This document shows positions 1 to 64,000 of a stretch of 64,000 nucleotides of DNA, one piece after another (the first letter of the stretch is position 1; each line of letters begins with the position of its first letter). Source of the stretch: Siphonodentalium dalli (taxonomy: Eukaryota > Mollusca > Scaphopoda > Gadilida > Siphonodentaliidae); NCBI GenBank assembly GCA_032622095.1, contig CP136067.1:42141549-42205548 (forward strand), in the 5' to 3' direction. Under the pieces are notes generated by a model. The model did not search any database. It worked only from the letters and a program-made list of their open reading frames with translations, and had not been told where the DNA came from. Made by a program: the position numbers and the translations under genes.

Positions 1-141
1 GTCTCAAAAATAAATTAAAAGTATTGGTTCTCAGGCACCCTTTCATCACTACAAGAGTCAAATGTTTTAACTACTAAATGATGTCATGGTTTCAAACCCC
101 AGGTTAGAGAATCAAACACTTTCATAATATTTTACCCCACA

Positions 142-362
142 TACAGTAATGCCCTAAATAATCGACTCCTTGCAATTGACCACAGCAGAATTATGGGTAA
201 CTTTTCAGGATTTAGTTTCTGTTGTATGGGTTGTTGCCATTCATCGGAAAGCTCTCACTGAGAGCTTTCCAATGGCAACAAGCCATATTTCCGACTAAAT
301 CCTGAAAAGTTACCCATAATTCTGCTGTGGTCAAGGAGTTGATTATTTAGGGCATTATTGTA
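142..362. mobile_element. Tc1/mariner-like palindromic MITE, copy 1
   Basis: The sequence starts TA-CAGTAATGCCC and ends with the inverted counterpart followed by TA. Nearly the whole element folds on itself around GAAAGCTCTCACTGAGAGC-like central bases. A TA target with CAGT ends is typical of Tc1/mariner; the assignment is by ends only, because there is no coding capacity. Five further copies lie within the first 10 kb. Confidence 0.8.
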
Positions 363-611
363 TATCTTGCCATCTGTCGATCTGTCCATTGACACAATGT
401 TGTCCATGCTTGTATTCCTACAATTTTCAGACAATTTTTTGAAAAAACATTTATATAGTTAATACCATGGGAATCTGTGCACATGCGATTATGGGACCCA
501 TCTGACTATTCTTATTGGAGTTGATCAACTTAGAAATTTTTTGCAACATGCATAAAGTTGTCTGAGCTTGTATTCTTGTGGTTCTTTTTTTTTTTCGAAA
601 AACAAATATGC

Positions 612-990
612 TACCCCGCTGGACAAAACAAGTGTCCATTGGCACCGCGGTGTATTTGCCGTTCGGTCGCGGTGTCAGAGTTTGTAACTGCAGTTGAGCA
701 CCGCGGCCGAACGGCAAGTACACTGCAGCCGAGCGGCAAGTACACCATGGCCGAAAGGCAACTACAACGCGGCCGAATGGCATGTACATCGTGGTTAGAT
801 TTCGGGTTTGTATCATCTTTTTTCAGTTTAATGAACGTACACCGCGGCAACTACACCATGGCCGAATGGCAAGTACACCGCAGCCCAACTGTTGTTAGCC
901 GGTGGAGCCGCAGTGTAGTTGCATTTCGGCCGCGGTGGCAACGCTAACCGCACCGCGGTTAAGTGGACACTTGTTTTGTCCAGCAGGGTA
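612..990. mobile_element. MITE with ~28-bp TIRs and CCGCGG subrepeats
   Basis: The ends TACCCCGCTGGACAAAACAA and its inverse (…TTGTCCAGCAGGGTA) bound 379 bp, with TA at the outer edges. The interior is a GC-rich degenerate tandem series built on a ~20-bp unit (CACCGCGGCCGAACGGCAAG) present in both orientations. Open frames here are by-products of the subrepeat. Superfamily not determined; the TA edges would fit Tc1/mariner. Confidence 0.75.
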
Positions 991-2176
991 ATATGTCTAC
1001 ACTCATTGTAGCCCAAATATCCTTAGTCCCATTGGGACAGTCCCACCTTTAGTTTCTTGTTGATAAAACAAATGAACACCATGCATATGTGTGACTTATT
1101 CTTCAAAAAAACTTGTTTGCAGAACATGTTACACATATAGAACCACCTGAATGTAAGCCATCTCTAACACAATAGCCAGAAAGAGCATCCCTTTTCACCA
1201 TAATCTAAAGGACAATGTTTTTTTATAAAAAAAAAATTGTACAAATTATGTTATTGGTCTATCCTATCCGTCCATATGTGGGGGAGTGCATCTGCCTTGC
1301 CATCTGTCTTTTTTTTCATTTCCGGATGATAACTTCAGTAAGTCTCAACTGAATTGAACGAAATTTGGTATGTGGTTTTACGAGCATAAAATACAGTTCA
1401 ATTTCAAATTTGGGTTTTGCCCACCAATTTTGAACAGAGTCAAAATTACCATTGGCATATTTTGCCACGCACTAGCGATGCTCTTATTTCTTTTGCATAT
1501 GTATTTGCCCATATTAAACTTGGTTTCTCTAAATTGTGCATTGAACAACTTATAAGCAACCAAATTAGAATAAGTTTGACATAATAACCTCTTGTCAATT
1601 TATTAGCCAGGTTTAACACATATACATGTAACTTATAACATGTGTTGCCATTGCCAATGACTCATGTGACCATTTCACATACACGTACACAGTCATTCTG
1701 TTTTATAAGTTTTGTGTCCTACATGTAGCATATGGAAACATTTAGCAAAAAGGAATAAACCAATCAATAAATGAAGGCACTAACAATGCTATGCAGGCAG
1801 TGTGAGAATAGGATTTGCCTACGCAGTAAGATCTTATTTTGATTGAAGCCAATTAAGCGTTGCAGTGTGTACAGCTTGTACTAGAACTGCTTTATTGATA
1901 AATACACTAATTAACCTGTAACATGCAAATAACATATTATGCAATAATATATATACAATATGTAAAAATGAAATATGATGGGACCCCCTCCCTTCAGATA
2001 TTTTTTGTTCTTCTTTATGGCAAGCGTTCATATGCACAGTCCTCACCACCCGACTATTGTTTCACATTGGGCCAATATCTTTAAATGTGTAGACTTTGCG
2101 CCGTAAAATTATTTGACTTTCCCGCCAAGTGCATCTTCATAGTAATGCCATAGTAACACATGTTTCAAGTTACATG
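991..2176. other. AT-rich interval without supported gene
   Basis: I see no ORF with coding character, RNA gene or complete element here. The stretch around 1317-1370 (TTTCCGGATGATAACTTCAG) resembles a motif at about 39081, so part of it is probably old dispersed repeat. Confidence 0.5.
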
Positions 2177-2360
2177 TACAGTAATGCTCTAATTAATCGA
2201 CCTCTTAACCACAGCAGAATTATGGGTAACTTTTCAGGATTTAGTCAGAAATATGGCTTGTTGCCATTCATCGGAACAAGCCATATTTCCGACTAAATCC
2301 TGAAAATTTACCCATAATTCTGCTGTGGTTAAGAGGTCGATTAATTAGAGCATTACTGTA
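2177..2360. mobile_element. Tc1/mariner-like palindromic MITE, copy 2
   Basis: Same family as 142-362, with ends TACAGTAATGCTC and inverse. The centre is shortened: the GAAAGCTCT loop region is lost, giving 184 bp. Confidence 0.8.
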
Positions 2361-2521
2361 TGTGTCTGAACCTGACTATTTATGTATTATTTCCCGGATG
2401 CACCTATTTTGGTAACAAAACAAAAAAGGTGAAGACTTGTTCCCGTAGTTTTTGCATCATTGCCTCACAACACATTCTTTAATTTGCAATTGCCTAAATT
2501 TAATGTTGCCATCTATGCACC

Positions 2522-2731
2522 TACAGTAATGCCCAAAATAATCGACTCCTTAACCACAGCAGAATTATGGGTAACTTTCAGGATTTAGTCGGAAATATGG
2601 CTTGTTGCCATTCATCGGAAAGCTCAGAGCTTTCCGATGAATGGCAACAAGCCATATTTCCGACTAATTCCTGAAAAGTTACCCATAATTCTGCTGTGGT
2701 TAAGGAGTCTATTATTTTGGGCATTACTGTA
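2522..2731. mobile_element. Tc1/mariner-like palindromic MITE, copy 3
   Basis: Same family, 210 bp, TA at both edges, nearly perfect foldback with arms of ~100 bp. Confidence 0.8.
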
Positions 2732-2982
2732 CTTTAATGTCACCATCCATCACCTGATGTACATTTCACTAATAATTTTTTTTGGAAATTTACCAAAGAT
2801 ACTGATAGCACTGAAATGTCCTATATCATTGCTATGCTAATAAATGTGACAATATATGTTCTGCCAATTTTGGCTGTCATTTTAAGTTTAGGTTAAAAAC
2901 ATATGTTGGCTTGTTCCAAGTTTGTATAATGGATATGCAATATATGCACGTAAACGTACAGTAAATAAATATTTCCAACCGA

Positions 2983-4007
2983 TCAGTCTCTTTGAAAAGC
3001 CGACCGCAATTGTAACAGAATAAATATCATTGACTGATAAAAACTTGAAGATGATGTTTACTATGATTGTGATGTGTATAATTAATATAATGATTAAAAC
3101 ATGTCGCCTGTATTCTGTATTAAATAATTTGTTTTGTTTTGCTATCATGGGAAAATTGACTTAATGTCATTTACCTCGGATCTTGTGATTTAAATATAAC
3201 CAACCACGAAGCAGTGTTTGTAATTGTTATCAGCTTTTTATAGAGATTGGATTCCGCCTTGAAATGATCTGTTACACCACTAACCAATGAAATCGCGCAT
3301 GCTCTGAACCATAACCAATGAAATCGCGCATGCTCTGAACCATAACCAATGAAATCGCGCATGCTCTGACCCATAACCAATGAAATCGCGCATGCTCTGA
3401 CCCATAACCAATGAAATCGCGCATGCTCTGACCCATAACCAATGAAATCGCGCATGCTCTGACCCATAACCAATGAAATCGCGCATGCTCTGAACCATAA
3501 CCAATGAAATCGCGCATGCTCTGAACCATAACCAATGAAATCGCGCATGCTCTGAACCATAACCAATGAAATCGCGCATGCTCTGAACCATAACCAATGA
3601 AATCGCGCATGCTCTGAACCATAACCAATGAAATCGCGCATGCTCTGAACCATAACCAATGAAATCGCGCATGCTCTGAACCATAACCAATGAAATCGCG
3701 CATGCTCTGAACCATAACCAATGAAATCGCGCATGCTCTGAACCATAACCAATGAAATCGCGCATGCTCTGAACCATAACCAATGAAATCGCGCATGCTC
3801 TGACCCATAACCAATGAAATCGCGCATGCTCTGACCCATAACCAATGAAATCGCGCATGCTCTGACCCATAACCAATGAAATCGCGCATGCTCTGAACCA
3901 TAACCAATGAAATGGAGGGAATCCAATCAATACAGAAAAGAAAAATGAATCACAGACCTAGTTACGTAAATCTGTTATGATTTCCATCTGCTTTTCAAAG
4001 AGACTGA
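2983..4007. repeat. Inverted-repeat-flanked block containing the 31-bp satellite
   Basis: A perfect 18-bp inverted pair (GCTTTTCAAAGAGACTGA at 3990-4007 and its complement at 2983-3000) encloses the satellite. Weaker similarity continues for ~20 bp inward. A second 11-bp inverted pair (GATTGGATTCC at 3245-3255, inverse at 3918-3928) sits directly at the array edges. It could be an old element that hosted satellite expansion. Confidence 0.5.
3282..3913. repeat. 31-bp satellite, 20 full copies plus a partial
   Basis: The unit begins ACCAATGAAATCGCGCATGC and is 31 bp long; 20 x 31 = 620 bp, plus 12 bp of a 21st copy. Units differ at one base (GAACC or GACCC) in the order 2 A, 4 C, 10 A, 3 C, 1 A. 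Because 31 is not a multiple of three and the unit has no stop on the minus strand, all three minus frames stay open. The 211-251 residue reading frames here are artefacts, not proteins. Confidence 0.95.
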
Positions 4008-4194
4008 CAGATAGCATAATCATATTGTCGATACATTTCAGACAACATATTTTGTGTTTTAGGTCATGCAAAGTAAATTTCCAATTTCTCAGACCAAAAC
4101 ATTTGAAAAGCATGCGTGCACTTATTTATTTTTATTATTTATATCTGGGGTACACACCAATGAAGCATACCACCTCCATTTAGTATAGAAATGG

Positions 4195-4596
4195 TTAACC
4201 CTTTACCCAACAAACCGGCCAAAACCGGCCAAATAAAGCTTCAACAGCCTAAAATATCTTGGGTCTGTCTCAATAAAACCATACAAATATGGATATCATT
4301 GGAACCGGCTCCTTGACCACATTGTGATAGTTACAGTTATGCCCTGTGCCAATGCATTCTCTTATATATGCGAGTCGACCATAGGTTGCCTCGCATATAT
4401 AAGAGAATGCATTGGCCTAAAAAAAATCTTTTTTTTAACACTTTTTACCATTTTTTCTTACATTCTTTAACAATTTTATAATTTTTAATGTGTTAAGCCA
4501 ATGCATTCTCTTATATATGCGAGGCGACCTATGGTCGACTCGCATATATAAGAGAATGCATTGGCACAGGGCCCTTCTGTTGGGGTAAAGGGTTAA
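4195..4596 (+). mobile_element. TTAA-target MITE, family A (piggyBac-like ends), copy 1
   Basis: The ends are TTAACCCTTTACCCAACA and its inverse, with the TTAA duplicated. After the left end come CCGGCCAAAACCGGCC and ~140 bp of unique arm. Then follow two 69-bp hairpins (4348-4416 and 4497-4565) in inverted order around an AT-rich spacer. Each hairpin pairs 32 of 33 positions around a 3-base loop. TTAA plus CCC/GGG ends are characteristic of piggyBac; no transposase is present. Confidence 0.85.
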
Positions 4597-4685
4597 ATTA
4601 CATTACTTGTGAATTTTTCTTATTTTGATTCTAAGATTAAAAATAAAATTATTAAAATCATATGGTTCCAAACTACCTTTGGACT

Positions 4686-5045
4686 TTAAAGGGGTACTGT
4701 ACACTAAATCCGACCATTTATGGGGCAACACTCTTTTATACTCAACATAATATATGCAACAAATGAATGAATTTGAGCATGGATTAGTGCAAAATACACT
4801 CATTTACTTTATTAGCAATGCAAACAACATGGTAACTATAATGAAAATGAATTTATGACTCCAGTCATAGTCATGAATTCAATTTCATTATAATTACCAT
4901 GTTGTTTTACATCGTTCATAAAGTAAATGAGTGTATTTTGCCCTCATAAAAGGCTCAAATTCATTCATTTGCTGCATATATTCTGTTGAGTATAAAAGGG
5001 GATGGTCCCATAAATGGCCTGATTTAGTGTACAGTACACCTTTAA
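4686..5045. mobile_element. TTAA-target foldback MITE, family G
   Basis: It is bounded by TTAA, with ends AGGGGTACTGTACACTAAAT and inverse. The arms run ~160 bp on each side with indels, so most of the 360 bp is palindromic. Only one copy is seen in this window. Confidence 0.75.
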
Positions 5046-5071
5046 GATCTGGACTGACAAAACTATGACAA

Positions 5072-5131
5072 AGCTTCTTATGTTACATGTCTTATGTATT
5101 ATTCATACAATGCTCTGAAAAAGGTTTTTAA
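5072..5131 (+). repeat. 60-bp direct repeat, left copy
   Basis: Identical over 60 bp to 5360-5419. It ends exactly at the TTAA target of the truncated family A element that follows. Confidence 0.95.
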
Positions 5132-5359
5132 CCCTTTACCCAACAGAACGGCCCTGTGCCAATGCATTCTCTTATATATGCGAGTCGACCATAGGTCGCC
5201 TCGCATATATAAGAGAATGCATTGGCTTAACACATTAAAAATTATAAAATTGTTAAAGAATTTTTTTAGGCCAATGCATTCTCTTATATATGCGAGGCGA
5301 CCTATGGTCGACTCGCATATATAAGAGAATGCATTGGCACAGGGCATAACTGTAACTGT
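5128..5359 (-). mobile_element. Family A TTAA MITE, truncated copy 2
   Basis: It has the short end and both hairpins (5158-5226 and 5272-5339 approximately) but stops within the long arm. The CCGGCC region, the far TIR and its TTAA are missing; instead the left flank sequence restarts at 5360. Confidence 0.85.
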
Positions 5360-5419
5360 AGCTTCTTATGTTACATGTCTTATGTATTATTCATACAATG
5401 CTCTGAAAAAGGTTTTTAA
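5360..5419 (+). repeat. 60-bp direct repeat, right copy
   Basis: Perfect copy of 5072-5131, ending in the uninterrupted TTAA that precedes GAGAAAACTACTG. Confidence 0.95.
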
Positions 5420-5504
5420 GAGAAAACTACTGACATATACAGTATTTTTAACCATTATTTATCACTAATTGTTTCATTAGTGTTTCCAGGTTTCCACGTA
5501 TTTT

Positions 5505-5791
5505 TTAACCCTTCCATGAGGTTCATGACTGGTGCAGCATTAAAGATCCTGTGCCAGTGCATTCTCTTATATATGCCTGTCTCCCAAAGGGAGCCTGCCA
5601 TATGTCAGAGAATGCACTGGCACAGGATCTTTCTTTCAATTTATAGGTAAATATGGTTAGGCCAATGTTTTATCTTTTACACGCAAGGCTCCCTATGGGA
5701 GACTGGCATATATAAGCGAATTCATTGGCACCAGCTGTCGGCACAGGATTTTTCGCAAAATTTGAGGAAGCTCCAGTCATGGAAGGGTTAG
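5505..5791. mobile_element. TTAA-target MITE, family B
   Basis: The ends are TTAACCCTTCCATGA and TCATGGAAGGGTTAG. It carries two hairpins related to, but distinct from, those of family A (around 5552-5622 and 5663-5730). They share the GCATTCTCTTATATATGC stem segment but have a GGGAGCC/GGCTCCC tip. The relatives in the 5.1-kb units are more degraded. Confidence 0.75.
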
Positions 5792-5973
5792 GTGGAAATT
5801 GAACACAATCATTGTTCGTCTCATCGTCTTTCACTAATTCTAGTTAATGTTGAAAAGTATGTTGTCAAATGTGATGTATGGAGGTGACATAGTCTGTGTG
5901 TAATCTCGGTCACAAACCTGAAAGATAAGAAAAATCAATAAAAATAATGAAGAAGCCACATGTCCCAATTACA

Positions 5974-6225
5974 TACAGTAATGCCCTAAATAATCGACTC
6001 CTTAACCACAGCAGAATTATGGGTAACTTTTCAGGATTTAGTCGGAAATATGGCTTTTTGCCATTCATCAGAAAGCTCTCAGTGAGAGCTTTTCGATGAA
6101 TGGCAGAAAGCTCTCAGTGAGAGCTATTCGATGAATGGCAACAAGCCATATTTCCGACTAAATCCTGAAAAGTTACCCATAATTCTACTGTGGTTAAGGA
6201 GTCGATTATTTAGGTAATTACTGTT
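5974..6225. mobile_element. Tc1/mariner-like palindromic MITE, copy 4
   Basis: Same family as 142-362. The centre is enlarged by an internal duplication of the GGCAGAAAGCTCTCAGTGAG segment. The right TA has become TT. Confidence 0.8.
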
Positions 6226-6481
6226 GAAAGAATATTTATACCATTTGTATTTTGACAACGGGATGTTCTAAGCCAGTCCGACCTTCATTAACAGCAGGCT
6301 ATGTCACCGAATCAAACCCTGTGATATCAGATTATTTTATTTATACAAATTGTAAATATTTGTCAATTTATGAAATTTTATTTTTATGTCTGATTATTTA
6401 TTTATCCATCACCATCCACAGCAAAGTAATATAAATGTGTAGTAAATATACATGTACATGCAGTGGTACATAGAGAATATC

Positions 6482-6630
6482 TACGAGTTTTTGTTGAATA
6501 CCCGAATTATCTCATGAGTGGGTGCAAGGAAGTACAGAATTTCCACGAGCGGCTCCAAGCCGCGAGTGGAAATTCTGTACTTCCTTGCACCCACGAATGA
6601 GATAATCCGGGTATTCAACCAAAACCCGTA
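6482..6630. mobile_element. Near-perfect 149-bp foldback
   Basis: The arms of ~65 bp start TACGAGTTTTTGTTGAATAC and end with the inverse, around a GCGGCTCCAAGCCGC tip. The outer TA suggests a short TA-target MITE. No coding capacity. Confidence 0.7.
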
Positions 6631-7257
6631 GGTTTTCTTTTTATTATATGCGCTATAAACCGCACCAAAACTGCTAATTTTGTCCTAAAGTTCACTTCAA
6701 ATTGTTAGAAAGCTTCGACATTTGCATTTTGTTTACATTCCATCAATTGATTTGCTCACCACCGAATGACAAATATCGAGCATATCCGCCATAAGAAATA
6801 GTCCCCATTGTTTTATTCTGAAACGATGCGAGAAAATTAATGTATACATAATTTAGTGATAAGAATATATTAAAACAAATGAGTTAACATTATAACAATT
6901 AAATAACAGTTTATGAACCGTGAAAATCAATAATTAAAACAATAGTCCGGCTGTTATTGATACGCTTTGAAACTTAATGTGATTCGCCGCTATAAACCGG
7001 AAGTAATCTCCGAAAAAGTAATACTATTGTGTTATCCATCGAGTCGGTCAGTGTTATCCATCGAGTCGGTCAGTGTTATCCATCGAGTCGGTCCAGGCGA
7101 TGGATATAACGCTCTACGCCACGGCAATTTCCCACTATTTAATGGGGAAGCATATAATAAATATATTTTATTTTTTTTCTCCTCTGAATATCAACCAAAC
7201 AGGATTTAACCGACCGTAACTGGATACTCACTTATGGGCAATTACTCAATCCCAGGA
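6631..7257. other. Interval with a short tandem repeat, no gene seen
   Basis: AT-rich. The only structure I find is three copies of a 22-bp unit (GTGTTATCCATCGAGTCGGT…) at 7029-7093. The open frame running through it has no recognisable features. Confidence 0.6.
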
Positions 7258-7731
7258 TTAATAGAAATCCTTCTGCTCTTTTATTATCGTTTCATCTGTC
7301 TGTCGTCTGCTTATATTACCTGAGCACCCCCTCCAAATGAATAGTAGACCATTCCAATGTATAGTTTTATAACTGGGTGGGAGAATCCATTCAGTATAGA
7401 AAGGGTTAAACCAATATATTGCACTCATTGATCTAAATATTTATACAATTGAATGATTAATAGAATCCATAGGTGCTACATTGGCCTTTTCTAACATGGA
7501 GCATATTATCTGAAATTCCCCTCAATAGAAAAATATAGCGTTCCAAAATATACATTTACAACTGGGTGCAGAATTCCACTCAGGCTAGACGTGTTAATGA
7601 CTTTATATACTAAATGGATTCTCCCACTCAGTTATAATAGTTTACATTGGAATGGTCTATTATTCATTTGGAAGGGTGTTCAGGAAAAGTTAGCAGACAA
7701 CAGACACTTATTTTAGTATTGAAAGGGTTAA
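7258..7731. mobile_element. TTAA-bounded diverged foldback, family F
   Basis: Two diverged arms of ~200 bp face each other. The left includes CTCCAAATGAATAGTAGACC and the right its inverse, and the right end reads GAAAGGGTTAA. Half elements of the same family occur near 45014 and 58358 (TTAACCCTTTWTATACTRAA). The old copy is degraded at its left edge. Confidence 0.55.
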
Positions 7732-8077
7732 ACTTCATAGATGCACTTGATGTCTCACTAATTGACAGCAAGTTAGCCGTTTGATAGATTTATTATCCGC
7801 TGATAAATTTTTATACAAATTTTAATGACTTCATCTGACTGCTGTTTTCTATTGATCGATTTTTTATATGCCAATATTTAAGGTAATTTGTTCCTCAAAA
7901 CGAAATATATGGATCTTTAATTGATGGTGTGTCTAGTTACACTCCCACCAATTAGCAGAGCATCGCAAACAACTACACTTGGAAATTAACACTGTTTTCA
8001 CAACTAACTGTTGAAAATTATAGGTCCTCAAGACGTTCACGATGTGAATAGAAAGTTATTGAACTTTGCGGATAAAT
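7732..8077. other. No feature recognised
   Basis: AT-rich sequence with many stops in all frames. I see nothing supportable. Confidence 0.5.
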
Positions 8078-8287
8078 TACAGTAATGCCCAAAATAATCG
8101 ACTCCTTAACCATAACAGAATTATTTTTTAGGATTTAGTCGGAAATATGGCTTGTTGCCATTCATCGGAAAGCTCTCAGTGAGAGCTTTCCGATGAATGG
8201 CAACAAGCCATATTTCCGACTAAATCCTGAAAAATTACCCATAATTCTGCTGTGGTTAAGGAGTCGATTATTTAGGGCATTACTGTA
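8078..8287. mobile_element. Tc1/mariner-like palindromic MITE, copy 5
   Basis: Same family, TA at both edges, near-perfect foldback. A deletion removes the GGGTAAC segment from the left arm. Confidence 0.8.
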
Positions 8288-8360
8288 ACTAATAACAAAA
8301 TGTGCGAATGATACCGTATCGGCATATATCCCTAAAAAGATATCTGCTTCTCAAGGTGTC

Positions 8361-8378
8361 GGGGGGGGGGGGGGGGGG
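8361..8378 (+). repeat. G18 homopolymer
   Basis: Eighteen consecutive G. A C tract of the same length occurs at 16323-16340. Confidence 0.95.
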
Positions 8379-8829
8379 TACAAATCCAAGCCATTTTGCC
8401 CTCCAGTGCTGGCGATGAGGGTTCAAATTCACATGTTTCCTTCGTGGACTTTGTAATTTGAAATCGTTATTAGGTGGGTTTGCCAGTTACTCGCGGGTGG
8501 TTTATCAATGAATGAAACATTTGGTAAGGAGGTTCGCCATCATGCAGCATGACTGCTTTCAAAAGATTCCACATGTTTGTTCCATTCTGGAGTTATCATT
8601 TGTTTACTTTAAAATTGGGTTCCGTCCTGCCCATGTATTTATTTGGCACCGTGGGGGTATGCCAGCACTCGATACAACTTCTTGTTTTTCATCACATTAG
8701 AGCCATATCTCATCTCTCCAGCACTAACTCTGTTCTTCATTGAATCACAGCTTTATTCTCATCCGTTCATCACTAACTTTATTTTTAATTGTATTTCAGC
8801 CAAGTCTGCAAAGAGTGTGTCTGTCATTT

Positions 8830-9194
8830 GCAGAATGAGGTCCCCAGAGGGTGAATTTAATGATGCAAGGCAGGCTAGCATCACCAAATTCACCCTCTGG
8901 GAACCTCATCTGCTTAGTCCTCAACTGCTATATATGGGAGACCTAGGATCCATTGAATTTCCCCAGTTGAAGTTGGTGGTGTTCGACCGTTAGTCACCTC
9001 GATTATGCATTTTATCTTCTGCAAATTAGGGGATACTGAAACTTCCCAGAATGGAAAAAGTAACTAAAAACAATGTTAATTTGAGACTATAGATACTTCC
9101 CAGAAGACGATGCCTAAAAGCAGAATGAGGTCCCCAGAGGGTGAATTTGGTGATGCCAGCCCACTAAATTCACCCTTTGGGGACCTCATTTTGC
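8830..9194. mobile_element. Paired-hairpin repeat with GAGGTCCCCAGAGGGTGAAT arms
   Basis: One hairpin lies at 8830-8914 and a second at 9120-9194, each with arms GCAGAATGAGGTCCCCAGAG and inverse. They are separated by ~205 bp. The spacer is also conserved at 48024-48241, so the repeating unit is hairpin-spacer-hairpin rather than a single palindrome. Ends and target duplication are not determined. Confidence 0.65.
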
Positions 9195-9469
9195 AAATTA
9201 CAGATAAACTGTTTGCAGGCTTGATTTCAGCTTTATTCCCATCTGTCCATTACATACTTCTCAATGTTAAATGTCAGTATTCCATTGACAACATTCCATT
9301 ATTATGATACATACTCAATGTGATATCTGTATATCTGTGATATTTTCACAATTAAATTGGTTGTTTTGTCTGTTAACTTGAGTATTGTTTATGATTCCCG
9401 TTAACCCTTTATTATACTAAATACTCATTGACTTAAAGGCCCACTTAGTTTTCGAGCCCCCAGATCACA

Positions 9470-9686
9470 TACAGTAATGCCCTAAGTAATCGACTCCTTA
9501 AACACAGCTGAATTATGGGTAACTTTTCAGGATTTAGTCGGAAATATGGCTTGTTGCCATTCATCTGAAAGCTCTCAGGGAGAGCTTTCCAATGAATGGC
9601 AACAAGCCATATTTCCGACTAAATCCTGAAAAGTTACCCATAATTCTGCTGTGTTTAAGGAGTCAATTACTTAGGGAATTACTGTA
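9470..9686. mobile_element. Tc1/mariner-like palindromic MITE, copy 6
   Basis: Same family, TA at both edges, arms of ~100 bp. It is the last copy in the window. Confidence 0.8.
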
Positions 9687-10143
9687 TATAAAATATATGC
9701 CACATTATGCCACATGGCGCTGAGAATATGTGATTTGTATATATTTTTCGATTAAATTTGAAATAGTTTCGCTTGTGTCAGTTAATTTTTCAAATTAGCA
9801 GTCGCGTTAAAATTGATTTTGCCGGACAGACGCGTGTTATTCCATTGCCGATTCCTGAATTCGATGAATAAAAATAGCGCTGCTATTGCTTGCGATCCGG
9901 TTTTTGTGATCGGCGTTATATTTGTATGACCTCAACCTGGGATATATCGTGCTCCTAGAATTGTAGTTTTCAAAGCAGAACCACATATTGATTGGATTAT
10001 ATCTTGATCTATATAGCTATGTTTGCGAATATGTGTCTATTCTATAGCCAATAACGGGGACCGTCTAGATGGCTCCAAAGGGAGGTAACTTTTTACGAAG
10101 AAGATAATGGTTGAGCCCGGTTTTACCATAACTAAAATAAAGA
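9687..10143. other. No feature recognised
   Basis: Unique-looking AT-rich sequence with no ORF, RNA or repeat signature that I can support. Confidence 0.5.
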
Positions 10144-10243
10144 ACAATACTATAGGGGTATTCTTATTGGTCAAGCCAATTTCATATCCCCCCTGGAAGA
10201 TATGAAATTTGCTGGACCAATAAGAATACCCCTAAAATATTGT
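10144..10243. mobile_element. 100-bp foldback
   Basis: The arms ACAATACTATAGGGGTATTC and inverse pair over ~45 bp around a CCCCCTGGAAG centre. Probable MITE; no target duplication identified. Confidence 0.6.
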
Positions 10244-10314
10244 TTGTATATATCAGGTATACATGTATGTATAGACACTAGTTACAGCACACCCCACATT
10301 GTTAAATATATAAC

Positions 10315-10660
10315 ACTAGCCGATGTGCCCGACTTCGTCCGGGCTATTTAGGGATTTATTTGTGATCTCCTCCGCCTGGACAAATTTTGTTAGATCAGTC
10401 CAGAAACATGCCTATATGAGCGAGGACAAGGACATGGTCGCACGTGAAATTGGACCCGCCCATATTGTTCCTGGGATCAAAGTACATGTAGGCCTACATA
10501 CCAAAATTGAGTCGGATCGGTCGAGGTCCAGAAACATGCCTATGCGAGGGTATATGAGCGAGGTCAAGGACATGGTCGCACGTGAAATTGGACCCGCCCA
10601 TGTTCCCCGTATCAAAGTAGACGTGCATACCAAATTTGAGTTGGATAGGTCGAGTAGTTT
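10315..10660 (+). repeat. Head-type repeat with two ~125-bp tandem units
   Basis: The head ACTAGCCGATGTGCCCGACT includes the GC-rich GCCCGACTTCGTCCGGGC motif. Two tandem units follow (about 10393-10517 and 10518-10648) sharing CCAGAAACATGCCTAT and GCACGTGAAATTGGACCCGC. Heads of the same type occur at 21570, 49336, 56440 and 59022 with different tandem bodies. The open frame across it is a repeat artefact. Confidence 0.6.
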
Positions 10661-10892
10661 TCAGCACTTGATTTTAGAGTTATCCATCTTACACCCGCAA
10701 TTTGTCTGTTTTGATCACGTGGTTCGGCTAACTATTGGGACAGATCTCCGAAAATTAATAGATTTCAAAAATCGATATCTAATCATTCTGAACTTTGATG
10801 GGTGGGTTCCTCGACTCGATTTAAATATTTTTTACCCCCAAAGCCAAAGAAATAGTAATATAGGACCCTCTGATCGGATTAAGTACCTTTAA
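10661..10892 (-). mobile_element. TTAA-target MITE family C, one half
   Basis: It contains the family C inner segments (TTAGAGTTATCCATCTTAC, GATGGGTGGGTTCCTCGACT) and the end CGGATTAAGTACCTTTAA. The opposite end is replaced by the head-type repeat, so the element is truncated. Confidence 0.65.
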
Positions 10893-11385
10893 AGGCACGG
10901 GCGGCGTTCGTTGCCATCAACAAAAGGAATATTAAAATATATATAGTTTTGTTCATATGCCAAACATAATCAGCGCGTAAATTGTATATTTCGTCAAACA
11001 TACAATGGTGTACGTAAACAAGAGCCTGCTCGTGTTACAGAGGTTGTGCTTCTGTTTACATAGTACAGCGCAATTCTATTGGTTAATCACACAAAAATGA
11101 TATAAATGCTCTTTATTATTTCCATATCAGGAAAACAGTAACAAATAACGCTCTTTATGTTTACCATATCCGGATCTAAACAAAAGCCAGATAACGTAAC
11201 GTTTTTTGCTTTTGTTTACATAACAAAGGGGGAAAATTGACAATAACATACTGTGTATGCCATATTTTTTATTGGTATAAGAACAAAGTCTGTTTATATT
11301 TTACTATTCTTTCTGTTATGGCGGTTTTTGACGGAGGTGAATATTTTAATAGCATGCCCACCGCCAACGACGCCCGTATCTTTAA
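10889..11385. mobile_element. TTAA-target element, family D
   Basis: The ends TTAAAGGCACGGGCGGCGTT and the inverse of TTAAAGATACGGGCGTCGTT bound 497 bp. Its left TTAA is the same TTAA that closes the family C fragment. Related end sequence appears near 45859 (AAAGGCACGGGCGCCGC). No ORF. Confidence 0.65.
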
Positions 11386-12047
11386 TTCACGCCGGTTGAT
11401 GTAAGATAAAATGTGAACTTGGTTAAATTATTTAGTTAATTCAGAATGCACAGGTGTATATAAGATTGTGAATAGAATCTTGAACAATTCGTCGTGATGT
11501 CAAACAACCATTCCCATGTCGTGTTCCGACACATCGTTAATTCATAGTATGATGGCGACACACAAATACGTTGGTAGGAAAAACAGCGAAAAGAATGTCT
11601 TATCAATTGTGATGTTCCCTCCTGTGATCCCCATTCCCTACAAGAGTTGTCCCACTTCGAAAAACAAAAATAGACTACACTATTGGGTCTCTTATATCGC
11701 GGAAATATCTATCTGTCAGTTCGCGATTTTTCTCCCAGACCACTGGACCAATTTTGGGATGGTGCATGACTCGGCCAAATCGAAAAAGTGCAGCGGCCAA
11801 ATCGAAAAAGAGCTCTAGTTCTCGAGATACCCCTACCCTCGGTAGAACAATTTGACTCGGAAAACAACTGAAACAACCTGAAATATATATTGTTCAGGAA
11901 AATAATAGTGAAAAATAACGGAATTGGTGGTGGCTATTGTCAAATCGACGATGAACGATACCCACCAGTTTCTTTTTCCATAAATTAACGATTTTGGTAA
12001 AGCGAGTCTTGCCGCCTATGTCATAAATTATTTGCCAACAAAATTAG
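11386..12047. other. No gene supported
   Basis: The 100-codon open frame at 11516-11818 (+) has no recognisable domain and I regard it as chance. Nothing else found. Confidence 0.45.
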
Positions 12048-12990
12048 ATCATCACGGACTTCAATACAAGTGTACAAACCGAACATTGTTGTCCCGATTT
12101 TAGGGCTCCAGGACCATCCACACGCATAGCCCCCGAACATGGTAAGTGTGTCATTGTGTTCACCACATCAGTGGTAATTACAATTTGAACCCATGTAGCG
12201 CTGATTCTTGAGAACGAGGTCAGCACTAGTCCCGACATGCATAGTCGTTTTGATTTCATTAAATTGCCATTTTCATCTAATTTGGAGACGCCAGGATACT
12301 CTACAGAGATGTCCCTCCACATTAGTTGAACGATATTATTAGAAAGTGTGATCGTTGGCAATGGGAAACCACCCCACGCAGTTGAAATTTGGCAAAAGTA
12401 GGTCATCACGGACTTCAATACTTCTATGTACAAACCGAACTTTATCGCTATTATGTCACAATGTTAGGGCTCGCGAGGACACTCCACAAGTACGTATGAC
12501 CCATCAACATGGTAAGTATGTCATTGTGATCAGCACACCAGTGGCAATTACAATTTGAGTCATTTGACCCCTCGCAGCCGGAATTCTTGAGCACGAGGTC
12601 AGCACGAGTCCCGACATATTCGTCGTGATTTCATATAAATTGTCATTTTTACCTAATTCCGAGGTGCCAGAACACTGTATACGGAGATGTCTCTCCACAT
12701 TAGTTGAAGGGTATTACTAGGCATTGTGACCGCTGGTAATGGAAAACCACCCCACGCAGTTGAAATTTGGCAATAGTAGGTCATCACGGACTTCAATACT
12801 TCTATGTACAAACCGAACACTATCGCTATTATGTCCCGATTTTAAGGCTCCGGGACACTCCACATAACCTACGAATATGGTACGGTAAGTATGTCATTGT
12901 GGTCACCACATCAGTCGTAATTACAATGTGACCCCAAGCAGTCGGAATTCTTAAGCAAGATGTCGGCATGAGTCCGACATATTCGTCGTG
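12048..12990 (-). repeat. ~370-bp tandem repeat, 2.6 diverged copies
   Basis: Copies start at 12048, 12401 and 12779 (GGTCATCACGGACTTCAATA). Copy 2 is 378 bp and copy 3 is cut off near 12990. On the minus strand copies 1 and 2 keep corresponding open frames (12044-12433 and 12504-12698) with matching peptide segments such as NMSGLVLTS / CMSGLVLTS and QIVITT / QIVIAT. They could be relics of duplicated exons, or simply a satellite with few stops. Confidence 0.7.
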
Positions 12991-13111
12991 ATTTCATAAA
13001 CAAAATCGTACATCTCTATATATAAGTTTTCAAAATACACGTATAGACAATCTATTGATCGTGATCAAATTTCTGGTATCCAAATGAATGTCTATGATAA
13101 TCATGAATGCC

Positions 13112-13509
13112 TTAAAGGTACTCAATCCAATCAGAGAGTCCCCATATCACCAAGATACAACAACAACAACAACATTTCTTCAAACTACGCTTTAGTTATC
13201 AGAATCGATTAATTGCAACAAAATAACATTTTGTTCAACGAAATATGGCCGTATATTATCACTTGATTATTCAAGAAATTTTGCCATATTACCACATGTT
13301 TTTAGAGTTATCCATCTTCATCCGTTTGGCGACGTTTTTCTGGGCCACAAACAATTGCACATCTCGAGAAATAACAAACTTCAAAAATCGATATCTGGTC
13401 ACTCTGAGCTTTGATGGGTGGGTTCCTCGTCTCGAATCAAATATGTTTTATGCCAGAAGCCAAAGAAATATTAATTTAGGAGCGTTAATTCGGATAATGC
13501 ATCTTTGAA
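13112..13509 (+). mobile_element. TTAA-target MITE family C, full copy
   Basis: It starts TTAAAGGTACTCAATCCAAT, contains a (CAA)n run and the GATGGGTGGGTTCCTCG segment, and ends with a mutated inverse end (GGATAATGCATCTTTGAA). About 398 bp, no coding function. Confidence 0.75.
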
Positions 13510-13802
13510 TGTTTGACTTTGTAAAGTTTGAGCTCTTGTCGTGGGTTTGGTGTCCGTCGTCCGTCCGTGCATCTGTCAACAATTTCATTTGGCTCACCCT
13601 ACAGGCCGCATCCCTGATCTGATCATCACCAAACTGCATATGGATCTTCGGGTTGACCTCTAGATGGGAGCCATCGATTTTTTCCCCCGAAAATCATTAT
13701 TGAACATGGCCGCCGGCAGCCATTTTGAATTTCAAATTTTAATCCTTCGGCACACCCTGCAGCCCGCATTTATTGGAGAAATGTTTTCAAAATTTACATG
13801 CA
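13510..13802 (+). repeat. GTCCGTCC-type dispersed repeat remnant
   Basis: GTCGTCCGTCCGTGCATCTG is followed by CACCCTACAGGCCGCATCC and, downstream, a second CACACCCTGCAGCCCGCATT. A single ancestral-looking segment GGCCGCCGGCAGCCATTTTG lies at 13711, just before the 28-bp array that resembles it. Confidence 0.5.
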
Positions 13803-14138
13803 TGTAAAACACGGCCGTCAGCAGCCATCTTGTAAAACACGGCCGTCAGCAGCCATCTTGTAAAACACGGCCGTCAGCAGCCATCTTGTAAAACACGGCC
13901 GTCAGCAGCCATCTTGTAAAACACGGCCGTCAGCAGCCATCTTGTAAAACACGGCCGTCAGCAGCCATCTTGTAAAACACGGCCGTCAGCAGCCATCTTG
14001 TAAAACACGGCCGTCAGCAGCCATCTTGTAAAACACGGCCGTCAGCAGCCATCTTGTAAAACACGGCCGTCAGCAGCCATCTTGTAAAACACGGCCGTCA
14101 GCAGCCATCTTGTAAAACACGGCCGTCAGCAGCCATCT
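13803..14138 (+). repeat. 28-bp satellite, 12 identical copies
   Basis: The unit is TGTAAAACACGGCCGTCAGC plus AGCCATCT; 12 x 28 = 336 bp with no substitutions that I can find. The complete homogeneity points to very recent expansion. Each junction creates CAGCCATCTTG, the complement of a YY1-like AAGATGGCTG. Confidence 0.95.
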
Positions 14139-15547
14139 TGCATGGATTTCAGATGTGAATCCATTAGCACACACTGCAGTCGACATTTATTGGAAAATCG
14201 TTTTAAAACTTTACAGCCTTGTTGGTAACTAAAAAGCAGAAATGCTTCTATAACCATGATACGGAACATAGATCGGATAAGATCAGGAAAACTGAGTAAA
14301 ATAGTCACTTGTAGCAATTAGAAGGGGTGGGTCACTATCCCAGAATCGGAAAAACAAATTAGGGGGTGGTGCGTACACAGAGGCCGGACAAAATAAAATT
14401 GCGCCTGGTGTCAGGGGGCGGTCGCGCACAAAAATTCCATATATAGGCTGGGGTGGGTGGGTCATTTGGACCCGGAAAAAATGCGTAAATGACCAAAAAT
14501 GCTAATTTTTTCCTCCACTTAAAATCACTGTTTTTGCGCTCATGTAATTTGTTAATATCAACCATATGACACTCTAGGCTATTTAAAACATACTAACCAG
14601 AACTAACTACCATTTAGGGGTGTATGTATGCTGATGTATGTCAAAATTAATGTACCAGATTTTGACGGATGAAAGATATATTATATATATATAAACAAAT
14701 CATATAACAAACATTAAAACACAAGAACAAACATTTATAATATGCATATCCAAGATAGCATTTCAATTGGATGTCAAAGTGTATATTATAGCTATATATA
14801 TACACACGTGTATCCCTTTAAGGGTTTGAACAAAATATAAAGCTGAGTTTATATTGATGAATTCTGTGATGAATTTTGCAATTACTTTTGACAAATTTGT
14901 TAACTGTTATAACATAATTATATGCTCAGACACGATCAGTCGACAATGCTTGCATATAAGCATAATTATGAAATGATTACCATCTTCTGTTATTAATCCA
15001 CATAATGGATATTATTTGTTATCAAGATAAACTTGATGATACAAACAAAAATAACAATTCCACTATATTCCACTGGTTTAAAACTATAAAACAAAATAGC
15101 TCATACCAAAAGTTCATACTATTTGGATAACAATATGAAAGCTTAGCCTTTTGTGATATTAATTCAACCACAGTTATTATTCACAAGTCGAAGCAGTTAC
15201 GTACTGTACAGATACATGTAGTAAGGTGGTATATCTGGAGTTCCAGTTATTTGACTGCCAATACATATGGTATTGTAATTATTAGTTGCTTGTTCATTAT
15301 TGGTTGCTTTGATATTCAATTTAGGATATAGCAGGATAGAGCAATGTAACTATAAAAGTAGCTTTTGGTATTAAAGTCTCAACTTATTCCATATGCAACA
15401 TAAAGCTAGAATATAAACATGACTAATATGAACTTTGTTCTTGAAACTAATTATAAATCATACTAACCTGGATCAAACTGCACAGGTAATCTATGCAACT
15501 CTCTTCATGCGAACTTTCTCAGAGTCACATATCTTAACTAGACAGTC
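14139..15547. other. AT-rich interval, no gene supported
   Basis: Only short stop-rich frames. A GGGTGGGTC-rich patch at 14325-14475 resembles 16200-16345 and may be an old repeat. Nothing else recognised. Confidence 0.5.
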
Positions 15548-15667
15548 TTATCCAGGATGCTTGTTCTTATAATGGGTTTCCATGTGATACGTCCAGTAAA
15601 CAACATTGCACAGGGGGAACCTACATGTATACGGACGGTTTGTACAAGGTGACCGTGACTTGGATAT
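15548..15667 (-). CDS. Candidate terminal exon with C2H2-like zinc finger
   Basis: Read on the minus strand, the frame ends ...YTCRFPLCNVVYWTYHMETH followed by YKNKHPG and a stop. The spacing is C-x4-C-x11-H-x4-H, close to a C2H2 finger. An AG acceptor-like site (TTTAGTTTAAAG) lies just upstream of the 5' edge chosen here. The longer frame to 15775 has an ATG but its upstream part looks non-coding. It could be the last exon of a host or transposon zinc-finger gene, or a chance match; no neighbouring exon was found. Confidence 0.3.
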   Translation of the reverse strand: MSKSRSPCTNRPYTCRFPLCNVVYWTYHMETHYKNKHPG

Positions 15668-16357
15668 CTCCGCTGGCTTTAAACTAAACTTTATACTCTG
15701 ATAATAAGTTAATAATACTACCAATTCTTCACTAATATTGGTATATGTCAATCTGCACACCAACATGACATACATACACGTATTTAGACTGTGAGCTGCT
15801 GTGAGTGTGACTTTCCTTGGGTCCCATCATACCCATGTGCAGATATATATAACAGAAATAGGGGAGATGAATTTTTTTCTACCCCTATTACTACAGTATT
15901 ACTATTGGGCCTTAGCTCTAAAACATCTTATACTATTGTTATATAAAAGAATATGGAGTTATTGAGGATACATGTATCAGGAAATGTATTACCTCATAAT
16001 TATTATGTTTTATGGCATTATGCCCAATGTTTTAAGTGCATGCATTCAGCATTTCCACATTTTATACTAATATAATTATCTCCCTTAGAGCAGTTTAGAG
16101 GTTTATTAAAATGCTGGGAATAGTATTAAATAATAAGAAATGGAACAATTCTTTGCTAGGTTATGATTTGGTTTATATTTTATGTTTTTTGTCAGATTTT
16201 GGGGGTGGGTCCCAAAAATTGGGCGGAAAAAAAAGAAAGAAATTGCAGATAGAGGGGTGGTGGGTCCCCGAGAGGGGCAAAAACATTTTTTTCGCCCTAT
16301 ATATGTAAAAAAAAATCCGCGACCCCCCCCCCCCCCCCCCTGCTGGTGTCCGTAATA
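15668..16357. other. Interval with C18 tract, no gene
   Basis: AT-rich, then a GGTGGGTCC-rich patch and 18 consecutive C at 16323-16340, immediately before the first 5.1-kb unit begins. Confidence 0.55.
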
Positions 16358-17544
16358 TTCTGATCTGTTAAAATGGGGACGGTCATCGTGTGAAATAGGG
16401 GCCAATTAAGCCACGGACATAATTATTTCTTTTCATAGTAATTCTTAAAGTATTCTTCTCAAGAACCACCACCCTATTTAGCTTATATCTGGTATGGAAG
16501 GTTCTTGGGTGACTGAGATTCAAGTTTGTTCGAACGGGGTTCCCAGTTTAAATAAGGACAAAGCCAGGGAAATAACTCTTTTCCTCCATAATCTTAAAAT
16601 GCCTTCTCCTCCAGAGCCACAAGACTGAATGGGATCATAGTTGGTGTTGATGGTTACTATGTATGTGACTGGGATTCCGATTTGTTCAAAAGGGGCTGCC
16701 AGTTTAAATTTTTTGGGCGCAGACATAACTCCATAGTAACTTTTAAAATGGCTATGCAGGACAGTATGCAAGTGCTTCAGTTCCCATCACAACAGGAGAT
16801 TTTTATAATAAAAAAAACACCCACCTAGCGCCCACCACTCTCACTGGGGGGAAACTGTTTCACCAGGATCGATTCTATTCCCCGTTTGTTCCGTCTCTAT
16901 CGGCGTTGAGATCCGACTCCATTTTGACTTTTTTCTAGAAAGTTTTGGGCGCCATTTTCACAAAAATATGACACAAAGGTAAGTTTTAAACTATTGGTAT
17001 TGATGTACGAAAGGTTTATAGCAATTCAGTAACAATATTTATGCAATCGATGTTCTGTTACGTGCATATATCCACACATTTAGACCATACAGCTCTAGCG
17101 TGTGCATTTCCCATGTACATTCAATGTATCATTCGACGCTGAAAATTTGGTCTATTCGCCTGTAAATCCAGTCGGAAATGATCAGGACGTATACCAGGAT
17201 GGTGACAGAGTGTAATGAAACCATCTCCCAATATTCCCGCAGCAGAATAACAATCTAAATGAACCGTCAAAAATAGTGAAAAATGTTCCGACTCATTTGT
17301 GACTTTCATGTTCTAGATCGATTCTATCGTCCCTTCTAAAGAGCCGGTTCTATTCGATCGACACTTGTTTTCTCAGGCTGTCCAGCTTCATTTTGTCAGT
17401 TATGACACATCATGACAGCAAGGAACGGGTAACCTAAATGGCCACTAATGTTTATTGAATAGCGCGATGATATTATGGTCCTTTTGCAGTCTAATGTACC
17501 AATTTTGGATATCTATGGCTTTTGAATTCATATCGTTATAAAGA

Positions 17545-17880
17545 TTGCCTCTAAAACTTTTGAATTTGTTTTTCTTCATAATGTATAATGGAATCGGTGG
17601 CGCGATGTTGAGCCTGGATAACTCGCTGTTCTTACTTGATTTTTCCGTCGATCTGCTGACACAGGCCGAGGCAGCGCCCCCCAATCATGATGTGATGGAG
17701 GTCGGCGATGAACTTAATTCAGTAAACACTTTCACCACACCGGCTGCAACCAGCACGCCCGCCAAAGCAGCCCGAATAAATCAACCTCTCCAAGCTGTGT
17801 CCCAAAGCCCATTGCATTCCTTTTCCCGTTTATACGAGACGTCGTTTGTGGCTGCACTTTTAAAATGTTCTATATTTTGA
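17545..17880 (+). CDS. Plus-strand open frame inside the CACTG element (uncertain)
   Basis: A 111-codon frame with relatively GC-rich codons from about 17587 (…DNSLFLLDFSVDLLTQ…). Units 2 and 3 carry 4 extra bases (ATGC/TGCA) after 17750, so their C-terminal halves are read in another frame (127 codons). It is therefore not conserved as one protein among copies. It may contain part of a plus-strand exon, preceded at 17380 by an acceptor-like TTGTTTTCTCAG. No family recognised. Confidence 0.2.
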   Translation: MPLKLLNLFFFIMYNGIGGAMLSLDNSLFLLDFSVDLLTQAEAAPPNHDVMEVGDELNSVNTFTTPAATSTPAKAARINQPLQAVSQSPLHSFSRLYETSFVAALLKCSIF

Positions 17881-18144
17881 CCAATGATTCCTGGTTTGTT
17901 GCATTCACTCTCTGGATAATTTAATTGTGTCCTAAGTGTTTTTAAACTGGGGCAAACAAAGTTAATTTGGGCATCTTTGTAGCAACACTTTCCCAATCCT
18001 GGAACCCTGCACATTTCGTCCCTCCCATAAACCGTATGAATTCAGAATGAAATAGTCTGCAGCCAACGGCTGTTTTACCTCCGGAGTATATCGCATGCTT
18101 TTGCAAGAAATCGTACAACATCTAGAAATAGCTGAAAATATACA

Positions 18145-18540
18145 TTATTTATAGCGAATGTCCCCGAGGTTAATTTGTTGAAGAAAAGACATCCAGTCTG
18201 GAAACCTGTCTGCGTTTAATTGGTGTATTATTTCTGGTAAGAGGCCAGTTATCTCGTCCAATATCGCAGATATCTCGTTAACTGGATCGCAACAATCTAC
18301 ATCAATATTGGAGTCGGTCGTGTTGGTAAATAATGGCCTCCTGGAATGTGTGTTCTTTTTTGAAACTTTGGCACATGGACTTACTAATAGATGACATTCT
18401 GCCGCAGAAACAACTTCAAGCGACATTGTTTCTTCGTTCAGCACGAATTCTACATCGCCAAGTTCCTTCCCTTGCACCCCAAAACGAACGATTCTATATC
18501 TATGGTTTCCACCCAATGACTTAACGTCATCTTCTCCCAC
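18145..18540 (-). CDS. Conserved internal open frame of the CACTG element
   Basis: A 131-codon minus-strand frame, identical in protein in all three units (also 25427-25822 and 30536-30931). Its first codon is GTG, and an acceptor-like TTGTTATTCTAG lies immediately upstream, so it is better read as an internal exon than as an ORF with its own start. The same frame upstream of one stop (18556-18627) reads YYCKKKFAVGDNHVRHFVDS followed by HPDD, which resembles the second half of a C2H2 finger. No protein family recognised; it could be transposase-associated or a captured exon. Confidence 0.35.
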   Translation of the reverse strand: MGEDDVKSLGGNHRYRIVRFGVQGKELGDVEFVLNEETMSLEVVSAAECHLLVSPCAKVSKKNTHSRRPLFTNTTDSNIDVDCCDPVNEISAILDEITGLLPEIIHQLNADRFPDWMSFLQQINLGDIRYK

Positions 18541-19056
18541 TAGAATAACAAGTTAATCATCAGGATGTGAATCTACAAAATGTCTAACGTGATTGTCACC
18601 CACGGCAAACTTCTTCTTGCAATAATATCAGCTGATTCTCGGGAAATAGAGATATATAAGTGTGTGACTATAAGCTATCTGCAAATGATGATCTTACGAT
18701 TGAAATTTAACTGTATAAATGTTTGACGCAAATAGTCAAGAAACATACATAAGCTTCGGCGGATCCAAAATAAGTTTTGAAGCTCCATGTCTATTTCTAT
18801 TGCATTACTCTGTCTTAAAATCAGAGTCATTTTGTGTCGATTGAACCGGCAATCGAACCGGAACCTATCAATTTGGGGTGAGAAAGAGTCGGAACCAAAA
18901 ATTATAGAGTCGGAACCCACGTGTTTACTTTGCAATTACGCGTTTTACTGATTGTTTTTTACATTTTCAAATAGTTTGATGTGTCAAGATTGAGCTTATA
19001 TGATCAAATATAAATCGTGTTGAAACTGACGAGATCCTTTGTTGTTTCATACATAC

Positions 19057-19261
19057 TATTTCGAAGGTCAAGATGAAGTTTTGCAAAATTATCAACACAA
19101 TACGACTGATCATCACATAAAATTAACATTACTATGTAATATGGAGAGTGTTTCCATTCTGGAACATTGAAATGAATGTTTCCTGGATCTAGATCCACTG
19201 AAGTATGTGTGGAGAACTATTTTAAAACTATATACTTACCATTTTTCTGAATGATGTACAT
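19057..19261 (-). CDS. Candidate first two exons of a minus-strand gene in the CACTG element
   Basis: Exon 1 (19240-19261) is ATG TAC ATC ATT CAG AAA AAT G, ending at GTAAGT. A CTTCAG acceptor (19198-19200) opens exon 2 (19057-19197) in the compatible phase, and a GTATGT donor ends it. The joined frame stays open; without the last donor it would continue to a stop at 19004. The start lies ~100 bp inside the right terminus. The same signals are present in unit 2 (around 26338-26542) and unit 3 (around 31448-31652). Function unknown. Confidence 0.35.
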
Positions 19262-20288
19262 ATTTTGTCATTCAAAATGGTTGAAAAATCAGTAAATGTA
19301 ACAATAGGGTCGGAACGGAAATAGCGATAGAATCGATTCTGGTGAAACAGTTTCCCCCCAGTGACTCTACAAGAGAAAATATTTGTGCTGTTGAATTCAA
19401 GTTTGGAACTGTGTTATATATATAGATTCCCACGGTGATAGTTTTAACATATTATATCAGTTACACGTCTGTGTTATAATGTTAAAACATCTTCTTAGCA
19501 AGAACCATTTGGCATATTTTGTATGGAGGGGTATTGTTTGAGTGTAATTCAGTTTTGTTAAAATGGGATCACCAGTTGAAATAGGGGGCGAGCCAAGTAC
19601 ATAGCTATTTCCCTCCACAGTAATACTTAATACTTCGAAGAACCATCTTATATTAGTATGAAGAGTCACGTTGGTGATTGGGATTCAAATAGTGTCACCT
19701 GGTCAAATATGGCAATAACTCTTGCCCTTTATAGTAATTATTAAAAAGTTTTCCCAAGAGCCATCTGACTATTTAGCTTATATACAGCTAGTAAGGATGA
19801 TCATTTGGTGACTTGGATGCAGCTTTGTTTAAAAATGTGGTCGACCGGTCAAGAAATGGCGGGCTAGAGGGGACTTACCACTTTTTATGGTCAATGACAT
19901 CATTGGTATATGAAACGGATTAAAACATCTTCTCTGGAAGTACCCGACTGATTAATGGTCAATCTGACGTTAATGTGTAGGATACATGGATAGTTGAGCT
20001 TCAACTGTAAAAAGTAAACCACAAAAAAGGATCATGTCAGGTTGGAAATTCCCAACATTTGAGAAAGCTAGAAGTGTCAAACTTTTATTTTACGAACTCG
20101 GGAGTTGTGTTCGGTTAGGAGGGGACTGGATGTGAGTTGGGGAGGGGCTCAGGGTTGGAGGGGACTGGAGGGGCTCAGGGTTGGAGGGGACTGGAGGGGC
20201 TCAGGGTTGCAGTTTGTAATAGCGATCTGGACATTCCCTGCCAATCCATGGACACTCTCTAGCTACGCCCTGTTTAATACTACTTCTT

Positions 20289-20688
20289 TTAACCCTTTAC
20301 CCAACAGAACGGCCCTGTGCCAATGCATTCTCTTATATATGCGAGTCGACCATAGGTCGCCTCGCATATATAAGAGAATGCATTGGCTTAACACATTAAA
20401 AATTATAAAATTGTTAAAGAATGTAAGAAAAAATGGTAATAAGTGTTAAAAAAAGATTTATTTTAGGCCAATGCATTCTCTTATATATGCGAGGCGACCT
20501 ATGGTCGACTCGCATATATAAGAGAATGCATTGGCACGGGGCATAACTATAACCATCACAATGTGGTCAATGAGCCGGTTCCAATGATATCCATATTTGT
20601 ATGGTTTTATTGAGACAGACCCAAGATATTTTAGGCTGTTGAAGCTTTATTTGGCCGGTTTTGGCCGGTTTGTTGGGTAAAGGGTTAA
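20289..20688 (-). mobile_element. Family A TTAA MITE, copy in unit 1
   Basis: Complete: both TTAA ends, both 69-bp hairpins, and the CCGGTTTTGGCCGG segment near the right end. The open frames crossing it (…YMRVDHRSPRIYKRMHWL…) are readings of the hairpins and recur in every copy. Confidence 0.85.
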
Positions 20689-20737
20689 AGTGTATTCGTC
20701 AAGCATTGACTGTTGTGGTCTCCAGGACCCCATTATT

Positions 20738-20979
20738 TTAGCCCATTCACGTCGAGAGCTGCGCTGGTGCAGCATTAAGATCATGTTCCAGTGCATTCTC
20801 TTATATCGCATATATAAGATAATGCACTGGCTTATACAAGGTCATGGTAAATATGGTTAGGCCTATGTATTCTCTTATACCCGCGCGAGGCTCCTTATGG
20901 GAGACTGGTATACATAAGGAAAGCATTGGCACAGGGTTTCTCGCAAAATTTCAGGAATCTCCAGTCATGGAAAGGTTAA
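20738..20979. mobile_element. Family B-related TTAA element, unit 1
   Basis: A shortened hairpin (CCAGTGCATTCTCTTATATC…) is followed by a second degraded one and the right end CCAGTCATGGAAAGGTTAA. The left TIR has diverged (GCCCATTCACGTCGAG), so the left limit is approximate. Confidence 0.55.
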
Positions 20980-21374
20980 GTCTTTACAGTCAGGTGGTCT
21001 TCCGGCTCTCTTGTTTCTCCCACGATTCCGTGCCTAACCGCATGCACCTAGGTCGGACTGGAAGCAATAGATGGCCTCGTATGGTACCGTACGTGATCCA
21101 TGTCTGTATTGATATTGGGACAATGAGAGGACGTGGTCTCCCGCCCCCAATAGTAGCTATACAAATGCTATTGTCTGTCATTTAACGACAATTACACGGA
21201 TTCAGTTCGTGACTGATATATTAAATGACATCGGGACCCCATGATAACGCCAATCAAAGAAAATATACAACAACCGGTATATCAAGCGGAGAGCTCCCCC
21301 AGCGTCCATAATATAATGGTTAATTTCTATAATATACTCCCAGCTCCCCTGTCGACAACATACAACAATCAGTA

Positions 21375-23547
21375 CAAGAAAACCATAGTCAGAAATGGTA
21401 ACGCCACCAAGATCGTATTATTAGCCATAAATATAAATAATAATACAATTATTCTATAAACTAGCTTTCAAATTTTATGCGGGAAATTTGCGTACTTCCA
21501 TATTTCAAGTTTTCCCGTTTCTCGTGGCATACATTACTTTCATCAAACTGTCTTCTTTATTACACAAGCTGATAGGCCCGACTTCACCCGGGCTGTTTCA
21601 CATCTGCTTTCCGGTGAAAGGTGCGATTTGACCTTCAATTGACTATTTCGAAAGTCAAGGTCAGGTCAGGGTCATGATTTGTCCAGTCCAAAACACCCCC
21701 ACCCGTAGAAAACTACCCATAGGTATCAAATTTCGATGAAATCCGTCCGTTTTACCCAACTTGACCTTTAATTAACAATTTTGAAGGTCAAGGTAAGGTC
21801 AGAGTCATGATTTGACCCGTCCAAAACACCCCCCCCCCGACAAAAGTACCCATAGGGTATCAAATTTCGTCGAAATCTATCCGTTTTATCCGAGTTGACC
21901 TTTGATTGGCCATATTGAAGGTCAAGGTCAGGCCGAGGTCACGATTTGACCCGTTCAAAACTCTCCTCAGACCAAAGTATCCCTAGTATCACATTTCGCC
22001 GAAATTTGTCCGTTTTACCCAAATTGACCTTGCATTGACAGTTTTAAAGGTCAAGGTCAGGTCGGGGTCACGATTTGACCCGTTCAAAACACTTCCCGGA
22101 CACAAATACCCATAGGTATCAAATTACGTTGAAATCTATGGAAAGCCGAGGAGGACATGTTGGTTGCTAATTGCTAGATATACGACGCGGTATTTTGAAG
22201 GTGTTTCAAACTAGGAGATAGAAGTATTCTGCCTTTCAAATGGTGATGAATTATAGTAGTTTATTCAAATTTTATGGCATAAATTGTTATTAAAACCGTA
22301 TATACTATAAAAAATTAATGACTCGAAAATTAAGTGGGCCTTTAAACAAAGTCACAATTGCATTTAGGCTCATCTCATACTCGTCCATTCAGCGATATTC
22401 TACTGCGCAGTTTGTTATAGCCTCCAGTATTTATTGAGCGTTATACCCCAACTGTTATAATTCGCCTTTAGCAGGCGTACTCTTGCCTCAGATTATTGAG
22501 ATATTAGGTCACACATAATCACATTAAATCGCATCGTAACATAGCAATTGTGTGGGCTCCTTGGCGTGAATATGTAATGAGAAATAAGGTCATACGTAAT
22601 GACATTAAACTCAAGAAAACCCTCGAAAACAAAACAAAATCACATTTAATGTTTTACGTTATTTCCTTCATCAAAAGAATCTTCGTGATAATGAACCTCT
22701 CGTTACTTTAGAATATAGAATTAACCTTAAAATAAAAAAAATCTTTGGAACACAGAACCTTCGGAATAACGAACCTTCGGATTGGTGAACCTTCGGAATA
22801 GCGAACATTCAGAGAAATTTCGGAATAGTGGACCTTCGGGATAGTGAACCTTCGGATAGAGCCATGCCCCCCCAATATTCATATTATATGCCCAGAGTTC
22901 AAAGGTATGGACCCATAAAATTCTAAACTTGCCCTTAAAATAATGAACTCCAAATTGGAGCACACACAGAACACCACTTAAGTCAACTGAACCTATGTCA
23001 TGTCCCAATGCGGGAGGGTCCATATATACCACAACATTCATAGTATATGCCAAGAATTCAAAGGTATGGGCCCACGTAATGACATAAAATCTCAAGAAAA
23101 CCAGCGAAAACAAAACAAATCACATTTAATGTTCTAAGTTAAGTTATTTCCTCCTGTATCTGTATCGGTGTGCGCGCATGATCAGTTCGGATGTGAGCGC
23201 ACACTCCATATAAAGAATCTTTGTGAAAATGAACCCTCTCAAATTAGTCTCAATACTTTAAAATATAGAATTAACCTAAAAATAACAAAAACCTTCGGAA
23301 TAGAGAACCTTCGGAATAGCGGACCTTCGGGATAGCAAACCTTCATAATAGAAGCATGTCCCCACAATTACACCGGTGACGTAAACACATGTGCCAATCT
23401 TAGTTGTACTCTCGTAATTATCGGTACGATGAAACGGTGACGGAATCTGACGAGGTTTGCCGAATGTACAATCACCCAGTGAATTATCCATCGCCCATGC
23501 GATACAAAAAAACCAAAAGCAATAAACACCACACTACGGTGGCGTAA
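21375..23547 (+). mobile_element. 2.17-kb insertion unique to unit 1
   Basis: Units 2 and 3 read CAGTA|TTACTATC without interruption; unit 1 has 2173 extra bases here. It starts CAAGAAAACCATAGTCAGAA and ends GGTGGCGTAA, with short inverted GTAACGCCACC / GGTGGCGTAAT near the ends. Inside are ~120-bp repeats rich in AGGTCA/TGACCT (about 21610-22140) and two clusters of AACCTTCGGAATAGCG-like units (22745-22860 and 23290-23345). A diverged, longer relative lies inverted at 53872-56653. No transposase ORF and no clear target duplication. Confidence 0.75.
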
Positions 23548-24135
23548 TTACTATCTTCACTTTTGAATACCAAGCTGTTGGTAGTTTATATTTTGTAATA
23601 TTTTATAGTAATTTGTTCTTAAACGGACATGGCTCATTCGAACCTCCAAATTCTGATTTGTTAAAATGGGGACGGTCATCGTGTGAAATAGGGGCCAATT
23701 AAGCCACGGACATAATTATTTCTTTTCATAGTAATTCTTAAAGTATTCTTCTCAAGAACCACCACCCTATTTAGCTTATATCTGGTATGGAAGGTTCTTG
23801 GGTGACTGAGATTCAAGTTTGTTCGAACGGGGTTCCCAGTTTAAATAAGGACAAAGCCAGGGAAATAACTCTTTTCCTCCATAATCTTAAAATGCCTTCT
23901 CCTCCAGAGCCGCAAGACTGAATGGGATCATAGTTGGTGTTGATGGTTACTATGTATGTGACTGGGATTCCGATTTGTTCAAAAGGGGCTGCCAGTTTAA
24001 ATTTTTTGGGCGCAGACATAACTCCATAGTAACTTTTAAAATGGCTATGCAGGACAGTATGCAAGTGCTTCAGTTCCCATCACAACAGGAGATTTTTATA
24101 AATAAAAAAAACACCAACCTAGCGCCCACCACTCG

Positions 24136-26644
24136 CACTGGGGGGAAACTGTTTCACCAGGATCGATTCTATTCCCCGTTTGTTCCGTCTCTATCGGCGT
24201 TGAGATCCGACTCCATTTTGACTTTTTTCTAGAAAGTTTTGGGCGCCATTTTCACAAAAAGATGACACAAAGGTAAGTTTTAAACTATTGGTATTGATGT
24301 ACGAAAGGTTTATAGCAATTCAGTAACAATATTTATGCAATCGATGTTCTGTTACGTGCATATATCCACACATTTAGACCATACAGCTCTAGTGTGTGCA
24401 TTTCCCATGTACATTCAATGTATCATTCGACGCTGAAAATTTGGTCTATTCGCCTGTAAATCCAGTCGGAAATGATCAGGACGTATACCAGGATGGTGAC
24501 AGAGTGTAATGAAACCATCTCCCAATATTCCCGCAGCAGAATAACAATCTAAATGAACCGTCAAAAATAGTGAAAAATGTTCCGACTCATTTGTGACTTT
24601 CATGTTCTAGATCGATTCTATCGTCCCTTCTAAAGAGCCGGTTCTATTCGATCGACACTTGTTTTCTCAGGCTGCCCAGCTTCATTTTGTCAGTTATGAC
24701 ACATCATGACAGCAAGGAACGGGTAACCTAAATGGCCACTAATGTTTATTGAATAGCGCGATGAGATTATGGTCCTTTTGCAGTCTAATGTACCAATTTT
24801 GGATATCTATGGCTTTTGAATTCATATCGTTATAAAGATTGCCTCTAAAACTTTTGAATTTGTTTTTCTTCATAATGTATAATGGAATCGGTGGCGCGAT
24901 GTTGAGCCTGGATAACTCGCTGTTCTTACTTGATTTTTCCGTCGATCTGCTGACACAGGCCGAGGCAGCGCCCCCCAATCATGATGTGATGGAGGTCGGC
25001 GATGAACTTAATTCAGTAAACACCTTCACCACACCGGCTGCAACCATGCAGCACGCCCGCCAAAGCAGCCCGAATAAATCAACCTCTCCAAGCTGTGTCC
25101 CAAAGCCCATTGCATTCCTTTTCCCGTTTATACGAGACGTCGTTTGTGGCTGCACTTTTAAAATGTTCTATATTTTGACCAATGATTCCTGGTTTGTTGC
25201 ATTCACTCTCTGGATAATTTAATTGTGTCCTAAGTGTTTTTAAACTGGGGCACACAAAGTTAATTTGGCATCTTTGTAGCAACACTTTCCCAATCCTGGA
25301 ACCCTGCACATTTCGTCCCTCCCATAAACCGTATGAATTCAGAATGAACGGCTGTTTTACCTCCGGAGTATATCGCATGCTTTTGCAAGAAATCGTACAA
25401 CATCTAGAAATAGCTGAAAATATACATTATTTATAGCGAATGTCCCCGAGGTTAATTTGTTGAAGAAAAGACATCCAGTCTGGAAACCTGTCTGCGTTTA
25501 ATTGGTGTATTATTTCTGGTAAGAGGCCAGTTATCTCGTCCAATATCGCAGATATCTCGTTAACTGGATCGCAACAATCTACATCAATATTGGAGTCGGT
25601 CGTGTTGGTAAATAATGGCCTCCTGGAATGTGTGTTCTTTTTTGAAACTTTGGCACATGGACTTACTAATAGATGACATTCTGCCGCAGAAACAACTTCA
25701 AGCGACATTGTTTCTTCGTTCAGCACGAATTCTACATCGCCAAGTTCCTTCCCTTGCACCCCAAAACGAACGATTCTATATCTATGGTTTCCACCCAATG
25801 ACTTAACGTCATCTTCTCCCACTAGAATAACAAGTTAATCATCAGGATGTGAATCTACAAAATGTCTAACGTGATTGTCACCCACGGCAAACTTCTTCTT
25901 GCAATAATATCAGCTGATTCTCGGGAAATAGAGATATATAAGTGTGTGACTATAAGCTATCTGCAAATGATGATCTTACGATTGAAATTTAACTGTATAA
26001 ATGTTTGACGCAAATAGTCAAGAAACATACATAAGCTTCGGCGGATCCAAAATAAGTTTGAAGCTCCATGTCTATTTCTATTGCATTACTCTGTCTTAAA
26101 ATCAGAGTCATTTTGTGTCGATTGAACCGGCAATCGAACCGGAACCTATCAATTTGGGGTGAGAAAGAGTCGGAACCAAAAATTATAGAGTCGGAACCCA
26201 CGTGTTTACTTTGCAATTACGCGTTTTACTGATTGTTTTTTACATTTTCAAATAGTTTGATGTGTCAAGATTGAGCTTATATGATCAAATATAAATCGTG
26301 TTGAAACTGACGAGATCCTTTGTTGTTTCATACATACTATTTCGAAGGTCAAGATGAAGTTTTGCAAAATTATCAACACAATACGACTGATCATCACATA
26401 AAATTAACATTACTATGTAATATGGAGAGTGTTTCCATTCTGGAACATTGAAATGAATGTTTCCTGGATCTAGATCCACTGAAGTATGTGTGGAGAACTA
26501 TTTTAAAACTATATACTTACCATTTTTCTGAATGATGTACATATTTTGTCATTCAAAATGGTTGAAAAATCAGTAAATGTAACAATAGGGTCGGAACGGA
26601 AATAGCGATAGAATCGATTCTGGTGAAACAGTTTCCCCCCAGTG
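24136..26644. mobile_element. CACTG-ended DNA transposon, unit 2 copy
   Basis: 2509 bp, with the same ends as 16842-19363. The left target repeat is mutated to ACTCG while the right remains ACTCT. Private single-base losses near 25270 and 26059 break short frames. The 131-codon frame at 25427-25822 is intact. Confidence 0.75.
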
Positions 26645-27569
26645 ACTCTACAAGAGAAAATATTTGTGCTGTTGAATTCAAGTTTGGAACTGTGTTATAT
26701 ATATAGATTCCCACGGTGATAGTTTTAACATATTATATCAGTTACACGTCTGTGTTATAATGTTAAAACATCTTCTTAGCAAGAACCATTTGGCATATTT
26801 TGTATGGAGGGGTATTGTTTGAGTGTAATTCAGTTTTGTTAAAATGGGATCACCAGTTGAAATAGGGGGCGAGCCAAGTACATAGCTATTTCCCTCCACA
26901 GTAATACTTAATACTTCGAAGAACCATCTTATATTAGTATGAAGAGTCACGTTGGTGATTGGGATTCAAATAGTGTCACCTGGTCAAATATGGCAATAAC
27001 TCTTGCCCTTTATAGTAATTATTAAAAAGTTTTCCCAAGAGCCATCTGACTATTTAGCTTATATACAGCTAGTAAGGATGATCATTTGGTGACTTGGATG
27101 CAGCTTTGTTTAAAAATGTGGTCGACCGGTCAAGAAATGGCGGGCTAGAGGGGACTTACCACTTTTTATGGTCAATGACATCATTGGTATATGAAACGGA
27201 TTAAAACATCTTCTCTGGAAGTACCCGACTGATTAATGGTCAATCTGACGTTAATGTGTAGGATACATGGATAGTTGAGCTTCAACTGTAAAAAGTAAAC
27301 CACAAAAAAGGATCATGTCAGGTTGGAAATTCCCAACATTTGAGAAAGCTAGAAGTGTCAAACTTTTATTTTACGAACTCGGGAGTTGTGTTCGGTTAGG
27401 AGGGGACTGGATGTGAGTTGGGGAGGGGCTCAGGGTTGGAGGGGACTGGAGGGGCTCAGGGTTGGAGGGGACTGGAGGGGCTCAGGGTTGCAGTTTGTAA
27501 TAGCGATCTGGACATTCCCTGCCAATCCATGGACACTCTCTAGCTACGCCCTGTTTAATACTACTTCTT

Positions 27570-27969
27570 TTAACCCTTTACCCAACAGAACGGCCCTGTG
27601 CCAATGCATTCTCTTATATATGCGAGTCGACCATAGGTCGCCTCGCATATATAAGAGAATGCATTGGCTTAACACATTAAAAATTATAAAATTGTTAAAG
27701 AATGTAAGAAAAAATGGTAATAAGTGTTAAAAAAAGATTTATTTTAGGCCAATGCATTCTCTTATATATGCGAGGCGACCTATGGTCGACTCGCATATAT
27801 AAGAGAATGCATTGGCACGGGGCATAACTATAACCATCACAATGTGGTCAATGAGCCGGTTCCAATGATATCCATATTTGTATGGTTTTATTGAGACAGA
27901 CCCAAGATATTTTAGGCTGTTGAAGCTTTATTTGGCCGGTTTTGGCCGGTTTGTTGGGTAAAGGGTTAA
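27570..27969 (-). mobile_element. Family A TTAA MITE, copy in unit 2
   Basis: Matches the unit 1 copy with no difference that I noticed; complete ends and hairpins. Confidence 0.85.
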
Positions 27970-28018
27970 AGTGTATTCGTCAAGCATTGACTGTTGTGGT
28001 CTCCAGGACCCCATTATT

Positions 28019-28260
28019 TTAGCCCATTCACGTCGAGAGCTGCGCTGGTGCAGCATTAAGATCATGTTCCAGTGCATTCTCTTATATCGCATATATAAGA
28101 TAATGCACTGGCTTATACAAGGTCATGGTAAATATGGTTAGGCCTATGTATTCTCTTATACCCGCGCGAGGCTCCTTATGGGAGACTGGTATACATAAGG
28201 AAAGCATTGGCACAGGGTTTCTCGCAAAATTTCAGGAATCTCCAGTCATGGAAAGGTTAA
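28019..28260. mobile_element. Family B-related TTAA element, unit 2
   Basis: Same as 20738-20979, with right end GAAAGGTTAA. Left limit approximate. Confidence 0.55.
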
Positions 28261-29243
28261 GTCTTTACAGTCAGGTGGTCTTCCGGCTCTCTTGTTTCTC
28301 CCACGATTCCGTGCCTAACCGCATGCACCTAGGTCGGACTGGAAGCAATAGATGGCCTCGTATGGTACCGTACGTGATCCATGTCTGTATTGATATTGGG
28401 ACAATGAGAGGACGTGGTCTCCCGCCCCCAATAGTAGCTATACAAATGCTATTGTCTGTCATTTAACGACAATTACACGGATTCAGTTCGTGACTGATAT
28501 ATTAAATGACATCGGGACCCCATGATAACGCCAATCAAAGAAAATATACAACAACCGGTATATCAAGCGGAGAGCTCCCCCAGCGTCCATAATATAATGG
28601 TTAATTTCTATAATATACTCCCAGCTCCCCTGTCGACAACATACAACAATCAGTATTACTATCTTCACTTTTGAATACCAAGCTGTTGGTAGTTTATATT
28701 TTGTAATATTTTATAGTAATTTGTTCTTAAACGGACATGGCTCATTCGAACCTCCAAATTCTGATTTGTTAAAATGGGGACGGTCATCGTGTGAAATAGG
28801 GGCCAATTAAGCCACGGACATAATTATTTCTTTTCATAGTAATTCTTAAAGTATTCTTCTCAAGAACCACCACCCTATTTAGCTTATATCTGGTATGGAA
28901 GGTTCTTGGGTGACTGAGATTCAAGTTTGTTCGAACGGGGTTCCCAGTTTAAATAAGGACAAAGCCAGGGAAATAACTCTTTTCCTCCATAATCTTAAAA
29001 TGCCTTCTCCTCCAGAGCCGCAAGACTGAATGGGATCATAGTTGGTGTTGATGGTTACTATGTATGTGACTGGGATTCCGATTTGTTCAAAAGGGGCTGC
29101 CAGTTTAAATTTTTTGGGCGCAGACATAACTCCATAGTAACTTTTAAAATGGCTATGCAGGACAGTATGCAAGTGCTTCAGTTCCCATCACAACAGGAGA
29201 TTTTTATAAATAAAAAAAACACCAACCTAGCGCCCACCACTCG

Positions 29244-31754
29244 CACTGGGGGGAAACTGTTTCACCAGGATCGATTCTATTCCCCGTTTGTTCCGTCTCT
29301 ATCGGCGTTGAGATCCGACTCCATTTTGACTTTTTTCTAGAAAGTTTTGGGCGCCATTTTCACAAAAAGATGACACAAAGGTAAGTTTTAAACTATTGGT
29401 ATTGATGTACGAAAGGTTTATAGCAATTCAGTAACAATATTTATGCAATCGATGTTCTGTTACGTGCATATATCCACACATTTAGACCATACAGCTCTAG
29501 TGTGTGCATTTCCCATGTACATTCAATGTATCATTCGACGCTGAAAATTTGGTCTATTCGCCTGTAAATCCAGTCGGAAATGATCAGGACGTATACCAGG
29601 ATGGTGACAGAGTGTAATGAAACCATCTCCCAATATTCCCGCAGCAGAATAACAATCTAAATGAACCGTCAAAAATAGTGAAAAATGTTCCGACTCATTT
29701 GTGACTTTCATGTTCTAGATCGATTCTATCGTCCCTTCTAAAGAGCCGGTTCTATTCGATCGACACTTGTTTTCTCAGGCTGCCCAGCTTCATTTTGTCA
29801 GTTATGACACATCATGACAGCAAGGAACGGGTAACCTAAATGGCCACTAATGTTTATTGAATAGCGCGATGAGATTATGGTCCTTTTGCAGTCTAATGTA
29901 CCAATTTTGGATATCTATGGCTTTTGAATTCATATCGTTATAAAGATTGCCTCTAAAACTTTTGAATTTGTTTTTCTTCATAATGTATAATGGAATCGGT
30001 GGCGCGATGTTGAGCCTGGATAACTCGCTGTTCTTACTTGATTTTTCCGTCGATCTGCTGACACAGGCCGAGGCAGCGCCCCCCAATCATGATGTGATGG
30101 AGGTCGGCGATGAACTTAATTCAGTAAACACCTTCACCACACCGGCTGCAACCATGCAGCACGCCCGCCAAAGCAGCCCGAATAAATCAACCTCTCCAAG
30201 CTGTGTCCCAAAGCCCATTGCATTCCTTTTCCCGTTTATACGAGACGTCGTTTGTGGCTGCACTTTTAAAATGTTCTATATTTTGACCAATGATTCCTGG
30301 TTTGTTGCATTCACTCTCTGGATAATTTAATTGTGTCCTAAGTGTTTTTAAACTGGGGCACACAAAGTTAATTTGGGCATCTTTGTAGCAACACTTTCCC
30401 AATCCTGGAACCCTGCACATTTCGTCCCTCCCATAAACCGTATGAATTCAGAATGAACGGCTGTTTTACCTCCGGAGTATATCGCATGCTTTTGCAAGAA
30501 ATCGTACAACATCTAGAAATAGCTGAAAATATACATTATTTATAGCGAATGTCCCCGAGGTTAATTTGTTGAAGAAAAGACATCCAGTCTGGAAACCTGT
30601 CTGCGTTTAATTGGTGTATTATTTCTGGTAAGAGGCCAGTTATCTCGTCCAATATCGCAGATATCTCGTTAACTGGATCGCAACAATCTACATCAATATT
30701 GGAGTCGGTCGTGTTGGTAAATAATGGCCTCCTGGAATGTGTGTTCTTTTTTGAAACTTTGGCACATGGACTTACTAATAGATGACATTCTGCCGCAGAA
30801 ACAACTTCAAGCGACATTGTTTCTTCGTTCAGCACGAATTCTACATCGCCAAGTTCCTTCCCTTGCACCCCAAAACGAACGATTCTATATCTATGGTTTC
30901 CACCCAATGACTTAACGTCATCTTCTCCCACTAGAATAACAAGTTAATCATCAGGATGTGAATCTACAAAATGTCTAACGTGATTGTCACCCACGGCAAA
31001 CTTCTTCTTGCAATAATATCAGCTGATTCTCGGGAAATAGAGATATATAAGTGTGTGACTATAAGCTATCTGCAAATGATGATCTTACGATTGAAATTTA
31101 ACTGTATAAATGTTTGACGCAAATAGTCAAGAAACATACATAAGCTTCGGCGGATCCAAAATAAGTTTTGAAGCTCCATGTCTATTTCTATTGCATTACT
31201 CTGTCTTAAAATCAGAGTCATTTTGTGTCGATTGAACCGGCAATCGAACCGGAACCTATCAATTTGGGGTGAGAAAGAGTCGGAACCAAAAATTATAGAG
31301 TCGGAACCCACGTGTTTACTTTGCAATTACGCGTTTTACTGATTGTTTTTTACATTTTCAAATAGTTTGATGTGTCAAGATTGAGCTTATATGATCAAAT
31401 ATAAATCGTGTTGAAACTGACGAGATCCTTTCTTGTTTCATACATACTATTTCGAAGGTCAAGATGAAGTTTTGCAAAATTATCAACACAATACGACTGA
31501 TCATCACATAAAATTAACATTACTATGTAATATGGAGAGTGTTTCCATTCTGGAACATTGAAATGAATGTTTCCTGGATCTAGATCCACTGAAGTATGTG
31601 TGGAGAACTATTTTAAAACTATATACTTACCATTTTTCTGAATGATGTACATATTTTGTCATTCAAAATGGTTGAAAAATCAGTAAATGTAACAATAGGG
31701 TCGGAACGGAAATAGCGATAGAATCGATTCTGGTGAAACAGTTTCCCCCCAGTG
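29244..31754. mobile_element. CACTG-ended DNA transposon, unit 3 copy
   Basis: 2511 bp, with the same ends and ACTCG/ACTCT flanks as unit 2. The internal minus-strand frame is intact at 30536-30931. Confidence 0.75.
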
Positions 31755-32424
31755 ACTCTACAAGAGAAAATATTTGTGCTGTTGAATTCAAGTTTGGAAC
31801 TGTGTTATATATATAGATTCCCACGGTGATAGTTTTAACATATTATCAGTTACACGTCTGTGTTATAATGTTAAAACATCTTCTTAGCAAGAACCATTTG
31901 GCATATTTTGTATGGAGGGGTATTGTTTGAGTGTAATTCAGTTTTGTTAAAATGGGATCACCAGTTGAAATAGGGGGCGAGCCAAGTACATAGCTATTTC
32001 CCTCCACAGTAATACTTAATACTTCGAAGAACCATCTTATATTAGTATGAAGAGTCACGTTGGTGATTGGGATTCAAATAGTGTCACCGGGTCAAATATG
32101 GCAATAACTCTTGCCCTTTATAGTAATTATTAAAAAGTTTTCCCAAGAGCCATCTGACTATTTAGCTTATATACAGCTAGTAAGGAGGATCCTTTGGTGA
32201 CTTGGATGCAGCTTTGTTTAAAAATGTGGTCGACCGGTCAAGAAATGGCGGGCTAGAGGGGACTTACCACTTTTTATGGTCAATGACATCATTGGTATAT
32301 GAAACGGATTAAAACATCTTCTCTGGAAGTACCCGACTGATTAATGGTCAATCTGACGTTAATGTGTAGGATACATGGATAGTTGAGCTTCAACTGTAAA
32401 AAGTAAACCACAAAAAAGGATCAG

Positions 32425-32820
32425 CCAAAAATACCTTACGAGAAACGCATATGTAAAAAATGTGAAGCAAATGAAATTGAAACGGAAGAACACTTTATAA
32501 TGATATGTGAAAAACATAACCATTTGCGGAAGAGATTTTTCACTGAAATAGGAGTTCACCAACCAATTTTCGTAAACTTTGATGAAATAGAAAAGTTCAT
32601 ATTCCTCATGAAGGCTGAACACCCGAGCATATGCAATCTGATCTGTAACATGGTTCGGCAGTTTTCCGCAAATAAATGAGAATATAGTGTTGAGTTACAA
32701 ATACATGTTATATATATATTTTATATGAAATTGTCTTGACTTGTGTTTAAATTATCTGTATTATGACAACTGCCCCGCGTGGGTGTATTATGTCAATAAA
32801 AATGTTATGTTATGTTATGT
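32425..32820 (+). mobile_element. LINE 3' end with CCHC-type C-terminus
   Basis: An 84-codon frame (32425-32679) contains C-x2-C-x9-H-x4-C (CKKCEANEIETEEHFIMIC) followed by a C-terminal block KFIFLMKAEHPSICNLICNM and a stop. This pattern is usual at the end of non-LTR retrotransposon ORF2 proteins. A ~140-bp 3' UTR ends in TTATG repeats. Comparison with units 1-2 (GGATCATGTCAGG uninterrupted) shows it is a 5'-truncated insertion. A diverged relative lies at 46371-47007. Confidence 0.75.
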
Positions 32821-33019
32821 CAGGTTGGAAATTCCCAACATTTGAGAAAGCTAGAAGTGTCAAACTTTTATTTTACGATCTCGGGAGTTGTGTTCGGTTC
32901 GGAGGGGACTGGTTGTGGGTTGGGGAGGGGCTCAGGGTTGCAGTTTGTAATAGCGATCTGGACATTCCCTGCCAATCCATGGACACTCTCTAGCTACGCC
33001 CTGTTTAATACTACTTCTT

Positions 33020-33419
33020 TTAACCCTTTACCCAACATAACGGCCCTGTGCCAATGCATTCTCTTATATATGCGAGTCGACCATAGGTCGCCTCGCATAT
33101 ATAAGAGAATGCATTGGCTTAACACGTTAAAAATTATAAAATTGTTAAAGAATGTAAGAAAAAATGGTAATAAGTGTTTAAAAAAGATTTTTTTTAGGCC
33201 AATGCATTCTCTTATATATGCGAGGCGACCTATGGTCGACTCGCATATATAAGAGAATGCATTGGCACAGGGCATAACTATAACCATCACAATGTGGTCA
33301 ATGAGCCGGTTCCAATGATATCCATATTTGTATGGTTTTATTGAGACAGACCCAAGATATTTTAGGCTGTTGAAGCTTTATTTGGCCGGTTTTGGCCGGT
33401 TTGTTGGGTAAATGGTTAA
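33020..33419 (-). mobile_element. Family A TTAA MITE, copy in unit 3
   Basis: Complete copy. One TIR base is changed at the right end (GGGTAAATGGTTAA). Confidence 0.85.
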
Positions 33420-33469
33420 AGTGTATTCGTCAAGCATTGACTGTTGTGGTCTCCAGGACCCCAGTATTT

Positions 33470-33710
33470 TAGCCCATTCACGTCGAGAGCTGCGCTGGTG
33501 CAGCATTAAGATCATGTTCCAGTGCATTCTCTTATATCGCATATATAAGATAATGCACTGGCTTACAAGGTCATGGTAAATATTGTTAGGCCTATGTATT
33601 CTCTTATATACCCGCGCGAGGCTCCTTATGGGAGACTGGTGTAAATAAGGAAAGCATTGGCACAGGGTTTCTCGCAAAATTTCAGGAAGCTCCAGTCATG
33701 GAAAGGTTAA
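33470..33710. mobile_element. Family B-related TTAA element, unit 3
   Basis: Counterpart of 20738-20979 with several private substitutions. Right end GAAAGGTTAA; left limit approximate. Confidence 0.55.
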
Positions 33711-34208
33711 GTTTTTACAGTCAGGTGGTCTTCCGGCTCTCTTGTTTCTCCCAAGATTCCGTGCCTAACCGCATGCACCTAGGTCGGACTGAAAGCAATA
33801 GATGGCCTCGTATGGTACCGTACGTGATCCATGTCTGTATTGATATTGGGACAATGAGAGGACGTGGTCTCCCGCCCCCAATAGTAGCTATACAAATGCT
33901 ATTGTCTGTCATTTAACGACCATTACACGGATTCAGTTCGTGAGTGATATATTAAATGACATCGGGACCCCACGATAACGCCAATCAAAGAAAATATACA
34001 ACAACCGGTATCTCAAGCGGAGAGCTCCCCCAGCGTCCATAATATAATGGTTAATTTCTATAATATACTCCCAGCTCCCCTGTCGACAACATACAACTAT
34101 CAGTATTACTATCTTCACTTTTGAATACCAAGCTGTTGGTAGTTTATATTTTGTAATATTTTGTAGTAATTTGTTCTTAAACGGACATGGCTCATTCGAA
34201 CCTCCAAA

Positions 34209-34611
34209 TTTTGACTACGTAATTTGGTTGGACGGATACGATAGGTCGATATACGATAATATACGAAATATTGATATGCCGGCTTCATATGCTTTGAAAA
34301 AAGATGCCAAATTCACAACCATTTTCCAGCCGTTTTCAATTTTTCGCCCGAAGTCAGACAAATGCTCTTTATTGCTACCATATCAGGAATAGAATAACAC
34401 GGAACGCTCTTTTCTATTCCATGTCGTTTTTTGTTTGGGACCCAAACACCTTGTTCATAGTTGCATTTTCATTACTTCAATGCGTCTTTTTGGGTTACGG
34501 AATGCTCGTCGAAAGGTAGTTAAGATATTTATCGACAAATTTCGATACCGGGAAAATTTTTAAAGCTTAATAATATTATTCGTATTTTGGAGTGCAAACC
34601 ACCATGTGGCT
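34209..34611. other. No gene supported
   Basis: Sequence beyond the tandem array. It contains AATGCTCTTTATTGCTACCA, similar to 11107-11170 (part of or near family D), so possibly old repeat. Nothing else. Confidence 0.45.
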
Positions 34612-35001
34612 TTAACCCTTTACCCAACAGAACGGCCCTGTGCCAATGCATTCTCTTATATATGCGAGTCGACCATAGGTCGCCTCGCATATATAAGAGA
34701 ATGCATTGGCTTAACACATTAAAAATTATAAAATTGTTAAAGAATGTAAGAAAAAGTGTTAAAAAAAGATTTTTTTTAGGCCAATGCATTCTCTTATACA
34801 TGCGAGGCGACCTATGGTCGACTCGCATATATAAGAGAATGCATTGGCACAGGGCATAACTGTAACCATCACAATGTGGTCAAGGAGCCGGTTCCAATGA
34901 TATCCATATTTGTATGGTTCTATTGAGACAGACCGAAGATATTTTAGGCTGTTGAAGCTTTATTTGGCCGGTTTTGGCCGTTTTGTTGGGTAAAGGGTTA
35001 A
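34612..35001 (-). mobile_element. Family A TTAA MITE
   Basis: Complete; the spacer between hairpins is 11 bp shorter than in the units. The 13-bp left flank CATGTGGCTTTAA (34603-34615) recurs at 35010-35022, eight bases past the right TTAA. Confidence 0.85.
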
Positions 35002-35022
35002 TAAATACTCATGTGGCTTTAA

Positions 35023-35447
35023 TGTTTCCTTGAATATTTAAAATGTAAGGTGGTTGACCAATAGTTTGTTTACATTATGAATCTTGGATTTCTCAGATAT
35101 ATACCGGGTGTACGATATAGACCTATTGCATTACGACCCCGCTCGACGAGCACCACGCTTGGGCCCTCAATATATAGGTATACCGGGTAGACGTACTAGT
35201 TTACAGTATATACCGTGTCGATGAAATTTTCGAGAACAAATTACGTGACTTCCGGCAGTGTTTGCACATTTTAAGCGCGAAATCAGCAATGGACCAACGT
35301 ATGCGATGAAAATTTATAATATCTAACATTTCCTCCTTACTCACAGGGATATCATCAGAATCGAATCGACGCAATGAAATTCTTTTCCATTTTGTTTATT
35401 CATACATTTCATCAACGAAACGTTTTAATTAGGCCCCCTCCGCTAAC
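35023..35447. other. No gene supported
   Basis: Contains two degenerate ATATATACCGGGT-type segments (35098 and 35174). No ORF or RNA gene seen. Confidence 0.45.
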
Positions 35448-35697
35448 AAATATAGGCGAGATCCTCCTTTGCGTTACAAATGTTGACTACCTCAGATGAA
35501 ATTTCAAAAGCAGGATAGGACTGACAGCAATCACAACCACACCATACATCACCCTGTATATATGTTATGTTCGTCATCTACTTTGTATTTGTTAAAATGT
35601 ATATGGGAGAGGGGCGGACTTAAGTTGTTAAAACTTGTGCCCCGATCCCTTGTGTAATATTATATTACAATAAAATATGTTTAAACAAAAAAAAAAT
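35448..35697 (+). mobile_element. Probable retroposon 3' UTR with poly(A)
   Basis: GAGAGGGGCGGACTTAAG…GTGCCCCGATCCC is followed by an AATAAA signal at 35669 and a run of ten A at 35687-35696. The layout fits the 3' end of a non-LTR retrotransposon or a retroposed transcript. Upstream coding is not recognisable, so the left limit is a guess. Confidence 0.4.
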
Positions 35698-36343
35698 GCG
35701 ATGAAAAGAAAGTTTGCTGCTTCACAATTTACTATATGTGATAATGAACAATTGAAGTATTTATTAATTTATGGACAACTCCGGACAACTGATTTCGCCT
35801 CACTAACGTTAGAATATACCTATAATAAACGCAGACACGCTTCAGTTACTAAATTGATAATTTTTCAGAGTTTACTGCAGAGCAGATTAGCCGAAAATAT
35901 TGTATTCGCCGTTTGTGATAATGAGTTAGCGATGCATTATATATATATGTCGTCGTGCATGACCAATGAAAAGAGGTCACGCTGTAACTATTGTTACATA
36001 TAAAAGAGCGTTTTGTGTCATCTCTATAGCGGAAGCGTCTTGTTGACTGGGTCAGCTTCATTTTTTTTTGCTTCAAAACTTTGAGTGATGTTATTGATTG
36101 ACGTTAATTTAAATAATGTAATGATATGCTTATGTTGAAAATATATCTGAGAAACAGATATTCATATAACGCGTGAACATCATGATTATAGAAAATTGGT
36201 GTGTATCTTATTTGTGTTGAACAATCGTTAATATAAGTTAATTACAACTTTGAAATGCGCGTAACGCACCTAATCTATGAAGAAATAGCTTTATCGTCAT
36301 TTATAGTGAACGCATATGTCATATGTCATTCGATCACGATCAT
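35698..36343. other. No gene supported
   Basis: The 108-codon frame beginning at 35677 overlaps the poly(A) and is AT-driven; I do not consider it a gene. Confidence 0.45.
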
Positions 36344-36760
36344 TTATAGTGTATTTGAACATTTTACATGTGTTAATTTATATTTGTATATTATAGAGTG
36401 TGTGCGCATGGAGGTTTGTGTTGAACAATTAGAATAAATTCCCGAACGTTCGAGCTGCGTTGGAGATGTTGGTTTCGGAAAGCAGGTTTCCATCGTGTTT
36501 CCCCATGCAAGAGGTATGTATTTCTGTGGGTTTTCCTGACCGCCTACGCAGACAGAGTAGGATGTAGTGATCCTGTATGTGAACACATGCCCACCCCTTA
36601 ACTTGTAAGCATGTTTACCAATACACGCTGACATTGACTCTGACGTGGCTAGATGACAATGATATATAGTGTTATCATTATTGGAGAATTGAGAATACAA
36701 TGAGCTATTCATATACGGTCTACCGGATCCGTTTCCGAGTGCACCATCATTTCTAATCAT
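36344..36760 (-). CDS. Unrecognised 138-codon frame, possible exon
   Basis: The ATG at 36760 opens a frame whose first ~110 codons have mixed composition unlike the AT-rich surroundings (MIRNDGALGNGSGRPYMNSS…). It has several Cys and Gly residues but no motif I can name. The plus strand has a strong donor-like AAGAG|GTATGT at 36509-36517, so the opposite strand may be the transcribed one. Could be an exon of a host gene or chance. Confidence 0.25.
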   Translation of the reverse strand: MIRNDGALGNGSGRPYMNSSLYSQFSNNDNTIYHCHLATSESMSACIGKHAYKLRGGHVFTYRITTSYSVCVGGQENPQKYIPLAWGNTMETCFPKPTSPTQLERSGIYSNCSTQTSMRTHSIIYKYKLTHVKCSNTL

Positions 36761-36901
36761 GTTTCTACTTATAGATGTGCCTGTATCGGACGGAAGTTAG
36801 GGTCTGAATGTGACATCTTTATTATCAGCTTAATTGCAGCGACTTACATTGTATAATATAATAAAGGCCGATGTCTAAACAATAGGCTATATACATAGAG
36901 A

Positions 36902-37045
36902 GGATCTCTAATGAGTAGCAATTCTATACGAAATTTATTAACAGTCCACAAATTTCAATTCGAGCCGAGCTTTAGTGAAGCTCGAATCAAATTTAATGGA
37001 CTAGGTTAATAAATTTCGTGTTGAATTGTGACGAATTTGAGATCC
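36902..37045. mobile_element. 144-bp foldback
   Basis: The arms GGATCTCTAATGAG… and inverse pair, with mismatches, into ACGAAATTTATTAA and its inverse around a GAGCTTTAGTGAAGCTC tip. Probable MITE. Confidence 0.6.
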
Positions 37046-37493
37046 ATTTTATCACATGATCACATTTCAGCAAAATAAAAATGATATCGAAACGGCTGGG
37101 ATTAAACACAAAACAATAGTGATTTCCTTATCACAACCGAAGAGGAAGGAAAGACACCTTCAAGAAAAAATATAGTTCAATTTTAAATGTGTCCTTTCGT
37201 GTTGAAAATAATTGTTTAACCACCCTTGTTTATATCACTGTCAGCACTAAATAACCCAACACAAATGGAATATCATAATTATATTATAATTATATAGCAG
37301 AACTGAAAAATTTCCGGCATTGATATTGATATGATTACGCTAAGGTCTTACGTCACTGTGTGTGCTGATAATACACGTGTGTCTTACTCATTACTAAACA
37401 TATGAGGTCTGGTTTAGGGGCTAATTGTGTGATAAATAACCATAATTATCTAAGTCTATTCGAATGCGAAACGACCGACAACATTAACCCTTT

Positions 37494-37855
37494 ACACAAC
37501 AAACCGGCCAAAACCGGCCAAATAAAGCTTCAACAGCCTAAAATATCTTCGGTCTGTCTCAATAGAACCATACAAATATGGATATCATTGGAACCGGCTC
37601 CTTGACCACATTGTGATAGTTACAGTTATGCCCTGTGCCAATGGTCGCCATAGGTCGCCTCGCATATATAAGAGAATGCATTGGCCTAAAAAAAAACTAT
37701 ACTGCTTAGGTATCAACTTACATTCTTTAACAATTTTATAATTTTTAGTGTGTTAAGCCAATGCATTCTCTAATATATGCGAGGCGACCTATGGTCGACT
37801 TGCATATATAAGAGAATGCATTGGCACAGGGCCCTTCTGTTGGGTAAAGGGTTAA
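37494..37855 (+). mobile_element. Family A TTAA MITE with one damaged hairpin
   Basis: TTAACCCTTTACACAACA and inverse ends. The first hairpin has lost most of its left arm (GCCAATGGTCGCCATAGG) while the second (about 37757-37825) is whole. Confidence 0.8.
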
Positions 37856-38149
37856 CCAATCATTCGCGTGGTTATGGAAAGACTTATAGAATTGGTAAAA
37901 ATAAATACATAGTTACGTATTCTCCACATGCAGTATCTATGTAGCAGCAAAGAATGTTTTTTTCCCCAGAAAAAGAATCTGGGACTAAAGAAATCGCAGG
38001 TGTTCATCCGTCCCAGATGGGATACATCCGGGATACATCTTCAGTAATAATTAATGAAATTGAACAATGATTGGTATTGAGCTTTATGGTCAGGGAAACA
38101 GTTCATATTCGATTATGGGTAACGTGTGTCTATTGTTGTTGTTGTTGTT

Positions 38150-38770
38150 ATTATACCCCCACTTTCGAAGAAAATGGGGGGTATACTGGATTGACTGCGT
38201 CCGTCCGTCCGTCCGTCACGCTTTCTCCCTCCGTGCGTCCGTGCGTCCGTCCGTCCGTCTGTCCGACCTCATAACTCGAACAACTATTAACCGATTTCAA
38301 TAATTTTTATGTATGCAATCTCCTTAGGACGGTCTCTCCGCATGATGCTAATTGCGGTTCGGTCCGACTTTTTTTTTCAAGTTACGCCTCATTTTCGACT
38401 TATTTTGACTTCTGTCCGACTTAATAACTTTAACAAATATGAACAGAATTCAATAATTTTGGGTATACATGCTTATCACAATACCCTCTCTACATCACAC
38501 GGCTAGGGATTGGCTCAAACTGTTTTTCGTAATATTACACTTCATTTTCGACTTATTTTGACTTAGAAAATTCTGTCTGACTTAATAACTTTAACAAATA
38601 TGAACCAATTTGAATAATTTTTTCTGTACAAGCTTCTTGTGACACCATATCGATATAATTAGTCCGAATTTTTCTTTAAAGTTAAAAATCTTTTTTGTTG
38701 GGTTTACGGATAATGCGGGTTGAATTTGCCACGGTGGGGGTATGGTAGCACTCGAGTGCACACCTCTTGT
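38150..38770 (+). repeat. Dispersed repeat with (GTCC)n core
   Basis: It begins TATACCCCCACTTTCGAAGA, carries a GTCCGTCC/GTGCGTCC microsatellite at 38197-38262, and ends near CCACGGTGGGGGTATGGTAG. The ending also resembles 8645-8675 (CACCGTGGGGGTATGCCAGC). Internal ~180-bp repeats share TTAATAACTTTAACAAATAT. Class unknown; ORFs in it are microsatellite readings. Confidence 0.6.
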
Positions 38771-38778
38771 TGTTGTTG

Positions 38779-38949
38779 GAGATAATGATGATAATGAAGA
38801 TAATGATACTGGCGATTGTGACGACGAGTGGGCGAAGACGATAACGTGATGACAACGAAGACGGTGATACCGATGACGCGGATACGGTGATGATGTCTCG
38901 ACGACGAGGACGACGAAAACGGCTACCATGATGATGATGATGATAATAA
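38779..38949 (+). repeat. Degenerate GAT/GAC-rich low-complexity tract
   Basis: Imperfect GATGAT/GACGAC trinucleotides over ~170 bp. The minus-strand open frame is a product of the repeat. Confidence 0.8.
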
Positions 38950-41900
38950 TGGGAAGTTCGTGTATATATTGTACATATTCTGCAAAATTCTCAATATTTT
39001 GTATATATCTTCTACTTGTATCTCAATATATTCTTGATCATTATATAGTTATGGTCCTTGTCGACATTGCAGAATTTTGGTTTCCGGATGATAACACTAG
39101 TTTTAGACATTCTGGTTGTTTTCAAATTTGGATATCGATGACCCACATGGAAATTACAGGTCAAATTCGAACTTGTGTTTGGTCCTCCAATGTTTACCGG
39201 AGTTATGGTTATGGTCCTGCATGTCGACTTACAATTTGCCGATTATTCAATTCTAAAAAAAAATCCACCGGTCAAATAAAGTCACCTTAGTTCATACGCT
39301 GGCAATATTGCACTGCAAACTGCAAAAATGCCAGCTGCAAAGGTTGTTTTGTTTTGTTTTGTCAGCTGTCGACTAGCTCGTGCTGGGTCGTGGCTGGTCG
39401 TCAAAAATCATAGTCCGTGGGCCAAGCAGGATATTTTTCAAATTGGCTGCACCCTCCTCCAACAAAGGTTTCTATATATCAAATTTAAAGGTAATCATAT
39501 GGCGCATCAGATTTTGCTTGTTGTCCGTTTCAGAAAGTGTCCCAAAAATGATTTTTCAGGGAATACAACTCTTACCCCTAAAATAAAATGAAAATTTTCT
39601 CGAGTACAAGTGTCAGAGCATAAACAAGATATTGCAGTTATAAACTGCACAATATATCGTTTATATTAATAAGAGATTATCATAAAATGACACGATATAC
39701 AAAACTAGACCAATTTATGAGCCAGTTAGAAACAAATACGATAAATATTTTGAAATCGCGTAAAATTACTTGGATTTTGAAAAACATTGTCATTTATAAA
39801 TGGCTATAACTTGTGAACAGCATTGGCTATTGATCCGCAAAATGGCTAAAAAAATGGCCCCAATGACATACCAAAACGATTTTAGTAATGGAATGCCAAG
39901 AGTATTGCTGTGAAAATGTGATATGAGCATAAACTTAACCCCACCCCCTAAAATATAACTTTTGCAAAAAAACGAATTATGTAGTTTACACTTAGAATGC
40001 TGCATGTCAAGTTGGTTTTAGAAGCATAAACTGAAAGAGTATAGAGAGTGATGAAGGGAATTATAAATAACGGTGTCTGAACGTGATCTAAGATTAAAAT
40101 TTGAAAAAACATTGTGAAAAATGAGAAATTTTACTAATTTATGTAAAACTTGCAACATTGTGATTGAATTTTGATAGGCTATGGTGTAACCTCGCGATAA
40201 AACTCGTCTAGAATTAGTAAGTTTATAAAACCTCATACGATGACCTTTCTGGCAACTATTTCGTATATTTTTCAATTTTTACTTGAATTATTATGGAAAG
40301 ATTATACATAAATATTTCAACTGAACACATATGGCTACAAAGGCTTATGCGTGAGACTTACGTTATACAGAACAGTATTTTCTTATTTGTGCCGCGCATG
40401 TCGGGACAGTGATCACAACTGGCAATAGATATGGCATTACAATGCGCTTCATATTTGACAATAAGTTTAGGATGGCATCCAAAACGGCCAGCAAAATCGA
40501 AGTTTCTCACACTTCCCACCACAAACGTGACTGAGTTCGTTATCTGGGGACAAGGGACTTGTTAATCATGGTAATTAGTTTAGTGGTAACCATAAACAAA
40601 CCGAAGAACCATACTATTGTTTCATTTAATTTAACCTAATGAGTAATTGATTGTCTTAAGGACTATATATACTCATTTATCGGGGGAATACTTGATAAAA
40701 GTCAATGTATAGAAATATTAAAACAATCATCACTAACATGTGCCTTTGGGTCAGTTTAGATAAGTAGTATCAAATTATATATTTTTTCTGAAGAAATTGA
40801 AATTGTATGCCCAAATTTCCGGCCTCCAATTTCAAGTTTCCTATCTCTGATGTAAATATGTGTTGAGGTGAAATATTTTATATTAACGAAATTGGTTATA
40901 CAGAGGATTTTTTTGTCAATAAAGAAATGACTTTTGCAGTATATAATATTGTGTTGCCAAACAGTTTCCAAGGCATGCTCCTATTCTATAAGTTGAGTTC
41001 TCTCACTCTGCTCATCATATGAGTCGTCAAAACTTACACTATTTCGGTTATTGTAGACATTCTCACATACATCGTTACATGGTTAGTCTGCGGTAAAACA
41101 AGATCATTTGTTAGATTTATATGAATCTTTACAGCCAAGGCTCAGTAGTCACAGTAGATTGGGGGAAGTATACTCCGACCTTGTTTGTAGGACTCAAGAA
41201 AAGAGCGACCAGTCATGGCTGTCAGGACATGGTACAGCAGGCTTGGGAGTTAGTATGATGTGCCAATCACTGATATAGTTCGCACGAAGATGTGCTAATA
41301 TAATTTCTTAATGAGTCTGTGGCTGCGGGCGGTAGAAGATGTGTTCCAGTGTTCGGTTATACAACACAAGAACGTGTATGTTAATTTGTCGAATTGACGA
41401 CATCATGGCTCAATATGCTATAACCCACATGCAAATTTGGTTGGATATATAGTGTCATCATCAACATTAATAGATTGCACAAATTGGTACAAAATTCGCA
41501 TCACATTTACTGATTTTTGACTATTAAGTCAAACGGCTTCATTTTATAGGTGTTTGTGAATGTCGTAGCCCATCAACGTGTGAATTAGAGGCAATGTTTC
41601 ACACACCTCTTGGACAATGCTGTCCGATATGTCGTTCACGGAAATGACACGTGACCTATTTTTGTTTTCAGTATAAAGAATCATCCTAGTTCCTATTCAT
41701 CGAGAAACATAAAATTCTAGTATTTCGACATGTACGTCAGGGGAATAAAAAACATTAACTTGCTTCCGACCGAAGCGTGCTACATTGTCTCCATGTAACA
41801 GCACACCTGTTTCCGCTTCCTCTTGGTAACATACTAGCAAGAGATCAGGAACTAACTCTAAGCGAACGTCGCCATTCACGGACCGTATCACGTGACATTC

Positions 41901-42149
41901 GACCCAATGGCAAACATAATTCAGTGTTACGGCCATTATCGGCGCTAAGTGGAGAATGGATTTCGAAATGCCACATCGCGATATTAATTGTGGGTTTTCG
42001 TCTTTCCAGAAGGATACGAGCTATGTTATGCGTTTTGATGACGTTTAAGTTGAACTAATAGATGGCTTATATTATGTACCGTTTCGTCTATACAGCTCGA
42101 TATTATGACAAAAAGTTGAAATTAGTATCTGATAATATCGACTTCTTTT

Positions 42150-43226
42150 CAATTTTTAGCCGCCAGTTTGGCCGCCATCTTGACTGTGAGTATCAATTGC
42201 CAAACCCTAACGAATACTTCATATCAATATTCCATATCAACATGTAATGGTGGGTAGAAATCGCGAAACAATAACGCCCATCGTAAGAAAGTAAAGGAAT
42301 GTAGGCGTGTTTTCAATTTCGGTCGCCATTTTGGCCGCCATCTTCGATTTGGAAAACCATTTCTTGCATGTGATGTAAGGTAATTACTTCACCTCAGTAT
42401 TTCCAACTCAACTGTAAGAATCGGTGGAGTTGTCTCGACAATAATGCCCAATGATGTTAATATGAGGGAATTTCGGTGATTTTTCAAAATATGTCCGCCA
42501 TTGTGGGCGCCATTTTGGATTTGGGGGACTTTTATTTAGATATGGTACAAGGAAAGTTCTTCGTCTAAGTGTTCCCAACTCACAATAGTAAGCAGGTGTG
42601 GAGTTGTCATGACAATAATGCTCACTGATGTTAAAACAGCGATTTTCGGCGATTTTTCTATTTCTGGTGGCCATTTTGGCCGCCATCTTGGATTTGGGTG
42701 AATATTCTTCAACTCAGGTATAATAGGAATCATACCTCGAGTATCTGCTGCACAAATATATGCATGGGTGTTGTTATGATAGCAATAACATTCATTGATT
42801 CGAAACATTACATCGCGTTATTAACGTCGATTCGGCTTTGACCTATTATACCGGAATTTGGGAAAACGTGATATCTGACAAATATATCCCATAATGAATG
42901 TATATTATGGTCCCCATGTGTTCGCCAATAACTCTTCTATACGATAAATGTAAAACATCATGCCAATATGCCAACATTTTCCCACAGAGACAAACGAAAG
43001 GTGGTGAAATGTCAGAAAATAGCATATTTTCACATTTCGGCGGCCATCTTGGCCGCCATATTGGATTCTGGTGTCGGATTTTTGGCTAATTTGTAAGAGC
43101 TGTATATTAGCATAACGAATCGATCGGAAAACAAGACCGCATGTGGTATCATCTTTACTATAACGGCGACCAAAGATACCCTGGTGCATATAAAAACAAT
43201 GGCCGCCATGATGGACGCCATCTTGT
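42150..43226 (+). repeat. ~170-bp degenerate repeat rich in GCCGCCATCTTGG motifs
   Basis: Centres near 42171, 42333, 42507, 42679, 43047 and 43201 carry one or two GGCCGCCATNTTG motifs each, with intervening shared text such as ACAATAATGCYCAMTGATGT. Open frames on either strand here are by-products of the repeat. Confidence 0.7.
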
Positions 43227-43460
43227 CTGGAGTCTCTGCGGCCACTTATTTTTCTTGTTAACAAGCGAACAAAATTAGAGGAGACATTAAGAAAGAAAAT
43301 TAGTGGGGTGAAGTTGAGTCCTGGGGGGGGGGTGCAGAGGTCGACCAATATCTCCTGGACTAATTCCAACATGTCAAGTGACATTATTATATTTACATAC
43401 ACCTAATATCTCCTCCGATTTCCCCATAGCGTTACGGTAGACACGCCCCCGTATTCAATA

Positions 43461-43522
43461 CGTTCATAAACCTATGAACGCAACGTGACGTCACTTCCAA
43501 TGTCGTTCATAGGTTTATGAAC
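43461..43522. repeat. 19-bp inverted repeat around TGACGTCA
   Basis: CGTTCATAAACCTATGAACG and CGTTCATAGGTTTATGAAC face each other across 23 bp that contains a perfect CRE-type octamer TGACGTCA at 43486-43493. Confidence 0.8.
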
Positions 43523-44060
43523 ACATTGGTCTCGGAAATGACCGGGGATTGTCGGACATTGCCGACTGCTTGAGTATCTATATAGTGCGTCCGGATTTGG
43601 CAAGAAATTTATTTTGGTCTATAATCAGTGTTGTTACCCGGTGTTACTGAATGTTGATGTTCAAAAATCCCGCTACTCAATAGCGTTTTATCATTTTCCT
43701 TGCTGCTACAAATATTCCCCCGAACCTCACAAATATATCATTATGGTAGAACGGCGTGTTGTCGATTTCTTATCCACAGCCGAAACTTAATTGTTAGTTT
43801 CAGTTATCATTCTTGAAATCAACACGTCTACATTAGTTACTAGCTAAACAAGACAGTTTGTCATATGTGTATACTAAACTGTGAAATTGCGTTTTTTTCC
43901 GTTCTTCAAGAACGGATTCTCAAAATATTTGGTTTTCCAAAAAACGAGGATTCGCACTTTCTGAACTGAACTCCATGCGTTCATTTAAATAGATGAATTA
44001 ATAGTGGGAAAGACAGACAATCCTAGTTCATAATGAATTTAAGTATATAAATATAAATAA

Positions 44061-44202
44061 TAAACGGCGGATTCAACGTGGTCATGGGTTTTGACCGCGA
44101 TAAAAAATCAGCAAACTCCGCATGAACCCCTTCGGGGTTCATGCAGTTTGCTGATTTTTTCTCGCGGTCAAAATCCCATGACCACATTGAAACCGCCGTT
44201 TA
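44061..44202. mobile_element. 142-bp near-perfect foldback
   Basis: The ends TAAACGGCGGATTCAACGTG and inverse, with arms of ~69 bp, close on a GAACCCC-TTC-GGGGTTC tip. TA at both edges; likely a TA-target MITE. Confidence 0.75.
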
Positions 44203-44492
44203 TTTCTTATATGACTGGCCTAAGAATACCAACACGCATCGTATCGTATTCTAATATATTGCAAACAGCTCATCAATCACGCAAAACGGCTGTCGTTCAT
44301 TGATCACTACTAACACTGATGTGTTGACAGCGGGCAGAAATTAATCCGTTTTGGCAATTTTGCAGCTGGCATTTTTTCAGTTTGCAGTGCAATATTGCCA
44401 GCGTATGAACGTACCCTTATTCGGGGGACGTGTGGTAAAGCTGCCTTTTATTATTTATTTGTACGATATGTTGAACAAAAAACGTTAGTTGT

Positions 44493-44881
44493 TTAAAGGT
44501 ACTCAATCCGATCAGAGGGTCCCCATATCACCAAGATACAACAACAACAACAACATTTCTTTAAAATACTCTTTAGTTATCAGAATCGATAAATTGCAAC
44601 AAAATAATGCTAACCACTGTCAACTTTATGCTATCAAATTTCCCAAAACGTGTTATTTATCAACATTTTGTTCAACGAAATATCGCCGCATTATCACTGG
44701 AGAATTCACGAAATTCGGCCGTATTACCACTTGTTTTTAGATTTATCCATCTTCGTCCGCAAATTTGACAGAGACCATCCTTTTGACGGCGTGTTTCTGG
44801 GCCACTCGAATCAAATATTTTTTACCCCGAAGCCAAAGAAATAGTAATTTATGGGTGTTTAATCGGATTGAGTACCTTTAA
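44493..44881 (+). mobile_element. TTAA-target MITE family C, full copy
   Basis: TTAAAGGTACTCAATCCGAT … CGGATTGAGTACCTTTAA, 389 bp, the best preserved pair of family C ends. It contains (CAA)n and the TTCGTCCGCAAATTTGACAG segment. Confidence 0.8.
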
Positions 44882-45013
44882 ATTCTTTAAATGTTATCAC
44901 CCAGGCCGTAATACTATAATTACGATATAAATAAAGAGCTCAAACATGTAATTGGCCACGAGTAGATTCATTACTATAGGTTCGATTTCTTACAACGAAT
45001 ATTATATGCCACT

Positions 45014-45221
45014 TTAACCCTTTTTATATACTAAATGGATTCACCACCGTCAGTTAAAAGGTGTACATTGAAATGGTCTATTATTAATTTGGAGGGTTGT
45101 TAAGGGGTAAAACCAGACGACAGATAAATAAAAGTGCAGAAGGAGCCCTATTTACTGAGGGAAATATTCAGATAATAAGTTCATCAAACTACTTGGTCGT
45201 TTGTTGAACTTATTATCTGAA
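45014..45221 (+). repeat. Family F half-element and adjacent 55-bp hairpin
   Basis: TTAACCCTTTTTATATACTA starts a segment matching one arm of 7258-7731. It is followed at 45167-45221 by a small hairpin (TTCAGATAATAAGTTCATCA and inverse). A possible distal end, GCAGAAAGGGTTAA, lies at 46266-46279. Confidence 0.5.
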
Positions 45222-46070
45222 CTTGTAATACGACCATGCCTAACTATGCTTAAAAGCCATGTCCTGATTGGCCAGTGGCCCGAGTTACCATGGCTATCTC
45301 GTTCCAGTTTTGTGGTACAATTCTACTTTTTCCAATTGTACCACGAAAAAAATCGGTTTATTCAGATCGCCGCACGCGACTTTTCCCGTCTTTTCTAACT
45401 CCGCGCAAACGGGGCATCAACGGAGTACACCCGCACCCGTAACCCTTTGAACTATTTTGCTACATCTTGACAATCTTGCGAATTTTCTAGCGATTTTTCG
45501 CTTGAAACCAGTTTGGTTGCCAATGAATATGGTCCAAATGATGTTATTATATACTGATATATGTTACGACCAAAGAAAGTTACTTAATAAGTATATTAAA
45601 TGACAAAATAAATCCATGGGGCCGGGCTGTGCATTCGTCGATTCGAATCTCGATCATATTCGATATTTCGGAATCAAGTTGAAAATGAAAGCGCTGTTCA
45701 CCAGTACAGAAGGGGAATAAGATTAGTTTAGTAAACTAGATCATTTAGATCGTTTTGTGTAAGGAAAATGGTCCATAGTCGATGATAATATTCATGTTGT
45801 GCCAACAACGTTCAACACAGAAATGACAGCAATCGTATTTCCTGTACAATTTAAATGAAAGGCACGGGCGCCGCTGAAAACACATCTTTTTTTAGCCAAT
45901 CACAACGATTATTTACGCAAACAAATTACTAGAGTACTCCATGCAAAGAATCGAGTACGCCCAATACGAATTACACCACGAAATGTTTTCTCACCTGAGA
46001 CCGAAAAAGCGCAGTATTTCGTTGACTATTCAGTCGAATTGTGACCATAAACTTTCAGTCGTATTACAAA
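45222..46070. other. No gene supported
   Basis: Contains a short inverted pair TTGTGGTACAATTCTA/CCAATTGTACCACGA (45309-45349) and a family D-like end fragment at about 45857-45878. The two overlapping frames at 45201-45450 look like chance. Confidence 0.45.
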
Positions 46071-46216
46071 AGAAATAAATACACGGTGTATCGGTGTGTA
46101 TGGTCAAGTTGTACCACAAAAAACTGATTGTAGGACGACGCGTAGCGGAGTCCTACAATCAGTTTTTTGTGGTACAACTTGACCATACACACCTCTACAC
46201 CGTGTATTTATTTCTT
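46071..46216. mobile_element. 146-bp near-perfect foldback
   Basis: The arms AGAAATAAATACACGGTGTA and inverse pair over ~65 bp around GACGCGTAGCGGAGTC. It probably lies inside a larger family F-like element. Confidence 0.75.
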
Positions 46217-46370
46217 AAATGTCCCATGTGATAACTAACTACTCACCAATGATCGAGGCTTTAGTGCAGAAAGGGTTAACTCATTTATGTCTACAAACGG
46301 TGAGATGAAGCATTATCATTAGTAATTAAGATAAACAGAAAACATTGAGTTACTGCTGTAGTGTCATTGA

Positions 46371-47007
46371 CATTTCATAAACATGAGTGATGATGATAAG
46401 TTCATCTTCATAATGAAAAACGAGGACAAACAAATAACCAATTCCGTGTGCAACATGATCCGGTTATTCTTTCTAAAAAAAAGACAGAATGGCAATATGG
46501 GGAAATAAATGTTGAAAGTATTAATTGATCTTCTATTAAGGATTATATATCGTACATGCATATTTATTAAAGACATATTATGGACTTGTTCGGTGCGTGA
46601 AATTGATAAGTTTGTACTCAGGCGCTATGCCAACCTGTGGAATGTAGCATTCTACTAACATCGCCGAAAATTTCAAAGAAATCGACCATACCAATCCATA
46701 GAAAACATCGTCTGAAATACGCTAAATTGTACACATTTACATCTCGATTCGGGACGCAACTATCGGCAACAAACTAACACGAATAATTTCGTCATCAAGA
46801 GCATTTAATTCATAATATATAAGAAACATGGTGTGTGTTGTCAATTTGAATTAATAGTCGTAACAAATAACTACTTAGGCAAGCTTATTCTCAATTTATA
46901 TATTATCACCCCACCAGAATGTTTCACATCACTTTAAATGTTATTTGTAACTGCATCCATTGGTGTATTGCAATAAATCAACTTATCTTATCTTATCTTG
47001 ACATACT
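46371..47007 (+). mobile_element. LINE 3' end, relative of 32425-32820
   Basis: The frame at 46384-46506 gives DDDKFIFIMKNEDKQITNSV followed by CNMIRLFF and a stop. It aligns with KFIFLMKAEHPSICNLICNM in the unit 3 LINE. The 3' UTR runs to GCAATAAATCAACTTATCTT with a TTATC-repeat tail ending near 47007. 5'-truncated, no zinc knuckle left. Confidence 0.6.
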
Positions 47008-47417
47008 GAAATCTGCGAATTTAATAAATAGAAATTGATACAAAATTTCAGATACTCCATACTTCCAAACCAAAAAAACGTGTTATAACATTAATGGACT
47101 AAAACTTTGAGTGTATAAAGGTGAGCAGAAGCTGGCAGAAGTGTCATTTTAAATTCCACCATTCGTAAAGGAAATCATTGTTACATGACAGCGAGTTATC
47201 CGTCGGGACCAATTCGTCACTTTCCTATATTTCACTGATGTTCGTTTCGCGATATATCAAAACCAGTAACGCCGGGTTATATTACTTTCTTGCAACACAA
47301 ACCATCCAGTAAATTTATAGATGACACATAATAATCGACCCATGGTTTATTCATGTGTCAATCACATATTGTCAAAAGGGTGTGTCAGTTTAAAGTCTGG
47401 AAATAGGTCTGACATTT

Positions 47418-48023
47418 GCAGAATGAGGTCCCCAGAGGGGAGTTTAGTGACACTATCGCGCAGGAAAGGCTGTAGCGTAACAACCATGCACGCCGACTTT
47501 CACTGGCTACCTATCAAAGATCGGATACAATTCAAAATAGCAACACTTTTGCTTCCGTCGTATGTTTGTCTCTGAATCCCTTCCCGAATATATTAACAGT
47601 CTGATATATCCATACACTCCCCGGCGAACACTTCGTTCTGGTGAATCGTCCCTTCTCTGCCCTCAAGGTGCAAATCTTTTGACCGTCGGCGACAGAGCTT
47701 TCTCTGTAGCCTGTCCCGACATTTGGAACTCTCTACCAAATGAAATGCGACAATCTTGCTTGCTAACCGATTTTCGATCTGCTTTAAAAACTCACATATT
47801 CCGACGACGCTATCCCGACACAAAGAAAACTAACAAAATCTGATTATATATAATTCCACATATCTATTGATTATTTTCCATGTACATTTCTTGTGTATTT
47901 ATATAATGTGTAAAGCGCTTAGGGCCCCTTGCGGGGGATAGGCGCTATATAAATATTATTATTATTATTATTATGGCGGGCTATATACATCACCAAATTC
48001 ACCCTCTGTGAAACTCATTCTGC
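47418..48023. mobile_element. Hairpin repeat arm pair split by a LINE
   Basis: The left arm GCAGAATGAGGTCCCCAGAG starts at 47418. The right arm CACCAAATTCACCCTCTGTG… ends at 48023. These are the two halves of the hairpin seen at 8830-8914, separated here by the LINE. The spacer and next (half) hairpin follow to about 48300. Confidence 0.7.
47461..47973 (+). mobile_element. 5'-truncated L2/CR1-type LINE end
   Basis: The C-terminal ORF2 region reads …FHWLPIKDRIQFKIATLLLP… then, after one frameshift near 47565-47575, …GDRAFSVACPDIWNSLPNEM…RSALKTHIF and a stop at 47843. The HWLP, RTLRS, GDRAFS and WNSLP blocks are hallmarks of this LINE group. The 3' UTR has GTAAAGCGCTTAGGG…AGGCGCTATATAAATATTATT and a (ATT)n tail, also typical. 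Not functional: 5' truncation plus frameshift. Confidence 0.85.
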
Positions 48024-48376
48024 TTCGGCATCAACTTCTATGGGATACCTACTGTATATATGATCAGATTGAAGTTCCCCTGTTCAAGTCGGTGGTGTTC
48101 ATCCATTAGTCACCTCGATTATGCAATGTATCTTCTGCAAACTAGGGATATAGAAACTGAACAGAAGGGGAAAATTAACTAAAAACAATGTTAATTTGAC
48201 TACATATAGACTATATATACCTCCCAGAATATTAGGCCTAAGCAGAATGAGGCCCCCCAGAGGATGAATTTGGTGCTGCTTGCTCATTGTGTGGGATAGC
48301 GTTATTATATTCAGTAAATGCGATTTTTCAACAAAAACAAAACCGACCAAGCCTGTATATAGTGCGCCTTACAATT

Positions 48377-48470
48377 GCAGAATGGGGTCCCCAGAGTGTG
48401 AAGTTACTGATGCTATCCCACATAAGGAGCTAGCAACACCAAATTCATCCACTGGGGGACCTAATTCTGC
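48377..48470. repeat. GAGGTCC-type hairpin, third locus copy
   Basis: The arms GCAGAATGGGGTCCCCAGAG and inverse surround GCTATCCCACATAAGGAGCT. Same family as 8830-9194. Confidence 0.65.
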
Positions 48471-48576
48471 TAAACACTTTCCCCACTACGGCTTCTATAC
48501 TTGTGTCAAAACATTGCAACTCCAGCTCAAGCAGAACCTAGTTTTGAGCACCATGAATCCCTATGTAATTCCCCGT

Positions 48577-48720
48577 TCGCTATTCAGCATCAGGTTCAAA
48601 TCAGTTTAGTGTCCAGTTCCCAGTTCCTTATTCAGCCTCCGTTTCAAATATGTTGAGGATATATATATACAGTTCATATTCAGCCTCAGATTCAAATATG
48701 TTGAGGGTATATATATATAG
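48577..48720 (+). repeat. ~50-bp degenerate tandem repeat
   Basis: Three units built on TATTCAGCCTCMGNTTCAAA plus TATGTTGAGG and TATATATATA. Confidence 0.65.
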
Positions 48721-48829
48721 GCCATTCGAGAAATTCGACGGAATGGCGGCAAGAAATTATAATTATAATTCACCGGGATTTTTTTTTAAACTTTCTTGCT
48801 AAATTTACGACAGTGTAAATACAATACTA

Positions 48830-49151
48830 ATAGTGCACGATTTAGGGGCGAATCACAGTCCAGAAAATACCCGGATATTTCATTTTACCCGGCCACAAAT
48901 TGTGCGTATATAACTGAAGTCTGGCGACCAAAACGGACCATAAACTGTTGGTTAATTCACGATTGTGAGAGATTTATGCTATAAATGGCCACTTTGGGTA
49001 TGAATTCGTGCAAACAACACAAGTGGCATATCACTGTTCAAAAAATACCCGAGTACCCCATTATGCCCGCCCCCAAATTCGGCGACCAACACTGACCGAA
49101 ACAATGCAGGTAAATTCCCGTTTGTGCACAGTAGATCTATGCTATTAGTAG
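48830..49151 (-). repeat. ACCCGGGTAT satellite, left part
   Basis: Minus-orientation units of the repeat seen at 56866-57660 (AATACCCGGATATTTCATTT, GCGACCAAAACGGACCATAA). It ends in ATTAGTAG, the target duplication of the next element. Confidence 0.65.
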
Positions 49152-52100
49152 TACTGAAATTATCACTGTCACCCCCTTTCGTTCAGTTGGGTACCCAGCT
49201 TTTGTAAAAATTTACATTTGGGTACCCAGCTTTATGAAATATCACACAGAGCGTTATTTAATTAGTGATTGCATGACGTCAGTTGATTGCGAAATGAACC
49301 TGTTAAATTTGTGAATACTTGTTTATATATGAATTACTAGCAGGGTTACCCGGCGTTGCCCAGGTTAATGCGATGAGAAACCCTCTGTATGCTGTGGATA
49401 TTTGTTGGGGATAGAGAATGCTCTTGCTGAAAAGTGTTATACGTTTTGTCATAAATTGTATATTCAAATAGCATCATAAAACACGATTATTACAGTCATG
49501 GGATATAAGTAGTGGCTCACCTTGTCAATTGTCATTATGTTTGTCGCGATTAATCCGTTCCAACAATAACGAAGTATGTATTTATTTACAACTGCGTATA
49601 CATTAGACGTTATAATATGATACATGAACATCATACACACATTAGTTCGATAAAAGATGATAATTGGGTTTTAAATATTGAGATGTATCAATCAATTTAG
49701 TGGGTTGAACTAAGTTCTCGAGGACACCTGGCTATCTCCATGAAGATGCAGAAATTTCCAGGTGCTCCTCTGTTCATGGTGCTATATATTGGCTAAATAT
49801 TCTCAGTTTAAACGAAATGTTGATGCGCATAAATATTAGCTCAAGAGCGAGATTTTGAGTTGTTTATGTCAGTCGAGGAGTCTGTTACAAAACACTTGTC
49901 AGATGTGCAGTATTGGGAGGATCCTGAATAGTCTTATGCGTTTTGTGCGTTTTCTTGTATATCAGAAGAAACCATATTTGACTGCACACTGTGACCACTA
50001 TTTTTGAATAGGCCTTCCATATCTCTTGACAAATTGTAACTTTTTTGTGGAAGCTGTATTGAATGGAACAGATTCAATTTTGTTATAATATATATGCAAT
50101 CCTCTGACGGTTCGGGGTCTCTCAGTTTGCACGAATAGAATGATAAATGTACGTTTAATGCTTCTTCTATGTATCTCTTTTTGCTAGCTCATTTTGTGAA
50201 TGCCCTGATTGCTATTCCCATATAAATATGACAGTTAAGAAGATATAATTGTTCAAGTGACTTAAGTGGGTAACCATATGTCGGGATTGAGAAATGTGAA
50301 CGTCCAAAACTACTTAAAATGATATGGAGATGGCCTGGGTGACTGTATATAACTTATATGTGGATAGAGGCGAATAGCAATCTTATCAATGATAGTGCAT
50401 ATCCGCTCGCCATCCGCGACGCAAACGACACAAAATGTGATTTAATTCATGGTATATCAATAGAGAAAAACGTGTATGAATTCGGTGGAAATTGGTGCCA
50501 AATAAATGTGTACCAGTGTTTGCCTCTTTTGACATATTTAAACCATTCCCATTAGACTCATTGTCAGTCATGGATGCATGATATACTGGCGATGATTATA
50601 TATATGTTTGGTGGTATTCAGCAACTAAACAAATTCTGAGAATAGTTATGACCCATATCTCTCACCCAACTGACAACAATATGACGTCTTTAAATCACAC
50701 GATGATATTCCTCGTATCATAGAGAAGAATAATATATCAATTTGGTGGAAATCTGGGCTAGAAATAGTTTTTTAAATCAATTGTTGATGCAACGTTGACT
50801 CGAACAACGCCATATTGCGAAGGTGATTATGTATTCGTTTAGTGGAAATCGGCGACAAAACTATTTCACGATATATTTTTAATTTTGCCGACCTCCCCCT
50901 TTTCTTCCCCTGACACCAACAGCGTCATTTTAGAAAAAATTTACCCGCACCGTTATCTTCCTTGTAAACAGTTACCCCTCTTAGAACGCCTTGGTGCCAT
51001 CTCGATTGTACCGCGTAAAGTTATATATAGAACGCACACAGACAGACAGAAAGACAGACAGACAGACAGCACGATTTTATTTCTTGTATCATTTGAGAAG
51101 AACGTGTCTGAATTTGATGGTAATTAGTACTAAAAATATTTTGTATCAGTCTTGGTGACCCCCGTCCCTATTTCAGTCCCAGGCTGCACACACTAAGACT
51201 CATTAGAGATTAGAGATGCATATATATGAAATTGGTGAAAATTGGCGAGTATACAAATTCGTATCAAATTTAAGGTCCCCATATCTCTCACCCATAGGGC
51301 ACAAATTTGGTGTATCTAAACGACACGATAAGATTCCTCGTATCACAGAGAAGAATATGTATCAATCTGGTGGAAATCGTCACTAAACATATAGATATAA
51401 TTTGTTGTGTCCCTCTCATCTCTATACACCACTGACTCGAATGGCCCAAATTATGACATCCTTAAACCACACGATTATACTCCTGATATCATGGAGATCA
51501 TTGTTTATAAGTTTGGTGATAATCGGCGACTAAACAATTGTTTTTATCAAATTTGGTGCCAATCCACACCCCCATCTCTCAAACAAACAGCACCACTATG
51601 GCGTCTTTAAATCACACGATTAGATTCCTCGTATCTTGGATAAGAACGTGTATCAATTTGGTGGAAATTGGCGCAAAAAAATTGTGCATCAATTTTGGTG
51701 CCCTGTCCCTTTCAATGCAACCCTGACTCGAATGAGGCCACATTTGGCAGATATATATAAGCAACACCATTAGACTCCTCATGCCATGGGGATGAATTTG
51801 TATAAGTGTGGTGGCAATCGGCGACTAAACTAATTATTATCAAATTTAGTGCCCACCCCCTCCCAATCTCTCAACAAAAAGACAACAATTTGGCGTTGTT
51901 AAAGCGCACAATTTGATTCCTTGTATAATGAAGAAGAATATATATCAATTTGGTGGAGATCGGCGCTAAAATTAGTTTTTCAATTTTGGTGCCCCTCTCC
52001 CCTTCCGTGCACCCCTGACTCGAACGACGCCACTTTTAAACCACACCGTGGGTTTTTTCATATCATGGGGATGATTATATATAAGTTTGGTGGAAATCGG

Positions 52101-52394
52101 CGACAGAAAAAATTCTGCCCCTCCCCCTTCCGGGCACCCCTGACGCGAACGGCGCGACTTTTGCCATATTTAAACCACACCATTAGATTCCTGATATCAT
52201 GGGGATTATTATATATAAGTTTGGTGGCAATCGGCGACAATTTATTTTTCTGCCCCTCCCCCTTTTCTGCCCCTGACAACAACGACGTCACTTTAGAAAA
52301 TTCTAACCCCGACCATTATCTTTCTCGTAAAAAGCTACTCCTAGTAGACCCCTTTGGCATCATCTAGATGGTCCCCTGTGAATTTCTATAGAAC

Positions 52395-52433
<39 letters not shown>

Positions 52434-52650
52434 TTCGCAAATATAGATATAGATGATGTATATTCGTCACGATGCTTGAAAATAATAGCGGAGAAGAATT
52501 GTAAGCATAGGACATAGGTACTGCAGGTCGACTGTTTTCATAAAGCTGGGTACCCAAATGTAAATTTTATAAAAGCTGGGTACCCAACTGAAAGTTTTAA
52601 AAAGCTGGGTACCTAACTGAACGAAAGGGGGTGACAATGACCATTTCAGC
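49152..52650. mobile_element. 3.5-kb TIR element with 8-bp target duplication
   Basis: ATTAGTAG occurs directly outside both ends (49144-49151 and 52651-52658). The inverted ends (CTGAAATTATCACTGTCACC at left, matching inverse at right) continue for ~85 bp through CTTTCGTTCAGTTGGGTACC and repeated GGGTACCCAGCTTT boxes (two left, three right). No transposase ORF. An 8-bp duplication fits hAT, P or Merlin, but the terminal bases do not match hAT well. The interior is dominated by another repeat. Confidence 0.75.
49336..52456 (+). repeat. Head-body-tail repeat nested in the 3.5-kb element
   Basis: The head ACTAGCAGGGTTACCCGGCG is followed from about 50340 by ~140-170-bp tandem units (ATCATGGGGATGATTATATA, AAGTTTGGTGGCAATCGGCG). 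There are (GACA)n tracts at 51040-51075 and 52397-52432, then AATATAGATATAGATGATG. The region 49370-50340 shows no unit structure and no gene. The many short frames are satellite readings. Confidence 0.6.
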
Positions 52651-52900
52651 ATTAGTAGTGGCCACTTTTTGTGTGAATTCGCCCATGACCACCCTAGGAG
52701 CAAATCTCTGTCAAAAAAATACCCGGATACCCTATTATACCCGGCCACAAATAGGGTGTATCTGGAGTCTGGCGACCAAAAACGGGCCCCAAAAATGTTG
52801 GTAAATTCCCGATTGTGAAAGATATATGTTATTGGTGGCCCCCTTTGTGGTGAATTCGGCCATATCTACACCAGGGGCAAATCACTGAGCATTATAGAGA
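52651..52900 (-). repeat. ACCCGGGTAT satellite, right part
   Basis: Continuation of 48830-49151 after the 3.5-kb insertion, with AATACCCGGATACCCTATTA and GCGACCAAAAACGGGCCCC. Confidence 0.65.
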
Positions 52901-52961
52901 ATGTTACGAGCAATATAAGGCTTTTTTTCTTAAATACGTCTCTATATCTTTCGACTGAAGA

Positions 52962-53420
52962 CCTCATATTGGCCGCAAGTTATTAACAACGACATCAGGC
53001 TGATATTCGAGTGGTCGCAAACATGGCAAGTTTAATTCAATCCCATCAAAACAGAGTCCCTTCTGATATCATGGAAAACCAACGCTATCGCCAATTCAGA
53101 TGTCTCGGTAGAATATTGAAGAATTTGAAACACAGAAGCACATTGGTCTAACTTTTAATGAAAATTCATTCCTACCAGCTACCGTAAAACTATGGAATAG
53201 CCTTCCACCAGAAACGAAAAGTTGTGAAATCAGTTTCAGAATTCGAGAGATATATCTCCAAAGATCGCAATTCTATACCGTCATATTACCTGTTGCAGTA
53301 ACTTGAAATATGACCTGTTTTGCAATCACCTAAATAATAATCTTTTCTGCGATTGTGGGGAACTGGAGACCGCCCAACATTTTTTACATCATTTACAAAA
53401 AAGAGATAGATAATTGTTTT
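52962..53420 (+). mobile_element. Degraded LINE reverse transcriptase fragments
   Basis: Pieces in different frames are recognisable. VINNDIRLIFEWSQTWQV then FNPIKTESLLISWKTN (52983-53090) is the segment after the RT catalytic box. KHIGLTFN and SFLPATVKLWNSLPPETK follow near 53130-53222. Then YDLFCNHLNNNLFCDCGELE with TAQHF (53310-53390) is a C-terminal zinc-knuckle-like block. Stops, frameshifts and a large deletion between KHIGLTF and SFLPAT show it is dead. Confidence 0.7.
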
Positions 53421-53485
53421 GTGGGTCCTAATATGACATTAAATGTGAACACTTTTGCTTAACTGATCAGTTAACTTAACGCACA

Positions 53486-53785
53486 GTGAAAAAATACGCC
53501 GTCAAAAGGATGTCTCGGTCAAAATTGCGGATGAAGATGGATAACTCTAAAATCAAGTGGTTATTATTACCACTTGATTTTAGATTTATCCATCTTCATC
53601 CGCAATTTGTCCGTTTGGCCTCGCGTTTCTGTGCCAATTATTATAACTCAGAAATAACAAACTTCAAAAATAAATATATGATCACTCTGAGCTTTGATGG
53701 GTGGGTTCCTCGACTCGAATATTGTTTACCCCCGAAGCCAAAGAAATAGTATTTTAGGAGCGTCTGATCGGATTGAGTACCTTTA
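53486..53785 (-). mobile_element. Family C TTAA element rearranged into a foldback
   Basis: The right half is normal family C (ends CGGATTGAGTACCTTTAA). The left half is replaced by an inverted copy of the inner segment: AATTGCGGATGAAGATGGAT at 53523 faces ATCCATCTTCATCCGCAATT at 53588. Confidence 0.7.
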
Positions 53786-53871
53786 ACTGAGTACCATCAC
53801 TAACTGATATACACATCTCATCTAAAGCGCAGTGAAATCAAACAAGAGCGCTCTCCCATTTACACAACAAA

Positions 53872-56653
53872 ATTATTACCGCCACACAGTGGGTGTACAC
53901 TGGTGTAGAGTTTCTCATATTGTGTGGTCGATCGATAATCCACTGGGCGATTGTATGATGGTTATGTCGTACTTGAGTATAAATCGTACCGATATTTACG
54001 ATATTACGACAAAGATTAGCACATGTGTTTACGTCACCGGTGTAATTGTGGGGACATGTTTCTATTATGAAGGTTCGCTATACCGAAGGTCCGCTATTCC
54101 GAAGGTTCTCTATTCCGAAGGTTTTTGTTATTTTTAGGTTAATTCTATATTCTAAAGTATTGAGACTAATTTGAGAGGGTTCATTTTCACAAAGATTCTT
54201 TTTATGGAGTGTGCGCTCACATCCGAACTGATCCTGCGCGCATACCGATACAGATACAGGAGGAAATAACTTAACTTAGAACATTAAATGTGATTTTGTT
54301 TTGTTTTCGCGGGTTTTCTTGAGATTTAATGTCATTACGTGGGCCCGTATCGTTGAATTCTTGGCATATAATATGAATGTTGTGGTATATATGGACCCTC
54401 CCGCATTGGGACACGACACAGGTACAGTTGACTTTCTGTGTGGGCTCCAATTTGGAGTTCAATATTTTAAGGGCCAAATTTAGAATTTTATGGGTCCATA
54501 CCTTTGAACTCTGGGCATATAATATTAATATTGGGGGGCATGTCTCTATTCCGAAGGTTCACTATCCCGAAGGTCCACTATTCCGAAATTTCTCTGAATG
54601 TTCGCTATTCCGAAGGTTCACCAATCCGAAGGTTCGTTATTCCGAAGGTTCTGTGTTCCGAAGGTTTTTGTTATTTTAAGGTTAATTCTATATTATAAAG
54701 TATTGAGAGGGTTCATTATCACGACGATTCTTTTTATGAAGGAAATAACTTAAGACATTAAATGTGATTTTGTTTTGTTTTCGCGGGTTTTCTTGAGTTT
54801 AATGTCATTACGTATGACCTTATTTCTCATTACATATTCACGCCAAGCAGCCCACACAATTGCTATGTTTCCATGCGATTTAATGTGAGTACGTGTGACC
54901 TAATATCTCAATGATCTGAGGCAAGAGTACGCCTGCTAAAGGCGAATTATAACAGTTGGGGCTATAACGCTCAATTAATACTGGAGGCTATAACAAACCC
55001 CCCAGAAAAATCAAATCTACCCCAGCCGGACAACAACTCGGTTTGACCGGAAACCGAAATCAACACCGGAGTGTATATCATAAATTGTTACAATTCATGA
55101 GAAGGTGCTTGGTAACTTAGTTTAGATTATTATGACTAAAATGGTCATTGTCTACCAGTAGAACGCAGATGTGTACCTCGTGATGTCATGACATGTACAA
55201 ACATGTATATTGGTGATCGCAACGCTTTGTATGCACTTTAAAAAAAATGACAACTAGTCATTACCTCGAATTTGAAAAAGATGCAAATGAGATGAGTGAG
55301 ATACCAGCATATAACTGTTTTCTGATACCATTGGAGGAGAAATTTTTTAATACATGGGATAGTTCTGCAGTAAAAAATTGCCAGATAAGCGATCGCAGGG
55401 TAGAATTATGCAATCGACTGGTAGACACTGACATAGTCGGCATTATTAAGAGGGTTAATGGGGTCAATATCACATGTAAACCAAGACAGTGGTTATCCAA
55501 AATTGTTTTATGTGGATTATACTACTCATGTATATATGATTTGGATATTAAGGTTAATCCATATTCTATAAAATGAGAGAAAATTGAAGTTGTGAGTCTG
55601 AAAATACATATTTGGAAAAAAATTACATGCAATTTTTTTCCGACAACCCCCCCCCCCCCTAAATGAATAAGGAAAAACATTACGTGTAAATTTTTTACGC
55701 CTAGGTACCCCGCCACCCCCGGTACGTTGTGTCCCGCAGATTTCCCCCCCCCTGATTTATGCCATAAAATTTGAATAAAATACTATAATTCATCACCATT
55801 TGAAACGCAGAATACTTCTATCTCCTAGTTTGAAACACCTTTAAAATACCGCGTCGTATATCTAGCAATTAGCAACCAACATGTGCTCTTCGGCTTTCCA
55901 TAGATTTCAACGTAATTTGATATTTATGGGTATTTGTGTCCGGGAAGTGTTTTGGACGGGTCAAATCGTGACCCCGACCTGACCTTGACCTTTAAAACTG
56001 TCAATGCAAGGTCAATTTGGGTAAAACGGACAAATGTCGGCGAACTTTGATACCTAGGGATACTTTTGTCCGGGGAGAGTTTTGAACGAGTCAAATCGTG
56101 ACCTCGGCGTGACCTTGACCTTCAATGTGGTCAATTAAAGGTCATCGGATAAAACGGATGGATTTCGACGAAATTTGATACCTATGGGTACTTTTGTCAG
56201 GGGAGTGCTTTGGACGGGTCAAATCATGACTCCAACCTTACCTTGACCTACAAAATTGTTCAATAAAGGTCATGTGGGGTAAAACGGACGGATTTCGACG
56301 AAATTTGATACCTAGGGGTACTTTTCTCCGGTGGGGGTGTTTTGGACGGGTCAAATCATGACCCTGACCTGACCTTAACTTTCGAAATAGTCAATTGAAG
56401 GTCAAATCGCGCCTTTCACCGGAAATCAGTTGGGAAACAGCCCGGGCAAAGTCGGGCCCATCAGCTTATAAAGAAGACAGTTTGAAGAAAGTAATGTATG
56501 ACACGAGAAACGGGAAAACTTGAAATATGGAAGTATGCAAATTTCCCACATAAAATTTGAAAGCTAGTTTATAGAATAATTGTATTATAATTTATATTTA
56601 TGGCTAATAATATGATATTGGTGGCGTTACCATTTCTGACTATGGTTTTCTTG
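53872..56653 (-). mobile_element. Inverted, longer relative of the 2.17-kb insertion
   Basis: Reading on the minus strand it begins CAAGAAAACCATAGTCAGAA (at 56653), passes the TGACCT/AGGTCA array (about 55970-56420) and the CCGAAGGTTC clusters (54541-54665, 54066-54125), and ends near CACACTGTGTGGCGGTAATA (at 53872). It is ~2.78 kb because 55000-55790 carries sequence absent from the other copy. A 13-base C run lies at 55647-55659. Confidence 0.7.
55247..55576 (+). CDS. Unrecognised 109-codon frame
   Basis: It opens with ATG ACA ACT AGT and runs MTTSHYLEFEKDANEMSEIP … KVNPYSIK to a TGA. Composition is not obviously repeat-derived, and it sits in the part of 53872-56653 missing from the homologous element. 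No motif recognised. It could be a passenger gene fragment or chance; there is no splice or promoter evidence. Confidence 0.25.
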   Translation: MTTSHYLEFEKDANEMSEIPAYNCFLIPLEEKFFNTWDSSAVKNCQISDRRVELCNRLVDTDIVGIIKRVNGVNITCKPRQWLSKIVLCGLYYSCIYDLDIKVNPYSIK

Positions 56654-56865
56654 TATATTGCGGCTGGGGTGTCGGAGGTGTCGGATATGCTCGCGGGTGT
56701 TTGTGGAGCGGACAATTCATCACTCGAGCAAAAAAATTATGAAGCAATTTTATATCGCTGAAATTACCACGAATTAGCCTTGGCTTACCTCTTATGTCTT
56801 ACTGTGTATGTTATAATTATATTTATTTGCCTACTTGAGAAATAAAATATTGTTTACACTAAATC

Positions 56866-57660
56866 GCTGTCCAAAAAAATACCCGGGTACCCCATTATAC
56901 CCGGCCACGGGTGTATAGGGTTACCCAGGTATTTTTTGGACAGTGATTTACCCCAAGGGTGCATGGTTAGGGACGAAATAATCCCAAAAGTGGCCACTAT
57001 ATCATAGATCTCTGACAATCGTGAATTTACGAATATTTTAAGTTACCGTTTTGTCGCCACACCCCAGTTATACACCAAATTTGTGGCCGGGTATAATTAA
57101 ATAACCGGGTATTTTTTACCGTAATTTGTCCCTACGGTTGCTATGGACGAATTCACCCCAAAAGTGTCCTCCAAATATCAAAGATTCCCACAATCGTGAA
57201 TTGATTTTATGGTCCGTTTGCTCGCCAGACTCCGGTTACGCCAAATTTGTGGCCGGTTATAATGACATACCCGGGAATTTTTCCCTAGGTTGGCTAAGGA
57301 CGAATTCACCCCAAAAGTTGTCACTAATAGCGTAGATGACGGTCGTGTAATTGCCATTGCATCAATTTATGGTCCGTGTTTGGTGGCCATACTCCAGTTA
57401 CGCCAAATTTGTGGCCGGTATAATGACGTCCCCGGTATTTTTTGGACAGTGATTTGCCACTATAGGGTGGCTATATATGCAAGAATTCACACCAAAAGTT
57501 GCCATTCATCTCTCACAATCGGGAATTAACCAACATCTTATAGGGTCCGTTTTGGTCGCCAGACTCCAGTTAATTTGTGACCGGGCATAATGAAATACCC
57601 GGGTATTGTTTGCACAGTGATTTGTCCATAGGGTGCATGGCTATGGACAAATTTGAATGA
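56866..57660 (+). repeat. ACCCGGGTAT satellite, ~150-185-bp units
   Basis: Four to five units, each with GGACGAATTCACCCCAAAAG, CAATCGTGAATT, GTCCGTTTTGGTCGCCAGAC and AATTTGTGGCCGGGTATAAT then TACCCGGGTATTTTTTGGAC. The first unit is palindromic at 56868-56955. The same family flanks the 3.5-kb element in the opposite orientation. Confidence 0.7.
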
Positions 57661-57778
57661 TTTGAATCGGAGGCCGAATAACGAACATGGAACCGGGAAC
57701 TAAATTCATGGTGCTTCTGAGTAACCAGGTCAGCAGAGCAGATAAAGCTTACTTTGCGATACAGGATTGCATGCATGT

Positions 57779-58157
57779 CTAGAGGTACGCAATCCGATTC
57801 GATGGTCCCTGTATCATCAGATTCCAACAACAACAACAACAACATTTCTTCAAAAGATGATTTAATTATCAGAAACGAATAATCACCACAAAATAATGCT
57901 AACCACTGTCAACTCTAGTATAAAATTTTCCAAAACGTGTTATAAATAAACATTTTGTTCAAAGCAATGTTGGTATCGAGAGTATGTCGGTCGGCCGCCA
58001 AATATTCTATGTGGTGAAAAATTACAGATTTAAAAAATCGATATATGTAACACTGAGCGCCGATTGGTGGGTTCAATGACTCGAATCCAATAGCGTTTTC
58101 CCCCGAAGCCAAATAAATAGTAATTTAGGAGCGTTTATTCGGATTATGTATCTTTAA
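57779..58157 (+). mobile_element. Family C TTAA MITE, diverged copy
   Basis: It starts CTAGAGGTACGCAATCCGAT (target mutated), contains (CAA)n and CAAAACGTGTTAT, and ends CGGATTATGTATCTTTAA. Confidence 0.65.
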
Positions 58158-58357
58158 AAAGCCCAAAACGTTTAGAAAACAAAATTCCATTAGGACAGCA
58201 TTTGTCGAAATGGAACTGGGTTCGACGATCGCGCCGTGCTGTGTTGCTGATTGCCAAAGAAAATGACCGGCGTGAATACTATCGTGTTAATTACACGCAA
58301 TCGTCCAATTGCGAGTTCTATTCCCGAGGTCTTTCGCCGCTCTTATAAGAGTTATAA

Positions 58358-58465
58358 TTAACCCTTTATTTACTGAATTCATTGGTCCATTATTCATCGG
58401 GAGGAATGTTCAAGAAATATAAGCAGACGATAGGATATTGTAAGTGCAAAAGGAATAATCATATA
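58358..58465 (+). mobile_element. Family F TTAA element fragment
   Basis: TTAACCCTTTATTTACTGAA followed by GGTCCATTATTCATCGGGAG, matching one arm of 7258-7731. Confidence 0.45.
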
Positions 58466-58489
58466 TCACACGAAACCCTTTTTATATCA

Positions 58490-58865
58490 TTGACCCTTTC
58501 AGTGCCAGGGGTTGAATTATTTTTTGGGTATACTTAAGCATACTATAGCGAATTTAAAAACAAACTGGATAAGACCTGGCATGCTATAACTCAAAACTAT
58601 CACCAAGTATTCATAGTAATAATTTTATGCCCATGAAAAACGTAAGATTCCCTGGCACTAAACCTACAAAATAAGTCTGTTAAAGAATATAAGAAAAAAA
58701 TATTAAAATTGTAAAAAATAATAACAATTGATGAAAAATTGTTAGGCCAATGCATTCTCTTATACATGCGAGGCCACCTATGGTCGACTCGCATATATAA
58801 GAGAATGCATTGGCACAGGGTATATGGGTTGATACAAAAATCGGACCTGGCACTGAAAGGGTTAA
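58490..58865. mobile_element. TTAA-target MITE family E carrying the family A hairpin
   Basis: The ends TTGACCCTTTCAGTGCCAGG and CCTGGCACTGAAAGGGTTAA differ from family A. Yet the element contains one 69-bp hairpin (58746-58814) nearly identical to those of family A, plus adjoining GCACAGGG. 376 bp. Confidence 0.75.
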
Positions 58866-59021
58866 AAAGCCATTACATGCATATTTCTTATCTCTCACTA
58901 TAGTTTTTATAGAGAACTATTCTTGCTTTTTTGCATCTTCTAGCTATTCTCCCAAGAATTTTTTTACTTTTTTCTTAAACTTTTCTCGAAACAAGAATAC
59001 ATAAACAGTAAATATATATAT

Positions 59022-59755
59022 ACTAGAAGGTAACCCGACTTCGTCCGGGCTTTGACCTTGAATTGTCCATTGTGAAGGTCAAGGTCAAGTGGGGTCACGA
59101 TTTGACCAGTCCAAAACACGTACTGCCCGGACAAAAGTACACGACAAACGTGCCCGTCGAAATCCATCCAGTTTTACCCGATTTGACCTTGAATTGATCA
59201 TTTTGAAGGTCAAGGTCAGGTCGGGGTAACGATTTGACCCGTCCAAAACACTCAGTGGACAAAAGTAATCGTCCAGGGGTCGAAATCCCATCAAAATTGG
59301 AGATTTGACCTTGAATTGACCTGATTTCAAGGTCAAGATCACATCGCACGGGCAAATGAATATGCTTACGAGACTCCCCATACGAAAGTATCCCCACATA
59401 CCAAGTTTGATCGAAATCCCGTGATATTCAGCGTTTGACCTTGAAATGACCCGATTTCAAGGTCAAGGTCATGTCGCACGGGCAAATGAATATGCTTATG
59501 AGACTCCCCATACGAAGTTACCCCCACATACCAAGTTTCATCGAAATCCCGTAATATTCGGGCGTTTGACCTTGGAATGACCCGATTTCAAGGTCAAGGT
59601 CACGTTACACGGACAAATTAATAGGCCCATGCCACCCCCCGGCCGAAAATACCCCCACATACCAAGTTTCATCGAAATCGGGTCGGCCGTTTTCGAGTTC
59701 ATCGCGAACACACACACAGACACACAGACAGATCTTCCAAAATATATAATAGATG
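59022..59755 (+). repeat. Head-body-tail repeat with AGGTCA-rich units
   Basis: The head ACTAGAAGGTAACCCGACTT is followed by five ~120-130-bp units. Each starts TTTGACCTTGAATTG and carries TCAAGGTCA about 25 bp later; later units also share ACATACCAAGTTTCATCGAA. The tail is (ACACAGAC)n and AATATATAATAGATG. The tail style recalls 3' ends of LINE-derived repeats in invertebrates, but no RT is present. Open frames are repeat readings. Confidence 0.7.
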
Positions 59756-60162
59756 CTTCTCCGATATGTGTCGGCATGCTGGCACGTTGTCAGTTAAGTC
59801 CAGCACTGGCATGCCCGTACTGGTCGGTGTCGGTTGCTATTATCATGTCGCCTGTCACTCGAATTGTTTTCTAATTATGCATATTTGACAAAATATTGGG
59901 CACTAAAACTAGAGCAAAATCGGAATTCAATGAATTTAGTCATAACCCCTTTATTTCTGCTGCCAGCATTTGCCGCGCCGGGCCGACACCGGGCCAGCGT
60001 GCAAAATGTCATGGCGCCGGCGCTGGCAGCCGGTACAGGCCGGCTAGGCAACCGGCATGTGTCCGGTACAGACCACATACCGGCATGTTTACTTGCAACT
60101 GTCATTCATTTATTTGGACTGCAATGGCAATTAGCTGAACATTTCCAAAAATAAGAGGTGCA
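59756..60162. other. No gene supported
   Basis: GC-richer patch at 59965-60085 with CCGGC-repeats (GCCGGTACAGGCCGGC). The overlapping frames on both strands here reflect base composition; no domain seen. Confidence 0.4.
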
Positions 60163-60800
60163 AGTTCGAAATTTCCGAAAAGTTGGAACAGTTGAGGTAC
60201 CAGTAGATCATGCCATGAATCTCTACTCTGGCTATAACGCCCGTAGATATCATATTCCACCAGTACAAAACCTTGGAACTTTTTGAAGTTTTGACAGGGA
60301 ACCTTATAAAGTCGAAAAAATAACGCGGAAAATATATTTCTTATATTAGTTATTACCTGTTCCTTTATAATGGAGTTCACTCTATGTGAAGGTCCCAACT
60401 CGAAATTTCACGATTTAAGTGAATGTGTGAGCGATTTTGCTTTGAGTAGCTTACTTTATTATAAAAAGTTTTCCTGGGTAATTAACTCGATGTGTATTGC
60501 AATATCGGCTGACAAAAGTCAGAAAAAACATGCAGTTTTGAGTTGGGACATTCACTTACCGTGATGTACATTATTATGGAAAAGATAACAACTAAGAAAT
60601 ATATTCCCCGCGTTATGTTTTCGACATTATAAGGTTCCCTGTCAAAACTTCAAAACGTTCCAAGGTTTTGTACTGGTGGAATATGATCTTTACGGGCGTT
60701 AGCCAGAGTAGAGATTCATGGCATGATCTAAGGTACCAGATGAAAAATTCCAACTCAAACGGGTGGGGTGCAAATGGAATTTTTCGGACTTCGAAATTTC
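60163..60800. mobile_element. Large imperfect inverted repeat (~190-bp arms)
   Basis: 60185-60350 and 60580-60745 are inverse copies (GATCATGCCATGAATCTCTA, CCACCAGTACAAAACCTTGG, AACCTTATAAAGTCGAAAA). The outer edges share CGAAATTTCCG. A second inverted pair (TCCCAACTCGAAATTTCAC / TTTTGAGTTGGGACATTCAC) sits in the loop. Probably a foldback transposon; ends not fixed. Confidence 0.65.
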
Positions 60801-62334
60801 CGTCATGGTGGCTGCAGTTGGAAATTCCAATCAATATGGAAGTTAACATCTAACCCGCAATAGCCGCGCCCGTATCGATGGGTGCCCTCCATGCACTCCC
60901 ATTATAACACTTGCCACCATCGTCCCTGGACTCTTAACTCATTAATTATAATAGTCTTCTCTTGGAATGTTACTTCCGTGTTGTTCTCCGTGTAATAAAA
61001 AGTCGATCAGTGATTAGTGTTGTTCCTATCCCGCTATCGCGCGTGACTCAAAAAATCACGGTGTGATTTTCTGCGCCATATGTGACAATAAATAAACAGC
61101 GAGCGCAATAATGGAACAGCTGGGTGTTGCCATATGCCATTTATCACCATCCTGCAATTAATTAGACTAAGAAACTGAGCTATTCTATATATGTATAATT
61201 AGATCACCTTTTTGCTGGAACAGACGAGATCCGATTGGTTTTAAAGATATGTGTTGTGCGCACTGTGTAGGAACGGTTACATCGGAAGTCGTTCTATCGC
61301 CGATTTGTGATGGTTCTTGATTGATTTCTGACGGTTCCTTATCATCCAAATTATACATTTTCGCGAGTTTTTGACAGTTAAAACGCTATTTTTTAGCCAT
61401 CTAGGTGATAATTCTATTAGTTTTTCCATTCCACTCATAATCTATGGTCCAAAATAACTAACATAATGAAAATCCTATTGTGCGAGTAATAACAATGATA
61501 AAAAACTGCGAATTGTAATATCTCGATCGGTTCTCTCCGGATCGAGTCGGTTCTCTCCCAATTTAATCGGTTCTGTCCGGGAAATTCGATGACTACTATT
61601 TGGAAGGATACGTGGAAATAACCAAGTGAACACAACGAAATATGAATTATGTTGACTTTACACCACTTATGATCAATTTTGTTGAGTTACACTGTCTTCT
61701 TATATATAATTATATGTCAACAGTGTAGTAACAGAATCGTTCACTTTATTGTGACGCAAAGCATGCAATTTGACATGAATGGTCAATGTGAACTGAATTT
61801 GGATCGGGGGAGGGTTATGGTGTCTTCTGGGCACATGTTTTTATTTTATTTTGCCCACAGTTGTCATTGCACATTGAGGCAGTATGAACGATAAAGTGAG
61901 TCCGAGTCGATTTAGCCGTGTACCGGTATATAGTTTGTAATTAAGTTAGCTTTAACTCTATTTTTGGCTTACTTGTGCAGTTTGGGTTAGTTATATGAAA
62001 GCTTCATATACGAATAGGCAGCTAAGCATATACGAGCGTATTAACATTTCACTCGATGACATTTTGGATGGCTCGAGCGAAATGAAAACTATATTTAATA
62101 AAAATTAAATAAATACACATAAAACATGGTCTATTCCCAATATGTTGGTGCACAACTCCATGACAAAACATCACAAATTAATGTAAAAAGATTATGTGCT
62201 TATTGCTTGCTTGTTTTATTTGTTCCGTCGTTCCTTGTTTAGGTATTATATAGTTTTTTGTTATTCAATATCATTTGATATTTTAATTAAATTTATTTCA
62301 TTATTTATTCCTATGGGATCAAAAAGGTTGGAAA
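60801..62334. other. AT-rich interval, no gene supported
   Basis: Only a three-unit degenerate repeat (ATCGGTTCTCTCCGG type, 61523-61580) is visible. Frames up to 71 codons look random. Confidence 0.5.
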
Positions 62335-62512
62335 CTAAAAATGGTAATCAGATGTAATCGAAAAGTAATCAGTTACATTTTACTAAATAAAAGTAATTGT
62401 AATCGAAATCAATTACATTTGAAAAAAATGTAATCAATAATCGTAATCATGTAAATCAAAAGTAATTGTAATTGTAATCGATTACATTGGAATGTAATCG
62501 CCTCAACCCTGG
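62335..62512 (-). mobile_element. hAT-like terminus with GTAATCGATTAC repeats
   Basis: AT-rich GTAATYGATTAC-type subterminal repeats end in the complement of CAGGGTTGAGGCGATTACAT, resembling hAT ends (CAGGGTTGG…). The partner end was not found in the window. Confidence 0.45.
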
Positions 62513-63015
62513 CCAGAATTGAACACATATCCCACCTGGAACTTTCAACCACAGACCTTCATTTATCAAGTAAAGTCATTTGTTGGTTTGCGCTCCAAAA
62601 TACGCGTAATAATAGTCGCTTTTTAAGTTTTCCCGATATAGAAATAGCTCGATAAACACTTGAAATACCATTCTACGAGCAGTATAATAATGTCACAGAA
62701 AGACACATTGGAGTCATGAAAAATACAACTTTGAACCCAATGTTTGTGTTCTAAAACAAATACAGCCATTTGCATGACATGGAACAGAAAAGAGCATTCC
62801 GTGTGTAATCTATTCTTGATACGGTAGAAATAAAGAGCCTTTGGTTCACTTCTGTGCGAAAAATTGTAAACAGCTGGAAAAGGGCTCTGACCACAGTATG
62901 TATTTCTCAGAGCATATGAGGCCGAGCGTTAATACCAAGGGGTCAGTTGCACCCAGTGTACTGGGTGGAATAAAGGTCAAACCAATCTATGGCATATGAC
63001 CATCTCATGGATGGC
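62513..63015. other. No gene supported
   Basis: AT-rich; no repeat or coding signature recognised. Confidence 0.45.
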
Positions 63016-63404
63016 TTAACCCTTTACCCAACAAACCGGCCAAAACCGGCCAAATAAAGCTTCAACAGCCTAAAATATCTTCGGTCTGTCTCAATAGAAC
63101 CATATAAATATGGATATCATTGGAACCGGCTCCTTGACCACATTGTGATAGTTACAGTTAGCCCTGTGCCAATGCATTCTCTTATATATGCGAGTCGACC
63201 ATAGGTCGCCTCGCATATATAAGAGAATGCATTGGCCTAAAAAAAATCTTTTTTTACCATTTTTTCTTACATTCTTTAACAATTTTATAATTTTTAATGT
63301 GTTAAGCCAATGCATTCTCTTATATATGCGAGGCGACCTATGGTCGACTCGCATATATAAGAGAATGCATTGGCACAGGGCCATTCTGTTGGGTAAAGGG
63401 TTAA
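63016..63404 (+). mobile_element. Family A TTAA MITE, last copy
   Basis: Complete TTAACCCTTTACCCAACA … TGTTGGGTAAAGGGTTAA, with hairpins at about 63167-63236 and 63306-63374. Same orientation as the copies at 4195 and 37494. Confidence 0.85.
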
Positions 63405-63470
63405 ACCGGTGACGTGGTTAGTGTGATAATCCCTTGTTTGCTAACGCTTGTCGAGTAAACAGCTTTCGAT

Positions 63471-63945
63471 ATGGTGGACAAAAAAGCGGTTTTTCCGGAT
63501 GTCCCCATAATCGATATTGAGCCTAATGATGATGTTTTAGACATTTTTGCAAGCGATCCGGAGGACTCCAGTTTCGAGAGCTTCGTGTCTCCAGTTATTT
63601 CTCAGAAGGCCCCCACCATGGCAATTGATAGTAAATTAACGAGAGTCGCATCTTCGTCGGCCTCAACTATCCAGTCGGACATGCCTCCAATTGTTACTGC
63701 TAATACTAATGTACCACTACCGGTACACAAACGCAAGGCTCCGGTCTCAAAATCAACTACATCCAAAAAATTAAAACAATTCGGCTTCCAAAAGCACACC
63801 TGTCGCCTCAACGGCGTTTTCTGAGCTATTACCTTCCTCCACGGTTCAAAATATCATGGAGAACATAATTGCATTAAGGGAACGGATAGACCAGTTATCC
63901 CAAACATCTGGTGAAACTCAAAGCAAAATGCCCACAGACACGTGA
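63471..63945 (+). CDS. Frameshifted coding stretch, possible ORF1/gag-like start
   Basis: The ATG at 63471 opens an acidic then Ser/Thr-rich frame (MVDKKAVFPDVPIIDIEPND…) with a basic KRKAPVSKSTTSKKLK segment around residues 86-101. Near 63771-63782 the coding signal moves to the +1 frame, which stays open from SASKSTPVAST to TGA at 63943. That frame holds a heptad-like segment NIMENIIALRERIDQLSQ. An acidic N-terminus, basic patch and coiled coil would fit a retroelement ORF1 or gag, but I recognise no family. The window ends just after it, where a further frame seems to stay open. Confidence 0.35.
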
Positions 63946-64000
63946 CTTTGTCACCTCAGGGTGGGATGGATGTCTCTTTTCATGCGGAATATATAGCGCA

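Follow-up and report, generated by a model that had tools for sequence, protein, structure and literature searches.

How the same hairpin came to lie within transposons bearing unrelated terminal repeats, and why it has been kept there, is the question raised by a 64,000-nucleotide stretch of contig CP136067.1 of the scaphopod Siphonodentalium dalli (positions 42,141,549 to 42,205,548), referred to below, at its full length, as the window. A profile search identified 25 hairpin units in it, of which 16 belong to family A, one to family E and eight to family B. The first-pass annotation, made from the letters alone, had described hairpins in these three families, and all three are confirmed, although three copies of family B beyond the one at 5505..5791 had been missed; it had also announced nine copies of family A, whereas its own list holds eight, and eight were recovered. 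Three of these lie on the minus strand: 4195..4596, with both ends and two hairpins (4342-4417 and 4497-4571); 37484..37855, whose left hairpin is truncated (37633-37686) and whose other is full (37757-37831), and whose start, formerly placed at 37494, is at 37484, with one mismatch in the end; and 63016..63404 (hairpins 63162-63237 and 63306-63380). On the plus strand are 5128..5357, which is truncated on the right and lacks that end, so that its border is approximate (hairpins 5152-5226 and 5269-5344), 34612..35001 (34636-34710 and 34779-34854), and three copies with identical flanks that represent one segmental triplication, namely 20289..20688 (20313-20387 and 20466-20540), its duplicate 27570..27969 (27594-27668 and 27747-27821) and a third copy, 33020..33419 (33044-33118 and 33197-33272), the right end of which was taken from the printed sequence. 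Since three of the eight copies derive from this triplication, six independent insertions of family A are represented.

Family B comprises the element at 5505..5791 (plus strand, ends CCCTTCCATGA, B-type hairpins 5548-5621 and 5660-5731) and the three copies that had been overlooked, which are on the plus strand as well and are segmental copies of each other. The first, at 20784..20979, consists of a hairpin remnant (20784-20831), a hairpin (20860-20936) and the B right end; the others lie at 28065..28260 and 33515..33710, and the hairpin parts of the three span 20784-20936, 28065-28217 and 33515-33667, respectively. The family E element (58490..58865, plus strand) has ends CCCTTTCAGTGCCAGG and a left target site mutated to TTGA. 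Its hairpin had been called nearly identical to that of A, and it is indeed shared, but the sharing is wider than the hairpin, extending over 143 aligned positions that include the spacer and are 82% alike. This segment (58678..58820, plus strand), common to A and to a further family, T, found outside the window, runs from near a TTAA along the spacer and through the hairpin (58745-58820) to GCACAGGG. The core shared by the families consists of one or two hairpins together with an AT-rich, minisatellite-like spacer.

The hairpin stem forms standard pairs at 32 of its 33 positions, as had been noted at first pass, and the lone exception is a G·A mismatch (T·C on the other strand); among the 54 units aligned, which cover the B, F, A, T and E types, 52 retain it. 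Folding energies of -55.7 and -55.5 kcal/mol were obtained for the two hairpin units of A and of -45.7 kcal/mol for the E unit of the window, against about -16 for shuffled sequences (z about -11 to -13). So stable a fold, a stem about as long as in animal pri-miRNAs and the covariation between subfamilies described below would agree with a 33-position hairpin that is transcribed and processed as a microRNA precursor or as a source of siRNAs. Long hairpins generally resemble microRNA precursors, and the loop here, of 3 bases, speaks against such processing, as does the outcome of an Rfam comparison of seven loci, in which none of 74 matches up to an E value of 5 attained the gathering score, so that no known RNA family was recovered for the hairpin. 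An RNA function is, on balance, very improbable.

In the 2.2-Gb genome, the outer edge of the hairpin, CCCTGTGCC, which is the border common to the families seen, has 155,382 exact matches. The base that follows is C, as seen in A, in 44,808 and 45,152 cases on the two strands, and another base in 32,679 and 32,743; of the latter 65,422, the T flank accounts for 18,634 and the E flank for 13,107, and the remaining 33,681 are unassigned and would comprise B/F, diverged flanks and others (for example the loci L014/L110, L111/L112 and L117/L126). Exact ends are likewise abundant on both strands, with 45,789 and 45,832 for A, 8,840 and 8,883 for T, 4,719 and 4,729 for B, some of them in tandem arrays, and 4,149 and 4,114 for E. 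Chance is excluded, because all nine pattern searches of the genome had reversed-pattern controls with 0 matches. The hairpin is found in at least four families, A, E and B/F with TTAA targets and T with an apparent TA target, and four unrelated sets of ends surround it, which gives the elements a mosaic structure. A, B and E have ends of the form TTAA followed by CCC, exact copies of which number from thousands to tens of thousands with both strands represented, and their inverted ends bear the terminal motif CC(C/T)T; the consensus lengths are 400 for A, 459 for T and 458 for E, the elements measuring about 400-460 bp. The MITE loci examined individually all lie within the first 26.4 Mb of contig C1, and 40 of them were picked by the hairpin edge, the second 20 being chosen as having no exact known end nearby.

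A border common to so many copies could mean that the hairpin core is a transposon of its own, with ends CCCTGTG...CACAGGG, nested into the other families, and the edge is TA-flanked on the sides seen in T, E, L014 and L117. In A, B and F, however, no TA is present at the edge, and a clean solo copy with a matching target duplication was not established. As a TTAA-type end, the edge was matched only 176 + 161 times against its 155,382 occurrences; it was rejected as the end of a TTAA transposon in its own right, and the notion of an independent element is scarcely credible.

Family T has the ends TGTGACCCGCC, which fit no family that we can name. A TA is present on both sides in 12 of 19 two-ended loci, or in 9 of 14 if inverted or partial duplicates are set aside, and 7 of the 19 do not plainly fit a TA target. 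In one locus (L034), a T copy lies within a B hairpin, the arm of which, compared by eye, has the consensus length if the TA is counted once. The exact hairpin edge follows the T end in at least 40 of 77 cases, counting exact matches only. In its inverted ends and apparent TA target, T is like the Stowaway/Tc1-mariner-type MITEs, whereas A, B, E and F are like piggyBac-type MITEs in their TTAA target and CCC-type ends, and differ from them in that their core also sits in a family whose target type is apparently different. Given a family with an apparent TA target beside the TTAA families, the hairpin probably crosses transposon superfamilies; the exchange among piggyBac-like MITEs suggested by the first-pass annotation is supported and appears to extend beyond the TTAA group. 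T-ended loci also include a Bcl-2 gene, between two hairpin halves. As described in the published text on Pack-TIR gene capture in animals (PMC8277862), TIR elements may carry host-type genes, to which Bcl-2 between T ends is similar; the position between hairpin halves and the at least 153 matches to Bcl-2 in the genome set the present case apart.

The way in which a family may gain the core is most visible in E. The possibility that E is an A element with one recombined end, raised when the families were first described, is ruled out, both ends being E-type, and the captured part starts exactly at a TTAA inside a T/F-like spacer or no more than two bases from it. This spacer TTAA was matched in 22 of 34 loci by an expression that itself required a TTAA, three of the 34 (L021, L025 and L026) having common flanks, and a relic E end stands just before it in 2 of the 22. 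In a further locus (L119), an E end is seen on a longer, uncut core. That the core begins at the spacer TTAA, and that a few copies retain a relic E end, points to its acquisition by nested insertion. In the scheme that we infer from these sequence patterns, the families would be mosaic non-autonomous DNA transposons (MITEs), whose core, with its one or two inverted hairpins and AT-rich spacer, would have originated in an old TTAA family of the B/F type and would then have passed to younger families whose ends differ, at least three in number: A and E, with TTAA targets, and T, with an apparent TA target. The core would have received an insertion within or beside it, and the resulting composite would subsequently have been mobilised by outer ends of a single kind, a step that is visible for E and presumed to have been similar for A and T.

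Constraint on the hairpin can be judged from the rest of the core and of the elements. The consensus hairpins of A, T and E are alike at 69 of 69 positions in all 10 comparisons, whereas the spacers agree at between 31 of 54 and 49 of 56 positions, the latter value being that of E and T-left; the left and right spacers of T agree at 45 of 53. Variants shared between copies occur in the hairpin (6 of 2,538 cells) at about one-fifth of their frequency elsewhere in the elements (95 of 8,375), after two A and six T copies that were duplicates or hairpin-found, as well as CpG and indel-adjacent columns, had been dropped. Relative to the spacer, the hairpin holds about threefold fewer of them (6 of 2,853 vs 22 of 3,117), a comparison that still held three T copies found via the hairpin edge and in which the spacer, being of low complexity, is a poor neutral yardstick; as shared variants are non-independent, Fisher values overstate the significance of these contrasts. 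The slower divergence of stems than of spacers, on which the first-pass annotation had proposed to judge the module, is seen in the pooled data, but stem and spacer of E diverge at similar rates (0.018 and 0.021), with shared variants in 4 of 612 hairpin and 7 of 713 spacer cells. In A, the spacer also has no shared variants (0 of 776 cells), so that in this family the contrast comes from sequence beyond the core.

Such figures could in part be expected of an inert passenger, that is, of a core captured recently and only a few times by families shortly before their amplification, its copies being identical for lack of time. Copies of A, T and E are young, deviating by about 2-5% from their consensus in the parts other than the hairpin, and the closeness of the E and T-left spacers, the A spacer devoid of shared variants, the small difference between hairpin and spacer in E and the decay of single copies without compensation all agree with this. 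The same core would, however, have had to be captured on at least three occasions by families of very high copy number, whose target sites apparently differ in type; moreover, the depletion of shared variants in the hairpin relative to both the spacer and the remaining sequence, the divergence between the two T spacers next to identical hairpins, and the paired changes that distinguish the B type from the A/T/E types around a nearly constant mismatch all argue against it, and we consider a passenger somewhat unlikely.

These paired changes were sought as compensatory changes, which had been proposed as a check, and they are present between the older B type and the A/T/E types, where three stem pairs differ by double changes, and absent within young single copies. 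In an alignment of 54 units, out of 56 chosen among 198 full-length ones, both sides are altered at 8 of 32 pairs, a number reached in 7 of 500 shuffles, and the covariation score exceeds all 500 shuffles; three stem pairs hold 38 of the 45 double-change cells, which indicates few events. Within the B type, the 8 doubles observed, where about 3 would be expected, constitute a weak excess, two of them being from one F-type unit and two from one tandem pair. In 4,092 cells of young single copies, 85 changes are single and 0 are double, a count that excluded units not exactly 76 bp long (5 of 56 in A, 3 of 46 in T, 4 of 34 in E, 13 of 24 in B and 10 of 17 in B2) and whose T and E sets include units located by the exact hairpin edge; because of this absence of doubles, decay after insertion looks neutral. 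Paired double changes are also a known product of palindrome-templated mutation, and more than 150,000 near-identical hairpins might be homogenised, with no selection, by ectopic conversion or by hairpin-templated repair within an element. Ongoing conversion predicts that single-copy variants should be rarer in hairpins too, as they are (21 of 2,538 cells vs 151 of 8,375). Nevertheless, palindrome correction should tend to erase the internal G·A mismatch, which nearly all aligned units retain, and double changes are absent from the young copies, so that homogenisation appears quite improbable.

The reading that we favour, tentatively and at just under an even chance, is that of a mosaic MITE system in which the hairpin is kept by selection on source elements because it aids amplification. 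Selection would most likely act on the source copies, those bearing the hairpin amplifying better, and the hairpin would most likely work in cis, aiding mobilisation either through its DNA structure or by offering a site to a host factor, whichever transposase is involved. The earlier view of the hairpin as a retained and exchanged module holds with regard to its identical consensus, depleted shared variants and unrelated ends, but the unit exchanged is the hairpin plus spacer, usually as an inverted hairpin pair, and within this unit it is the hairpin that stays unaltered. Our trust in selection is lowered by the A spacer without shared variants and by the closeness of hairpin and spacer in E. 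With regard to an autonomous partner, the genome has at least 128 matches to PF13843, and neither the hairpin nor any A, B, E or T end was seen in 26 transposase loci inspected (20 plus a set of six, four of the latter being copies of one family). Two transposase loci (L001/L134) begin with TTAACACGTTGAGTGCCGG, which is merely E-like, and a scripted search of such loci for inverted ends at TTAA returned the L145 pair and, at a looser cut, L003, neither of them related to the families described above.

The nearest precedent in the literature searched, likened here by its published description, is that of the CMITEs of Acropora corals, TTAA-flanked elements with CCCTTT-type ends that vary by family and a more conserved internal region of about 75 bp, which according to the authors may help transposition; tandem arrays also occur (Wang et al. 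2010, PMC2872659). Both systems have differing end families around one conserved internal region. CMITEs, however, are about 100 bp long, are estimated to number 1,600 in A. millepora and are all TTAA elements, and the word "hairpin" is absent from the main text of their report (PMC2872659), whereas the elements described here are about 400-460 bp long, keep a covarying hairpin, show more than 150,000 edges and include a family of apparent TA type. In the rice Stowaway element Ost35, internal MITE sequence raises transposition, although the report, in the text available, describes no hairpin common to several families (PMC3660474).

A bolder proposal, rather unlikely as it stands, is that the hairpin core is a transposase-independent, portable cis module that would boost any flanking ends, TTAA or TA, and would have spread by nested insertion. 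If this were true, one family after another in this genome would have prospered through gaining the core, which touches on the open question of what lets certain MITEs multiply to tens of thousands of copies when their relatives remain rare. With the same hairpin in abundant families with differing ends, evolution itself would have separated the ends from the internal module, and the case may illustrate how new MITE families are born through the takeover of a core by nested insertion.

The hairpins named in the first-pass annotation are all present in the window, where a profile search recovers 25 units; the eight A elements account for 16 of these, the four B elements for eight and the E element for one. 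The listing of B was incomplete, as three of the four hairpin-bearing B elements were absent from it, and the A copy placed at 37494 starts at 37484. The A copy at 5128 is without its right end, and three others belong to a single segmental triplication (~20289-20979, 27570-28260 and 33020-33710), each segment having identical flanks and containing an A and a B element. Each unit reads GGCCAATGCATTCTCTTATATATGCGAG-GCGACC-TAT-GGTCGA-CTCGCATATATAAGAGAATGCATTGGCACAGGG and pairs at 32 of its 33 stem positions, a G·A mismatch being the sole exception. Folding energies (about -56 and -56 kcal/mol for two A units, about -46 for the E unit) lie far below those of shuffled sequences. Separately, the minus strand at 3171-3957 holds a tandem array with long open frames in which ...CAISLVMGQSMRDFIGYGSEHARFHWLWF... 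is repeated.

The module is highly abundant in the genome, which comprises 2.2 Gb in nine contigs, C7 being the one that contains the window. Exact hairpin edges (outer borders) total 155,382, comprising 44,808 + 45,152 followed by C, the base found in A, and 32,679 + 32,743 followed by another base, while exact A ends number 45,789 + 45,832 on the two strands; reversed-pattern controls returned 0 matches in every one of these genome searches. A tandem block with a period of ~11.2 kb (C1:820008-920841) carries an E-type edge in every unit listed and an A end in most of them. Among 40 loci chosen by an edge without the C, the second twenty of them selected for the absence of an exact known end, the flanks belong to E, B, F (a relative of B, at L107 and L113) and T, plus several that are assigned to no family. 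T, with ends TGTGACCCGCCATATCAAATCCAGTCG, is abundant (8,840 + 8,883 exact ends), and a typical element has two inverted hairpins ~350 bp apart. TA stands at each side in 12 of the 19 T loci having both ends, the remainder giving no plain fit; collapsing inverted or partial duplicates leaves nine of 14, and the T target thus looks like TA. At L034 (C1:12491630-12492220) a B-type hairpin is interrupted at its TATATA by a T element; with TA counted once, the broken arm returns, by eye, to consensus length. Hairpins may themselves be targets of TA elements. The hairpin is common to families with different apparent target sites and therefore probably spans transposon superfamilies.

These elements are mosaics with a common core that exceeds the hairpin, since E and A have 143 aligned positions in common. 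In order, the unit consists of the outer edge CCCTGTG, the hairpin, the inner edge and an AT-rich spacer, with two hairpins in inverted order in A, B, F and T and one in E. The F spacer is a minisatellite with units like TTGTTAAAGAATGTAAGAAAAAATGATAAAA, and the A, T and E spacers look like pieces of this minisatellite. B is older than A, T and E, because its comparable units lie ~9-10% from their own consensus, against ~1.2-1.5% in the other three. F combines B-like ends with an A-type hairpin and, on the two loci available, looks intermediate. A second module of ~84 bp (GGGAGCCCCATACAGG...GGGGCTCCATAAGGGTAG) forms TTAA-bounded tandem arrays with B-type ends (L067, C1:9264740-9265400; L068, C1:6568570-6569300); as to the cores of T and L014, the middle of the T core is seemingly a diverged copy of this module.

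E displays a capture border at TTAA. An expression demanding TTAA where the shared spacer begins matched 22 of 34 E loci and missed 12; directly before this TTAA stands a slightly degenerate E end in two of the 22 (L047 and L058) and a shortened form of it in the other 20, with a related form discerned by eye at L059. The right E end is located beyond the hairpin, and at L119 an E end sits on a core that continues past the TTAA. The simplest reading is that E captured the core through insertion at the core's own TTAA: an E element would insert there in a core already adjoining a further E end, after which the composite would be mobilised by its outer E ends. Two near-identical (97%) piggyBac-type transposase loci (L001, C6:111404378; L134, C7:154937295) start with TTAACACGTTGAGTGCCGG, which resembles the E ends, and are possible relatives of the E transposase source.

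Within the core, five consensus hairpins (two each from A and T, one from E) are identical at 69/69 positions in all ten comparisons, while in the adjoining 60 bp of spacer between 31/54 and 49/56 aligned positions agree, with 8-24 gaps. Among copies picked by their ends (23 A, 8 T and 17 E; CpG and indel-adjacent columns excluded), variants present in two or more copies are fewer in the hairpin (6/2,538 cells) than elsewhere (95/8,375; Fisher 4.5e-6), as are single-copy variants (21/2,538 versus 151/8,375; 3.5e-4). Against the spacer alone, in a slightly larger set, the counts are 6/2,853 versus 22/3,117 (p 0.007) for shared and 27/2,853 versus 51/3,117 (p 0.022) for single-copy variants; since shared variants are non-independent and the spacer is a low-complexity sequence, sign and size carry more weight than these p-values. 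The depletion is uneven among families: the A spacer is likewise free of shared variants (0/776), and E shows similar values for hairpin and spacer (4/612 and 7/713). Conversion among the very many hairpin copies may be at work.

The stem itself covaries. Across 54 hairpins (51 distinct), 95.3% of 1,632 cells are paired, compared with 27-49% in slid versions, and the G·A mismatch is kept in 52 of the 54. Both-sided changes occur at eight of 32 pairs, a count reached by seven of 500 shuffles, and the covariation score exceeds all 500. Three pairs hold 38 of the 45 double-change cells: two oppose T-A and C-G in the B loop stem to G-C and A-T in the A/T/E type, and the third, 6-66, opposes G-C to A-T in the right-hand B hairpin. 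Changes are thus paired between subfamilies, whereas young copies show no compensation (0 double against 85 single changes in 4,092 cells), so that pairing is maintained between subfamilies and not within single copies, the pattern to be expected from selection, or from a mutational process, acting on the source elements. The paired stem may alternatively serve an RNA role; seven loci searched against Rfam gave no match at the gathering score.

The module has also been parted by a host-like gene. In some T-ended sequences the hairpin is split at its loop by an insert with a Bcl-2 family gene (PF00452), an open frame at L040 (C1:4549450-4551410; E 1.7e-13); further loci of the gene are L039 (C1:4495880-4497810), L130 and L153-L157, and the Bcl-2 gene is mobile here. 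Its matches in the genome number at least 153; among those listed most are free of stops, and many copies form head-to-head pairs ~850 bp apart, often inside a palindrome. The surroundings of three inspected pairs are partly or wholly a near-perfect palindrome including T ends and hairpin arms, which at L154 holds for one side only. The palindrome on C9 (~31,906,872-31,912,435, about 5.56 kb) contains, besides T ends and split arms, a short frame rich in glutamine, whose C2H2-like match is weak (18.7 bits, under the cut-off of 27).

A phenomenon of the same kind is described for the coral CMITEs, which are TTAA MITEs whose ends differ by family around a common 75-bp internal region, likewise suspected by the authors of that study of a role in transposition (PMC2872659); the ~84-bp module recalls their size and tandem habit. 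Measured against the CMITEs, the present system differs in its defined, covarying hairpin, its far larger copy number, its apparent crossing into TA-type elements and its visible capture border. The hairpin may be a hitchhiker, carried along by the elements that house it. A role in cis on mobilisation is the first choice, because one module stands beside different ends, and hence need not be the site of one transposase, and because Ost35 is a MITE whose internal sequence demonstrably increases transposition (PMC3660474). We infer that carrying the hairpin favours the amplification of source elements.
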